Shown: piece after piece, positions 1 through 64,000 of the stretch
How positions within the stretch are numbered: position 1 is the stretch's first letter
How the letters are laid out: each line of letters starts with the position of its first letter
Assembly (NCBI GenBank): GCA_963922205.1
Contig: CAWUHX010000136.1
Span: forward strand, 558,001-622,000
DNA: 64,000 nt
Direction: 5' to 3'
From: Romanomermis culicivorax
Taxonomy: Eukaryota; Nematoda; Enoplea; Mermithida; Mermithidae
Notes under the pieces: model-generated
Databases searched by the model: none
The model's input: only the letters and a program-made list of their open reading frames with translations
What the model was told of the DNA's origin: nothing
Translations under genes and position numbers: made by a program

Positions 1-188
1 TTGTCGGATCTAGATGGTATCTCAGCCAAATCTTAGCAATATTCAGTGAGAACATTAATTTTGTTGAACCACGAAAAGCAAGGAAGTTGACCGATGGATA
101 CATTTTCTTTTATACAAAGATCAATTGGTTCAATTAATTAAAATAAGAGCCGTTTATTATTGGCACGATTTATTCTCCGTTGCATGTT

Positions 189-3100
189 ATGATCATGAAA
201 CGTGTCAGACGGAAAGTTATATCGGACGCAGCCTTGATTATCATTTCAATTAATTTGATATCGTGGTTCGGCTTAGGCCTGGCTATTATACAGGATTTGG
301 AGCTAGATTCCACTGGGTGAGCATGTAACTTCATTTGGCCTAATTTGTCTCAATAATTGCAATGATTGGTCTAATGAAAAATGGTCAAAACAGCTTTGAT
401 ACTTCAGTGATCGGTATCTTCCATACTGGCCTTTTCGTCATTGAACTGATAACACACTTATAATCATTTTGAACATCAACCTGATCGTGAGTAATAGTTC
501 AGCATCGACAAAATTTCTGAGCTATACGAAAAAAACAGTAAGTTATTCTCCAAAATACGTCAATATAACGAATAGTGGTGAAGAACTCGGGTTTAATGTT
601 TAGGAAGATTGATAATGGAATTACTGGAGAAAACAGCAATTAATAAAAATGATGTCAACTGTCGAGGTTCGCACTAACTTCAACTTGCTGATGCGACGAT
701 AAGCAGGATTTGTAAATCAACCAAATGCAAGTAAAGGAGTTGTAAAAATGCGCAGAATTCTATGATGAGGGTAAATCTATGAGCAAACTTTTCAATTACG
801 TAATAAGCACCAAACGCTGGGCCAAGATGACCACATTTAATGTTGTAGCGAGTGCACTGCGTACAGTGTGAAGTGAAAGTGGACACTGTGTCATAAACAA
901 AGCATACTCTAATATTGAACTACATTGAACCATTTGAGCGAATACTTTTGACGGTTGTGAGAGTATTGCTTAACACGAAATCATTAATGAATCATTAAAG
1001 TACGTCACATTTGAACTTGGTGAAGATGAGCTCTTCTCCGGCTATCGACATAAGAGTGGAACAGTAAGCTATTTAGTATAACCTGTATCAAAAATAACAA
1101 GAATAAACAATTCTCAAAATCGTTTGCACAAGCTTTCAGCGTAAAAATTTTCACTTGAAAATTTGACAAAAAGGTTAATTGAGTGGGGTCAAAAATTTGC
1201 AGCCCTATATCATACGTGGTTCGGCAGGAGACGAAATTGTCGAATATTACTTGCTTTCTAAGTTTGACAAGCATTTCGAGAAAGAACAGAATGTAGACCA
1301 CTGATATACACGACCTCTGATTAACCATCAACAGTGATATGCAACAAGTGACTTAGATACCTAATTACGATTGCTTGTGAACAATTAAAATTAATATTTC
1401 ATTAAGGTATATACCACTAAGCTGTAAGCGGTTTCTCTATTTTGGAAGCCGATGAATTATTTTGTGATTTGATTATACCATCAAGTTGGGCAGCTAATTG
1501 TCTTTGAAAATCTGGATCACGAGAACTTCTGGGTCCTGTTATTCAATAAAAAGGTTGATCTCAGCCTCGAGATAAACGTGAATTTTTCTGCATACAAAGC
1601 ATGCAAAAAGTGGCGATGGTATGTTTCTTATAAAATGCGTGTGCATTGAAAAACCGCGAAAATTAGAGTTACCGTAAAAATCACTTAAACAAAAGTCTAT
1701 TACAGAATTTTTACTCAAAAAATTGTTAGAAGTCAAAATCACTGATCAGAGGAAGCCAATAAATAATTGGCAGATGGATCACTGTTCTGATCGGTAATTA
1801 TATTATTTTGCTAGTGGTACAAGCTCACGACGACTCACATAGTTTTTTACGTCATAAGTCAAACTTTTGATAACACTTGGGGCAATCTGAACGAGTGAAT
1901 ATATGAAAAAGATAAAGTAGATCAGTTCTGATAAAAATTGTTCTAAATAGAGCAATAGTCACTAACTATGATTTTCCATATAAATTAAAAAACTCTGGAC
2001 TGATTGGTAGTGTACTGTATTGTTGGAAAAAACACAAGTAGCTCTCAGCTCTAACATTAGATTGGAAAATCATAGCTAGAATTTGTTAAAGCAGAACTGA
2101 GTCTAAAATTCAGCATGAGTACGAGTGCACGGCACCCCGACTATTCATTTACCAGCCAGTAAGTGTTTTTAGCACGAGTCCCATTAGCACTCCTGCTAAT
2201 GAAAAAACATTTCATTAGCTCAGTTGGCATGGCTGACAAAAGATACTTTGTTGATTTCGAACTAATGTGTGAGTTCGTCAATTCTAATAATCTGCTTTTG
2301 TATTAAGTATGTAAGTATGTAAGTATGTATGTATGTAACTTATGAAATCATGCTTGATTGATGTTGGTACTTTCAAAAGGAATAAGACGCTCATCTGATT
2401 CTAATTAAATTAGCTCATTCTTACACTATGCACCTGTTTAGTTAATCGACAAGTAAATATTCAGTGGTTAGTTTGACAGTAAAACTTTTAGGAATTGCTA
2501 GTCACTTTCTGTTTGGATAATAGTTTACATGTTTTCATTATATCAGGAAGTGCGCTTCAACTTCAATATAGATTCTTGATTGAGTTTTCCAGAAAACGCA
2601 CTATTATATTATTTTCAAATTACTCAAATTTTCAAATTACTTTCAAATTACTCGAATTAAAAAACAGTTGTGTTCAAATTACCCAAGTAGTGTTCAAAAG
2701 GTTGAAGCCGAAGTTGATTCAAATTCGAGCCATAGTCGTCCACTAAGCAAAAGCGACGGAGAGAATGAGGATATTGACAAAGTTGTTATTTGTGAAAACG
2801 ACGATTTTTGATTTTTCACCACAGTTTAGTGATATCTTTTATCTAACTTTCATCTCTAACTCTTTTTCAATTTCTCCCTTTCAGTCATGCTAACTTCAAA
2901 AATTTTCCATTAGCATAGTTCTGGTTTCATTAGCACCGTGCTAAAAAAACCCTGAGCCACTTTGATACATATTTTCCGATTTCAAGAAGAACATACAGAT
3001 ACTCAAATTCTGATCGGCTGAATGTTGTTAAAAAATCAAAATCGAATATGCACCGTTGCAAAAGGAGTAATTGTAAGAACCGAGATATTCGTCTGACCTC

Positions 3101-6100
3101 AGTAAAGGAGTATGAGCCAATAAATCAAACGCGTCTTACTCATTTCAAACAGGATGAAAGCCTTGCTTTTCATTACTTAACTTTAAGAATCAAATTTTTC
3201 TTTGTTTATGTTGTACGAGTTTTATTCACCGATATTTAGGCGCAGCGAATTATCCAGGAATATCACCCGAATCCTAAACGATTTGGTTCACAAGGAAAAG
3301 TACGACAAACGTTTGCGACCAAATTATGGAGGTTGGTTTTGTTTTGCTTCGTCTTTCACGCGAAAAGTCGTTCTATCATCAAATTTTCTGTATTTCAGGG
3401 CCACCAGTAGAAGTTGGAATTACAATTTTCGTGTCCAGCATCAGCGCCGTTTCAGAAGTTGAAATGGTAAAAATTTTCTTGATCTGGAAAAATTAAATTC
3501 TCTTTTTCTTCGAATATCAGGGCACAATCATCACTAGTTCAATAGCTCAGAAATTCACCACCGGTCGTATACAAGAATCTTTACTCTTTTAAAGGCAGTT
3601 CGATAAAACTATTTTTGCTGTTTTCTAATTCCCTCTCTCTTTCTCATATACTATTTCCTTATCAGTCATCAAAATCTGTCGCAGATTTTGATTAACTGAT
3701 ATCTAAACGAGTCGTTGTTTGTTGGCCTCCTGTTTATCCAACTTTCGAGCAAGCTCGTTTTTTATTTTTTGCTCATCTCTTTCCCTCAAGTAGGTCCGAA
3801 CAATGTTATATAAGCTTTCTACGGTTTTCTTTTCCTGGAACATTTAAGCCAGTATCTTTGATCAAATCTATTTTTATTGAGCTATAATTTATTTTCCAAA
3901 GACGCAATGTTCAGGACCAAAGCCACTTGCAAATAGAATGGTTATTAGTTTTTTGGGGTAAAATAAGAAAAACCATTTTGATCGACACGTTTTTGATGTG
4001 AAGAATATGATATATTGAATAGAAAAAGTCATGGTTAAAACATATTTTCAGTATTGATCACACTTACATTAAACGACGAATCTTATTTTTTCAATCCTTT
4101 GTCTGCATTGAGTCGTGTATCTTATCTATCCTATTTTGCATGATTTTTATTCCTCAAACTTGGCTAACCCCGTCGCTTTAGGATTTCACATTAGACATTT
4201 ACTTGCGTCAAATGTGGACGGATAATCGTTTGGCGTTTACGGGCGTTTCACGCACCCACATCACTATTGACGTGGAGTATATGAAAAGTATCTGGGTGCC
4301 CGATACTTTTTTCCCGAACGAGAAAAAATCCTTCTTCCACACGACCACCACCCACAACAGTTTCCTGCGCATCAGCAATACGGGCAAAATAACCACTAGC
4401 CAGAGGTAAAATTAAGGTTACTGTAGCGGCATACTATACTTTTTACAGGATTATACGGTCGACTTCTATTTGCGGCAAATGTGGCGCGATCCGCGTCTGC
4501 GATTCAGCACGCGGGTTGACAAATTGACCGTCGGTTGGGAATATGTGAAAGACATCTGGGTGCCGGACACGTTTTTCCCCAATGAGAAAAAATCTGACTT
4601 TCACACGGCCACAACACACAATAGTTTTTTACGTATCAGCCAAACGGGCGACATTTTTACCAGTCACAGGTATAGGGTGGTGGCAGAGTTTCCGCCCGGC
4701 TCCAAGGCTTGCTCGTACATGTAACAGTATCGCGGGATCAGGGGCAAGGACTGCACCAACTTTTGTACTCTATCCCAATACACCACACCCAAATTACAAT
4801 CAATTAAAATTCGTCTGGAAAGCTTATACTACTGTTACATGTACGGTTTCCTTTGACTAACAAGAATAACTTTCATCCTCAAGCCGAAGGAGTGCCGCTA
4901 GCAACAAAATTTGCTGTGCAGCTCAATGCATGTTGCGTGAAATTTGCTTCAAACTGCTTGCGCTTGTTCATTGTGACAAAAAACGGTCAGAGATCCCATG
5001 TCGCCTTCGTCTCTGGAACGGAGATCGTTTTAGCTGTTGTAGTTCAAAAAATTCTGCAACATTTGGCTTACTACTGCTATCTACATAGTGGAAATACGCG
5101 TGAAAGTCCCGGATCACGACATTTCATTGAATCCTCAGGCGCCTACTCTATATTAGAAAATGTATCCTGCGTACTCTAGCGGCTAGATTTTTGTCAATGA
5201 TTCAAGATGGTGGATCTAGGATAATAAGCGATTAGAATGATGAGTAACGTGGACGCGGCCCATTTTTGCCAACTCAAATTTACGATTCAGAATAGCTATA
5301 GTTACTTGCATGAGAATCTCGTCTTGGAATAAAAACGCACGAGATCGAGAGTTTTAACCTGTTTTGATTTGAGTCAAATTGAATAATTGACGCAAAATTC
5401 AATATCTTATCAAGTTATTGACTGGCTTTCAGATACTTTGTTTTGACATGTAATGTTTTACGAAGTCACCCGGCAACTACGGTCAACAGCGCAATACTTT
5501 TTACGATATATGAAGGCCTGACTTTTTCCAAGAGAATGGCATACGTTATGACGACTTCCGCAGTGCTTAAAAAAGCTATCTCATGATTCAGGAAACTATC
5601 CCGAAAATATATATCCTCACACTTTTGTTCACTGTGTCAGTAGATCATGTATTGAATTCAGACCCATGAACTGCCTATAGCTTCGGTTTAGTTAGAAATA
5701 AGATTTAGAGCAGCACATGTCAAAGCTTTCACATCTCACTCAATGTGATTTTCGGCTGCATATTGTTGCACACAGAATGATTTGTAAAGAATAATTGGCA
5801 GATTTTGTGAAGAATATTTGCCAATTTTTCGCTTGATGCATATATTATATTTCAATTTGAAGTTTAACATCTTTTACAACTGTGCATGTTCATCAGAAAG
5901 ATGTTTAGTTGCACTACAATTGTAGAAGAGCATGCAGTAATATATAGTCTGTTTTGTCTAAAATGCTTCCAAGTTGAAAAATTATACAAATTAATACTGT
6001 CGGCAAAAATATTTGGACAAAGCTTTTACTGTTGAACTTTTCGTCCAAAAGAGTCGTTGAGGTCAGTTGAGTAAGTTCACAAGATTGTGGTCCTATATGA

Positions 6101-9100
6101 TATGGTTCAGCGGAAAATCGAAAAATATGAAATAGTATTTGCCTTCCAATGAAACTTTTCAAGAAAAACAGACTATAGGTAGATTCATCGTTTTGTGTGC
6201 AGATAATAAATTTTAGGTGGAAGCACGCCAGATTTTGTTGCTGACGCAAAATTTCTTGGCCCAATTCAAAAATTCGAATTTTGAATACGGAAACCTTAGT
6301 TGGTAACAAACCTTCATTTTTCCCGTTTTACTTTCCTCTAACTATCAGAAATACTACTCTTTTCCACGCTGTGTCCTTGGTCGATGTGGCCGGCAATGGT
6401 CTTTCGCATATTGATCGTTGACCCGTTTGCTGTTTTGCTTACGATTGGTGGCTACAAACGCTATAACAAAACTAATGACGACGTTTATATAACTTTTCAC
6501 GTCGTGAAACACAGTTTCATAATTGATGTATCAAATTTTTATCAGGCTTACAGTAACCGCTTCCTGCCCGATGTATCTACGTTTATTTCCTTTGGATTCT
6601 CAAGAATGTACATTGGAAATTGAGAGTTGTAAGTCACAGTTACTTTATCAGTAATACAACTATTAACATATCTGAAATACATAATGTGGAGAACAAAAGT
6701 TATTTTTTGGTTAATAATGTTATATTTATTTGTGTTTGTACGCAATGACAGGACAGAAATTTTGAGTTACCTGTGCAAACTTTGAATCGAATTTCAATGA
6801 ACTTCGACAAAATTTCTCGATTAGAGTGCACGTACCCACATTTTGAGGCAGAAGTATTTTCAGCGTTCAAAACAGGATTCGTAAAAGCTTAATTTGGTAT
6901 TTTTCTATGCGACGATGAAAAGATCATCTCAGCCATTAGTGGCATATTTTTCCTGATTTTTTCCTGCTCAAAAAATTCATTTTCATTCTCTGAATGTTTG
7001 AGTACATGTTTGCACATTATAACTAACCGAGACTTCCAATCTTGAGGCATGTGGAGCTGTGACCTGAAGAAAAACAAAATGACCATGAAGAGCCAAATGA
7101 ATCTGATATACCGGCATGCAGACGCTGTAGCTCATGAACTCTGGCAAGCTCCACCATGACAATCCGAAGCTAGTGATATAACTCTAATGCTAGTTATAGA
7201 TCTTGTAAGATATTCGATAAATCATAAAATCACCTTCGCTAGATGCTGAATGAAAGTTATGCGAAAGGTCACTCAGATAAGAATCATTTATGTCGTCGCT
7301 TGAGAAGACAAATTTGTTGCCATAATTATAATGCTACCACTACATTTACCATGTATAGGAGAACACTTACGCTGTTTTTGGTCAAATATATCACATTATT
7401 GCGTTCATAGAAGTCACAATAATTGCGCACCTTAAATTCTCGAGAATGTTCCTTATCGTCTTTCAGATGGATACTCCGAAGATGATATAAAATACTCTTG
7501 GTTCCCTCCGCGGGCCGACACGTTCAAATTGGACAAAAACGTCCGACTGCCGCAATTCGAAGTCAAACATTTCACCGTTGTCAACAAAACTCAGAAGCTG
7601 AGTACTGGTACGTTCCCAACTATTTTTAATTTCTAGGCATTTCCTCTATGTTGTTACATATAAGGATATTCAAGAAGTTGGGTGTATTTACATAACTTGT
7701 AATTTCTGTTATTTTGTCTCGTACCGCAGGAGTCCAGAATCGTCAGAATGGTTGTTGGACAAGTAAAGCTTTCTTGCTTAACAGAAACTTTTTATGAAAT
7801 ACATTGTCCCAAATCAAGTGGAACTCAGTGTAAGCACTATATCATAATGTAAGCACTATATTATAGTATTTACACTAATGAAAACTGTCACTTGTCCATT
7901 GAAATCATATTTGCATCCCCTTGCAACACCCTGATCTTACCTGACTCTGGTAAACTCACCATCAAACTTGCAATCTAATTATTTATGTAATTTAGCAGTG
8001 TCCTAAAAAGCACTCGATGTGCAGAAAAAACTGAACCATCATGAAGTATTTACAGTTACAGTTGTAGAAGTCTGACCTCATTCTGTTTGATGAAATTTAT
8101 ATGAAAAACTAAGACGTCTTTGCGACTGAAGTAAACAACAACAGGTCAGAAATCAAAAACCGAGTTTGAGAAGAAAAGACAACTGAATTTGGCATCAAAT
8201 TCGTGAACACGTCTTGTGGTCGCTGTAGAAAAAAAGTTTTTTCAGGCTATACTTGGGGGAATCCTGTTACGAGAACTTAGGAGCCAAATAACAGATTGTC
8301 TTTTAGTTTTTTACTATAAAAAACTTCTGTTCAGGTAGCTATTCCAGATTGGCCGTAAAATTATTGTTCGTCCGTAATATAGGATTTTATATGATGCAAA
8401 TTTACTTGCCTTCCATGCTCATCGTTATCATATCCTGGGTGTCGTTTTGGATTCATAGGGACGCTTCGCCGGCCCGCGTGGCCTTGGGTGTGACGACCGT
8501 ACTCACTATGACCACTTTGATGAGTACGACCAACGCCAGTTTACCCAAAGTTTCGTATATAAAAGCCATTGACATTTATTTGGGGACTTGTTTTTTGATG
8601 GTTTTCGCTTCTTTATTGGAATATGCGGCCGTCAGTTATTTGAACAAAAAAATGAAAATGAAACGGGAGAGGAAAAAACAAAACGAACAAACACCCGTTC
8701 AAGAATTTCCTATGTTACCGACTACATCGAAAATCGGGTCGCCATCGAGCTTCGGAGTTGTAAGTTTCGTGTTTTGACTGAAATTTCTTTTATTTTCTTT
8801 TCGATTTCGGTTGGGGTTTAACCTTATTTTGTTTCAAATCTGATGTTATTCAATTTTCTCCAAACGGTGCTCAAAACTAAGAAACCTAAGTTATCGGAGG
8901 TTCTTAAATGACAAAATCCAAATATAGTAATTTGTATGACCGGAGATACGCACTAGAAATAGGGATGAGAAATGTGAAAACTTGAATGTGAAATAAGAAC
9001 TAAAGAAGAACATGGTGGTTTAACAACGTTTATTTAAAACTTCGTCATACTTTTTGTAATGCCTGCTTTTCTTTTTGCGCTATGATTTGTGTTCTGTGCA

Positions 9101-9482
9101 GGTGCCTCCCACTTTTTACCCCTTCCATGGCGGCCCGTCGTCCGTTGCCCCGGTTGTCGTCAACAACAATAATAGTAGTAGCTTGGACTACCAAAAACTT
9201 TTACCCGTCTCTTTAACACCGTCGCCTTTTCACCATTTGGAGTGCGATTGCGATCTCGTCGGTGGACCCTCCCTCGTTCGACCGGTGCCCTTAAAAATGT
9301 CCACAAAGCCCAAATTCCGACCACGCAGCCGAGTGACGGGCGTGACGCCTAGTGCTATCGACAAATACAGTCGTTTCGTTTTTCCGATCGTTTTCTTTTT
9401 CTTCAACGTCGTTTACTGGATTGTCTGTTACGTGGTCAGTCAACAATTTATGCGTGAAATCGTCGAAAAATATTACGATTGA
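189..9482 (+). CDS. Rdl-like: RDL-type GABA-gated chloride channel subunit (Cys-loop receptor), complete, 8 exon positions with two alternative exon 3 versions
   Basis: Predicted subunit of a pentameric GABA-gated anion channel in the plasma membrane. Exons: 189-316, 3240-3331, 3399-3466, 4182-4405 or 4449-4669, 6546-6628, 7467-7607, 8335-8759, 9102-9482. All have GT/AG borders and matching phases, giving 513 aa (exon 3a) or 512 aa (3b). Seen in order: a hydrophobic signal-peptide-like N-terminus (in-frame ATGs at 189 and 195), an N-glycosylation site (NIT), RPNYGG, WVPDTFF (loop A region), a Cys loop C-x13-C at about residues 178-192, TM1 (about 261-285), the anion-selectivity motif PAR (291-293) starting TM2 ([17 protein letters not shown]), TM3, a long basic M3-M4 loop, and TM4 near the C-terminus. 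The pore 2' residue is Ala, the dieldrin-sensitive form in insect RDL. The Cys-loop exon (83 bp) was found from the phases its neighbours require. Exon 1 is the least certain. RDL/GAB-1 membership is inferred from TM2-TM3 similarity. Confidence 0.9.
2165..2953. mobile_element. MITE-like element, GTTTTTTAGCACG termini, copy 1
   Basis: Lies in intron 1 of the GABA receptor gene. It begins GTTTTTAGCACGAGTCCCAT and ends CACCGTGCTAAAAAAACCC, so the ends are imperfect inverted repeats. A second copy in opposite orientation lies at 24104-24833. The two share internal blocks such as the AATATTCAGT(G/A)GTTAG... and AGAATTGACAAACTCA... segments. No transposase is seen. A TAAGTATG/TATG microsatellite lies at about 2304-2340. 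Confidence 0.65.
4182..4405 (+). other. Alternative exon 3a of the GABA receptor
   Basis: A 224-bp exon after a CGCTTTAG acceptor and before GTAAAA. It encodes the segment from [12 protein letters not shown] (loop D side) through [12 protein letters not shown] (loop A side) to the SQR that precedes the Cys-loop exon. It ends in phase 2, which matches the exon at 6546. It differs from exon 3b mainly in the stretch between RQMW and the IWVPDTFF motif and towards its 3' end. Confidence 0.88.
4449..4669 (+). other. Alternative exon 3b of the GABA receptor
   Basis: A 221-bp exon after TTTTTACAG and before GTATAG. It encodes a paralogous version of exon 3a ([18 protein letters not shown] ... [13 protein letters not shown] ... 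TSHR), with the same entry and exit phases. Only 43 bp separate it from exon 3a. Adding both exons would put 3b out of frame because 224 is not a multiple of 3, so one or the other must be used. Confidence 0.88.
5943..6177. mobile_element. Short MITE, TATAGTCTGTTTTT terminal inverted repeats, copy 1
   Basis: A 235-bp element in the intron after exon 3b. It begins TATAGTCTGTTTTG and ends AAAAACAGACTATA. TA at both outer ends suggests a Tc1/mariner-type target site (inference). Related copies lie at 23700-23951, 26219-26467 and 26704-26950. Confidence 0.7.
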
Positions 9483-9624
9483 CTAATGATTGAATTAATT
9501 ACATAATTAGGAGTCGATTTGTCTTTTGTGCCATGGAATTTTTTCTAGTCGTAAGAAAATGATCAAAGTTCTAAAAAAATTTTCTTTTCTATCAAACCGG
9601 TGCTGTTTTTACATTGTATGCAAT

Positions 9625-9630
9625 AATAAA
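9625..9630 (+). promoter_or_regulatory. Candidate polyadenylation signal AATAAA of the GABA receptor gene
   Basis: First canonical AATAAA downstream of the receptor stop codon, about 140 nt after it, on the sense strand. Confidence 0.4.
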
Positions 9631-11268
9631 TGAAGATATGGATAAGGCCCTCTTAGGAGATCATTAGGGGAAAAGATAACAAATATGCATCGAAAGTTCG
9701 GAAAATGGCTAAAGAAGTAATCAAAAATAAATGTAAACTTGTATCTATGGCATAAAGTGATTTTTGACCACTTTTACCTCATAAATGACTATTTTCAACC
9801 AAAAAAATTCAGATCTTATCACTCCAAGGTATGGTGTCCCTGTTGCTAGCCGTGTAATTGCAAATGTTGAGCGGACAGTCACCATATTTCTGGGGGTTAT
9901 GGGATAACAGTGTCGTTTGAGTGTTGCTGGTCAGATTCATGCATAACGATTCGCACAACTACATGCGACAATTTCTTAGAGTGTATTTATTCGACAAAAA
10001 ACATTATCAAACGGTACAACGTAACTTTTTTCTTTTTCAGAGAAGTTCATTCATATTTAATTTTCGATACCTGTATTTCCTCCGCAATTTTGGGGAAACA
10101 TTTTTTGATGTGAGGTTATATTCAATATCTTGAAGTTAAATTTTTAGCTATTCTGTTCGATAGACTTTTCACTTGTTTGTTGTATTTCATTGTATGGACT
10201 TTACTCAATGCAGAAAGCTGTTAGATTAAGATTGTTTCCAACTCTTCTCTTTCTATATAGACAAAGACTTCTGCTAAAACGATTATCTTATTATATTTAT
10301 TATGGTTTCTTCTTCTGGTTTACATCCAAGGATTATTTCTTTATGGATGAAATTTATATTATTTTAGCTTCTTTCATTTATTCAACCCCCCTCCCAGCTC
10401 TTTCCATAGAGATTTTACTCGATGACATTCCAGAAAGTGTCCTTCATTACACTTGTAGCAATTATTCGAATTTTTTATTCTGTGTTTCACTACTAAGTGC
10501 GGGATGATCATGATGTACATTGCTCAATATCTTGAGGAAGTAATATTTTTCGTGATATAAGTTTTTTCAAGTTTTTTCAAGTTTCGAATACAAGTTATGC
10601 ACTGTTCTTATGTTCAAGATCTCAAATTATACGCAGCTAGCAGTAATCATTTGGAATCAGTTTTAGGAGGATGGCTCATGTTTTGGCCTTATTTTATTTT
10701 GAACCATGCAATGTCCAATATATAGAAGGAAATGTTAACCGAAGACATTTATGCAAATTATATGAGCGTGAACAACAATGTGAGGAATTTATCACTATGC
10801 TATGACCTACACAACGGACGTTGACATGTTCATTTCAGAATTTGTATTTAAATTACCTTCAATGCGGCTGAGAAGAAATAATGGGTTCCGAGATCCAAAG
10901 AATATCAAGCATTATTTCATATCTTAATAATTTTCTGATAAACTACAATAAAGCTGCAAATTTTTCCAATTGGCAAGCCAACTTAACCGGCTAGTTTCTA
11001 CAGTAAGACCAGGTACATGCGACTTTGAAGGTGTTAAGTAGATTTTGTCGTTCTTAAAATGCATTTTATAAATAATCCACAAATCGTAATCTACCAGTTT
11101 TACACTTCCTCGAAAAAATCACTCCGCAAAACAAGCCGGTATCGTGCGGTCGGTTCGTGTCGCTGATCTCCAACTTTGATCCACAACAGGTCTTAATATC
11201 GTTCTTCGTACGTTTGTTCAACCAAAATTTTTCCGCCGCACCATTCTACCGATAGTATCAAAAGAAGA
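9631..11268. other. Intergenic region between GABA receptor and arginine kinase
   Basis: AT-rich, with no conserved coding signal. Short open frames at about 9910-10133 and 10190-10507 have low-complexity, hydrophobic translations and no recognisable domain. The arginine kinase promoter and 5' UTR should lie at the right end. No clear TATA box was identified. Confidence 0.5.
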
Positions 11269-14200
11269 ATGGCGCCGAAAACGTCGAGCAAAAGCGGCGG
11301 TGCCATGCCGCCATCGTCGTCTGGTAGTGCAGTAGACGGAAAAACTCTAGAAAGTATCGAAAAAGGCTACAAAGTGTTGCAGGAAGCTCCCGACTGCAAA
11401 TCGTTGTTGAAAAAATATTTCACGTTGGACGTGATGAACAAGCTGAAAAATAGAAAGACTGGTTTCGGATCAACTTTATGGGACGTGATACAGTCAGGTC
11501 AGCATACAGTATTGCACTACAGTAATTTTGTTTACGTGCATGCTTACATTTTATACTGTTGTAGCGGAGAGGTAGTTCTTTGTCACGTTGATCAAAATTC
11601 AACAATCCATCCAATGTTTTATAGCACTACCATAAAATCTTTTGAGTATTCTTATCCATCATGATCAATAAAGGAGTTCGGAATCCTGCTGAGCCCGACT
11701 TTTTCTGGTATGTTCTACAATTATACAGTATTATTCAAAAAAGATACTGTAAAACAGCATACACTATGAATGAATACATTTTTTAAACCTATACTGTCGA
11801 TCAAGATTTCCGCCCGAAGAGCGTGCCACAAAAACGCACGTACTCGTTTACCAGCCTCGTGATATGATAGTCGGATTAACATAATTTTGATTCTAAAAAC
11901 AAATGCTTTCTGGCCAACCTATAGATCAAAAATTTGTTTTGATATTCATCTGTAGCCCGATTTCTCAAATAAAGGAATTATCCTTAAACGTTGCCCATTC
12001 TGACCGCCTCAACCGAATCTGTCCATGCATATCAGAGGTGTTTTCCGGACTTTTATTTTGGTTGGAGTTATATACATAGATGCACATAAAGTTGTAAGTA
12101 AACCGCAGTACCTGGGACCCCAGATGTCCTCGTGGCCTGAAAAAAATCGTCAGATATCCCAACTTGGACTTTTTGAAGAAAAATTTTTTGATCTTTTTTC
12201 GTGTATGCTTAGGCCCAATTCAGAAGTCGCCGATGGAATCCTAAGAATCAGCAACAGCGACAAAAATCCTAGGATTTTTTCACTTCTGAATTGGGCTTTC
12301 TGCAAATTGCCTACTCAGTCCTTAGAATCGCTCTGAATAGGGCCTTATGTTGCGAAATTTTTATTTTTTTGTCCAATGACTCTCCACCCCCCTCGGGATA
12401 AAAAGTCAAAGAATTGTCGGAAAATGCCTGCTGTGCATGTCTGGAGATCCCGTCATCTCATGTGTGAAATTTTCATCAAAGAACTTGAGTTCCACAGGAG
12501 TAAAAAATTTGGACAGCGGGGTGGGCGTCTACGCACCGGACGCCGAAGCTTACCGGACGTTCAAAGAACTTTTCGATCCGATTTTGTCCGACTATCACGG
12601 TTTCAAGGCTGGCGATAAGCAGCCGCCGGTCGATTTAGGCGAAAATAAGACCAAAGATTTGAAAGACTTGGATCCGGAGGGAAAGTTCGTCCAGTCGACG
12701 AGGATCCGGTGCGGTCGATCGTTGCAAGGCTACCCGTTCAATCCGTGTCTGACCGAGAGTGTAAGTTTTGAATTTTTAGATAACGATGATCCAAAAAAAT
12801 ATCTCGCAGCGAAAAATATCGCAATCCTTGTCAGCGTTCAAATATGTCGTTTTTTGCATGATTTAATGTGAATGTTTGGGAACTTAAGAATACAAACGCT
12901 GAGAAGAATTAGAATTTCGGAGAATCTAAATTTTTCAACGGTTTGAAGGATTCTAGTCCATGATAAGATCAAGTGACCAACTTGATACTAACTTTTTTCT
13001 GTTCACTTGACCTGTGAAACATGTCTAGGGTGACGTCTGTGATCTGTTCTTTTATAACGTATACTTGTAAAGAAAATGATTCAAGTACATTAAAATCATT
13101 TACGCAGGGGTTTTAGCTGGAGGATTTTCTACTCAAGAAACCTCTTGGAGCTGATTGAGTCACATCACAAATTTACGCTTACATATGGCCTGTGCTTTAT
13201 CAGAAAATAGAAAAAAATAAGATAGTACCAGCCTTCCGGTTTTAATATATAGAAATACGTTTGGAAAAACATACCATAGTCGTTTTATTTTTATGCTATC
13301 AATTGATTTGCAGGTAATGTGCAAAATTAGATATGAGCAAGTATGGTTTATTACGGTGGAAAATTACAGCTGTTAAATTTTAGTACGTAGATGTTATTGA
13401 TTTTCGAATCAAAGATCTACAGTATACGAGTATAGAACACAAATCGAGCGAGATACTAAAACTTCTGCTGGATTCGAATTTTAACACATGCGCACCATTT
13501 TTTTGGAATCAGTAATCAAATTATCGAAATAAAGCACAATTGGAAATTTTGGAGTTTTATGCCAGAGTATGATGGATCAAATTAATATGATATCCGAAAG
13601 ACCCGAAGCATGATAAAGCAGGATGTCGAAAAGTTCCGCTGCTGACACTGACATTTCTTCGTTGTGAATTTTACCAAGAAAATAATTTACGCACTAGTTC
13701 AAATGCATAGTTAATCGGCCGATTTGCAGTTCGTTTAACATCTTTTCTTAATAAAAGATTTTCCAACATGCCACGAAAATGGCAGATTAGTTCTTAGCGC
13801 CAAGATGTGGTCACAATAGTCACAATTATACCAAGGCTCTGATCAAATGTACACTTTTCCGGAAACCAAAAAAGCGCCAGTAGTGTGCTACTTCACAAGT
13901 CTCTTCAGAAACAGTGAATATACGCAGTCGAAATTTTAAAACTGTGTAGTTCTTGAAAGAACAGACAAGGTCAAATTGAAGTTTTTTTTAAAATTTCTCC
14001 CTCATTTGGGTCATGCTATAAGCACCGATCGTCTACAGTCTGTCTTTCTTCAAATTTTTGCAGATTATAAAAGTGGGTAGCGAGTACTATTTCATATTTT
14101 TACGATTTCCTGCTTAACTACATGTCACATAAGATTGATAATTTATTCACTAATTGTTCAAGAAAAAGATCCGCGGTAAAAGCTTTCTGTAGACGACCTC

Positions 14201-17200
14201 GGGGCTAGTACTTTCCTTTGTCATTCTTCAATTCACATACATTTTATAAAAATAAATACAAACTATAGCTATTGGATTCCTTATTTTTAGAATTACAAAG
14301 AAATGGAGCAAAAAATGATGAGAGTATTCAAGAATATACAAGACCCAGAATTGCAGGGAACGTATTACCCGTTGTCTGGAATGACCAAAGAAATTCAGAA
14401 CCAATTGATCAAAGACCATTTTCTATTCAAAGAAGGCGACAGGTTAGTCAAAATTGAGAATCAAGAGTGACACTTATCATAGGATCATATATAAGTTTGT
14501 TCCTGTGAATTTGGAGATGAGAGTAATGTAGAGAAAGCAAAGAGAAGTTCAAAAAATTTTTAAATCTTCCGGTAATAGAGACTACAGGCAGGTATAAAAA
14601 TTTCTCAACATTTTGAACTAATCTTTGACAATATTTTGAGCGAAAAAATGTGTACAATACTAACTTTTATCATTTTTCGATTTAGAAGAATTTTATAAAA
14701 AAATTGGTCATTGATATGTTTTGTTCTGAATAAATCATCGTGATCTCTTTTGTCACCTCCTTGGAATTATAATTTTTCAGATAAGAAAGGTTGGAACTTG
14801 ATGTCGTTAGGACAATGGACGTTGCACATTTTTTAGATTTTTGCAAGCCGCAAACGCCTGTCGCTTTTGGCCCACCGGTCGTGGAATTTTCCACAATAAA
14901 GACAAAACTTTCCTCGTTTGGGTGAACGAAGAAGACCACTTACGAATAATTAGTATGCAAGCTGGTGGTAATGTAGGCCAGGTTCTCGATCGACTAATTC
15001 GAGTGAGATTTTTTTCTTTCGAAATATGAAAATTTTTACGCTACAAAAATCTGGATTTCGACGAGCAGGGTTTGAAAATAATCGAGAAACAAATGCCGTT
15101 TTCGCGCGACGATCGATACGGCTGGTTGACGTTTTGCCCAACGAATTTGGGTACCACGATTCGGGCGTCCGTGCACGTCAAACTACCCAAAGTTTCTAGT
15201 CGGCCCGATTTCAAGACACTATGCGATCAGATGAAACTCCAGATACGAGGTAAGTTTGAACGGCTGTCATTATTATCTTTTCGAACATACTCGAAAAGGT
15301 TAAGTATTGCTTTGGCGCCCGTCTCACCCTGACGACCACCCAAAGTTATAGACGCATAAATATTATGACACTGTCCCAACTTGACGCCCATTTTTCATTT
15401 CTTAGTTTGACGTCCGTCTTAAGACCAACCGCACTATCCAAATGAGTGGAAAAAATCAAATCAATTATGCGGAAACAGAAACAACGTTTGAAATTGAATA
15501 TATAATACACGAATAACGATAGGATAGAAAAATTATTACAGAATAAACTAAATTGTGAATGTTGACAAGAGCATAAGCACGGAAAACTAGCAGACAAAAG
15601 GTCGGAGCAAAAACAGGGTCATTGAACATTGGCTGCATTTTTGCCATCAGATTCAGCCAAAATCGAGCAGTTCGAGATTCAGTTAAAGTATTTCACATCG
15701 ACGTGAACAATTAGGCCAAATGAGATTTTCTCTTTCCTAGCTGAAGCGGATTTTGTAAAGCTTCAACAAGATTTGTTTCTTTTAATTTTCGCCCTTGTGA
15801 ACTCCGTATAATTTGAATCGAATCCCATTGTCTTTCAGCATTTTCAGTTTCCATAATTTTTCTACTATTTATCTCCCAATATCCCAATATGGTTGGTATA
15901 CTCAAAACGACGAAGAAGTGAAATTAATCAAAGAATTAGTGATTTCATGCTGAACCTAACAATCACTGAATACAGAGTTCATCTATAAATCCGCTCTATT
16001 TAATGTGTATATAACCTCCTCTTTGGACACTTTGTGTAACTATATTATTTTTTCAAAATGATACTGTTTCTCTTTTTTAGTATTTTATTTTAAAGTTCTC
16101 TATAAATAAGTTACTTCGTGAATGTGACACTTATTTACTTTGGTTATCGAAATTGAGACAGGCGCCAAGTTAAGATGGGCACCAAGTTGTGTTTTAATCC
16201 ATCTCAGAACACCTAACTCTCATGAATGGACCTGTGTCTATTGGTCAAGTTAGAGCCTGTTCCTTACACGGAATACATGATAGCAATATTTTTCAACAAG
16301 AAAGTTATAATATAGAATTACCTGATATCCTCAATGTTAACTTAGCGGTCGATCAAAGTTTTATAAAAAAAACCCAAACAGATTACCACGTAAGTTCCTT
16401 TGGAATAGTGCAACCTCAACAATTAAAGCTAATGTAATGATACAAAAACACTGAGGAACGGTATAAAAATGCCCAACATGGAAATAGTAGCAGCATCTCT
16501 GAAAGCAAAATGATTTTTCCGACTTAGCTGGGAAATAGTGTAATATTGGTGTTCATCCCACAAACAAAGTCGGAGGCATCAAGGGTATAGTAAAATCTAA
16601 TTTCTCATGTCAAACACTTAATGTCACTCTAGAATCTTTCAATATGCAAATTTTAGAGGCCGTGAGGAACATTTACTCGAGCTGTGTATATGATATTACT
16701 ACTCCAATCCAAGTGACTCTACAAAAAATAAACAATAACAGACACTAATTAGTGCAAAAAAGCTCCTTACTTTCCAGAATTACAGGACAAGGAATTTAAT
16801 AACATCCTCCAATAGTTTGACAATCAATGGAACATCAAAAAACTTGAGGAGATAAAAAATGAAGGATGTAAAATCAACTGGTATGACTACTCAAAATTAA
16901 TTTATTCAATCCCAAAACAATGAAAAGTAATCATGAAAGAATATTCAGAGAAAAAAATGGAAGTCAAACTACCCCAAATAGAGAACCTCAAATAAATGAG
17001 GAATGTAAAAAGTAGCATGATCAAGGATAGATCACGCACTCCACCGGGAGAAATTTTTTGGAAGCAAAGATTAAACATTAACACAGGTGATATTTTCCAG
17101 TACACGTCGAATATTTTAAATTCCAATTTAAAATCTTACTCAACATACTAATTAGAGAACGTTGATAGAAAAATACAAAATAAAAGAGGCAATCCCACGT

Positions 17201-20200
17201 TACTTGTGTGACGAACCAAATGACGATATTCTACATACATTCTTTGAATGCCCAGTATCAAAATTTTTTTGGATTCAAATATCGTTTGAAATTTTGAAAA
17301 TTTGAAAAAATTTCAAATCTAATTCAATTTCAAAGCATCTCTTTGATGCTTTCAAAGATCAAAAAGATGAAAGATCAAAGAGCAAAAATCAAAACATCAT
17401 AGCATCTCAAAATCAAAATCAAAATCAATTTCAAATCAAATTAGAAAATTTTGAAAATTTGAAAAAAATTTTCAAAACTTTTTTGGATTCCAAGTGATGC
17501 TGTCACGCCATAGCACTACATTAGTAAAAATTACTCAAGAAATTATCATCATAGGTAGCGCGATGGCGTCAACCTATAATATACGCGTCTATACATGCAC
17601 GTGAGGGGGTTTGGGGGGTTTTGACCCCCAGTAGATTCTTCTGACCCTCAGCAGATTTGACTTTTCCTGCAATGATTGAGAAGGTGACGAAGGAAAATGA
17701 GCAAGAGAGAAGAGAAAGTCGTCATAAAAATGGAAATGATGCCGTAGTTTGACAATTTTCTAAACAAATCATACTTGATTGCAAAAAGTAACTTTAAAAA
17801 GTGCTGTCTAAGCAAATAATTTCAGATACCTGACTAACATGGATGGAAGAATATGCCGCTTGGATGTTAGAAGACTCTCTGAGGCCTTTCTTTTCATTAT
17901 CAAGAATGAAAAAAAAATTTTATTCCACCCCCTGTCCTGGCTGATCCCCAGCAGAATTTCTATGCTGTGCATGTATGCTCGCGTCCTCCTAGAACCAAAA
18001 CGGTAAGAGCTAGAACACTGAGTTTTTTCATTATTTCGAGCTAAGGGACAAACTATGGGATGCATCTGGTCATTTGACTTCTATCTGCAAATGGTACTTG
18101 GTGGCGCCCAAAAAACATGTAAAAAACGGCCTTTTTTGGGGCTTTTAGTTCCATGCCTCACATTGGGTGTAGCATCCCCGAGCTCGATACGTCGCTCCAT
18201 GCATCTACCCTGTGTCCCCCAGATTACACTTTTTTTTTGAAAATATGTCCTCAATCTAATTCTACAATGGGCCAAAGTCTCGAAAATCACCAAAATTCCA
18301 CAATTTTGTTATATAGAGTTTATGGCTTCAAAAAAAATTTTGCATACAATTTTTTGCTGCATGTTTTCTAAGCATGATGCATTCATGCCCATATGTCTGC
18401 ATGCATAAAGTCGTACCTGCACTGAGTATGTGGTTATTTGACCACCCTGGCCCACAATGGTTAAGGATAGGTGACGTGGTCACATGACCACGAGGGGTTC
18501 TAGTGGATGGGCGCCAGCATGTCTGAGCTTGCTTGGCATGTCCACAGGGTCACTTTCGCCACCGGGTCACCTTCACAACCGGGTCATTTCCGCAACTGGG
18601 TCATTTCTGCCACCGGGTCACCTCCACCACCCGGTCATTTCCGCCATCGGATCGTTTCCACCATCGAGTCATTTCTGCCAGCAAGTCATTTCCGCCACCG
18701 AGTCATTTCTGCCAGCAAGTCATTTCCGCCACCGAGTCATTTCCGCCACATGGTCACCTCCACCATCGAGTTACTTCGACTACGGGGCAGGGCTCCATCT
18801 AGATGGATTATCAGAGCTTCGCTTAGTTGGACTGTGCAACCATTGGAAAGTGAAACCAGCCGTCCACATGCGAGACACAGCTATCCGCGTGCGAGACGCA
18901 GTTGTCCGCGAAAGTGCAAGCAAGACGCTGCGGCCCGCAAATGAGACGCAGTCGTCTGCAAGTAGACGCAGCAACCCGCGGGTGAAACGCAGCCGCCTGC
19001 AGGGGAGACGTAACCGTTCGCGGGGGAACACTGCCATCCGCAGACAATACGCAGCCATCCGCGAGTGAGACGCAGTTGCCTGCAAGTGAGACACAACGAG
19101 ATACAGCCATCCACAGGTGAGATGCTACAGCCCGCAAGTGAGACGTTCTGTTCCACAAGTGAGACGCAGACATTCACAACAGAGATGTTGAGAGTGGTCA
19201 CAGCAACCACCTCAACTACGAATTGTTGCAAAAAGAGAGCGCCTTTCCCGCTGCTCGGTTGGCTCAGTTGGTTAGAGCGTGCGGACGGTAGCCGCAAGGT
19301 CCTGGTCCCTGACCGAGCCTAACTTTTACTGAAGCCCCGAGTAGCGGGAAAAGGTTGCCTCAACAGAGACGCAGCAGGACGCAGCTATCCGCAAGTGAAA
19401 CGCAGCCTTCTTCAGACATTATAACTACTATTTTATTAGAAAATGCACCGATGTGGCAGAAAAAAGGAGAATATACTTGCTTGGATAGTTGCCAAGCTAG
19501 GAAAAGGAGTGGACTAGATTTTTGAGAACTCAAGTTGGAAAAATTTTTTTTGTAGTATTGAATTTTCATTTTTTCCCATTAAAAAATTTTCCGTGTCTGA
19601 AAAAGTATATTCTGCAGCATCGTGCATTTTGTCCTTCCCCTGGCATTAACTACAGTAAAATTTTTCTATGTGAAAATTATATGCACATAACTTCAAATGA
19701 AGAAATGATAAACCAATAGCATTCTAACCCCTGACCGATTCAAAACTCCTGCCTCTCACACTAGCTGAAAAATAGTGAGGGAGGCATATTATAGTCATTT
19801 TCAGAACTATAAAAGACCTGAGGTTGGTTGTACTAACCCAACATGAGGATAATCTCAACATCGGGATTAAACTTATGAGCTAATCGCAATGTTTGAGCTA
19901 ATCGCATTGTCCAAATTATCTTCTTCCAGTGCACAAACAATACTCACTTCAGGATTAACCAATACTGAGGTTTAAGTTCGAGTTTGGAAATTGCAGACAT
20001 TTTTATATTTATTTGTTTTAGAAATAAGAAAATTATGCGAAAATGTTAGTGCAACCCGACGACTCGAGCTGGGGATAATCTCGACATTGAGGTCGTTATA
20101 ATCCTGATGACACTGAGACTATACCAAACTTGAGATAAAACCTAGTCAGCTTTTTGTTTGAGATTAATCTTGAGCTCGAGCTTAGACTCCTTAAGTGCAA

Positions 20201-23200
20201 CTGGGCCTTGGTTACAGTTATTGGGTACCGATCTGTAAATGGGAGAACAGGGTAAAGCATACAAAAATGCTCCTTATTCAGCCATGCCTATATTAGGGGT
20301 GTGCGCCAAATCCCGTACCCGGTTCTTCCCCACTGAACTCGCATTCCCACGGCAACAGTACGACTGTTTTGAAAGCAGGACGAGAGCGAAAGGGATGGGT
20401 GAAATGCTCGATCCTGCAAAAAGCGCTCTTTCTGAAAATTTCAGTTCAAATCCAAGAACTGGGAATGATGCTATTTTGTTGAATAGTTAAATAGAGGAGA
20501 ATAAATTTGTTTATAGCTTGTAATCAGTAGAACCTACGGAGTGAATTCTATATGATACATCATGTAAAATGAGTGAATTAAACACATCCTGCACAATGAT
20601 TTAGTTCTAAGTAGACTCGTGCTGTAGCTTTTTTTCTAAAAAAGCTGAATAGGATTTTATGTGCCACTTTCCCACAGTTGATTCCTTTTGTTGACACCAA
20701 ATTCAGTAAAAAAGTTCAACACAGTTGGAAGCACACATGTGTGAGGGGGCATGTGGGTACAAACTGCCCCAAAGGTTTTGAAACTGGAAAATTTGATATG
20801 AAAAAAAATTTTTGGCCAACCTTTTTTGAATTTTTTGTCTCAAAAAACGCCAAAAAACCAAGCTTCATCTCTGTACCCTCCTCAAAATTTCGGAGATGCA
20901 CATGTTTGGTTGGAAAGTGTGTTGATGCACTCAGCTGCGGGATATACTTTTTCACAGAAATGAAATTTCTTTTTTTGAGAAAGAATGAAAATCCAATATA
21001 ACGAAAGTGAATTTTTTCCAACTTTAACACAAGTTCTCAAAAATCTAGTCCACTTCTTTATCTAGCTTGGCAACTATCCAAGCAAGTATATTCTATTTTT
21101 TTCTGCCCCATAGGGGCATTTTCCAATAAACTAGTCCACCTCTTTTTAGTGGGCCTCAGCCATGCATGAAGGCCTTCGTAGAAGCACATTGAAGTTTTAA
21201 ATTTGGTCATCTTCACATTAAAGAAACAATAAAAAACAATCTTTAAGCTACGAATTCTCACTTTCGGTAAAAGTATAAGATGTGTAAACAACTTAAAACA
21301 CGTTGTAAATAGAGTGTATTATGACCATTTCCATTGAATTCCCCATGATCAAGAACCCCTCAACCCAAAAACCGCAGAAATACCTCTGTTTGCACAGAAC
21401 AATTTTTTGTGTGAAGTGACTGTTTCCATTGAGTTCCCGATGGTCAGAAACCTCTTCCCTCAAAAATCGCAGAAATACGTCTGTTTACACTCAAAATAAT
21501 TTTGTGTGTAAAGTGATCACATTCATCAAATTTCCCGTGGTGGAAAATCCCTTCCTCCAGGAATCACGAAAATACGCTTGTTTACCCGCGGGATAATTTT
21601 TTTGTGTTAAGTGACGCATCCGTGGAATCCCCCCAGTCGAACACCCTTTCCACCAAAAAATCACGAAAATACACTTGTTTACACCCGGGAATTATGTTTT
21701 GTGTAAAGTGACCGCAATTCCCGGCGATTTTTCCTGAAAATCGCAATTTCCGGCAATTTTCTAAGGTCATACACCCTTTGCCCTAAACATTATGGAAACC
21801 CTGTTTCTCACAGGGATCAATTTTTTTATGTTTCTCCCTAAAAAATTTTTTTGAACCCAAATGATGCATAATGCAAAATTGTCAAATTCAGGGATTTCTC
21901 TGACTGTGGTCACTCATATAATTTGACCAAGTCGATATTTTCAAAAAATCTGGAAAAGCTTTCGAGAGGTCACTTAGTAGAGGCAAGCTTTCAAAATATT
22001 GAACTTGCAGATCAAATACCCAACGTGGAGCCCACAGGTCCACAATGTCCAAAAGGGCCGTTTCTTTGTTTTTTTTGGCGCCCCATCAAGCATCCTTTGA
22101 ATATAGAGCCCCAATGACCTTTGCCACCTCTGTGTTCGCACCTATCCCGGATATTATGCAAAAAACCGTATCCCTATATCTGTAACCGTTTTGGCTTTGG
22201 GGGGAGACCTTAAAAAAGGGGGTCCAAATATATTATAGCTTTTCGCTACCGCGCTACCTATGATCTATCAGAACCTTGTCAAATTATCGAGTTCCAACTA
22301 GTCGGAGCAAAATGGACAAAATAAAAATATATTGGATGGTGAAATGAAAACTAATAAAAGTAGTTTTTGACCATATTTGACCTTGATAACAGTGTGTTTC
22401 AAGTAGTATGCAGTTTACAAATATTTGTTACTTACCAAAAATGAGTATTCGAAGCTTCAAGATTTATTTAAATTGTTTCTCTGACGTGAACATGACCAAA
22501 TTTAAAACTTCAATGTGCTTCATCGATGAAGTTTTTCATGTATAATCAAGGCCCACTAAAAACGGGCGGACTAGTTTATTTGAAAATGACCCGATGAGGC
22601 AGAGAAAGGAGAATATACTTGCTTGGATAGTTGCCAAGCTATAGAAAAAGGGGTGGACTAGATTTTTGAGAACTTGAGTGAGAGTTTAAAAAATTCAATT
22701 TTGTAATATTGGATTCTCATTCTTTTTCGTTAAAAATTTTTTGATGTCTTTGAAAAAGTATATTCTGCAGCTGAGTTCATCAACACACCTTCCAGACATA
22801 CATGTGCAGCTCCAAAACGTAGAGTAGGATACTGGAAGCGGACCCTGGTTTTTTGGCGTTTTTCAAGAAAAAAATCTAACAAAGTTGGCTAAAAGTTTTT
22901 TTTGCACATTGAAAATTTTCCAACTTCAAAACTCCGCGGGTATATACACTCCATATCCTCCCCCCTCACATGTGTGCTTCCAACTCCATATGTGAACCAA
23001 TTCTAAACATTAAAATTGTACCGATAAGGAAAAATCTGCAATTGTCCGTGCGCGGGATTGAAAACCTTGCCTGCTACCGTCCCGCTGCTGAACTAATATT
23101 TACATATTCAGTCTTTATATATAAAAGATTTTATAGAATTCACTTCGTAACTTTTACTGATCAAAAGCTATAAACAAATGTATTCCCTGAATATAGGTAC

Positions 23201-26034
23201 TCGAAATCAAGTTATCACAAGTGTTTGTTGAAACTAATTAACAAAAAACAAAACAATTCACAACTTTTAAAGGAAGCAATTTTACTCATCCCGCCTGCGC
23301 CTGTTCCACGTTCAAAATATGTCTAAAGAAAATGAATATAAAAGTGTCTGCAATTCCGGAACTCAAGATTAAACCTCAGTATTAGTCAATCCTGAAGTGA
23401 GGATTGTTTGTTCAACTGCAAGAAACTAATCTCGACATTACCACTGAAACTGAAGATCAGCAATTTAATTCCGACGTTGAGATTATCCTCAGATCGGGTT
23501 AATGCAACCAAGCCCAGGTTTTTTAAAATGTTAAAGGACGCCCTTTTAATCAGACGGTTGTAAAAAACCAAATGACTATAACATGCCCTTCCCTCACTAT
23601 TTTTCAGCTGAAGTGAGAGACATTGTTCAAGAATACTATTGGTTTACCATTTCTGTACATTTGAGAGAAGTCAGCCATCAACATCATTGCAAATAATTTT
23701 CATAATTGAATTGAAATGCTTGAAATGCTTCCAAATAATGAAAGCGGAAAGCAAGTAGTATTTCAAATTTTCACGATTCTCTGATAAACAACACATCGTA
23801 TAAGACTGGAAATTTGTGAGCATACTGACCTCATCTTTAACAATTTTTCGAGTGAAAAATTTCACCATAAGAGCTCTATGTAGACGATTTTGACGATACT
23901 GATTTGTGTCACTTTTCTATTTGAAAGCATTTTATAGAAAAAAGACTATAATTGATGCCAGTGGAAGGACAAAATGCACGATGCTGTAGAATATACTTTT
24001 TCACAGACATAGAAATTTTTTAATGAGAAAGAATGAAAATCCAATATTACAAAATTGGAATTTTTAAACTCGCACCCAAGTTCTCAAAAATCTAGTCCAC
24101 CCAGGGTTTTTTTAGCAAGGTGCTGATGAAATCAGAGTCGTGCTAATGGAAATTTTAGGACGTTAGCACGCGTGTAGTGACTGTAAGGGAAAAATTTTTG
24201 AAAAAGGTTAAAGATATCACAAAATTGTGGTGATAAATCAAAAATCGCCGTTTTCACGAATAACAACTTCGTCAATATCCTCATTCTTTTCGTCACTTTT
24301 GCATAGTGAATGACTGTGGCTCGAACCTGAATTCACTTCGGCTCTAACCTCTCTTGGACACTACTTGGGTAATTTGAAAATAGCTGCTTTGACATATGGT
24401 GAAGTTTAGACAGATCAGTAATAGTTTGTAGCAAATATAATTGTAAATTTTCTGAAAAAATCAATCGTGGACCTGTATTGAAGTTGAGGTGAAGTTCCAG
24501 ATACAAAGAAAAAATGTTAACTTTTACCTAAACAGAACGCGAATTTAGCGATTCCTAAAAGTATTACCGTCGAACTAATTACTGAATATTTACTTGTCGG
24601 TCAACTATGAGCTGATTTAATTAGAATCAGATTAGAGTCGTATTTCTTTTAAAAGTACCAATATCAAGCATGATTTCATGAGTTAACAACTACAATAAAA
24701 GCATGTTGTCAGAATTGACAAACTCATACATTAGTTTGACTCCAACAAAGTAACATTTATCAACCGTGCTAACTGTGCTAATGAAATATTTTTTCATGAG
24801 CAAGAATGATAATGGGACTCGTGCTAAAAAACCTGTTTACTCCTTTTTCTAGCTTGGCAACTATTCAAGCAAGCATATTCTCCTTTTTCTGTCTCATCGG
24901 GACATTTTCCAATAAGCTAGAATTAGGCTACTCTGGGAATGAAAACAGGGATTAATTGCAAGCAGCGAATTCAGTACTAATTGAACCAAAGTCTGTACAA
25001 AACTCGACTATCATAGACACTACCAAGCCCAGATGCTTTAAAAAACATTTTAAACACTGAACTAAAGATTTGGAAAGCAAGCAGCATTACTTCAAAATCG
25101 TTTAGGATAATTGAAGCATGGATCAAGTGTGAAAAGTGAGACCTATGAAAAATGAAAGGAGAGATGAAGGTAAAAGCTACCGCAATCTATAATCTCCTTG
25201 TTCTTTAAAAACTTAAATTTTTTTATTTTTACTTAAAAATTTCAACTAAGCACTTTAAATAGGACAGTGTCCAACTATCCCTCTCTTTTCCCTTTTTGCT
25301 TTAAAAAGTTACATCGTTTTGTTGTTTTCGTCTATGTGTACGTACCTTATTCTGTCTTATAAATCATACAAGCAAAATATTTCTTTTAGAAGATAGAAAG
25401 GACTCGAAATCTTTAAAAACTACGTTATGTTATGTAAAACACAATGGTCATTTTCGAGGTTACTTTCTCACAATGTGATTCGAAAACTGTCTACCTAAAC
25501 ATCGCTATATGCTCATAAATGCAGTTAATTGGGGCGACGGATTGATAGTTCCTCAAGATCTATTAAAAACTCGGAAATTATTTAATTAATTTTTGCAATA
25601 AATGGAGTATCAAAGCCTGAGAAATATTCCATCAGGTCATGTGAAAAGAGATGTAATACTATGGCTTTTTCGAATTACTGTAGAATCTTGTGTTATGAAT
25701 GTGACGTATCTTCATGTAAATCACGTCTGAAAGACACAATTAGTAATGCTTATGTTGGAATGAATAATCAAGCAGGTTAGTAATCAAGCAGGTCACAAGT
25801 AGTGCTTACGTTGGAATGAGTAATCAAGCAGGTTATTTTTCGTTTTGTTCTTCTGTCTGAAACGAGTCTGAAGATTTTTTCCTTTAAGGAATACACGGCG
25901 AACACAGCGAAACGGAGGGCGGCGTTTTCGACATTTCGAATAAAGTTCGGTTGGGCGTCAGCGAATTCACCGTCGTTAAACAAATGTACGAAGGGGTCCA
26001 AAAATTGATAGAAATGGAGAAAAAAGAAAAATAA
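11269..26034 (+). CDS. AK: Arginine kinase, complete, 6 exons
   Basis: Phosphagen kinase: reversible transfer of phosphate between ATP and L-arginine, the cytosolic energy buffer of invertebrates. Exons: 11269-11497, 12498-12760, 14291-14442, 14837-15002, 15069-15249, 25889-26034. Phases match throughout and the product is 378 aa. Visible motifs: a Ser/Gly-rich N-terminal extension of about 20 residues before the usual start; the substrate-specificity segment [33 protein letters not shown] with the two ATP-phosphate arginines; [21 protein letters not shown] (catalytic Glu and a phosphate-binding Arg); the reactive cysteine motif FCPTNLGTT; and the flexible loop [13 protein letters not shown] with its catalytic Glu. 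Loop positions usually Thr-Arg are Ile-His here. The family is usually about 355 aa, so the length fits with the extension. Intron 5 is 10,639 bp and rich in repeats. Confidence 0.96.
12211..12344. repeat. Short palindromic repeat (AGGCCCAATTCAGAAGT ends), copy 1
   Basis: Lies in arginine kinase intron 1. It contains AGGCCCAATTCAGAAGT, the phrase GCGACAAAAATCCTAGGATTTTT, and the inverted end CTGAATAGGGCC. A compact 63-bp relative lies at 62873-62935, in a PEX12 intron. Probably a small non-autonomous hairpin element. Confidence 0.55.
14050..14240. repeat. Degenerate fragment resembling the TATAGTCTG MITE family
   Basis: Shares phrases with the MITE copies at 23700 and 26219 (ATTTCATATTTTTACGATTTCCTG; ACTAATTGTTCAAG; CTTTCTGTAGACGA). 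The termini are not recognisable. It lies directly upstream of arginine kinase exon 3. Confidence 0.35.
16200..17290 (+). pseudogene. LINE (non-LTR retrotransposon) 3'-end remnant
   Basis: Interrupted open frames inside arginine kinase intron 5. Around 17040-17265 the translation shows a [12 protein letters not shown]-like stretch. After an interruption it continues [23 protein letters not shown]. The C-x(n)-H-x4-C followed by a terminal aromatic or Trp is the pattern of the zinc-binding segment after reverse transcriptase in many LINEs. No intact RT catalytic motif was found, so this is an inactive fragment. The upstream boundary is approximate. Confidence 0.45.
17265..17490. repeat. Simple ATCAAA-rich sequence flanked by a short direct repeat
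   Basis: Built of ATCAAA/TTTGAAAATT phrases. It is bounded by TTTTTTTGGATTC at about 17264 and TTTTTTGGATTCC at about 17480, as if a short duplication expanded inside the LINE remnant. Confidence 0.6.
18541..18780. repeat. Minisatellite, about 18-bp GTCA(T/C)TTCCGCCACCGG unit
   Basis: About 13 imperfect copies of a unit like GGGTCATTTCCGCCACC / GAGTCATTTCTGCCAGC in a row. It is much more GC-rich than the surrounding intron. All three forward frames stay open only because the unit lacks stops. These are not genes. Confidence 0.85.
18860..19175. repeat. Minisatellite, about 22-24-bp GAGACGCAGCCATCCGCAAGT unit
   Basis: Repeated phrases such as GAGACGCAG...CCGCAAGT, directly after the 18-bp array, with one extra relic at about 19365-19410. 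Open frames on both strands are by-products of the repeat. Confidence 0.8.
19253..19318 (+). pseudogene. tRNA-like sequence with shortened T arm (tRNA pseudogene or SINE head)
   Basis: The acceptor strands GCTCGGT and ACCGAGC pair perfectly. The D arm is GCTC...GAGC with an A-box-like TGGCTCAGTTGG. The anticodon stem is TGCGG/CCGCA around the loop ACGGTAG, which gives anticodon GGT (Thr) but with C instead of T at position 33. The T arm lacks the TTCGANTCC B box and the whole is 66 nt, about 6 nt short. So it is probably not a working tRNA gene. Confidence 0.45.
21325..21725. repeat. Tandem repeat, about 105-bp unit, roughly four copies
   Basis: Each unit carries CGCAGAAATAC(G/C)TCTGTTTACAC (or its CACGAAAATACGCTTGTTTAC variant) followed by TTTTTTGTGTGAAGTGA and CCATTGAATTCCC-like phrases. 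It lies at the centre of the large inverted repeat. Non-coding. Confidence 0.7.
23700..23951. mobile_element. TATAGTCTG MITE, copy 2 (left end eroded)
   Basis: About 70-80% similar by eye to the copy at 26219 (AAATGCTTCCAAATAATGAA; TTTTCGAGTGAAAAATTT). It ends AAAAGACTATA. The left terminal repeat is not recognisable. Confidence 0.55.
24104..24833. mobile_element. MITE-like element, GTTTTTTAGCACG termini, copy 2
   Basis: Starts GGGTTTTTTTAGCAAGG and ends CGTGCTAAAAAACC, in opposite orientation to the copy at 2165. It interrupts the ...CTAGTCCACC / CTTTTTCTAGCTTGG... repeat block, so it inserted after that block existed. Confidence 0.65.
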
Positions 26035-26218
26035 GCGTTTATTCAGTTTTATAAATTTCACTGATTTTTTGTTCGTATTTTCGTGTATACTACCATTTTA
26101 CGATAAATGACTGACTTTTTGTCTCTTCTCAGCACGTCCCCCCATTATTGTTGAACGATTTTAGAGAAATAGGGAAAATTGAAGTCGGACGAAAAATATG
26201 CAAAGAAAATAACTGTAT

Positions 26219-26467
26219 TATAGTCAGTTTTTCTTGAAATGCTTCCAAATAATGAAAGTGGAAAGCATATAGAATTTCAGTCTTTTGCGATTTTCTGATA
26301 AACAATATATCTTGTAGGACTGCAAATTTATGAGAATACTGACCTAACCTTTACCAATTTTTCGAGTGAAAAATTTTACAGTAAGAACTTTATGTAAACG
26401 ATATTGACGATAGTACTGAATTGCGTCACTTTTCTATTTTGAAGCATTTTATAAAAAACAGACTATA
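26219..26467. mobile_element. TATAGTCTG MITE, copy 3
   Basis: 249 bp with ends TATAGTCAGTTTTT and AAAAACAGACTATA, about 185 bp downstream of the arginine kinase stop codon. Confidence 0.7.
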
Positions 26468-26703
26468 AAATACAGTATTTGTATCTGACTGCATTGTCAA
26501 TGTCCAAATGACACTGGTTCTGAAAGATGTGGCTAAGGGTTAAAAAAAGATGGGCGACACAGTACCTAGTTTTATTAGGTGCGAAGCTACACAAACGAAT
26601 ATCAATAACTTACTATGCGACAGATCAAAAATTCATTCAAAATAATTTGAACGATTTATAAAATAAAACACGGGTTTATTGCCGTCAGGACTGACTAGTC
26701 GAT

Positions 26704-26950
26704 TATAGTCTGTTTTTGGTACAATGCTTGTAAATTGAAAATCGATAAAAATCGAACCACACTCAAACTCGTTCATAGAATGTTTTTGCTAAATGACTTT
26801 TTACTTGAAAAATTGGTTAGAATTAATTGAGCATGCTCAAAAAATTCCAGTACTATGGGACGCAATGTATAGTAGGAAATTACAGAAATATAAAATGGTG
26901 CTTGCTTTCCACTTTTCTATTCACAAGCATTTCAACAAAAACAGACTATA
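26704..26950. mobile_element. TATAGTCTG MITE, copy 4
   Basis: 247 bp with nearly perfect ends TATAGTCTGTTTTT and AAAAACAGACTATA. The interior is only weakly similar to copy 3 and more like copy 1 (5943-6177). Confidence 0.7.
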
Positions 26951-27177
26951 GTTTTTTAAATTAGTGTTTTCTAGAGAAATTTGAATGTGTACACACTTTC
27001 CGTATTATTTTTTTAGGTTAATGATCTTGCTATCGTTTTTCAAACGTTCGATAACGATACTTTCTTTTTTTGATACACTCATATTCTTTTTCATTTTTTG
27101 CCGATTATATTGCCGATTGTGCACTTTTGATTGAGGATATATCAGTAATACAGTCACACGTTTAATTACAGTAAGCA

Positions 27178-27648
27178 CTATGAAAGACTTGCGCAAGGAT
27201 AACTAAAGCGCCTATGAAAGACTTGCACATATAAATGATAACTTAGGCACAACGTGTGCAGTTTTTCGATCCTTTTGGTCATCTTCTTGACAGTACTGTC
27301 AAGATGGGGGAAGTTTGGATAATATTTAAAAACGACACAAAATATTTGTACAACATAGTTGAGAGAGATTGATGGCAGGATATACTGCAGAACAATGCGA
27401 AGCCCAAGGGTGGGTAAAAAGACGATCGGATCGTCGTGGCTGTTAGGCGCTTCAGAAAAGACGAAGGCAGTTGATGTAGGGGCCGTCCCTACGATGTAAA
27501 AACAGGTTCCGAAAACACTGCTTGTACAAAGCAGCCAACAAAAATGTGAAATGACGGACGCAGTTGTCAAACCAATGGGATTTAGGCAATTTTTGAACTG
27601 CTCTTTCCAGTAAGATGCCATTCTATGCAGTTTACTGCAACTTGTCAC
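27178..27648 (-). CDS. Hypothetical 156-codon open frame, possibly not a gene
   Basis: An uninterrupted frame starting at ATG 27648, with Cys-rich hydrophobic stretches (around residues 30-55 and 85-110). No family is recognised. It lies in a repeat-bearing intergenic region between arginine kinase and element B. Two near repeats of (G)CACTATGAAAGACTTGC / GCCTATGAAAGACTTGC fall at its 3' end. It could be a transposon fragment or a chance frame. No splice-compatible neighbouring exons were seen. Confidence 0.2.
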   Translation of the reverse strand: MTSCSKLHRMASYWKEQFKNCLNPIGLTTASVISHFCWLLCTSSVFGTCFYIVGTAPTSTAFVFSEAPNSHDDPIVFLPTLGLRIVLQYILPSISLNYVVQIFCVVFKYYPNFPHLDSTVKKMTKRIEKLHTLCLSYHLYVQVFHRRFSYPCASLS

Positions 27649-27699
27649 GTGAGCGTGCGTAGCCCACTTTCGAACTTTTGTATAATTTTAGGTATAGGC

Positions 27700-28373
27700 C
27701 ACGGGGCCGTATTCATGAACGGGGCTAAAGTCTAAAGTCTATAGATTTGTCTACATTTAGACCTGATTAAAGTTTGTATTCGTAAAAGATTTTTTCGGCC
27801 GTCCAAATGTAGACCGGTCTACAGGCTTAACCCGTACGAAAAAGACTTGTAGAAACTGCGATATTAATAATAGGATCAAATATTAGTAGCGATAACGCTA
27901 TAAAAATTGAGATAGAACTTTTTGAAAGATATTTTTTGGGCGGTCTCAGAGATCTACAGATCCATGCTAAGTTTGTAGCATTCTGGGACAAAACACCCAA
28001 ATGCCCAGAAAAAAGGTAACTGTAAAAAATGTTCAAATATGCGATAGAAATTATGATAATAATTCCTAATTGCTCAATCAAATATTTCCTCGCCATTATA
28101 TCACAAAAAAATTTTTATAAGCGATACAATAGTCGTTGATGCCTCCTCACTGATAAACGTGCACAATAGTGTCACAATTTGTACAAAAATTCCACTTTCA
28201 ATCAATAATGAAGAGAATAGTGACATAGTAAGAAAATACTACAAAATATTATGTCGATCATTGAACAAGGGGCATAAGCATTGCAGCTTCCAAGTTTTGA
28301 ATAAAAATCAGCTTTTGAGTGAAAGTTAGCTTTCCCTTTTCGAATTTGATCTCCAGTTGTAAACGGATTAGTG
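27700..28373. other. Intergenic DNA left of element B
   Basis: Contains an imperfect inverted structure at about 27710-27830 (GGGGCTAAAGTCTAAAGTC ... GTCTACAGGCTTAACCC; TCTACATTTAGACC ... AAATGTAGACCGG) that looks like a small MITE. Otherwise AT-rich with nothing recognisable. Confidence 0.4.
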
Positions 28374-29400
28374 TGTCACATTAAGTAGATTAGGAGCCAT
28401 GTCACATTGACTGACTAGGTGATCAGTCAGATTGATAGGAAAACCCATACAATATCCTGTAAGAAATACGGCCATGACACTGCAAGTGACATGCTGTGAC
28501 CCCAGTGGGTGGCTCCATGAGGGTATCTACTTCGGGAACCTAACCCAGCTGGTACTACCACAGGAAACCTATGGTGTACCTTGGCCTTGTCCTAGGGTTC
28601 AGCTGTAGAATAATGGACAACGCGGCCGGGTCAGGGGTGGCAATCCCTAGTCCTCATTCACTGAGAATGAGGGACTGTGCCATTCGTGGAATGGCTTACA
28701 GTAGGGGACCCGATTGTCAACTTAAATCTTCTTATTGGCCCTGACCTTAAGGGTTCAAGGGCTTTGCTAACTAAGGGTACTCTCAAGGGAAAACTGGCTT
28801 AAGGAGGATTCCCACAAATATACCCTCAACAATAATAACCCCTGAGAAGACTCACTAAATCTTCTTCTCAAAGTACTCGGCACTGGGCGACAAGTTCAAG
28901 GGTCAAACGCGGGTCCTAGGGACGACAAGAAGCAGGTAGGATAATCTGAAAGTGATTCAGCGTGGAGGTTCCGCAACTGCGAGTCGGCGAGTGACGATAT
29001 CAAAACGTTCCTGGGGGAGGCGACGGGGGTTCTCAATCAATAGGCGACGAGGTAAACTCCTAAGGTTGGGTTACGATATCGGGCAATGCAAGGGAGACCG
29101 AAGGCGAATATGTAAATTTATTAAGAAGGCGGTGGATGCAGGCAAAATATGTAATTAATAATAAAACGACGCAGGCAAAGGCAGAAACGCAGGCTGTTAA
29201 ACGCAAAGATGATTAGGCCCAGAAATGAGTGCAAAACTAATGAAACAAGCCCTTTTAAAGGGCCCCGTAATCTACAGTATGCCTTGGGCGGAGCTAAGAC
29301 ACACCCAAGCTAACTTCTACAGCAGAAATCGCTGCAGAAGATGCCTATGGTCACATAGACATTTTCCAGTTCACTATGTTAAGCATGGACCACCTCATCC
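28374..29400 (-). repeat. Element B 3' LTR (diverged)
   Basis: Starts TGTCACATT like the element A LTR. It aligns with it through TAATGGACAACGC, GGGACCCGATT, CCCCTGAGAAGACTCAC and CACATAGACATTTT. The right boundary is uncertain because B appears to have lost the U3-proximal part and the 3' untranslated region. Confidence 0.7.
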
Positions 29401-29433
29401 ATAAGTCGACTAAAGAAGAGAAGAGCTACTTGA

Positions 29434-30680
29434 TTATGGGTCAGAGACTTCTGCATCAAGATGTGGGTCAACGAGACCTTGTGTAAAATCTCGGCTTGTT
29501 GATGGAATCAACAAGGGTGCCGTCTCGACTACCTGTGAAGTGGAAGGTATCTCCTCTGCTTCAGTACGCTGATCAGGTGACACGTAGCGTCTGAGCTGAT
29601 TGACATGCACAGTATCTTCTTGATCTGTCTCAAGCCGAATGGTGACATTGGGATATTCCAAATTCATTACAAAGTATGGCCCATCGTAAATGGGCAGCAA
29701 TTTAGGCATTGGGCCACGTTTGCCAGTGGTGCGCAGTTTGAGCACCGGATCTCCAACTTTGTAAGAGACATCTCATGCCATGCGATTGTAAGACCGAGCA
29801 TAAGCGGCCTGTGATCTCTCAATCCAACTCTGGATCAAGGTCAAGGCATTTGTAAAATGCCGTTTGACCTCCATATCATATGTGGAAATATCAATGATAT
29901 GGGCCTGAGGGTTGAATGAGAGCGCTGCATCAACAGGTAGCATGGGCGTACGACCATACACGAGTTCAAAGGGGGAATATCCTGTGGACTCATTCATGCT
30001 AATGTTGATGGCGAACACAGAATACGGCAAGTGTTCATCCCAATCAGTATGGCCTTGGAGGACATACATATGTAGCCATGTAGCTAGCATCTGATTAGCT
30101 CTTTCCACTTCTCTGTTTGTCATTTAAATATAAGCGGTGGAGTGGATTTTCTTAGTCGAACAAATGGCAGTGATTTCAGTCATCAGTTTGGACGTGAAAT
30201 CAGTGCCAAGATCAGACTGAAGAATCTGCGGTGCCCCATGCCTGCAGACAATTTGTGTAACAAAAAGGCGTGCTATGGTTTTCGCAGTAATATCCGGAGT
30301 AGCGAAAGCTTCAACCTTTTTGGTAAAGTAGTCAATAAAGACTACAATAAAACGGTTGCCAGCTTCACTAGTGGTCATTGGTCCCATACAGTCGACACCT
30401 ACTCGATGAAAGGGCCCTGTAATGGTGATCGGTTTCAGAGCTGTTGTCTAGCGGGTTTATTCCATTGGCAAAGATCACACCGCTGACAAAAGGATTTTAC
30501 GTCTGCACTGAGGGAAGGCCAGTGGTACCTGTGGGCTATAAGCCTCGCAGTACGTTTAGCACCAAAGTGTTTAGCAAGAATGTCATTATGATGAGCCCCA
30601 ATAATGGTAGTAACCATTGATCGGGGAACGACAATCTTGTTGGACTCGCCTGTCCACTTCTGAAGGATGTTATCCAACAC
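29434..30680 (-). pseudogene. Element B integrase (broken)
   Basis: Remnant of a Ty3/gypsy integrase. The zinc-binding N-terminus (HFGAKRTARLIAHRYHWPSL, CQRCDLC) is in one frame. After a frameshift near 30400 the catalytic core follows (GPMTTSEAGNRFIVVFIDYF, LQSDLGTDF, REVERANQ). A stop stands where A has TAYHP (30124-30126) and another near 29770. The GPYFV C-terminal motif remains. Element A's LQSDRGTDF is LQSDLGTDF here. Confidence 0.85.
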
Positions 30681-30791
30681 GTGGTAGCCATTAATATAAT
30701 TCTGGTCACCCTAGGGTTTTAGTGACCTAAGAATGGAGGCTAGATCCGGATCCTCAAATTGAGCTGCGGGAAGGTCACGGTGCTGCCCATC

Positions 30792-31943
30792 CTAAGATAT
30801 CTCAGCATAAGACTCTGATCTCGCCAGGCACAGCCCACCATCAGTGATCATTTGAGATGATCTGGCCAGGCGCTGAGCACCATCTGAGATCATTATAACT
30901 TCTCCCTCGGGTCTGTATAGGGGAGTATCGTCGATACTCTCCCCGGCAAGGGAATTAGGATCAGGTAGGCGTGATAATGCCTCAGCATTACTATTAGACC
31001 GACCTTTTCGCTGCCGAATTGCCAGTTTGAATTTAGCGAGCAGGAGGAACCACTGAGCTATCTGGGCTGAAGGGTTAGGCTTCTCCAACACAGCCTTAAC
31101 AGCGGTATGATCAGTCTCAATGATCACTTCATGTTGAAAGAGGTAAGGCAGAAAGTGCTTGATGAAATGGACAACAGGGAGAGTCTCTAACTCCCTAATA
31201 GTGTAGTTCTTCTCGGCTGCCGTTAACCCTCTACTGGCCTACACGACAGGATGGTCGTATCCATCATGGTCTAACTGGCTCAGAACGGCTCCTATTCCCA
31301 AAATGCTTGCATCTGTTTGAAGGATGAAGGATTTCGTAAAGTCCAGATGGCGCAGAATGGGAGGATTTGTCAGCAATCTTCGGAATACGTCGAAAGCCAC
31401 TTGCTGAGGTTTTGACCACAGGAAGGTAACTTCCTTCCGTAGGAGCTTGGTCAGCGGCTTGCTGAGCCGGGCGCAAAAAGGTATGAAATGCCTGTAGTAA
31501 GACACAAGGCCAAGAAAAGACTTGATGTCTTTGGCCTTTTGTGGAATGGGTAGATCCTGGACGGTAGCCAATTTGACTTCATCTGGTTCTAGGCCCTTCT
31601 GTGAGATACCGTAGCCTAGATATTCCACCTCACAGTGTGAAAACTTGCACTTGCTCAGTCTGAGCTTCATTCCACCCTGACTGAGATGCGTAAACACATC
31701 TGTCAGTACAGTAAGCACATGATCGAATGGCTCTCCTGAGCTCTGAGTAGCTCCCAGTGATTCAACTTCTGTATCAGAAAGTGGTGGCACCCCTAATACA
31801 GGTGACACAGTTGCATCTGAATCACTAGGCTCACGGAACTGGCCCTGAGAGTTTCCAGGCGGGGGTCGAGGGCAACTTGACCCTGACCTGGCCATTAAAC
31901 AATGACTGGCGTGTGTAGAAGAGGTTTGGCTACCTCTAGTCAA
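30792..31943 (-). pseudogene. Element B RT (C-terminal half) and RNase H remnant
   Basis: Reads from a linker ([17 protein letters not shown]) straight into the RT thumb/connection region ([32 protein letters not shown]), skipping protease 2 and the RT palm including YLDD. RNase H follows ([29 protein letters not shown]). A stop lies near 31240. A TAG near 30790 sits in the same place, between RNase H and integrase, as one of element A's stops. Confidence 0.8.
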
Positions 31944-31984
31944 CCCACGTGATGACGCGACAGAGGAAGCCCGCGAAGGTGGCT

Positions 31985-32465
31985 GAGAAACAGATGAAGT
32001 CCCTGATGTTGATCAAGACCCGGACCAATGGGAGGCCCTTGATAGTGAACGTGTGTTCTCCCACCAGGGTTCGACCTGATCAATCTCAGCGGCTGTCAGT
32101 AGAAGTGGCAGTTCTACTGCATTCAACCAACAGACATGTTGTTGGTAATCAAATGTGATATTCTTGAATTGTTCTAGAAAGTCCAATCCAAGAATCAGAT
32201 CGACCGGTGCCCAAAAAGGAGACGTAGTCTTACACACATCGAGATGTATATCCACTCTTGTGTATGGCTGATGGGTTCCAGGCAACATGATCTCATACGG
32301 TCCCGATAGGAGAGTATGGACAGCTTTTCCATTGATACTCATCAACGGGTTAAAGTCCTGATGGTGCTGGAAGGCCATTGCAGCCTTCGGGCTTTCTTTA
32401 ATGAAGACCTTGTGAAGACGTTGACTAATGATTGTCCGTGGACAACCAGTGTCAAGGAAAGCTGG
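31985..32465 (-). pseudogene. Element B protease 1 remnant
   Basis: Keeps [12 protein letters not shown], a frameshift before [17 protein letters not shown], and the C-terminal [14 protein letters not shown], all matching element A protease 1. The upstream junction (at about 32470) is a deletion that joins the DTG region to env sequence. Confidence 0.75.
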
Positions 32466-33740
32466 AGTTTCCCCGTAAAGTGATGCTCACAGGCACTCTT
32501 GGGCTAACTTTAATGAGATCTGGGCCACCAGGGGTAGCAAAATAAATGGTTCCACCAACCCGTACAGGTAGATACTTATAACAGATGTCTCCCACCCGGT
32601 ACGAGTGATAGACATACATGGCGTTGACTTTTTGGCATGGCCATATCGTCAGTGCTTAACCTGTGAATTCTGCTGTCAGCTCATTCCTTTGCAGAAATGC
32701 CCGGGCCCCCAGGGAAGGGTCAAAGCCAAGCAACTGCTAAGTCAGAACAAGGTAGCATTGAGGGTGAGAGCAAAGCTCAAGCCACATGAATCAAAAATTG
32801 TTAATTTCGGACTCTTTGATCTGCTGAGCCAGGTAGTTCAGTTTGGCATTGACAGGGTCAGGATGTGAAACTTTTGCCAATCCGAACAACCTCTGGGTCA
32901 AATTAAATCTTCCATGGATGCGCAGAAGAAGACCCTGATCCATCCGCACTGTGTTTAACTGGAGGTGGGGACACAACCAGAAGACCCGAGAGTTTCCCCG
33001 GATCTTCAGGGCAACCTGTAAATCATCGATGATGACATCGTTCTCTGACACAGACGCAGTGTAATTGCCCTGAGGACGATAATGACACTGTGCTGTAAAG
33101 TTTGTTCCAGGCCAAAACAATTACCCCATTGAGAGTAGTGCATTGACCTGCAGTGGGACTGCATCCACCTACATCTCCTAAGGTACTTAGAGCTGTAGTG
33201 CCATACCATGAAGCGACCTGTCCCTCCTCGATGAAGAGGTTAGTCACCTTCTTGCAGACGTCACTGCAGCACCATGAGTACATCACATCCAGTTTTGGGT
33301 TAGTGCTATAAAAGCCAGGACCTATTTCCATGAGCTTTTGTAAACCAAACACCTTCGTGTGATGTGCTAGCATACAACCTGCAGGCGCTAGATGCTGAGT
33401 AGTAATGACGTCTGCAGTAATGCCCCTAGATCCCAAAAAACCAGTGTTGGTGCACACCTTACGGTTACATAAAGTGCACTTCGACGCTAAAGTAGTGATT
33501 GGATCAGAACTAAGGAGATACACTGTAACATTCATGCATCGTGGACTCCATGAAGATCTTGGTGGCTTGCATTCAACTTTTTGTGGTAGCTCAAGTGGAT
33601 GACTGCTTCTTGAAAGACCACAAAATTGGTACTGAGTAGCATATATTGCAGAGCTCATTCCTAAGAACAGTAGTGTCACGAAGGCCCAATTTATGATGTA
33701 CAAGCTATTTAAAAACGGTGCTCCTAAATATACACCAATA
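32466..33740 (-). pseudogene. Element B envelope-like glycoprotein remnant
   Basis: Shares with element A the hydrophobic N-terminal segment, [59 protein letters not shown] and the following Cys-rich part, in several frames. The C-terminal stalk and transmembrane segment are lost by deletion. Lying between X and protease remnants, it shows that the gag-env-pol order predates the split of A and B. Confidence 0.8.
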
Positions 33741-33767
33741 TGTACTGTGTTGGCCTGTCGGGCGGTT

Positions 33768-34386
33768 TCATTCTTCGTCATTGTTGTCAGACGACATCCA
33801 CTCCTTGCCCGGGAAGTCGATGACCAGGCCCCCGCATTGGTGGACTTTGCGAAGAATGCCAATCTTCGGGGACCGCAGGGCGGTAGCTGTGGGGAAGGGC
33901 GATGCCTCGATGAAGCTGACATAGTCATTGACTGTGCGCAACGTCTCTCCAAAGGAGTCGGTGAACATGGTTGACGGTTTCGCGGCAGCCACTGATTGCT
34001 GACAGCAATTGCCGCCAGCTTTTGGGCTCCTGTCGTCGTTGTTGATGGTAGCACGGCTACAACTGCTGTGGGCTGCGCATTGCGAGTCCCCTGTTCCACA
34101 GCATGGCAGATGGCGTCCACTGCCAGAAACGATGGTTCACCTTCCAACAGGATCTTGTCCACCAGAGTGGTGCCAATAGTTTGGTCGGCTATAAACTCCA
34201 GTGCTCGTATAGCGACCTCGGGCCCCAATATCCGCACGGCTGCTGGCAATGAAAGCACCATGCCGGCTGCTGTAAGCGCCTCAACCTCAAACGGCTCGTT
34301 GAGTAGCTCCCAAGGGAGGTGCAGATACTTCTTGGCCAAATCCGTTGACCAAACTGCCTGCATCACATGGGTGATGGATGAGGAAT
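33768..34386 (-). pseudogene. Element B ORF X remnant
   Basis: Shares with element A ORF X an N-terminal block ([39 protein letters not shown]) and a C-terminal block (SPKIGILRKVHQCGGLVIDF, then an acidic end SSDNNDEE). The middle is diverged and shifted in frame. It follows a predicted 86-nt intron (34387-34472). Confidence 0.75.
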
Positions 34387-34472
34387 CTGTAAATTAGAGA
34401 TCATTAAAGCTGGTGACTTATAAGGATATCTGATTTTCAGACCTGAAATGTCAGAAAAAGAAGGCAGTATAC
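34387..34472 (-). other. Element B predicted 86-nt intron between gag and X
   Basis: Minus-strand donor CTAG|GTATACTGCC and acceptor CTCTAATTTACAG|ATTCC. Its length, donor and codon phase equal those of the intron in element A despite strong divergence of the intron body. Confidence 0.65.
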
Positions 34473-36177
34473 CTAGCAGATTCATTGATTCCATTTGACT
34501 GATGACCTCCAGCGCAGAGTCAGTAAGAATTCTGGAGGGCAGTCCCTGGGCAGCAAAATGGGCCGGAGACGCCGGTGTACCTTCCGTCCGTCAATATGAC
34601 GTGACCACGCTGACATGGCCAGTCGTTTTCGGCGCTGTTGACGTGTTTAAATTGACCGGGGTCACGTATTTCTGTGGCAGCGGGGGCAAGGCAGGCGACG
34701 GTGCCGGTGCCGAAACCACTGCGGCAGCTAAAAATCTAACACTGATTACGCAGACAGGATAACACAGTTGTGAAGGATCTGCCAGGTGTTCAGCCAGAAC
34801 TTCATCATCCAGATCAAAAAGATCTGGGTGATGAAGACCCTCAGTAGCCCTTACGGCATTATTTTGCCTTGGGTGTGGCTGATATTGGTTTCCCATCCCG
34901 TTGGGAGGTGGATTAGCATATCCCCGAAAATTACCACTTGTCCCCAGAGGAGAGTAACCAGAATTTCCTAAGTTAGTCTCACCAGGCATTGTCAGGTTCG
35001 GATGTGGGCAGGCCATGGCCCTGTGCACTCTTATTTGTCGACAATGGGCACAGGGTCTGTCACATTGGTCAGTCGGGTGCACCCTCATTCGACAAAAATA
35101 GCAACAGCTGGCACCCGTGGCGGTGGCGTTGCTAGGACCAGCGTTGTTGGGATGTTGGGCCTGGCAACTGGCGTCGTTGTGGGTGCAACATCCAGGATAG
35201 GAGCATATCTGTAAATGTGCACCTGACAGGCCGTCACCAGCATTTTGGATGTGCGCTGATGGCGTCGTTGATGGTGTTGGATACCTCGGAGGTGGCGCCA
35301 TTTGCTGAGCCATAAGTCCCCCAATATGGGCCATCAGGCGGGCCATCTCAGATTGTAGACGTCGAATCTTGTCGGACAGCATTGCCTACAGACGTTGAGT
35401 GTTGCTCCTCTGATTCGACATTGACCTGACATTGTTGGTGGTCTTTTGTTCTGAAGAGAAAACAGCATTAGATGGGGCAGTATACCTAATCTCATCCCGA
35501 AAAATCTGTGATTCTGCTTAACAGGCTGCTTTAAGGGTCTCTTCAAGAGTTGTAAACTCCCCGAACTTAATACTATCTCGGAGGACTGGTTTCAGCCCTC
35601 TCAGAAAGATAGGTTTAATAGTCGAATCTCTGACGTTAGTGGCGAGATCCGGATAAGCCACCCTGGATAGTCTCTTAAGGTGCTCAAGGTAAACTATCAC
35701 AGACTCAGTTAGCTTCTACAGGTGATCTTTGATCAACTGCTGATGCAGATCTGAGTCACGCCCTACCGGAAAGTCTCTCCCTAGAAAAGCTGTAAACTCT
35801 TCATAGCGGGTTGGCTGTGGAGTACCACTGCTAAAGTCCTGGTAGGATGCTAGAGCAGGACCTGTTGGGCAAGACTCCAGAAACACGATTTTATATGCAT
35901 GATCCGCTTCAGTTACGCCTTGAAGGGTGAAGAAACAGGTCAAGTGAGATATAAAATCCATTATAGACTCACCAAAAGCACCCGAAAAGGCAGGAGGGGC
36001 TATGAAGCTGGACACAGGAGGGTGCCTCCTGCCATTCATGGCCTCCAACTTTTGGTTGAGCAGTCCAAGGGCATTCTCAAATGCAGCCTGGACCTTATTC
36101 ACAATCTGTGAAGGTAGGTCAACTTCTGATTTCATAGTTGAGGGTTTGTCTTCCTGTAAGGTGGCTAAGACTGACAA
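34473..36177 (-). pseudogene. Element B gag (broken)
   Basis: A capsid-like retrotransposon gag region (AFGESIMDFISHLTCFFTLQ; YLEHLKRLSRVAYPDL; IFLRGLKPVLRD) and two zinc knuckles (CYFCRMRVHPTDQC; CAHCRQIRVHRAMAC), interrupted by stops near 35716 and 35518 and by frameshifts. Confidence 0.85.
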
Positions 36178-36199
36178 TCGAGCCTGTGAAGCTATCCCA

Positions 36200-37557
36200 T
36201 CAAACTGAATAGAGAGAGGCTCACTTGTCTGTCTAAACTTAGTACTAAGACGACAGGAACATCTAGGTGTCTCTGTTTTGTGAAAATAAGGTAAGTGTTA
36301 CTCTTGTGGTCTTCCGGCAAAGAATCGCGGAAATTACGAGATCGTTTATGCGACTGCATTTTTGAGGCTTTAACGCTTGTTCTTTACAGTAACTAGCGAC
36401 CACCCAACAATAGAGCTAGAAAAGAACAAAGTTTTAGCGCCCAGGACGGCCAGAAAAGTAGGCTGACACAGAAGGAAATTTATCTGGTCACATATGTACT
36501 CAGAGATGTGACCCGTGGGAGAAAAAGAAGGGGAAATATACGTCCCAACTTAGAGAGAAAAATGGGGCTAGGCCCAGTTAATTTGAAACTAAATGAATAA
36601 GGTTTGAACGAAATGGTGGTTTCCCAACCGAAAAGAAGAGGGACAAGGGAGGGCTCGTGATTACAGATAATACCACTCAAAAGGGATTTTATTTGGAAGT
36701 TAAGTCTGTTTTACTAGTTTACAAAACCTTGGATTTTGGAGAACTCATAACCGACAAAGTCCTACTCACCAAGAGTAGCGCGTGAAGTAGCTTAAGATGT
36801 AATAAGTAAAGGGGGGCAACTTAAAATAAATTTAGTGGGCCTAAATAGATAGGGACAAAATTAGTTTACACACCAGATTACGCAAAGGGGATACGCTATT
36901 ACACAATCAGCCTTACTCACTAACAATACATGGCATTGTTGTTGCTGACATCAAGGACTGGAACCGGTATACCAACCAGTCCTAGTGCAACAACACCAAC
37001 CTCTGCTGTTGCAGACGTCTAAGAGACGGTGCTGTAAGGTCACCATCCTGCAATAACAACATGTCATGTTGCTATTGCTGACATCAGACCTAGAGCTGGA
37101 GGGCCACCCATGCCTTAAAGCAACAGCAAGGGATGCAGCTGTTGCAGATGCAGGGGAAGGATGCAGCAAACCAGCAACCCCTGAATGGCTACATGTTATG
37201 CGGCCGTTTCTGATGTCAGAGGCATAACCCGGAGAATCATGTACCTCAATGCAACAGCAGCATGTGAGTCAGTTGCAGACGTCAGTGGGTAGGGTCACTA
37301 GGACACACCACCTCATAACAACAACAAGGTATGTTATTGTAGCTGACGTCAGTGGCGATGATTTGTGAAATCATCACCATGTGCAACAACCCACAGAGAC
37401 AGAAGATAAGGAAGACCGTAAAGTAGGTGGACAAAATAATAATAATGACCTACTGAAGGGTTGCCAACTATGAAGTATGTGTGACCGGTAAAAAAAATCG
37501 TTTTTTTTAAATTAGGAATGTTTGGTTTAGTAGAAAGGAAAAGGAGAAAGTTTATTT
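36200..37557 (-). other. Element B leader (gag-proximal part), with GACGTCA-type repeats
   Basis: Non-coding. At 36920-37400 it has repeats of TTGC(T/A)GAC(G/A)TCA with TGACGTCA at 37344-37351 and AGACGTCA at 37277-37284, like the larger array in element A's leader. Interrupted at 37557 by element A. Confidence 0.7.
37554..37557. repeat. Target-site duplication of element A, left copy (ATTT)
   Basis: ATTT directly precedes the left TGTCACATTC LTR end. The same four bases follow the right LTR. Confidence 0.75.
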
Positions 37558-38973
37558 TGTCACATTCTACGGCATGTCACGTGTATGACATGTTGGACTT
37601 GGGAGAGCTGGGGAGGTTTGGGTATCTCATCAGGTAATACCGTGTTTTAGACGTCACATTGATGGTGAACCATATCAGATTGATCCTATTACAGTGAGTA
37701 ATAGGCTGTGACTCCTGATGGATACTGGCATTTTCCCCAGGCTTCCCAAGTTGCCGTTGGGGCCTAACCTGGCAAATGGTGGCTATAGAGAGGTCTATAG
37801 TTGGTTCTCTGGTGTTGTCCTTGGGGTCTTGCTGTAGGGTAATGGACAACGCTGCCAGGCTAGGTGCGACAATCCCCGAGTCCTACTCAGTAAGAGTGGG
37901 GACAGGGTCACCGGTGAAATGACCTAATTTGTGGGACCCGATTATGAACCAGACAGCCCCTTTTTTTAGCCCGAGCCTGAGAGGTGGAGGCCCTACTTAT
38001 CTGTGGACCTGGGAAACCGACTTAGGAAGGATTTCCCAACAAATACCCCACAAATAACAATAATCCCCTGAGAAGACTCACCTAGTCCTGTTTCTCAAGC
38101 GATTCGACGAAAACGGGCGGCAAGTCCCTGGATACTTTCGGTCTTCTGGCACTGGGGCGGGGATGCGATCCACAAACGTCCTAGCGGCGAGCGGGAGGCG
38201 ATTCTCCAACGTTTTCTTCACGAACCAGGGGCGGTCGGACACCTGGCACTGATGGGCAGCGGGTACTGTAGGCGGTAAGCGGCAGACGCAGTGAACAAGG
38301 GTAAATTTATGCAAATTTATTGGTAATAAGGCGGCGGATGCACAGGTGTATAATAAAATATGCAAATTGACAAGAAGGCGGCGGACACGGAGTTACAACC
38401 TGACGAGAGCTTGGTGAACCCAAGAATGAGCCAAAAACTAATAGAAACATGTCCTTTTAAGGACATGTTTGGCTACAGCTGCAGCTTGGGCGGAGTTTCT
38501 CGGCACTCAAGCTAACTTCTGCAGCTAGACGCGATGCAGAAGATGCCTATGAGCACATAGACATTTTTTCGTTCACATGCGTTTAGCACTGAGGCCGGCT
38601 GCAGTGCCTATGCTAAGCATATGAACGTCTTTAGCTAAAACTTCTTAGCTAGTCGTTTTTGCGTAACAAAAACGACGCTAATTTTGATGATAAGAGGTGC
38701 ATGGAGTGCACCAAAAATAGCCATGTGCTCGTGGAGCACGACTGGCGGAAGTTTTTAGCTAAAGGGCCTACTGTAGTCCGCGTTTGTAAAGAAATAAAAA
38801 TACAACAAAACGAAACATAGAAATGCATGAAAAATATAAAACGAACATAAAATGCATGTGTAAAAATAAAATAAACAAAAGCATGATCGAGTAATAAACG
38901 AAACATGAAAAAATAACAAAATGTCGGCATGATCGGAATCACGTGACGTTGGAGAATTGAGCGGCACGTGACA
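37558..38973 (-). repeat. Element A 3' LTR
   Basis: 1,416 bp, starting TGTCACATTC and ending GGCACGTGACA. It differs from the other LTR at about 18 positions noticed by eye and has the same length. CACGTG E-box palindromes lie near both ends (GGCATGTCACGTGTATGACA; ATCACGTGACG and GGCACGTGACA). Confidence 0.95.
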
Positions 38974-39530
38974 CGGCGGTCCTTCGAAAAAGGGCGTCCT
39001 CGTCCTTGCAGTGATTAGTAGTGAGGTTTGTGCGGCGCGTCCGTGGTCGTAGGTCGTTCCAAAGTGTGACGGCGGGTGGTCGAATAGGTCCGTTGGGTTG
39101 TCGGCGGATGGAGCCTTCTTTGATCGTAATTCGCTCGACAGTATGGTAACCGGAAATTGTTGATGCGTGAAGTTGCAGACATTGAATATCCTGTGCGAAA
39201 GTCTAGAACACAGAAACGAAAAAATTTTCAGAGCAAGATGTAGGCTATCGCAGCGGATGCGCCCAGTGAGGTACAGATTGTCGGGTTATCGCAGAGGATG
39301 CACCCAGTGAGGTACAGATTGTCGGGTTATCGCGGAGGATGCACCCAGTGAAGTGTAGGCTATCGCGTGAGGATGCGCCTAAGGCGTGACGCTTTGGTTG
39401 CTGGACATTCTCTTCTATCCACTAAGATCCAGCATGGACAAGAGTGGATACTTCGTGAGGGGCATGGCGGTCCTTCGAAAAAGGACGTCCTCGTCCGTAA
39501 GCGGGGACAATGAAGAGAATGCATCTTGAA
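38974..39530 (-). other. Element A region between integrase stop and 3' LTR, with direct and tandem repeats
   Basis: Non-coding. GGCGGTCCTTCGAAAAAGG(G/A)CGTCCTCGTCC occurs next to the LTR (about 38975) and again at about 39467. Three copies of an about 42-bp unit (GTGAGGTACAGATTGTCGGG, TTATCGCAGAGGATGCACCC) lie at 39238-39380. No clean polypurine tract borders the LTR. Confidence 0.75.
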
Positions 39531-40901
39531 TTAAGGGTTGGGGACCTCTGCATCAAGATGTGGGTCAATCAAATTCGGTGTAAAGTCCCGGCTCATTGAA
39601 GGATACAATAAGGGTGCCGAATCTGTTGCTGGTGAAGTGGGAGGTGTATCCTCTGCTTCACTCGGTGGTTCAGGGGACACGTAAAGTCGAAGCTGGTTGA
39701 CATGTACAGTGTCTTCCTGATCCGTCTCGAGACGAAGTGTGACATTGGGGTATGCCACACCTGTTACAAGGTAGGGCCCATTGTAGATGGGCAGCAATTT
39801 AGGAGTGAGTCCACGTTTGCTGGAGGTGCGCAGTTTGAGCACCCAATCGCCTACTGTGTACGAGACATCATTTGCCTTCCGGTCGTACGACCGTGCATAG
39901 GCCTCCTGTGCTTTCTCAATCCGACTCTGGATTAAGGTTAACGCATTCGTGAAATGACGTTTGACCTCCATATCATATGAGGAAACATTAATGATATGGG
40001 CCGGAGGGTTGAATGAGAGCGCGGCATCAACAGGGAGCATGGGTGTGCGACCGTACATGAGTTCAAAAGGCGAGTACCCTGTTGACTCATTCATGCTGAT
40101 ATTGACGGCAAACACAGCGTATGGTAGGTGTTCATCCCAATCGGTATGTCCTTGATGAACATACATACGTAGCCGTGTGGCTAGCGTCTGATTAGCTCTT
40201 TCCACCTCGCCGTTGGTCATCGGATGATAGGCGGTAGAGTGGATCTTCTTCGTTGCGCAGATCGCAGTGATCTCAGTCATCAGTTTTGATGTGAAATCAG
40301 TGCCACGATCTGACTGAAGAATCTGCGGTGCCCCATGCCGGCAGACAATTTGCGTTACAAACAGTCGGGCTATGGTGTGCGCAGTGATGTCCGGAGTAGC
40401 AAAAGCCTCGACCCATTTCGTAAAGTAATCGATGAAGACTACGATGAAACGGTTGCCAGCTTCGCTAGTGGTCATTGGTCCCATACAGTCGACACCTACC
40501 CGATGAAACGGTCCTGTGATGGTGACAGGTTTCAGGGTCGCAGTGGTTTTCTGTCGAGCGGGCTTATTCTGTTGGCAAAGATCACACCGCTGACAGAAGG
40601 ACTTGACTTCCCGACTGAGGGAAGGCCAGTGGTATCTGCGAGCAATGAGCCGCGCAGTACGTTTAGCACCAAAGTGTCCAGCTAAGATGTCATCATGATG
40701 AGCCCGGATAATGGTAGTAACCATGGATCTGGGTATAACAATCTTATTGGACTCGCCTGTCCATTTCTGAAGAACATTATCCAACAGATGGTAGCCTCGC
40801 ACATCATTCTGGTCGCCCAGAGGCTTAAGAGAGCGAATGATGTCGGCTAACTCTGGATCCTCCAGCTGAGCAGCGAAAAGGTCGGGGTGCTGCGCACCAA
40901 C
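39531..40901 (-). CDS. Element A integrase
   Basis: Retroviral-type integrase that would join the cDNA to host DNA in the nucleus. First ATG at 40802; the frame is open back to the TAG at 40902-40904. Seen: zinc-binding N-terminus (H...HFGAKRTARLIARRYHWPSL ... CQRCDLC), catalytic triad in VGVDCMGPM, LQSDRGTDF and NGEVERANQ (D, D, E), then a C-terminal GPY/F-type motif (LLPIYNGPYLVTG) and an acidic Pro/Ser-rich tail. It is in the same frame as the upstream RNase H but separated by TAA and TAG. How it is expressed is unclear: readthrough, reinitiation or splicing. No chromodomain is seen. Confidence 0.93.
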   Translation of the reverse strand, partial: VGAQHPDLFAAQLEDPELADIIRSLKPLGDQNDVRGYHLLDNVLQKWTGESNKIVIPRSMVTTIIRAHHDDILAGHFGAKRTARLIARRYHWPSLSREVKSFCQRCDLCQQNKPARQKTTATLKPVTITGPFHRVGVDCMGPMTTSEAGNRFIVVFIDYFTKWVEAFATPDITAHTIARLFVTQIVCRHGAPQILQSDRGTDFTSKLMTEITAICATKKIHSTAYHPMTNGEVERANQTLATRLRMYVHQGHTDWDEHLPYAVFAVNISMNESTGYSPFELMYGRTPMLPVDAALSFNPPAHIINVSSYDMEVKRHFTNALTLIQSRIEKAQEAYARSYDRKANDVSYTVGDWVLKLRTSSKRGLTPKLLPIYNGPYLVTGVAYPNVTLRLETDQEDTVHVNQLRLYVSPEPPSEAEDTPPTSPATDSAPLLYPSMSRDFTPNLIDPHLDAEVPNP

Positions 40902-40916
40902 CTATATCTCGGCTTA
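40902..40916 (-). other. In-frame TAA and TAG between RNase H and integrase
   Basis: Reading down the pol frame the codons are TCT TAA GCC GAG ATA TAG, after which the frame stays open into integrase. Element B has TAT at the TAA site but a TAG at nearly the same place. These are either lesions or a recoding/termination point. Confidence 0.8.
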
Positions 40917-43900
40917 AGACTCTGATCGTACCGGGCGCTCCGCGCCAACAGTGATCGGTGCTGAATTACTTGAACGCGCTAGGTGCTGCACACCATCGGT
41001 CAAGGTTCTTGATCTCGCCAGGTGCTGCGCACCATCGGTGATCATCATAACATGCTCCTCAGGTCTGTAGAGGGGAGTTTCATCGATACTCTGACCGGTG
41101 AGGGAGTTAGGATCCGGCAGGCGTGATAATGCATCAGCATTACCATTAGACTGACCTTTTCGCGGCCAAATTGTCAGTTTGAATTCAGCGAGCACGAGTC
41201 CCCACCGAGCGATCCGAGCAGAGGAGTTAGGCTTCTCCAACACTGCTTTGACCGCCGTATGGTCAGTCTGAACGACCACCTCGTGCTGGAAGAGGTATGG
41301 TCGAAAGTGCTTGACGAAATGGACAACAGCGAGAGTTTCCAGTTCTGTAATGGAATAGTTTTTCTCGGCCGCTGTTAACCCTCGGCTGGCGTACGCGACA
41401 GGATGGTCGTATCCATGTTTGTCTAACTGGCTGAGAACCGCTCCTATCCCCGAAATACTTGCATCAGTTTGAAGGATAGAGGATTTCGAAAAGTCCGGAT
41501 GGCGCAGGATAGGAGGGTTGGTCAGCAGGCGGCGGAGTTCATCGAACGCCTCCTGCTGAGATTTTGACCACTGGAAAGTAGTTTCCTTCCGTAAGAGCTT
41601 GGTGAGTGGCTCGCTGAGCCGGGCACAACCAGGGATGAAACGCCTGTAATAAGACACAAGGCCTAGGAAGGACTTGATGTCTTTGGCGTTTTGTGGAATG
41701 GGTAGGTTTTGGACGGCGGCCAGCTTGGCTTGGTCAGGTTCTAGGCCGCTCTGTGAGATGCGATAGCCTAGGTACTTTACCTCTGAGTGCGCGAATTTGC
41801 ACTTGCTCAGTCTGAGCTTCATTCCACCCCGGCGAAGACGGGCGAACACATCTGCCAGGCGCTCAAGCATTTGGGTGTGAGAGTTCCCGAACACCAAAAT
41901 GTCATCGAGATAGGTCAGAACCGTGCGCCATTGGATACCAGTAAGGAGGAGGTCCATAAGGCGTTGAAATGTCCCTGGCGCGTTGCACAAACCGAAAGGC
42001 AAATAATTGAATTCGTAAAGTCCAATAGGCGTATTAAATGCCGTCTTTTCCTTATCCGCCTCGGCAATCGGGATTGACCAATAAGCGTTAGCTTGGTCAA
42101 GGGTAGTGAAATACTTCATACCCTTGAGTGTGTCAAGGATGTCATCTATCCGTGGGAGTGGGTAGACATCCTTCTTCGTGACCTCGTTAAGACCATGAAA
42201 GTCAACACACATATGGTGAGAACCATTTTTCTTGCGCACCAGGACAGTATTAGTAGCCCACGGTGACGTGCTCGGCCGAATAATACCTTTCTCCTGGAGC
42301 GCCTTGACCTCTTGCATGATGAGATCCTTTTCCTTAGGTGAGGACCGGTAAGGGAAATGGCGGACTGGGCGGGCATCGCCCGTGCTGATTTCGTGCTGGA
42401 CGAGATCAGTGGAACCTGTGTCCTTTTCATCAAGAGCGTAAAGGTCAGTATATGCAACCAGCAGATCGAGTAAGGCTGCCCGGTCCTGAGGGGAGATGTC
42501 CGGTGAGATTACAGCATTGGCCTCGACCCACTGACGATCGAGGACGGTGTCTGAGTCGACCGGTGATTCCCGTGAGGGCTCACTATGCATTTGCACATGA
42601 CCGATGGTCATGTGTGGGTAGAGAACCACGGAATGAGTATTCGGGTTGACTACTTGAAGTGGTATGTGACCGTTGGTCACGCTACTCACGCTTCCAGCAA
42701 AATATACGTGTCTTTGAGATCCGGTGAGGTGCTTCGGAAAGAAGGCCACCTCAGGTACGTTCGTATAGATTGGCGGAACAGGTACAGTGAATCGTGTCAG
42801 GGAGCGAGGCTCCAGAATTACCAAGTCCTTCAGGGGCAAGGCGCCGCGGGCAGAAGGTGGGCTGTGGATGGGACCGTCACAGGGGATTCTACTTTCTTTG
42901 AACTGGAGGAAGGATTTCTCCCAGTTCAAGCTGACACAATTGAACCGGCCTAGGAAGTTTGTTCCGAGGACCAGTTCAGCTGAACAATTCTCTTGTATTT
43001 GGACCTGAATCCGTTCAGAGACATCAGCCACTGTAACCGTGATGTAGGCTGCTCCTAGCAGTGGGATCGGGGACCCATTGGCTGCGATAGGACGAGCCCT
43101 GGTTGGTGAAAGTGACAAGTTGGGCAGCTGGGCCGCTAACTTGTGGTCCAGGAGTGAGAAAACAGCTCCTGTGTCGACCAGTGCCTTTGCTTCTACCCAG
43201 TTGTTGAGGAGAACTTTGATATGGGGTGTCCGAATATCATTTGGGTAAAAAGCAGAGACCACATGACCGGAATCAGGTGTGGTGGCACCACTAGTGTGTT
43301 TGGTCTTACTGGACCGCTTTGGAATCGGCAGTCCCGTACGACGTAGTAGACCTACTAGAGCGTATCCGATGGAGGGTTCCGGGTCGTTCAGAAGGGTGGA
43401 CTCATCCTGTACCGTGAGTACCTGGTCTGAGTGGTCCCTTGGGCTCTGAGTAGCTCCTAGTGATTCAATCTCGGTGTCGGATAGCGGTGGCGCGTTTGGC
43501 ACGGGTGATGCCGGAGCATCTAAATCACTTGGCTCACGGTATCGGCCTTTCTCTAGCGTGACTGGAGAGTTTCCAGGCGGAGGTCGAGGGCAACCTGACC
43601 CGTGCAAGGTCGACAAATGACGACTTGCCCGTCTAGAAGAGGCCCGGGATCCCCTGGTTGACCCACGTGATGAGGCAATTGAGGAGGCCCGTGAGTGTGC
43701 CCAAGAGATGGACGAAGCCCTGGACCGCGATCGTGATCCCGACCTGTGTGAGTTTCGCGAGAGAGCACAGGTGTTCTCCCACCAGGGGTCGATCTGGTCA
43801 ATCTCCGGCGTGGTCAGCAGGAGGGGTAATTCTACCGCGTCCAGCCGACAAACATTACGTTGGTAGTCAAACATAATGTTCTTGAACTGTTCTAAGAAGT

Positions 43901-44261
43901 CCAGTCCGAGTATGAGGTCAACAGGTGCCCAGAACGGAGACGTGGTCTTGCAGACATGGAGATGTATATCGATCTGTGTGTTCGGCTGGCGGTTTCCGGG
44001 CAACATGATTTCATATGGTCCCGAAAGGATGGTATGAATGGCTTTACCATTGATGCTCATCAATGGGTTAAAGTCGTGATGTTGCTGGAACCCCATGACC
44101 GCCTTCGGACTTTCTTTAGCCAAGGCCTTATGAAGACGTTGGCTAATGATAGTGCGGGGGCAACCCGTGTCAAGGAAAGCAGGAGTTTCCTTGGTATCCA
44201 GCAGCACGACGAAACACGGTGTGATTCGGTCAAGCTGGGAGGGCACATCATTTTGCACGTA
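40914..44261 (-). CDS. Element A pol (left copy): protease 1, SR linker, protease 2, reverse transcriptase, RNase H
   Basis: C-terminal part of a 2,464-codon open frame, in frame with gag and env. Protease 1: [12 protein letters not shown] (DTG at 44163-44171) and [12 protein letters not shown] linker rich in Arg/Ser (43770-43600). Protease 2: [13 protein letters not shown] (DTG at 43167-43175) and [13 protein letters not shown] (about 42330-41740): [44 protein letters not shown], and YLDD (41901-41912). RNase H (about 41465-41100): [40 protein letters not shown]. All catalytic motifs look intact. Two retropepsins in one pol are not usual. Protease 2 is next to RT as in ordinary Ty3/gypsy elements, so protease 1 is the extra one. 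Confidence 0.92.
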
Positions 44262-46094
44262 GTGAAAACCGATCCAGCGTTGGACTTTGCGGTAAAGACC
44301 CAACGGGGAGAAACGGCTAACAAACCTGACCTGTTTGCTCCGCAGACGGTAGCTGAGATAATAAGATACACCAAGATAGGCAAGGTATCCGCCACCGATC
44401 AGCACTGTCAGGGTAATTAGGATGTTAAAGATCAACTGGACCGGCCCGCTCAGGACAGCATGCAAGCCCTGGGCGAGGGTGTGTTGTTGACCCGTAATAA
44501 CATGGTTTGCTGCCAAACCGACACCTTCCAGAGAGGCCTTGATGTCGGTTCCTACCCCTGCAAAGGCCTGGTAAATGGCGTCTGGTTGCAGGGATAGACC
44601 AGCGGTAAAGTTTACCAGCCGGTTGAGTACTGCTTCAATTTGCTCAGTCTTGTAAACGTACTGTTTAAAGAAGGCAAAGTTTGAAGGGGTCATCGCCAAC
44701 TGGTCATGGAAGAGCGCCGGTGCCTCAAAGTGAGTGATGTTGAAACGCTGTTTCCAGAAGAGTTCCAGTGGGATGTGGCTCACATGGACCGCGCCAGACT
44801 CAGTAAACCAGCCCGATCGATTTCGGAAAATCCCTGTAAAGTGACACGGCACAATTGGGCTAGATTTAATGAGATCTGGACCACCGGGGGTGGCGAAGTA
44901 GATGGTGCCACCAACCTGTACAGGTAAGTACTTGTAGCAAACGTTTCCCACCCGGTACGAGTGGTAAACGTAGGTGGCGTTGACCTTCTGACACAGCCAT
45001 ATTGTCAGTGCATCGCCTGTGAATTCCGCTGTCAGGTCATTCCTCTGGAGGAATGCCCGGGCACCCAAGGTAGGGTCAAAGCGAAGCAACTGCCAAGTCA
45101 GATCAAGATAGCGTTGAGCGTGAGAGCAGAGCTCAAGCCACGTGAACCGGAAACCGTTAATTTCCGATTCCTTGATCTGCTGAGCCAGGTAGTTCAGTTT
45201 GGCATTGACAGGATCGGGACGGGTGTCCTTTGCCATTCTGAACAAATTTTGGGTCAAATTGTATCTCCCGTGGATGCGAAGGAGAAGACCCTGATCCGTC
45301 CGGACTGTGGTGGAACTTAGTTCTGGGCACAGTTGGAAGACGCGGGAGTTTCCCGGGATCTTGAGGGCAACCTGTAGATCATCGATGATGACGTGGTTCC
45401 CTGACATGGACGCAGTGTAATTTCCCTTGGGGTGATAATGACACCGCGCCGTGAAGTATTGTGCAGGCCAGACAATGACCCCGTCTAGAGTAGTGCACTG
45501 GCCTGCAGTGGGACTGCATCCACCTACATCGCCTAAGGTGCTTAGGGCCGTAGTGCCGTCCCACGAAGCGACTTGTCCCTCCTCGATGAAGAGGTTAGTC
45601 ACTGTCTTGCAGACGTCGCTGCAGCACCATTCGTACATCACTTCCAATGTTTGGTTTGTGCTATAAAAGCCAGGGCGAATGCCGACAAGTTTTTGTGAAC
45701 CAAACATCTTAGTGCGATGTGCTAGCGTGCATGCCGCAGGCGCTAGGTGCTGAGTGGTAATGACCTCTGCAGTGATGCCACTAGAGCCGAAGAAACCAGT
45801 GTTGGTGCAGACTTTGCGGGAGCGCAATGTGCATTTCCATGCTGTGGTTGTAATCGGGTCTGAACTAGGGACATACACCGTAACATTCATGCGCCGCGGG
45901 CTCCATGAAGATTGCGGTGGTTTACACTCTACATGCTGGGGTAACTCAAGTGGATGTCCGCTTCTTGAGAGACCGTAAAATTGATACTGAGCCACCGGTG
46001 CTGACAAACTCACCCCTAGAAACAGTGATGCTACCAAGGTCAATTTTATTATCAAAAACAACTGTACAAACGTGATTTGTAAGTGTTCACTCAT
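44262..46094 (-). CDS. Element A envelope-like glycoprotein (left copy), between gag/X and pol
   Basis: About 610 residues from an in-frame ATG (46094) 28 nt after the X stop, also continuous with the gag and pol frame. Seen: an N-terminal hydrophobic signal-like segment, a Cys-rich ectodomain ([28 protein letters not shown]), about eight N-glycosylation sequons (NVT, NQT, NYT, NLT, NAT, NRS, NIT, NFT), and a strong transmembrane segment near the C-terminus ([19 protein letters not shown]) followed by a basic tail leading into protease 1. The order of Cys, FFGS, EEGQV, LGD, C...GQC and VW recalls mononegavirus/chuvirus-type glycoproteins, but that is an impression without a search. Role: possible membrane fusion or cell-to-cell transfer. 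Confidence 0.8.
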
Positions 46095-46122
46095 TTTCAC
46101 AAATCTGGCCTGAGGGGCAGTG

Positions 46123-46907
46123 TCAGATTTCTTCTTCGTCGCTGTCAGATAAGATGGGTTCCTGGCCGGGGAAATCGAGGACCAAATCACCACACGGGTG
46201 GATTTCCCGGAGGATACCAACTTTTGGCGACCGTGGGGCGACTGCCGTTGGGAACGGAGATTCCTCAACGATGCTGACATCTTCGTTAACCGGACATGAG
46301 GTCTCATCGACGGCCATGTGTTCGACGACGGGCGACTTGGTCGCAGCGGTCGGAGATGTCTCTTGGGCTGGCGCCGGCGATTTGGCTTGGGCTGTTGCCG
46401 AAGATGTATTTTGGGCTGGTGCCGACAGTGGACTTCGGGCTGGTGCCGACATTGTGGTTTGGGCTGTTGCCGGCGGTGTAGGATCATTTGCGGGTTCCTT
46501 GGCCGGGGGCGAGGAAAGGGTAATGTCCATTTTGGTTGGCGATGCCGCGGCAACATGTGGCGCTGCTGTCGGTGATGTAGCCGCGACAGCAGGCAGGAGG
46601 ATCCGACTGGCCTGTTCGACTGCTCGGCGGATGGCATCGACCGAAGGCGAGGATGGCTCCCCATCCAATAAGAACTTCTCGAGGGGCGAGATTGTGATAG
46701 TCCCATTGGCAATGAACTCGAGTGCCCGTCGGGCGACATCGGGTCGTAAGAGTCGCATTGATACAAGTGCCGCGAGCACCACGTCGGCGGCCGTGAGCGC
46801 TTCGACATGCGATGGCTCGTTGAGCAGAGTCCATGGCAAATGCGGGTATTTCTTGGCCAGGTCAACTGACCAGATGGCCAACATCGTGTCTTGGACGGGT
46901 GATGGCG
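46123..46907 (-). CDS. Element A ORF X (left copy), Gag-X C-terminal part after splicing
   Basis: A frame of about 261 codons that differs from the gag/env/pol frame. N-terminal block: [44 protein letters not shown]. The middle is Ala/Pro/Ser/Thr-rich. The C-terminal block is [20 protein letters not shown] and an acidic end SDSDEEEI. Both end blocks are conserved at protein level in element B, which argues that the frame is translated. Removing the 86-nt intron joins it in phase to gag. No known family is recognised. It may be a Gag extension or matrix/assembly domain. Confidence 0.7.
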
Positions 46908-46993
46908 CTGTGAACAAGAAATCAATAGAGTCGTGGACTGAGATAGATTTCTGGTTCCTACTCTAGGATCACCTGAAGAGGAAGGTAGTATAC
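46908..46993 (-). other. Predicted 86-nt intron joining gag to ORF X (left copy)
   Basis: Minus-strand donor TTTGTCAG|GTATACTACC and acceptor TTTCTTGTTCACAG|CGCC with a pyrimidine-rich tract. Gag ends after codon position 1 and X resumes at position 2, so splicing keeps the frame. 86 nt is not a multiple of 3, so retention keeps the other frame (env-pol). Confidence 0.75.
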
Positions 46994-48272
46994 CTGACAA
47001 ATTCATGGGCTCGACCTGGTCGAGGACTTCTGTAGCTGAATCCGTGGGGATCGAAGGCGGTGGTCCTGGAGGGAGGATGCGGGCTGGTGGCGCCGAAGAC
47101 GTCCTGTTTGCGGCTGGAGCTGGCTCGGCAGTCTTAATTTTGGGGATGCGATACGATGAGAAGATGTTAGCGTGGCCAACAAACTGCGGTGTCATCGAGG
47201 GGTCCAGAGTGACCGGCATCGCATACCTTGGTGGTGGTGGTGGCAGCGGTATGTCCGATACATATATCGGTACGGGTACCTGAGCTGCTTGGACCACCGA
47301 AAATCCAATACTGATTACGCAGACAGGATAACACTGTTGTGAAGAATCTGTCAGGTGTTCAGCAAGTGCCTCATCATCCAGGTCAAGAGGATCTGGATGA
47401 AGAGGGCCATCGGTAGCCCCAACGGGGTTGTTGTGATGTATGGGCTGCCGATATTGGTTTCCCATCCCGTTAGGAGGGTGATAACCATTTCTCTGTTGAT
47501 ACACATTTGTCCCCTGGGAAGAATAACCAGTATTTTGGTAGACATTCTCACCCGTGTTTGCCGGATTGCGCTGCGGACAGGCAGTTGATCGGTGCACTCG
47601 CACTTGACGACAATGAGGGCATGGCCTATCACATCGGTCCGTGGGGTGGGCACGTGTACGGCAAAAATAACAGCGACCACCGTTAGCGGCGTTGTTACCG
47701 GGAGGGGCACCGGTGGGACGCTGGGCCCGGCAGTCGGCATCGCTATGTGTACACAGTCCGTGGAAGGAGCACGTTTGAAGGTGTGCTCCTGATGAGCGTC
47801 GCCCGGCGGACTGATTTGGTGTCGATGGCTGTGGAGGCAGCGTCTGTTGGATTGGCGCTGGTGCACGTTGCTGGGCCGTGAGCTTCGCTAGGTGGGCCGT
47901 GAGCCTGGCCATTTCCCCTTTCAAGCGGCGAACCTCATCGGCGGAGGATGATGACGTTGGAGCGTTGCTCTGACGACCGTTTGCGCTTCTGTTAGGCATA
48001 TTGGGATTATATCCGGCGTGTTTAGATTCTGAAGAGAAAACGGCGTTAGATGGAGCAGTGTACCGGATCTCGTCCCAAAAGATTTGGGATTCTGCGTAAC
48101 AGGCTGCCTTGAGTGTCTCTTCAAGAGTCGTAAACTCCCTAAACTTGATAGTATCTCGGAGGACCGGCTTCAATCCTCGCAGAAAGATAGGTTTGATGAT
48201 AGAATCTCGGACATCTGTCGCGAGATCTGGATACGCTACCCTGGATAGTCTCTTGAGGTGCTCAAGGTAGAC
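46994..48272 (-). pseudogene. Element A gag, C-terminal part (left copy, cut at duplication junction)
   Basis: Starts within the capsid-like region at the tandem-duplication junction (VYLEHLKRLSRVAYPDL onward). It continues through IFLRGLKPVLRD, a short coiled-coil-like stretch (about 47930-47870) and two CCHC zinc knuckles (CYFCRTRAHPTDRC; CPHCRQVRVHRSTAC). The N-terminal part of gag is absent from this copy. In the right copy gag is complete. Confidence 0.85.
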
Positions 48273-50581
48273 TCCATAAGGCGTTGAAATGTCCCTGGCG
48301 CGTTGCACAAACCGAAAGGCAAATAATTGAATTCGTAAAGTCCAATAGGCGTATTAAATGCCGTCTTTTCCTTATCCGCCTCGGCAATCGGGATTGACCA
48401 ATAAGCGTTAGCTTGGTCAAGGGTAGTGAAATACTTCATACCCTTGAGTGTGTCAAGGATGTCATCTATCCGTGGGAGTGGGTAGACATCCTTCTTCGTG
48501 ACCTCGTTAAGACCATGAAAGTCAACACACATATGGTGAGAACCATTTTTCTTGCGCACCAGGACAGTATTAGTAGCCCACGGTGACGTGCTCGGCCGAA
48601 TAATACCTTTCTCCTGGAGCGCCTTGACCTCTTGCATGATGAGATCCTTTTCCTTAGGTGAGGACCGGTAAGGGAAATGGCGGACTGGGCGGGCATCGCC
48701 CGTGCTGATTTCGTGCTGGACGAGATCAGTGGAACCTGTGTCCTTTTCATCAAGAGCGTAAAGGTCAGTATATGCAACCAGCAGATCGAGTAAGGCTGCC
48801 CGGTCCTGAGGGGAGATGTCCGGTGAGATTACAGCATTGGCCTCGACCCACTGACGATCGAGGACAGTGTCTGAGTCGACCGGTGATTCCCGTGAGGGCT
48901 CACTATGCATTTGCACATGACCGATGGTCATGTGTGGGTAGAGAACCACGGAATGAGTATTCGGGTTGACTACTTGAAGTGGTATGTGACCGTTGGTCAC
49001 GCTACTCACGCTTCCAGCAAAATATACGTGTCTTTGAGATCCGGTGAGGTGCTTCGGAAAGAAGGCCACCTCAGGTACGTTCGTATAGATTGGCGGAACA
49101 GGTACAGTGAATCGTGTCAGGGAGCGAGGCTCCAGAATTACCAAGTCCTTCAGGGGCAAGGCGCCGCGGGCAGAAGGTGGGCTGTGGATGGGACCGTCAC
49201 AGGGGATTCTACTTTCTTTGAACTGGAGGAAGGATTTCTCCCAGTTCAAGCTGACACAATTGAACCGGCCTAGGAAGTTTGTTCCGAGGACCAGTTCAGC
49301 TGAACAATTCTCTTGTATTTGGACCTGAATCCGTTCAGAGACATCAGCCACTGTAACCGTGATGTAGGCTGCTCCTAGCAGTGGGATCGGGGACCCATTG
49401 GCTGCGATAGGACGAGCCCTGGTTGGTGAAAGTGACAAGTTGGGCAGCTGGGCCGCTAACTTGTGGTCCAGGAGTGAGAAAACAGCTCCTGTGTCGACCA
49501 GTGCCTTTGCTTCTACCCAGTTGTTGAGGAGAACTTTGATATGGGGTGTCCGAATATCATTTGGGTAAAAAGCAGAGACCACATGACCGGAATCAGGTGT
49601 GGTGGCACCACTAGTGTGTTTGGTCTTACTGGACCGCTTTGGAATCGGCAGTCCCGTACGACGTAGTAGACCTACTAGAGCGTATCCGATGGAGGGTTCC
49701 GGGTCGTTCAGAAGGGTGGACTCATCCTGTACCGTGAGTACCTGGTCTGAGTGGTCCCTTGGGCTCTGAGTAGCTCCTAGTGATTCAATCTCGGTGTCGG
49801 ATAGCGGTGGCGCGTTTGGCACGGGTGATGCCGGAGCATCTAAATCACTTGGCTCACGGTATCGGCCTTTCTCTAGCGTGACTGGAGAGTTTCCAGGCGG
49901 AGGTCGAGGGCAACCTGACCCGTGCAAGGTCGACAAATGACGACTTGCCCGTCTAGAAGAGGCCCGGGATCCCCTGGTTGACCCACGTGATGAGGCAATT
50001 GAGGAGGCCCGTGAGTGTGCCCAAGAGATGGACGAAGCCCTGGACCGCGATCGTGATCCCGACCTGTGTGAGTTTCGCGAGAGAGCACAGGTGTTCTCCC
50101 ACCAGGGGTCGATCTGGTCAATCTCCGGCGTGGTCAGCAGGAGGGGTAATTCTACCGCGTCCAGCCGACAAACATTACGTTGGTAGTCAAACATAATGTT
50201 CTTGAACTGTTCTAAGAAGTCCAGTCCGAGTATGAGGTCAACAGGTGCCCAGAACGGAGACGTGGTCTTGCAGACATGGAGATGTATATCGATCTGTGTG
50301 TTCGGCTGGCGGTTTCCGGGCAACATGATTTCATATGGTCCCGAAAGGATGGTATGAATGGCTTTACCATTGATGCTCATCAATGGGTTAAAGTCGTGAT
50401 GTTGCTGGAACCCCATGACCGCCTTCGGACTTTCTTTAGCCAAGGCCTTATGAAGACGTTGGCTAATGATAGTGCGGGGGCAACCCGTGTCAAGGAAAGC
50501 AGGAGTTTCCTTGGTATCCAGCAGCACGACGAAACACGGTGTGATTCGGTCAAGCTGGGAGGGCACATCATTTTGCACGTA
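48236..50581 (-). pseudogene. Element A pol (right copy): protease 1, protease 2, truncated RT
   Basis: Identical in content to the left copy through [16 protein letters not shown]. The duplication junction then moves the frame into gag sequence and a stop follows after about 13 residues. RT therefore lacks YLDD, the thumb, RNase H and integrase. Both proteases are intact. Confidence 0.88.
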
Positions 50582-52414
50582 GTGAAAACCGATCCAGCGT
50601 TGGACTTTGCGGTAAAGACCCAACGGGGAGAAACGGCTAACAAACCTGACCTGTTTGCTCCGCAGACGGTAGCTGAGATAATAAGATACACCAAGATAGG
50701 CAAGGTATCCGCCACCGATCAGCACTGTCAGGGTAATTAGGATGTTAAAGATCAACTGGACCGGCCCGCTCAGGACAGCATGCAAGCCCTGGGCGAGGGT
50801 GTGTTGTTGACCCGTAATAACATGGTTTGCTGCCAAACCGACACCTTCCAGAGAGGCCTTGATGTCGGTTCCTACCCCTGCAAAGGCCTGGTAAATGGCG
50901 TCTGGTTGCAGGGATAGACCAGCGGTAAAGTTTACCAGCCGGTTGAGTACTGCTTCAATTTGCTCAGTCTTGTAAACGTACTGTTTAAAGAAGGCAAAGT
51001 TTGAAGGGGTCATCGCCAACTGGTCATGGAAGAGCGCCGGTGCCTCAAAGTGAGTGATGTTGAAACGCTGTTTCCAGAAGAGTTCCAGTGGGATGTGGCT
51101 CACATGGACCGCGCCAGACTCAGTAAACCAGCCCGATCGATTTCGGAAAATCCCTGTAAAGTGACACGGCACAATTGGGCTAGATTTAATGAGATCTGGA
51201 CCACCGGGGGTGGCGAAGTAGATGGTGCCACCAACCTGTACAGGTAAGTACTTGTAGCAAACGTTTCCCACCCGGTACGAGTGGTAAACGTAGGTGGCGT
51301 TGACCTTCTGACACAGCCATATTGTCAGTGCATCGCCTGTGAATTCCGCTGTCAGGTCATTCCTCTGGAGGAATGCCCGGGCACCCAAGGTAGGGTCAAA
51401 GCGAAGCAACTGCCAAGTCAGATCAAGATAGCGTTGAGCGTGAGAGCAGAGCTCAAGCCACGTGAACCGGAAACCGTTAATTTCCGATTCCTTGATCTGC
51501 TGAGCCAGGTAGTTCAGTTTGGCATTGACAGGATCGGGACGGGTGTCCTTTGCCATTCTGAACAAATTTTGGGTCAAATTGTATCTCCCGTGGATGCGAA
51601 GGAGAAGACCCTGATCCGTCCGGACTGTGGTGGAACTTAGTTCTGGGCACAGTTGGAAGACGCGGGAGTTTCCCGGGATCTTGAGGGCAACCTGTAGATC
51701 ATCGATGATGACGTGGTTCCCTGACATGGACGCAGTGTAATTTCCCTTGGGGTGATAATGACACCGCGCCGTGAAGTATTGTGCAGGCCAGACAATGACC
51801 CCGTCTAGAGTAGTGCACTGGCCTGCAGTGGGACTGCATCCACCTACATCGCCTAAGGTGCTTAGGGCCGTAGTGCCGTCCCACGAAGCGACTTGTCCCT
51901 CCTCGATGAAGAGGTTAGTCACTGTCTTGCAGACGTCGCTGCAGCACCATTCGTACATCACTTCCAATGTTTGGTTTGTGCTATAAAAGCCAGGGCGAAT
52001 GCCGACAAGTTTTTGTGAACCAAACATCTTAGTGCGATGTGCTAGCGTGCATGCCGCAGGCGCTAGGTGCTGAGTGGTAATGACCTCTGCAGTGATGCCA
52101 CTAGAGCCGAAGAAACCAGTGTTGGTGCAGACTTTGCGGGAGCGCAATGTGCATTTCCATGCTGTGGTTGTAATCGGGTCTGAACTAGGGACATACACCG
52201 TAACATTCATGCGCCGCGGGCTCCATGAAGATTGCGGTGGTTTACACTCTACATGCTGGGGTAACTCAAGTGGATGTCCGCTTCTTGAGAGACCGTAAAA
52301 TTGATACTGAGCCACCGGTGCTGACAAACTCACCCCTAGAAACAGTGATGCTACCAAGGTCAATTTTATTATCAAAAACAACTGTACAAACGTGATTTGT
52401 AAGTGTTCACTCAT
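50582..52414 (-). CDS. Element A envelope-like glycoprotein (right copy)
   Basis: Same as the left-copy env, with no mismatch noticed. In frame with complete gag upstream and protease 1 downstream in a 2,265-codon open frame. Confidence 0.8.
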
Positions 52415-52442
52415 TTTCACAAATCTGGCCTGAGGGGCAGTG

Positions 52443-53227
52443 TCAGATTTCTTCTTCGTCGCTGTCAGATAAGATGGGTTCCTGGCCGGGGAAATCGAGG
52501 ACCAAATCACCACACGGGTGGATTTCCCGGAGGATACCAACTTTTGGCGACCGTGGGGCGACTGCCGTTGGGAACGGAGATTCCTCAACGATGCTGACAT
52601 CTTCGTTAACCGGACATGAGGTCTCATCGACGGCCATGTGTTCGACGACGGGCGACTTGGTCGCAGCGGTCGGAGATGTCTCTTGGGCTGGCGCCGGCGA
52701 TTTGGCTTGGGCTGTTGCCGAAGATGTATTTTGGGCTGGTGCCGACAGTGGACTTCGGGCTGGTGCCGACATTGTGGTTTGGGCTGTTGCCGGCGGTGTA
52801 GGATCATTTGCGGGTTCCTTGGCCGGGGGCGAGGAAAGGGTAATGTCCATTTTGGTTGGCGATGCCGCGGCAACATGTGGCGCTGCTGTCGGTGATGTAG
52901 CCGCGACAGCAGGCAGGAGGATCCGACTGGCCTGTTCGACTGCTCGGCGGATGGCATCGACCGAAGGCGAGGATGGCTCCCCATCCAATAAGAACTTCTC
53001 GAGGGGCGAGATTGTGATAGTCCCATTGGCAATGAACTCGAGTGCCCGTCGGGCGACATCGGGTCGTAAGAGTCGCATTGATACAAGTGCCGCGAGCACC
53101 ACGTCGGCGGCCGTGAGCGCTTCGACATGCGATGGCTCGTTGAGCAGAGTCCATGGCAAATGCGGGTATTTCTTGGCCAGGTCAACTGACCAGATGGCCA
53201 ACATCGTGTCTTGGACGGGTGATGGCG
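52443..53227 (-). CDS. Element A ORF X (right copy)
   Basis: Second copy of ORF X. This is the one lying behind a complete gag, so the spliced Gag-X product of about 830 residues would come from here. Confidence 0.7.
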
Positions 53228-53313
53228 CTGTGAACAAGAAATCAATAGAGTCGTGGACTGAGATAGATTTCTGGTTCCTACTCTAGGATCACCTGAAGAG
53301 GAAGGTAGTATAC
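53228..53313 (-). other. Predicted 86-nt intron joining gag to ORF X (right copy)
   Basis: Same donor (CAG|GTATAC) and acceptor (TTCACAG) as the left copy. This is the intron that would act on the full-length transcript first. Confidence 0.75.
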
Positions 53314-55033
53314 CTGACAAATTCATGGGCTCGACCTGGTCGAGGACTTCTGTAGCTGAATCCGTGGGGATCGAAGGCGGTGGTCCTGGAGGGAGGATGC
53401 GGGCTGGTGGCGCCGAAGACGTCCTGTTTGCGGCTGGAGCTGGCTCGGCAGTCTTAATTTTGGGGATGCGATACGATGAGAAGATGTTAGCGTGGCCAAC
53501 AAACTGCGGTGTCATCGAGGGGTCCAGAGTGACCGGCATCGCATACCTTGGTGGTGGTGGTGGCAGCGGTATGTCCGATACATATATCGGTACGGGTACC
53601 TGAGCTGCTTGGACCACCGAAAATCCAATACTGATTACGCAGACAGGATAACACTGTTGTGAAGAATCTGTCAGGTGTTCAGCAAGTGCCTCATCATCCA
53701 GGTCAAGAGGATCTGGATGAAGAGGGCCATCGGTAGCCCCAACGGGGTTGTTGTGATGTATGGGCTGCCGATATTGGTTTCCCATCCCGTTAGGAGGGTG
53801 ATAACCATTTCTCTGTTGATACACATTTGTCCCCTGGGAAGAATAACCAGTATTTTGGTAGACATTCTCACCCGTGTTTGCCGGATTGCGCTGCGGACAG
53901 GCAGTTGATCGGTGCACTCGCACTTGACGACAATGAGGGCATGGCCTATCACATCGGTCCGTGGGGTGGGCACGTGTACGGCAAAAATAACAGCGACCAC
54001 CGTTAGCGGCGTTGTTACCGGGAGGGGCACCGGTGGGACGCTGGGCCCGGCAGTCGGCATCGCTATGTGTACACAGTCCGTGGAAGGAGCACGTTTGAAG
54101 GTGTGCTCCTGATGAGCGTCGCCCGGCGGACTGATTTGGTGTCGACGGCTGTGGAGGCAGCGTCTGTTGGATTGGCGCTGGTGCACGTTGCTGGGCCGTG
54201 AGCTTCGCTAGGTGGGCCGTGAGCCTGGCCATTTCCCCTTTCAAGCGGCGAACCTCATCGGCGGAGGATGATGACGTTGGAGCGTTGCTCTGACGACCGT
54301 TTGCGCTTCTGTTAGGCATATTGGGATTATATCCGGCGTGTTTAGATTCTGAAGAGAAAACGGCGTTAGATGGAGCAGTGTACCGGATCTCGTCCCAAAA
54401 GATTTGGGATTCTGCGTAACAGGCTGCCTTGAGTGTCTCTTCAAGAGTCGTAAACTCCCTAAACTTGATAGTATCTCGGAGGACCGGCTTCAATCCTCGC
54501 AGAAAGATAGGTTTGATGATAGAATCTCGGACATCTGTCGCGAGATCTGGATACGCTACCCTGGATAGTCTCTTGAGGTGCTCAAGGTAGACTATCGCGA
54601 ACTCTGTCGGCTTCTGCAGTCGATCTTGGATCAGCTGCTGATGCAGATCAGAGTCGGGCCCTACCGGAAAATCTCTCCGTAGAAAAGCCGTAAACTCTTC
54701 GTAGCGGGTAGGTATTGGAGTGCTGCTGCTAAAGTCCCGGTAGGAGGCAAGAGCAGGACCCGTGACGCATGACTCCAGAAAGGCGATTTTATACGCATGA
54801 TCCGTTTCGCTAACACCCTGGAGTGTAAAGAAACGGGTAAGATGCGACATAAAATCTGCGATAGACTCACCAAAAGCACCGGAGAAGGTTGGAGGGGCCA
54901 TAAAGCTGGACACGGGAGGGTGCCTCCGACCATTCATGGCCTCTAACTTTTGGTTGAGGGGTCCAAGAGCATTCTCAAATGCTGCCTGGACCTTGTTCTC
55001 GATCTGTGAAGGGAGATCAGCTTCGGACTTCAT
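53314..55033 (-). CDS. gag: Element A gag (complete)
   Basis: Structural protein of the particle. About 573 codons from ATG 55033 to the splice donor. N-terminal region MKSEADLPSQIENKVQAAFE with helical character, then the Retrotrans_gag-type capsid segment (AFGESIADFMSHLTRFFTLQ; YEEFTAFLRRDF; YLEHLKRLSRVAYPDL; IFLRGLKPVLRD), a short coiled-coil-like stretch, a further Cys/His cluster (CSFHGLCTHSDADC), two CCHC zinc knuckles for RNA binding (CYFCRTRAHPTDRC; CPHCRQVRVHRSTAC), and a Pro-rich C-terminal part. Without splicing the frame continues into env and pol. Confidence 0.9.
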
Positions 55034-56489
55034 GTCCGAGGGTTCGTTTTCCCGTAAGGTGGTTAGAACAGACGTCCTTGCCCGTGAAGCAATTAAGTCA
55101 AATTGAATAGAGAGCGGCTCACTGGTCTGTACAGGCTGGGTACTGAGACGGCAGGAACGACGAGGTGTCTCTATTGTGTAAAGTGAAAGTGAGTACTACT
55201 TTTGAATTCGCGGCGAAAGAGCGCGTGAATTCGAGAAACGCGTGCGCGACGGCATTTGTTACGTAAACTTGATTTAGCTTAAGACTAGCGACCACGAAAA
55301 TGGAGCTAGAATGGAATAGGATTGTAAGATGCAAGATCAGAGTACACCAGGGTGACGCAGAAGGGAATTTATCTGGTCGTCCGTGATGGACATAGGCATG
55401 GCCTGAGATATGGGGGAATCGATCCCGACCAAGAATGTAGAGTTGGGGCCTGGACCCGGCAATTAGAATAGCCGAGAAGGACAGAAGATTAGATACAAGA
55501 GGAGAGAAAAGGCGGTTTTCCTGCCCAGAGATTAGAAGACGGATAAACCCGCTCAGGAGGGATTTTTCCTGGAGGTTCAACCGTTTGTACTAGTTTACAA
55601 ACCTTGGGGCGAGGCGGACTCGTAGCCGGCAAGATCCTACTCACCAGGAGTAGCGCATAAAGTGGCATAAAGTGAAAAGGATGTGGACAACTGAAAGTGA
55701 ACTTAAAAGGGAGCAATAAATAGGGACAAAACTAATTTACAAACCCAGTTACGCAAAGGGGTCATGCAGTTACGCAACGGGCCTCACTCGCCAGGAGCGA
55801 TTGCGATCTCTGCACAGTGTGATGGACTATACAGAGGTTCCGTGTTGGATGACATTCGCGAGTAACTTACAGCCGTGTCCGAAACGGGAGCCCGCATTCT
55901 GAACAGAACGGACACTCTCCAGGAGTATTATATACAGCTGGTGGCCGGGTTGCCAATCACTGAGATGAAATGAGGCTTGCAGGTCACACAGTGGAAGAGA
56001 GAAGGAGCACGGGTACCAAGGGTGCTATTCTGACACACTCAGTCAGTTAAGAAGAATTACTCTGGATGTTTTGAGGGCGCACCCGAAAACATCTAAGGGA
56101 TCACGGGTACAAGGTGTCCCTGGGTGAATATGAGTGTAAAATAACCGAGGCGGACCTAGTTATGTATCGAGGCGTACTCAATACCTTCGCTGAGGCGGAC
56201 TCAACGGTGCCTATTACATTACATGACTAACAGGGGTGGACCGCGGAGGCGGACTCTGGGTCAGTGGCAACTCTAGCGTGGGCATCGTGAAGCCAGTTAA
56301 CGAAGGCGTTCAAGTGAATAAAATATGACAGGGGGTCCTATATACTCTAGGCCCAACCGGAGGCTGTGCCACGGTCCCTTGGGAACCACTACGGCGGGGA
56401 CACTAAAGAAGATCTATGTATGACAGCTCGATGAGATGAAAGAGAATGAGTGAATTTAGATAAGAAATTTACAAGAAGATTGCTGAACC

Positions 56490-57530
56490 CTTGCAGACGT
56501 CAGACACAGGCAGTACTGACTGCAAATGCCTACCATCTACACGAGTCAAACAACCAACCCAGCTGAGGCCGAGTGTAACTCGTTCAAACCTGCAGTTAAA
56601 GCTTGAAGCAGTCACCTGCTGATCAACAGTGCCGCTACCCGGGCGGACAACCTGATCAGTACGCAGACTAGAGAGCATCTCAGGTGGTGTATGTATGTGG
56701 ACTGATGTTTCCCAGGCATCAGTCCCAGACACACACAAACCCTTTGACAAGAGAGGTAGGTGATAGGACCATGCGCCAGCAACCACCTACGACTCAGGTG
56801 GAATACTCATAGGACCGACAGTAACCTGGTGCTGACGTCAAAAGGTAGGGGGTATGAACCAACACATGACCTTGGTGCTGACTGCAGGTGCCTGGGATAA
56901 GAGTATTCAAGTATCATGTCGCAGTTGCAGACGCCAGGGGTGAGTGCCTAAGGCCAGCAAAACCCCTGCAGTAGCACGTAATGTTACCGTTGCGGACTTC
57001 AGAAATAGGATCATGTAACCTCAATTCCTGCTGCGAGAACATGATACATTGTCATTGCTGACGTCAGCAATAGGGCCCTGAAGCCAACTATCAGTATACA
57101 GCAACACGTGATGGTGCTGTTGCTGACCTCAAAAGGTGGAACCGAGGGTCTGATACCTTAAGTCAATGACATGAGATGCAGTTGTTGCAGGCGTCAGATG
57201 TGGCACCCGTAAGACCTGCACATCTTTGAATAGTGACATGAAGCATCACCATTGCTGACGTCACAGATGGGGTGCAGTGAACCAGCCGAACCTGTTGCAA
57301 CAACGTACGCTTCAGCTGTTGCAGACGTCAGAAGTCAGTACTGCAGGAGTATCAACTTAAACAACAACACCTAATGTCTGTTGCTGACGTCAGGAGTAGA
57401 ACCCGGAGGGCTACCCACCCCTTAAGGCAACAGCAAGTGAAGCGGCTGTTGCAGAGGTCAGTGGTTGCATCCGTGAGGCTGAACCACACAACAACAACAA
57501 CCCGTAACGTTGTTGTTGCTGACGTCACAG
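56490..57530 (-). repeat. Array of TTGC(T/A)GACGTCA units in the element A leader
   Basis: About 13 copies at roughly 50-130-bp spacing. The perfect palindrome TGACGTCA (CRE/ATF type) occurs at 56833-56840, 57059-57066, 57256-57263, 57385-57392 and 57520-57527, and AGACGTCA at 56495-56502 and 57323-57330. Many units are preceded by CAACAACA...TGTTGTTGC inverted stretches able to form hairpins. The same motif is in element B's leader. Confidence 0.75.
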
Positions 57531-58149
57531 AGCATGACCCGTTAAGTCTATGGTCTAGATGCAACAACCCGAGAATAGAGGAGAACAGACCTTACAGTAA
57601 GTAGAAATGAGAAAGAGAGAGAACCTTATGTGAGGGTGTCATACTGTAGCGGTGACATCAGAAAACAGAAAATTTTTTTTTTGACACCGCTCAGATGACT
57701 GAGGAAAAGAAATATAGAGAAAAGAACCAAAAACGGGGAATATGAGATTTGGACATACGCGTGTTAAATGTGTACACAGTAGGTGTAAAATTTTTGGGGC
57801 CGGAAAAGTGAGCGATTCCGACAGTTTCCGCCGACATACAAAAATACTGTACACAATTAACAGATCGCAGCCACGTATGACGTCCAGAATCATATGTGGA
57901 GGGTGTACGGTATCATGGGGTCATGGACCACTGACAGTCAGGAGAGGCCCTCAACCCCTACAGCTGTGATACCAGTACCCGCGTATGGGTATACTGTAGT
58001 TACAGTACGGGAATGGGCACAGGCGTACTGTAATGGCACCCACCCGGAGGGCTACAGTATACCACCCAAAAGTAGAGAAGGGGGGGAATAAAGGGAAAAG
58101 GTACAGATAAGGTAGTTTACAACACAGATTAAGTATGCAGAATGTACAG

Positions 58150-58640
58150 AATTAATCAGAGGAGAAATACAGAATACTCGATATATAACTCAACTCTGGG
58201 ACAAATAGCTCGACTCTGAGGATAAATAACTCGACTCAGAGGGAATTTATTACTCATAGGGGGTTATACACACGCATGAGATATTTATATACACATGTAG
58301 ATCACATTTAGATCACTCGTAAGGGCAAATCCCGTCTTACAGTAATTAAAACTCGATGTTACGGGATAAATTCCCGACCTACAGTAATAACTCTCGGTGG
58401 CACGGGAAAAATTTCCGACTTACAGTAATAACACGCGACTTGGGGGGGGGGGGTTTCCGACCTACAGTAGCGGTAATCCGAAATAAGGGACATTCCCGAC
58501 CCATTAGGCAGTAAACCCGAATTTGGGGGGTCTCCGACTTATTGGATGGCTAGTACCCGATTTTAAGGGGGCTTGTCCGACTTAAAATGGGAATCGACCC
58601 GACCTGGGGGTAGTTCCGACCCAAGGGTGAAGTTTTTACA
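58150..58640 (-). repeat. Second leader repeat array (TCCCGACCTACAGTAATAA-type units)
   Basis: Units such as GACTCGACTCTGAGGATAAA and (T/C)CCGAC(C/T)TACAGTAATAA recur at about 30-55 bp. A run of 12 G lies at about 58444-58455. Related phrases occur in element B's leader at 60740-61180. Confidence 0.65.
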
Positions 58641-58667
58641 CTTAAGGGCGAGTGCCAGACTTTAAGG

Positions 58668-58687
58668 TCGATTTTCCAGCCTCGCCA
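58668..58687 (-). promoter_or_regulatory. Element A primer-binding site
   Basis: Directly after the 5' LTR the minus strand reads TGGCGAGGCTGGAAAATCGA. TGG pairs with a tRNA CCA end, and the next base would pair with a G discriminator, which fits Arg or Ser tRNAs. The exact primer is not assigned. Confidence 0.65.
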
Positions 58688-60103
58688 TGTCACATTCTAC
58701 GGCATGTCACGTGTATGACATGTTGGACTTGGGAGAGCTGGGGAGGTTTGGGTATCTCATCAGGTAATACCGTGTTTTAGACGTCACATTGATGGTGAAC
58801 CATATCAGATTGATCCTATTACAGTGAGTAATAGGCTGTGACTCCTGATGGATACTGGCATTTTCCCCAGGCTTCCCAAGTTGCCGTTGGGGCCTAACCT
58901 GGCAAATGGTGGCTATAGAGAGGTCTATAGTTGGTTCTCTGGTGTTGTCCTTGGGGTCTTGCTGTAGGGTAATGGACAACGCTGCCAGGCTAGGTGCGAC
59001 AATCCCCGAGTCCTACTCAGTAAGAGTGGGGACAGGGTCACCCGTGAAATGACCTAATTTGTGGGACCCGATTATGAACCAGACAGCCCCTTTTTTTAGC
59101 CCGAGCCTGAGAGGTGGAGGCCCTACTTATCTGTGGACCTGGGAAACCGACTTAGGAAGGATTTCCCAACAAATACCCCACAAATAACAATAATCCCCTG
59201 AGAAGACTCACCTAGTCCTGTTTCTCAAGCGATTCGACGAAAACGGGCGGCAAGTCCCTGGATACTTTCGGTCTTCTGGCATTGGGGCGGGGATGCGATC
59301 CACAAACGTCCTAGCGGCGAGCGGGAGGCGATTCTCCAACGTTTTCTTCACAAACCGGGGGCGGTCGGACACCTGGCACTGATGGGCAGCGGGTACTGTA
59401 GGCGGTAAGCGGCGGACGCAGTGAACAAGGGTAAATTTATGCAAATTTATTGGTAATAAGGCGGCGGACGCACAGGTGTATAATAAAATATGCAAATTGA
59501 CAAGAAGGCGGCGGACGCAGAGTTACAACCGGACGAGAGCTTGGTGAACCCAAGAATGAGCGAAAAACTAAAAGAAACATGTCCTTTTAAGGACATGTTT
59601 GGCTACAGCTGCAGCTTGGGCGGAGTTTCTCGGCGCTCAAGCTAACTTCTGCAGCTAGACGCGATGCAGAAGATGCCTATGAGCACATAGACATTTTTTC
59701 GTTCACATGCGTTTAGCACTGAGGCCGGCTGCAGTGCCTATGCTAAGCATATGAACGTCTTTAGCTAAAACTTCTTAGCTAGTCGTTTTTGCGTAACAAA
59801 AACGATGCTAATTTTGATGATAAGAGGTGCATGGAGCGCACCAAAAATAGCCATGTGCTCGTGGAGCACGACTGGCGGAAGTTTTTAGCTAAAGGGCCTA
59901 CTGTAGCCCGTGTTTGTAAAGAAATAAAAATACAACAAAACGAAACATAGAAATGCATGAAAAATATAAAACGAACACAAAATGCATGTGTAAAAATGAA
60001 ATAAACAAAAGCATGATCGAGTAATAAACGAAACATGAAAAAATAACAAAATGTCGGCATGATCGGAATCACGTGACGTTGGAGAATTGAGCGGCACGTG
60101 ACA
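58688..60103 (-). repeat. Element A 5' LTR
   Basis: 1,416 bp, same ends as the left LTR (TGTCACATTC ... GGCACGTGACA). Should carry the promoter of the element. No TATA box assigned. Confidence 0.95.
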
Positions 60104-60107
60104 ATTT
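60104..60107. repeat. Target-site duplication of element A, right copy (ATTT)
   Basis: ATTT right after the LTR end ACA, matching 37554-37557. Confidence 0.75.
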
Positions 60108-61200
60108 TGTTTATTTAGAAAGTAGAGAAAGTAGGTTATTAGTTTTTATTTGATTTGATTTTTGAGATAAGAAAATTTATCAGGTGAAAAAGTTATTATA
60201 ATTGGTGTCACACATTACGTACAGATGAGCCAAAAAATAAAAAGTAAAGTAAATAAAAATAAAATTTGAGGCTCATGAGATAAGCACTGTGATCTGATAA
60301 GCACAGCGTTAAATGTGTCAACAGTATGATTTTTAGTTTGTTTTGACCGGAAAAATGAGCAACTTGGCTAGTGCTCAGGGAAGATAAGGAAAATTTGAAA
60401 AAGTTTGTTGACAGGAATACCAGACACAGATAACAAATCACGACCACACTTGACCTCCAGAATCAGGTGCGGAAGGAGTACTTTATCTCGTGATCGGAGA
60501 TTCCAAAACCTTCAGGGGCTGTAAAACCTCATGGGCTGTGATACTCAAGTACCAGTACCCAGGTATACTGTAGTTAGAGTACGTGCAAATTGCAGTCGTA
60601 CTGTAACCAAATTGCCCTACAGCAGTACAGTAACCTGTCAGATCATAAGCAGTGGAAAGCGACCCAATTTTAAAGAAGATGGAAAAAGAAAACAAAGAAG
60701 AAAGCTCAGAGGAGATTTAGGCAGAATACTCTGTTTAAACTCGACTCTGGGAAATGTTGACTCTTGGGAATCAACTCTGGGGAAAACTTAACACCAGGAA
60801 TTTATTTAAAGCTTACGGGTGGTACTACACACACAAGGCAAGAAATTACACACAAGAATCATTAATTTGATCACTCGTAAGGGCTAATTCCAACTTACAG
60901 TAATAAACTCTGCTCAAACGCGGGGCATTTTGAGTTGGCGACAAAACTCGAACATAAGAGCCATTTCCGACCTAAGGGGCAGTATACATGCTTAAGGGCG
61001 TATCCGACTTACATGAGGGCAAAAAGATCATCCTAAGGGTCAGTATTCTCACTCAGAATGCGAATCAGCCGACCTGAGAGAGGTTTCCCCACTCAAGTGG
61101 CGATTCTCATGATCTGACGGAGGTTTCCCCACTCAAACCGAAAATTTACTGAATTGAGAGAGGTTTCTCCACTCAAAAGGGTAAAGGTTCGTTCCTAAGA
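60108..61200 (-). mobile_element. Element B leader, LTR-proximal part (displaced by element A)
   Basis: Similar to element A's leader in GTGATAC...CCAGTACCC...GTATACTGTAGTTA (60537-60580 against 57966-58000) and in the CTCGACTCTGGGA/ACTTACAGTAATAA units. It continues B after the insertion. It fades at about 61200 and no LTR follows, so B has lost its 5' LTR. Confidence 0.7.
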
Positions 61201-61448
61201 GCTGTGCACTTTTGTGCAGAACCCCTGTTAGCCGTTTTCCCCGCTATCGAAAACCTGCGAAGGGCTGAAAAAGTAATCCTACAATGAGTGATAGTTCACA
61301 GGAGTGGTTGTTTAGACAGCAAATATGACGCTGATTTCAAATAGTTATCAAATGTCATTCATCTAGCAAACTCTGATCAAAGTCACCCCACTTTACCTTA
61401 CTGATTTTATGGTTCATACATGGAAGGAAATAAGTAAGCATTTTAGGA

Positions 61449-61570
61449 GAAAAATTTGCTCGCGAAGTATGAACGAACTCCGAGCATGCCGTTCGCCGAG
61501 CGTCCCCGAGCATGCTCGGCGAGCGTACTTGGAGTAAATTTGCTCGCCGAGCAGAAGTATGAACCGGGCT
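61449..61570. repeat. GC-rich palindrome cluster (GCTCGGCGAGC) downstream of PEX12
   Basis: AAATTTGCTCGC...GAAGTATGAAC occurs twice (61449 and 61537). Between them are CCGAGCATGCTCGG, a perfect palindrome, and several GCTCGCCGAGC/GCTCGGCGAGC motifs. Strong hairpin potential in an AT-rich area. Confidence 0.7.
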
Positions 61571-61654
61571 TTACATGAACGCGCTATAAACCTTCTTGCG
61601 CCCGACAGCATAGTCAATTTTTGGACGATTGGCTTCCTTTACGGACGAATTATA

Positions 61655-61660
61655 TTTATT
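61655..61660 (-). promoter_or_regulatory. Candidate polyadenylation signal of PEX12
   Basis: AATAAA on the minus strand about 60 nt after the PEX12 stop codon. Confidence 0.5.
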
Positions 61661-61720
61661 TGATTATCACCAAACTAAATGTTCAAGGAATCGTCATAAC
61701 GTAGAAACAACACTCATATT

Positions 61721-63685
61721 TTAATGTGAATCTTCGGCAGGAGAAATGAACAGTCGAACCAAGTGTTCAACCGAAGCTGGTATTTTAGTCACTGGACAAA
61801 ATTTTCGACGTTTTAAATGTTGAAATATGCATGAATAACAAAAAATATATCTGAAAAAACTGAAATACCATTCATATTATTCTAAAATTTGAGAACAAAA
61901 TTACCCAGACACCGACAAAACTGTGTCGTTTTTTCTTTTCAACCGACAAATCGGACACGTTTGAGGGTCCATTCTGAGAAGCATGTTCTCGCTGAGCAAC
62001 AACTAAAAAAGAAACTAACGTATGACAGAACGAGCATACCTATAGATCGGGGATTAGCTGGAAATTTCCCCCAAAATTTTCAATCGCACAGGCAGTTGTC
62101 GACAAATCTCTCCCGCAACTTTCGCTTGTCGATAGCATCCCTCAGCCGGTCGTAAATCGACGGAAGATATCTATTTTTTGATCGAAAGACTTTTCTGGGG
62201 CGAAAGTCGATCAAAGAGCGCAAAATTTTCGCCGTTTCGCGCAGAAATAATGTTCAGCATCAGTTGAAGCAAAAATTCATTGATCACGGACGTGTTTTGT
62301 CCATTTTTTGGTCAAAAAAACACATTTTACGGCTGATCCCCTCCCCAAAAAAACTTTGGAAAGTTGCCTACTCCCTCCCTACCCTTAAAAGTGGCTTTCA
62401 TCGTCTATCCAATTGGTCGAACCTCTTACAGGAATACAGATGGAAGACATCACAGAGAAAATTTGGTTTATTCTTGGATTTTTGAATTCGCCATTCGAAA
62501 ACAAGTTTTTCGTATTACGTTGTGAGGTGCATCGGGAATAGGCAATGTGAGCGAAACATTCTTCTCTCGTTCGTTGCTTTGCCACCAGTCCAAAAATTGA
62601 ACGTACAGTAATGCCATTCCAAGCATTTTGCAGAGCCATCCGAAAAATTTACTCCATATCGAACTAGCATATGCGATAATTCTATTTTTGAGGCTGAAAA
62701 AAACACAGGCAAAAAATAATTTATGGTCCAATCGCAACAAAACTTCTCAGATTCAGAAATCATTGATACAAATAATCGTCCGTAAACACTTCGACATCAA
62801 AACCACAGATTTTATGATTTGGGAAATCAGATAATTCAAATCAGGCGATATACTTTGACCTTTGTCGAATTAAGCCCAATTCAGAAGTGCAGTCGGCGAC
62901 AAAAATCCTGGGATTTTTCACTTCTGAATAGGGCTTTAGAGTTTATTTTAGATCGAAGATGCATTGAAATTGTAATATAGAATATTGATTTGCGTCATTT
63001 ATAAGCTCCTTCTGTTGAAAAAGAGTGAATAATTACGTTTCATAGAAACGAAGTTGATATTGTGATAAGGCACAGTGAAAAAATGAGGCAAGGAAAAATA
63101 AACAGTTTTCGGGGTTCAAAAACCATAATTATTGGAGTGTTCTTTGGGTGCATTATTATACTAAAATAAGAGCTGATTCTAGCTGCTAGAAAACTTACTT
63201 ATAGTCCCATATCAAAACTTACCAGGAGCCGAATTCAGCTCTATCTGAAATACCACTAGGCGGTTGGAATTCTGCACCGGATGTCGTGCGTAATATTACG
63301 CCAGCCATGTAAATCCATGGTGAATGAGTGTCAGTTTTATGAATCAGATAACCAACTTGTAATATGAGCGCCCAAATTTCGAAACACGTGCATAATTTTG
63401 GGTACAGACGTAGGAAAGATTTCAGAATACTTCGTTTTATACCGGTCTAAAAATTAAAAACGGATCAACTCTGCACTTAAGAGCCTGTTAATTTCTTTTC
63501 TGTATCGAAAAGATACGTATGATTTCTGTGGTAAATACAAAACTCCAATGCTACCAAACTCTATCAGAATAATAGACACTCACGGGTATATAATACGAAC
63601 GTACCGTTTTACGTAATCGGTCGTGGTCTTCGTTCAGTTTGTCGAAATATTTGTCCAATTTAGATTTAATGTATGGAATGACTAC
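61721..63685 (-). CDS. PEX12: Peroxin-12 (peroxisome assembly RING protein), C-terminal five exons, 5' end outside window
   Basis: PEX12 is a RING-type membrane protein of the peroxisomal ubiquitin ligase complex (with PEX2 and PEX10) that recycles the import receptor PEX5. Exons in transcript order: 63685-63605, 63446-63223, 62693-62519, 62002-61905, 61850-61721. Borders and phases all agree. Seen: VVIPYIKSKLDKYF; a membrane-proximal RLYPKLCTCFEIWALILQ segment; ALLYVQFLDWWQSNERE (the conserved FLQFLDWW region); the RING-like CPICRLKRKNDTVLSVSGYI followed by FCYSCIFQHLKRRKFCP; and the typical end (VEHLVRLFISPAEDSH). The RING keeps the reduced Cys set normal for PEX12. The N-terminal exons lie beyond 64000 or were not recognised in 63686-64000. 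Confidence 0.92.
62873..62935. repeat. Short palindromic repeat (AGCCCAATTCAGAAGT ends), copy 2
   Basis: A 63-bp hairpin-like unit in a PEX12 intron: AGCCCAATTCAGAAGTG ... CACTTCTGAATAGGGCT around GCGACAAAAATCCTGGGATT. Related to 12211-12344. Confidence 0.7.
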
Positions 63686-64000
63686 CTAAATAAGATTGAA
63701 GAATATATTCCAGAGATAAAATATTTCATAAAAATACGCGAAAAATCTCTTCCGAATGTTTTCGAACCGCGAACAATCCTGTTGAGCTTTTAAAATGTCT
63801 TTGAGTAATTATCAACTAAGAATCAAAGTCTGTGTCACTCAAAGGATCAAAAAAGATCAAATTATGAATAAAAATTAGTTAAAAAATGACGTAAACGTTT
63901 TATTTCTAGATCAGTTCATAATGGGTCAAAACCGAACATTCTTTCATTTAACGTCTCACAGTAAATTAAACCATAATAACGAACAGAAGTCTCAAATCGA

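What the first reader, a model, noticed from the sequence alone, without database searches (positions are those of the whole stretch)
37558..60103. LTR retroelement with the envelope gene between gag and pol
Seen: in element A the env-like frame (signal-like segment, Cys-rich glycosylated ectodomain, C-terminal membrane anchor) follows gag/X and precedes two proteases, RT, RNase H and integrase, and there is no env after integrase. Element B, strongly diverged, has the same order, so it is not a one-copy rearrangement. Established: in retroviruses, errantiviruses and other env-bearing LTR elements env is 3' of pol. Inference: a separate lineage that captured env into the gag-pol junction, with the membrane protein made as part of one giant polyprotein.
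Basis: partly seen in the sequence, partly recalled or inferred. Interest (0 to 1): 0.92.

Follow-up and report, generated by a model that had tools for sequence, protein, structure and literature searches.

The report
Retroelement with envelope before polymerase
A large family of virus-like jumping genes in an invertebrate genome carries its cell-entry-type glycoprotein gene in the middle of its long protein-coding frame, between the capsid and the enzymes, instead of at the end where such genes are described.

Summary
Element A is a Ty3-type LTR element (TG..CA LTRs, 4-bp TSD) with the order gag, env, protease, RT, RNase H, integrase; no room for env after integrase. A is not a clean specimen: a 6,320-bp internal tandem duplication (env twice) and in-frame stops between RNase H and integrase. 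Element B is a decayed relative with the same order.

The host genome (359 Mb) holds many copies: 53 of 93 scored lie in one open frame of 3,084-3,116 aa ending in integrase. Env matches Monjiviricetes_fusion in 8 of 8 sequences tried (five clades), and more weakly bornavirus G and herpesvirus gB (class III-like). In 30 env loci of five other clades (about 33-46% identity to A), protease-RT lies just downstream of env in 29. In five loci whose upstream frame I read (three clades), a gag-tail-like stretch runs into env without a stop.

New here: A and B also carry X, a gene overprinted in the -1 frame between gag and env. Best reading: a Metaviridae lineage that makes class III-like Env inside one Gag-Env-Pol polyprotein from an internal signal peptide. 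Expression is inferred, not measured.

The parts
58688..60103 (-). 5' LTR of element A, TG..CA, followed by TGGCGAGGCTGG as a possible primer-binding site
37558..38973 (-). 3' LTR of element A (18 of 1,416 sites differ from the 5' LTR); 4-bp target-site duplication ATTT
53283..55033 (-). gag of A (first ATG 55033); Ty3_capsid about 54865-54419; zinc-knuckle-like motifs at 53992 and 53941
52443..53204 (-). X: accessory ORF (253 aa) overprinted in the -1 frame of the giant ORF; ATG and TGA present in 74 of 74 rows
50561..52414 (-). env of A, first copy: signal-like segment, Cys-rich ectodomain with Monjiviricetes_fusion match, membrane anchor, short basic tail
44241..46094 (-). env of A, second (duplicated) copy, identical protein
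50096..50575 (-). PR1: divergent aspartyl-protease-like domain (LDTGC, LILGLDFL); seen only in A and B
49136..49585 (-). PR2: aspartyl protease (VDTGA, LVLGTNFL), the one shared by the other clades; second copy at 42816-43265
40917..42353 (-). RT and RNase H of A
39534..40901 (-). integrase of A (H2C2 and rve), same frame as RT but after in-frame TAA and TAG
41953..48272 (.). first unit of the 6,320-bp tandem duplication inside A (other unit 48273-54592)
48273..54592 (.). second unit of the tandem duplication
34807..36285 (-). element B, gag (decayed, in-frame stops)
33771..34441 (-). element B, X remnant; gag-frame TGA overlaps the X ATG at about 34363
32479..33730 (-). element B, env remnant (N-terminal two thirds; C-terminus deleted)
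31707..32471 (-). element B, PR1 and linker
30795..31736 (-). element B, C-terminal RT and RNase H
29437..30788 (-). element B, integrase (frameshifted)

Best explanation
This is a lineage of Ty3-type (Metaviridae-like) LTR retroelements that carries a class III-like viral fusion glycoprotein between the gag zinc-knuckle region and the protease, in one continuous gag-env-PR-RT-RH-IN reading frame. Most likely (inferred): the single product is made on membrane-bound ribosomes; the signal segment that starts Env acts as an internal signal; Gag stays cytosolic, the Env ectodomain enters the ER lumen, the anchor stops transfer, and PR-RT-RH-IN stay cytosolic behind a short Env tail. Signal peptidase and the element's protease would then separate Gag, Env and Pol. 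The A/B branch added X, a second protein read in the -1 frame of the gag-env linker, and PR1.
For: Order, shown: Pfam on pieces of A; B colinear; 29 of 30 env loci of other clades have PR-RT directly downstream; in the two clades read further, RT-RH then IN follow. One frame, shown: 53 of 93 integrase-bearing copies in 3,084-3,116-aa open frames; 10 of 30 env loci, from three clades, open across the whole 3.5-kb stretch; the upstream frame of L093, L097, L105, L108, L113 runs into env without a stop, with zinc knuckles in that frame in four of these (all but L097, whose gag tail I judged by eye). Selection, shown (codons with stops or gaps left out): A-B dN/dS env 0.19, gag 0.20, PR1+linker 0.12, RT/RH 0.17, IN 0.14. 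Env real, shown: PF24664 in 8 of 8, BDV_G in 4 of 8, Glycoprotein_B in 3 of 8; all 15 Cys of A env invariant in those 8 sequences. Readthrough of the X region: among variants shared by at least 3 copies, 0 make a stop in the giant frame against 3.9 expected (P 0.013), while singletons show 7 against 7.5; ATG at A's env start only in 9 of 74. Topology and processing are inferred from this.
Against: No RNA or protein data. The giant frame's amino acids in the X region are not conserved (dN/dS 1.01 A-B; 1.36 A versus 18 copies), so its openness rests on a modest count (P 0.013 to 0.044 by sharing threshold; 0.116 for all variants). The first 45 codons of env showed no clear constraint within the family (ratio 0.91, few changes). 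In B the gag frame ends in TGA overlapping the X ATG, which fits separate ORFs in that branch. Some clades do have in-frame Met within 40 residues before the signal segment (1 in most clade-1 loci, 2-3 in L096 and L103). The class III assignment is weak at the level of solved structures (gB E 0.092), and the single-sequence AlphaFold model was useless (mean pLDDT 36). L120 has a frame break between RH and IN, and 20 of 30 env loci have a stop in the env frame somewhere in the stretch held.
Confidence: 0.68

Rival explanations
1. Env, or Env-Pol, is expressed from a spliced subgenomic mRNA; the open frame joining gag to env is incidental.
For: Retroviral env is normally spliced (recalled). An acceptor-like CTGCCCCTCAG lies just before env and is present in 74 of 74 rows. 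Giant-frame amino acids in the X region are unconstrained.
Against: An ATG at A's env start is present in only 9 of 74. The gag-to-env frame is open in many copies of several clades. Stop-making variants are missing among variants shared by at least 3 copies.
Confidence: 0.25
2. In the A/B branch gag, X and env-pol are three coupled ORFs (stop-start reinitiation at TGATG, then +1 shift or reinitiation into env); A's giant frame is recent readthrough.
For: B has TGATG at the gag/X junction; X is under purifying selection (dN/dS 0.18-0.24); X stop present in 74 of 74.
Against: The gag-frame codon there is CGA in 72 of 74 rows, GGA in 1 and CAA in 1, never TGA. Loci of other clades run from a gag tail into env without X, so fusion looks ancestral and B the exception.
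Confidence: 0.15
3. One-copy rearrangement or assembly artefact: the tandem duplication moved env in front of pol.
For: A does hold a 6,320-bp duplication, 99.97% identical.
Against: X, env and PR lie in order inside one duplication unit; B has the order without a duplication; copies with open frames of 3,084-3,116 aa and 29 of 30 loci of other clades show the order independently of A.
Confidence: 0.01
4. The glycoprotein is a passenger (an endogenised viral fragment) without function in the element.
For: Jingchuvirales glycoprotein fragments beside Gypsy elements are reported in arthropods (PMC10084718, passages).
Against: Same position in the five other clades seen, dN/dS 0.19 A-B, invariant cysteines in 8 sequences, open frames in many copies.
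Confidence: 0.03

Closest known systems
Dingle, Ty3/gypsy-like element of the annelid Dimorphilus gyrociliatus (PMC7854359, passages)
   Same: Ty3-type pol with an env resembling herpesvirus glycoprotein B.
   Different: [quoted passage not shown] here env precedes protease and is in frame with gag.
Anakin, BEL/Pao elements with chuvirus glycoprotein (PMC7642597, passages)
   Same: LTR retroelement with a glycoprotein of Monjiviricetes (Chuviridae) type.
   Different: BEL/Pao, not Ty3. The passages I saw do not state the position of its glycoprotein. The follow-up reports no clear evidence of such capture by Gypsy (PMC10084718, passages).
Errantivirus (Metaviridae; ICTV profile PMC7879559, whole text)
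   Same: Ty3-type LTR element with gag, pol and env.
   Different: [quoted passage not shown]
TelKA of bdelloid rotifers (PMC5408684, passages)
   Same: LTR element with a fusion protein acquired from negative-strand RNA viruses.
   Different: Paramyxovirus F type (class I), as ORF3; the paper speaks of ORF3 as downstream of pol.
Flavivirus-type polyproteins with internal signal peptides (recalled, no call)
   Same: Works like: cytosolic capsid, internal signal, lumenal envelope protein, cytosolic enzymes in one polyprotein.
   Different: No homology claimed; here the vehicle is an LTR retroelement.

Membership tests
Metaviridae / Ty3 LTR retroelements | Ty3-type capsid, RT-RNase H and PR-RT-RH-IN order | tested here: met
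   Ty3_capsid E 8.5e-7, bits just under cut-off (29 against 29.1); RT_RNaseH, rve and H2C2; best solved relative Ty3 RT, E 5e-86, well above retroviruses
Metaviridae / Ty3 LTR retroelements | LTRs with short target-site duplication | tested here: met
   1,416-bp LTRs, TG..CA, ATTT on both sides
Metaviridae / Ty3 LTR retroelements | placement in an RT phylogeny | not tested
   no reference RT set was at hand; the search for homologous proteins was off
Errantivirus and other env-bearing Metaviridae | env downstream of integrase (ICTV profile) | tested here: not met
   557 bp between IN stop and 3' LTR in A; env precedes PR-RT in 29 of 30 loci. Stretches 3' of IN were read only in A and in part in L119 and L120
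Monjiviricetes-type viral fusion glycoprotein | match to PF24664 above the curated cut-off | tested here: met
   43.6 bits against 27 in A; 68 of 68 scored genomic hits over the cut-off; 8 of 8 members match at E up to 0.01. The match covers only the middle of the profile
Monjiviricetes-type viral fusion glycoprotein | class III fold | tested here: inconclusive
   Glycoprotein_B in 3 of 8 (best E 0.0026); solved gB E 0.092; AlphaFold model failed
Troyka | CG..CG termini and 3-bp TSD (PMC12440569, abstract and first part) | tested here: not met
   TG..CA and 4-bp TSD
Anakin (BEL/Pao) | BEL/Pao-type pol | tested here: not met
   capsid, RT and RH match Ty3-type models and the Ty3 structure

The most novel reading that the evidence does not exclude
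An old lineage of LTR retroelements uses a flavivirus-like strategy: one Gag-Env-Pol polyprotein threaded through the ER membrane by an internal signal peptide, so that Gag and Pol are delivered as the cytosolic neighbours of Env in a fixed ratio. One branch also overprinted a whole accessory gene (X, about 230-253 codons) on the gag-env linker, where the main frame is kept open but its amino acids are free.
Probability: 0.45. Interest if true: 0.92.

Novelty: new variant of a known kind. Interest (0 to 1): 0.82.

Why it matters
Env 3' of pol is stated as the rule for env-bearing Metaviridae (ICTV profile). A multi-clade lineage with env inside the gag-pol frame shows another way to build an env-bearing retroelement. 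It raises testable questions: how one polyprotein crosses a membrane, how the Gag:Env:Pol ratio is set, and whether a spliced env can be dispensed with. The overprinted X gene is a good case for studying gene birth, with a frame kept open beneath it. Searches for env only downstream of integrase would miss such elements.

Tried and rejected
Early hypothesis, dropped: after seeing B's TGATG I thought A's giant frame was a one-copy stop loss; copies from the genome contradicted this. Alternative genetic code for the stops in B: looked at by eye and rejected, since the residues opposite B's stops in A are mixed (Q, Y, R, W, D, L among them). A conserved RH-IN stop with readthrough was considered from A and B alone and dropped, because 53 of 93 copies are open there. 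Structure by AlphaFold: single sequence, mean pLDDT 36, not used and not sent to fold search. No relative in viral contigs or genome contigs, both scans by exact short words. X: no significant Pfam, PHROG or PDB relative. A's capsid piece was cut in a wrong frame and its silence means nothing. B's LTRs were not cleanly delimited. Troyka, Anakin and errantivirus membership tested and not met. An RT phylogeny and a count of env-less Ty3 families could not be done.
Full report
WHAT IS THERE. On the minus strand, element A runs from a 5' LTR (60103-58688) to a 3' LTR (38973-37558). The LTRs are 1,416 bp with 18 differences, have TG..CA ends and are flanked by ATTT on both sides. Pfam on separate pieces gives, in transcription order, Ty3_capsid (E 8.5e-7, a hair under its cut-off), Monjiviricetes_fusion (E about 1e-11), gag-asp protease, RVT_1, RNase H, Integrase_H2C2 and rve. 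The closest solved RT is Ty3's, E 5e-86. Only 557 bp separate the integrase stop from the 3' LTR. Element B (about 28.6-37.5 kb) is a decayed relative, with stops, frameshifts and two deletions, and is colinear with A by tblastn.

A IS NOT A CLEAN SPECIMEN. 41953-48272 is repeated head to tail as 48273-54592 with 2 differences in 6,320 bases. The duplication shifts frame, which explains the two overlapping frames of 2,319 and 2,479 aa. The env protein is present twice, identically. Between RNase H and integrase A has in-frame TAA and TAG. The order X, env, PR lies inside one duplication unit, so the duplication did not create it.

THE FAMILY. The window lies in an unnamed 359-Mb genome. A search with A's integrase scored 93 of 8,440 first-look candidates. 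Besides A itself (100%) these are 96-97% identical, and 53 of 93 lie in one open frame of 3,084-3,116 aa. By geometry such a frame reaches back over gag; I did not read any of them end to end. I read the gag-end/X/env-start piece of 80 copies; 7 were dropped for lack of a full match, leaving 73 plus A. The gag/env frame is open through this piece in 63 of 74. An ATG at A's env start is present in only 9 of 74 (TTG 58, TTC 6, TTA 1), so in most copies read Env has no ATG there.

X, AN OVERPRINTED GENE. In 53204-52443 the conserved frame is the -1 frame. A-B mismatch rates at X codon positions 1, 2, 3 are 0.313, 0.253, 0.563; dN/dS is 0.18 in X against 1.01 in the giant frame. Within the family it is 0.24 against 1.36 (third frame 1.57), A versus 18 copies, with L009 (no match) and L014 (A-like) left out. 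X is intact in 71 of 74; its ATG and TGA are present in 74 of 74; its lengths are 663, 687, 711, 735 or 759 nt, steps of 24, save one of 671. The giant frame is nevertheless kept open: of 92 variants shared by at least 3 copies none makes a stop in it, against 3.9 expected from variants of the same kind at other sites (P 0.013); shared by at least 2, 1 against 4.9 (P 0.029); by at least 5, 0 against 2.9 (P 0.044); singletons 7 against 7.5; all 270 variants 8 against 12.3 (P 0.116). The third frame shows no significant depletion (4 against 6.1 at the 3-copy threshold). This is what translation through the region predicts, but the counts are small. At the place where B has a gag-frame TGA overlapping the X ATG, 72 of 74 rows have CGA, 1 GGA and 1 CAA. 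X was not found (E up to 0.01) in 30 loci of other clades.

OTHER CLADES SETTLE THE ORDER. PF24664 searched in the genome scored 68 of 2,320 candidates, all 68 over the cut-off, up to 75 bits, against 0 of 14 control genomes. I had loci for 30. In 30 of 30, env is homologous to A's, main pieces at about 33-46%. Clustering the core at 80% gives groups of 13, 10, 3, 3 and 1, beside A. In 29 of 30 (all but L094) the PR2-to-RT stretch follows env on the same strand. The env frame is open across the whole 3.5-kb locus in 10 of 30, from three of the clades (6, 2 and 2 loci); in the other 20 a stop lies in that frame somewhere in the stretch held. Upstream in the same frame, L093, L097, L105, L108 and L113 read from a gag-tail-like stretch through a linker into a hydrophobic segment and env. 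Zinc-knuckle motifs were found upstream in 14 of 30 loci, 10 in the env frame (two of these with a stop inside the motif) and 4 in another frame; many loci do not reach far enough upstream, and none was found in the 10 loci of the L097 clade. Further downstream, in the two clades I could read, RT-RH and then IN follow; in L119 in one frame with the first stop after IN, in L120 with a frame break before IN. Env, RT and IN agree in rank: A is nearer the L105/L120 clade (env 46%, RT-RH 65%, IN 55%) than the L097/L119 clade (env 42-43%, RT-RH 58%, IN 48%). This fits one old acquisition followed by common descent, though three clades make no phylogeny.

THE GLYCOPROTEIN. A's env has a signal-like segment, 8 sequons, 15 Cys and a membrane anchor. 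All 15 Cys are invariant in an alignment of A and 7 sequences from four other clades. Of these 8, 8 match Monjiviricetes_fusion (best E 3.5e-20), 4 Borna G (best 7.5e-6) and 3 herpesvirus Glycoprotein_B (best 0.0026). In A the Monjiviricetes match covers res 296-430, the middle of the profile. The alignment profile's best solved match is a herpesvirus gB, weak (E 0.092; the only other row, a ribosomal protein, has E 0.78). I therefore call it class III-like and not class III. AlphaFold on the single sequence failed. Selection: A-B dN/dS 0.19 over 415 codons of the part that B keeps; variants shared by at least 2 of 20 rows are 7, 4, 21 by codon position. The first 45 codons alone, around the signal segment, show no clear constraint within the family (ratio 0.91, about 4 changes per pair).

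HOW IT MOST LIKELY WORKS. Shown: order, continuous frame in many copies and in several clades, purifying selection on gag, X, env (N-terminal two thirds), PR1 with linker, C-terminal RT/RH and IN; PR2, the env C-terminus and the RT N-half could not be tested against B. Inferred: translation as one polyprotein, internal signal peptide, Gag and Pol cytosolic, Env lumenal, release by signal peptidase and PR. In L095, L108, L113, L093 and L105 there is no in-frame Met in the 40 residues before the signal segment, which fits; in most loci of the L097 clade there is one and in L096 and L103 two to three, which leaves room for internal starts. The main rival is splicing of env-pol.

COMPARISON WITH WHAT IS KNOWN. 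The ICTV profile states that Metaviridae env, where present, is downstream of integrase (PMC7879559, whole text). Dingle of an annelid is a Ty3/gypsy element with a gB-like env downstream of integrase (PMC7854359, passages). Anakin is BEL/Pao with a chuvirus glycoprotein (PMC7642597, passages), and its authors later reported no clear evidence of such capture by Gypsy (PMC10084718, passages). I saw no description of env between gag and protease in the listings of ten full-text searches of open-licence papers or in the passages I opened; subscription papers, Repbase and most preprints are not in that library, so priority is not established.

HOST. Exon-like stretches resembling an arginine kinase and a GABA-type Cys-loop receptor lie in the left third of the window, so the host is most likely an invertebrate animal; I did not identify it.

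On recount I mended the distance after integrase (557, not 558), the codon at the gag/X junction (an earlier script had scored the wrong three bases), and the reach of the zinc-knuckle and selection statements. None of this called for a change of odds.

Noticed in passing
window 12380-12871 + (arginine kinase) and 4416-4724 + (Cys-loop receptor): Exon-like stretches matching solved arginine kinases (E 1e-37) and GABA/glycine receptors (E 2e-25); similar-looking stretches at 8307-8777, 11197-11664 and 15030-15332 were judged by eye only. They point to an invertebrate host.
   Followed up: partly
window 60411-61097: About 64% similar to A's long leader (57838-58625): a remnant of another related element right of A, so A may sit inside or beside an older relative.
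   Followed up: no
window 55034-58687: A's leader before the first gag ATG is 3,654 bp long, with 57% purines on the plus strand, so pyrimidine-rich in the transcript.
   Followed up: no
G000:C180 404-17640 and C25 197813-206684: Env matches spaced by exactly 8,365 bp three times over with one TGA each, and a pair 8,371 bp apart: tandem arrays of whole elements or an assembly effect.
   Followed up: no
window 46076-46966 and 52396-53286 +: A 296-aa open frame antisense to X, probably a by-product of X's composition.
   Followed up: no
window 18542-18749 and 19400-26500: A 17-bp tandem array with GC-rich surroundings, and dispersed and inverted repeats that could be short DNA transposons.
   Followed up: no
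window 50096-50575: PR1, a second divergent aspartyl-protease-like domain right behind the Env anchor, is under selection (dN/dS 0.12 with linker) and was seen only in A/B; its role is open.
   Followed up: partly
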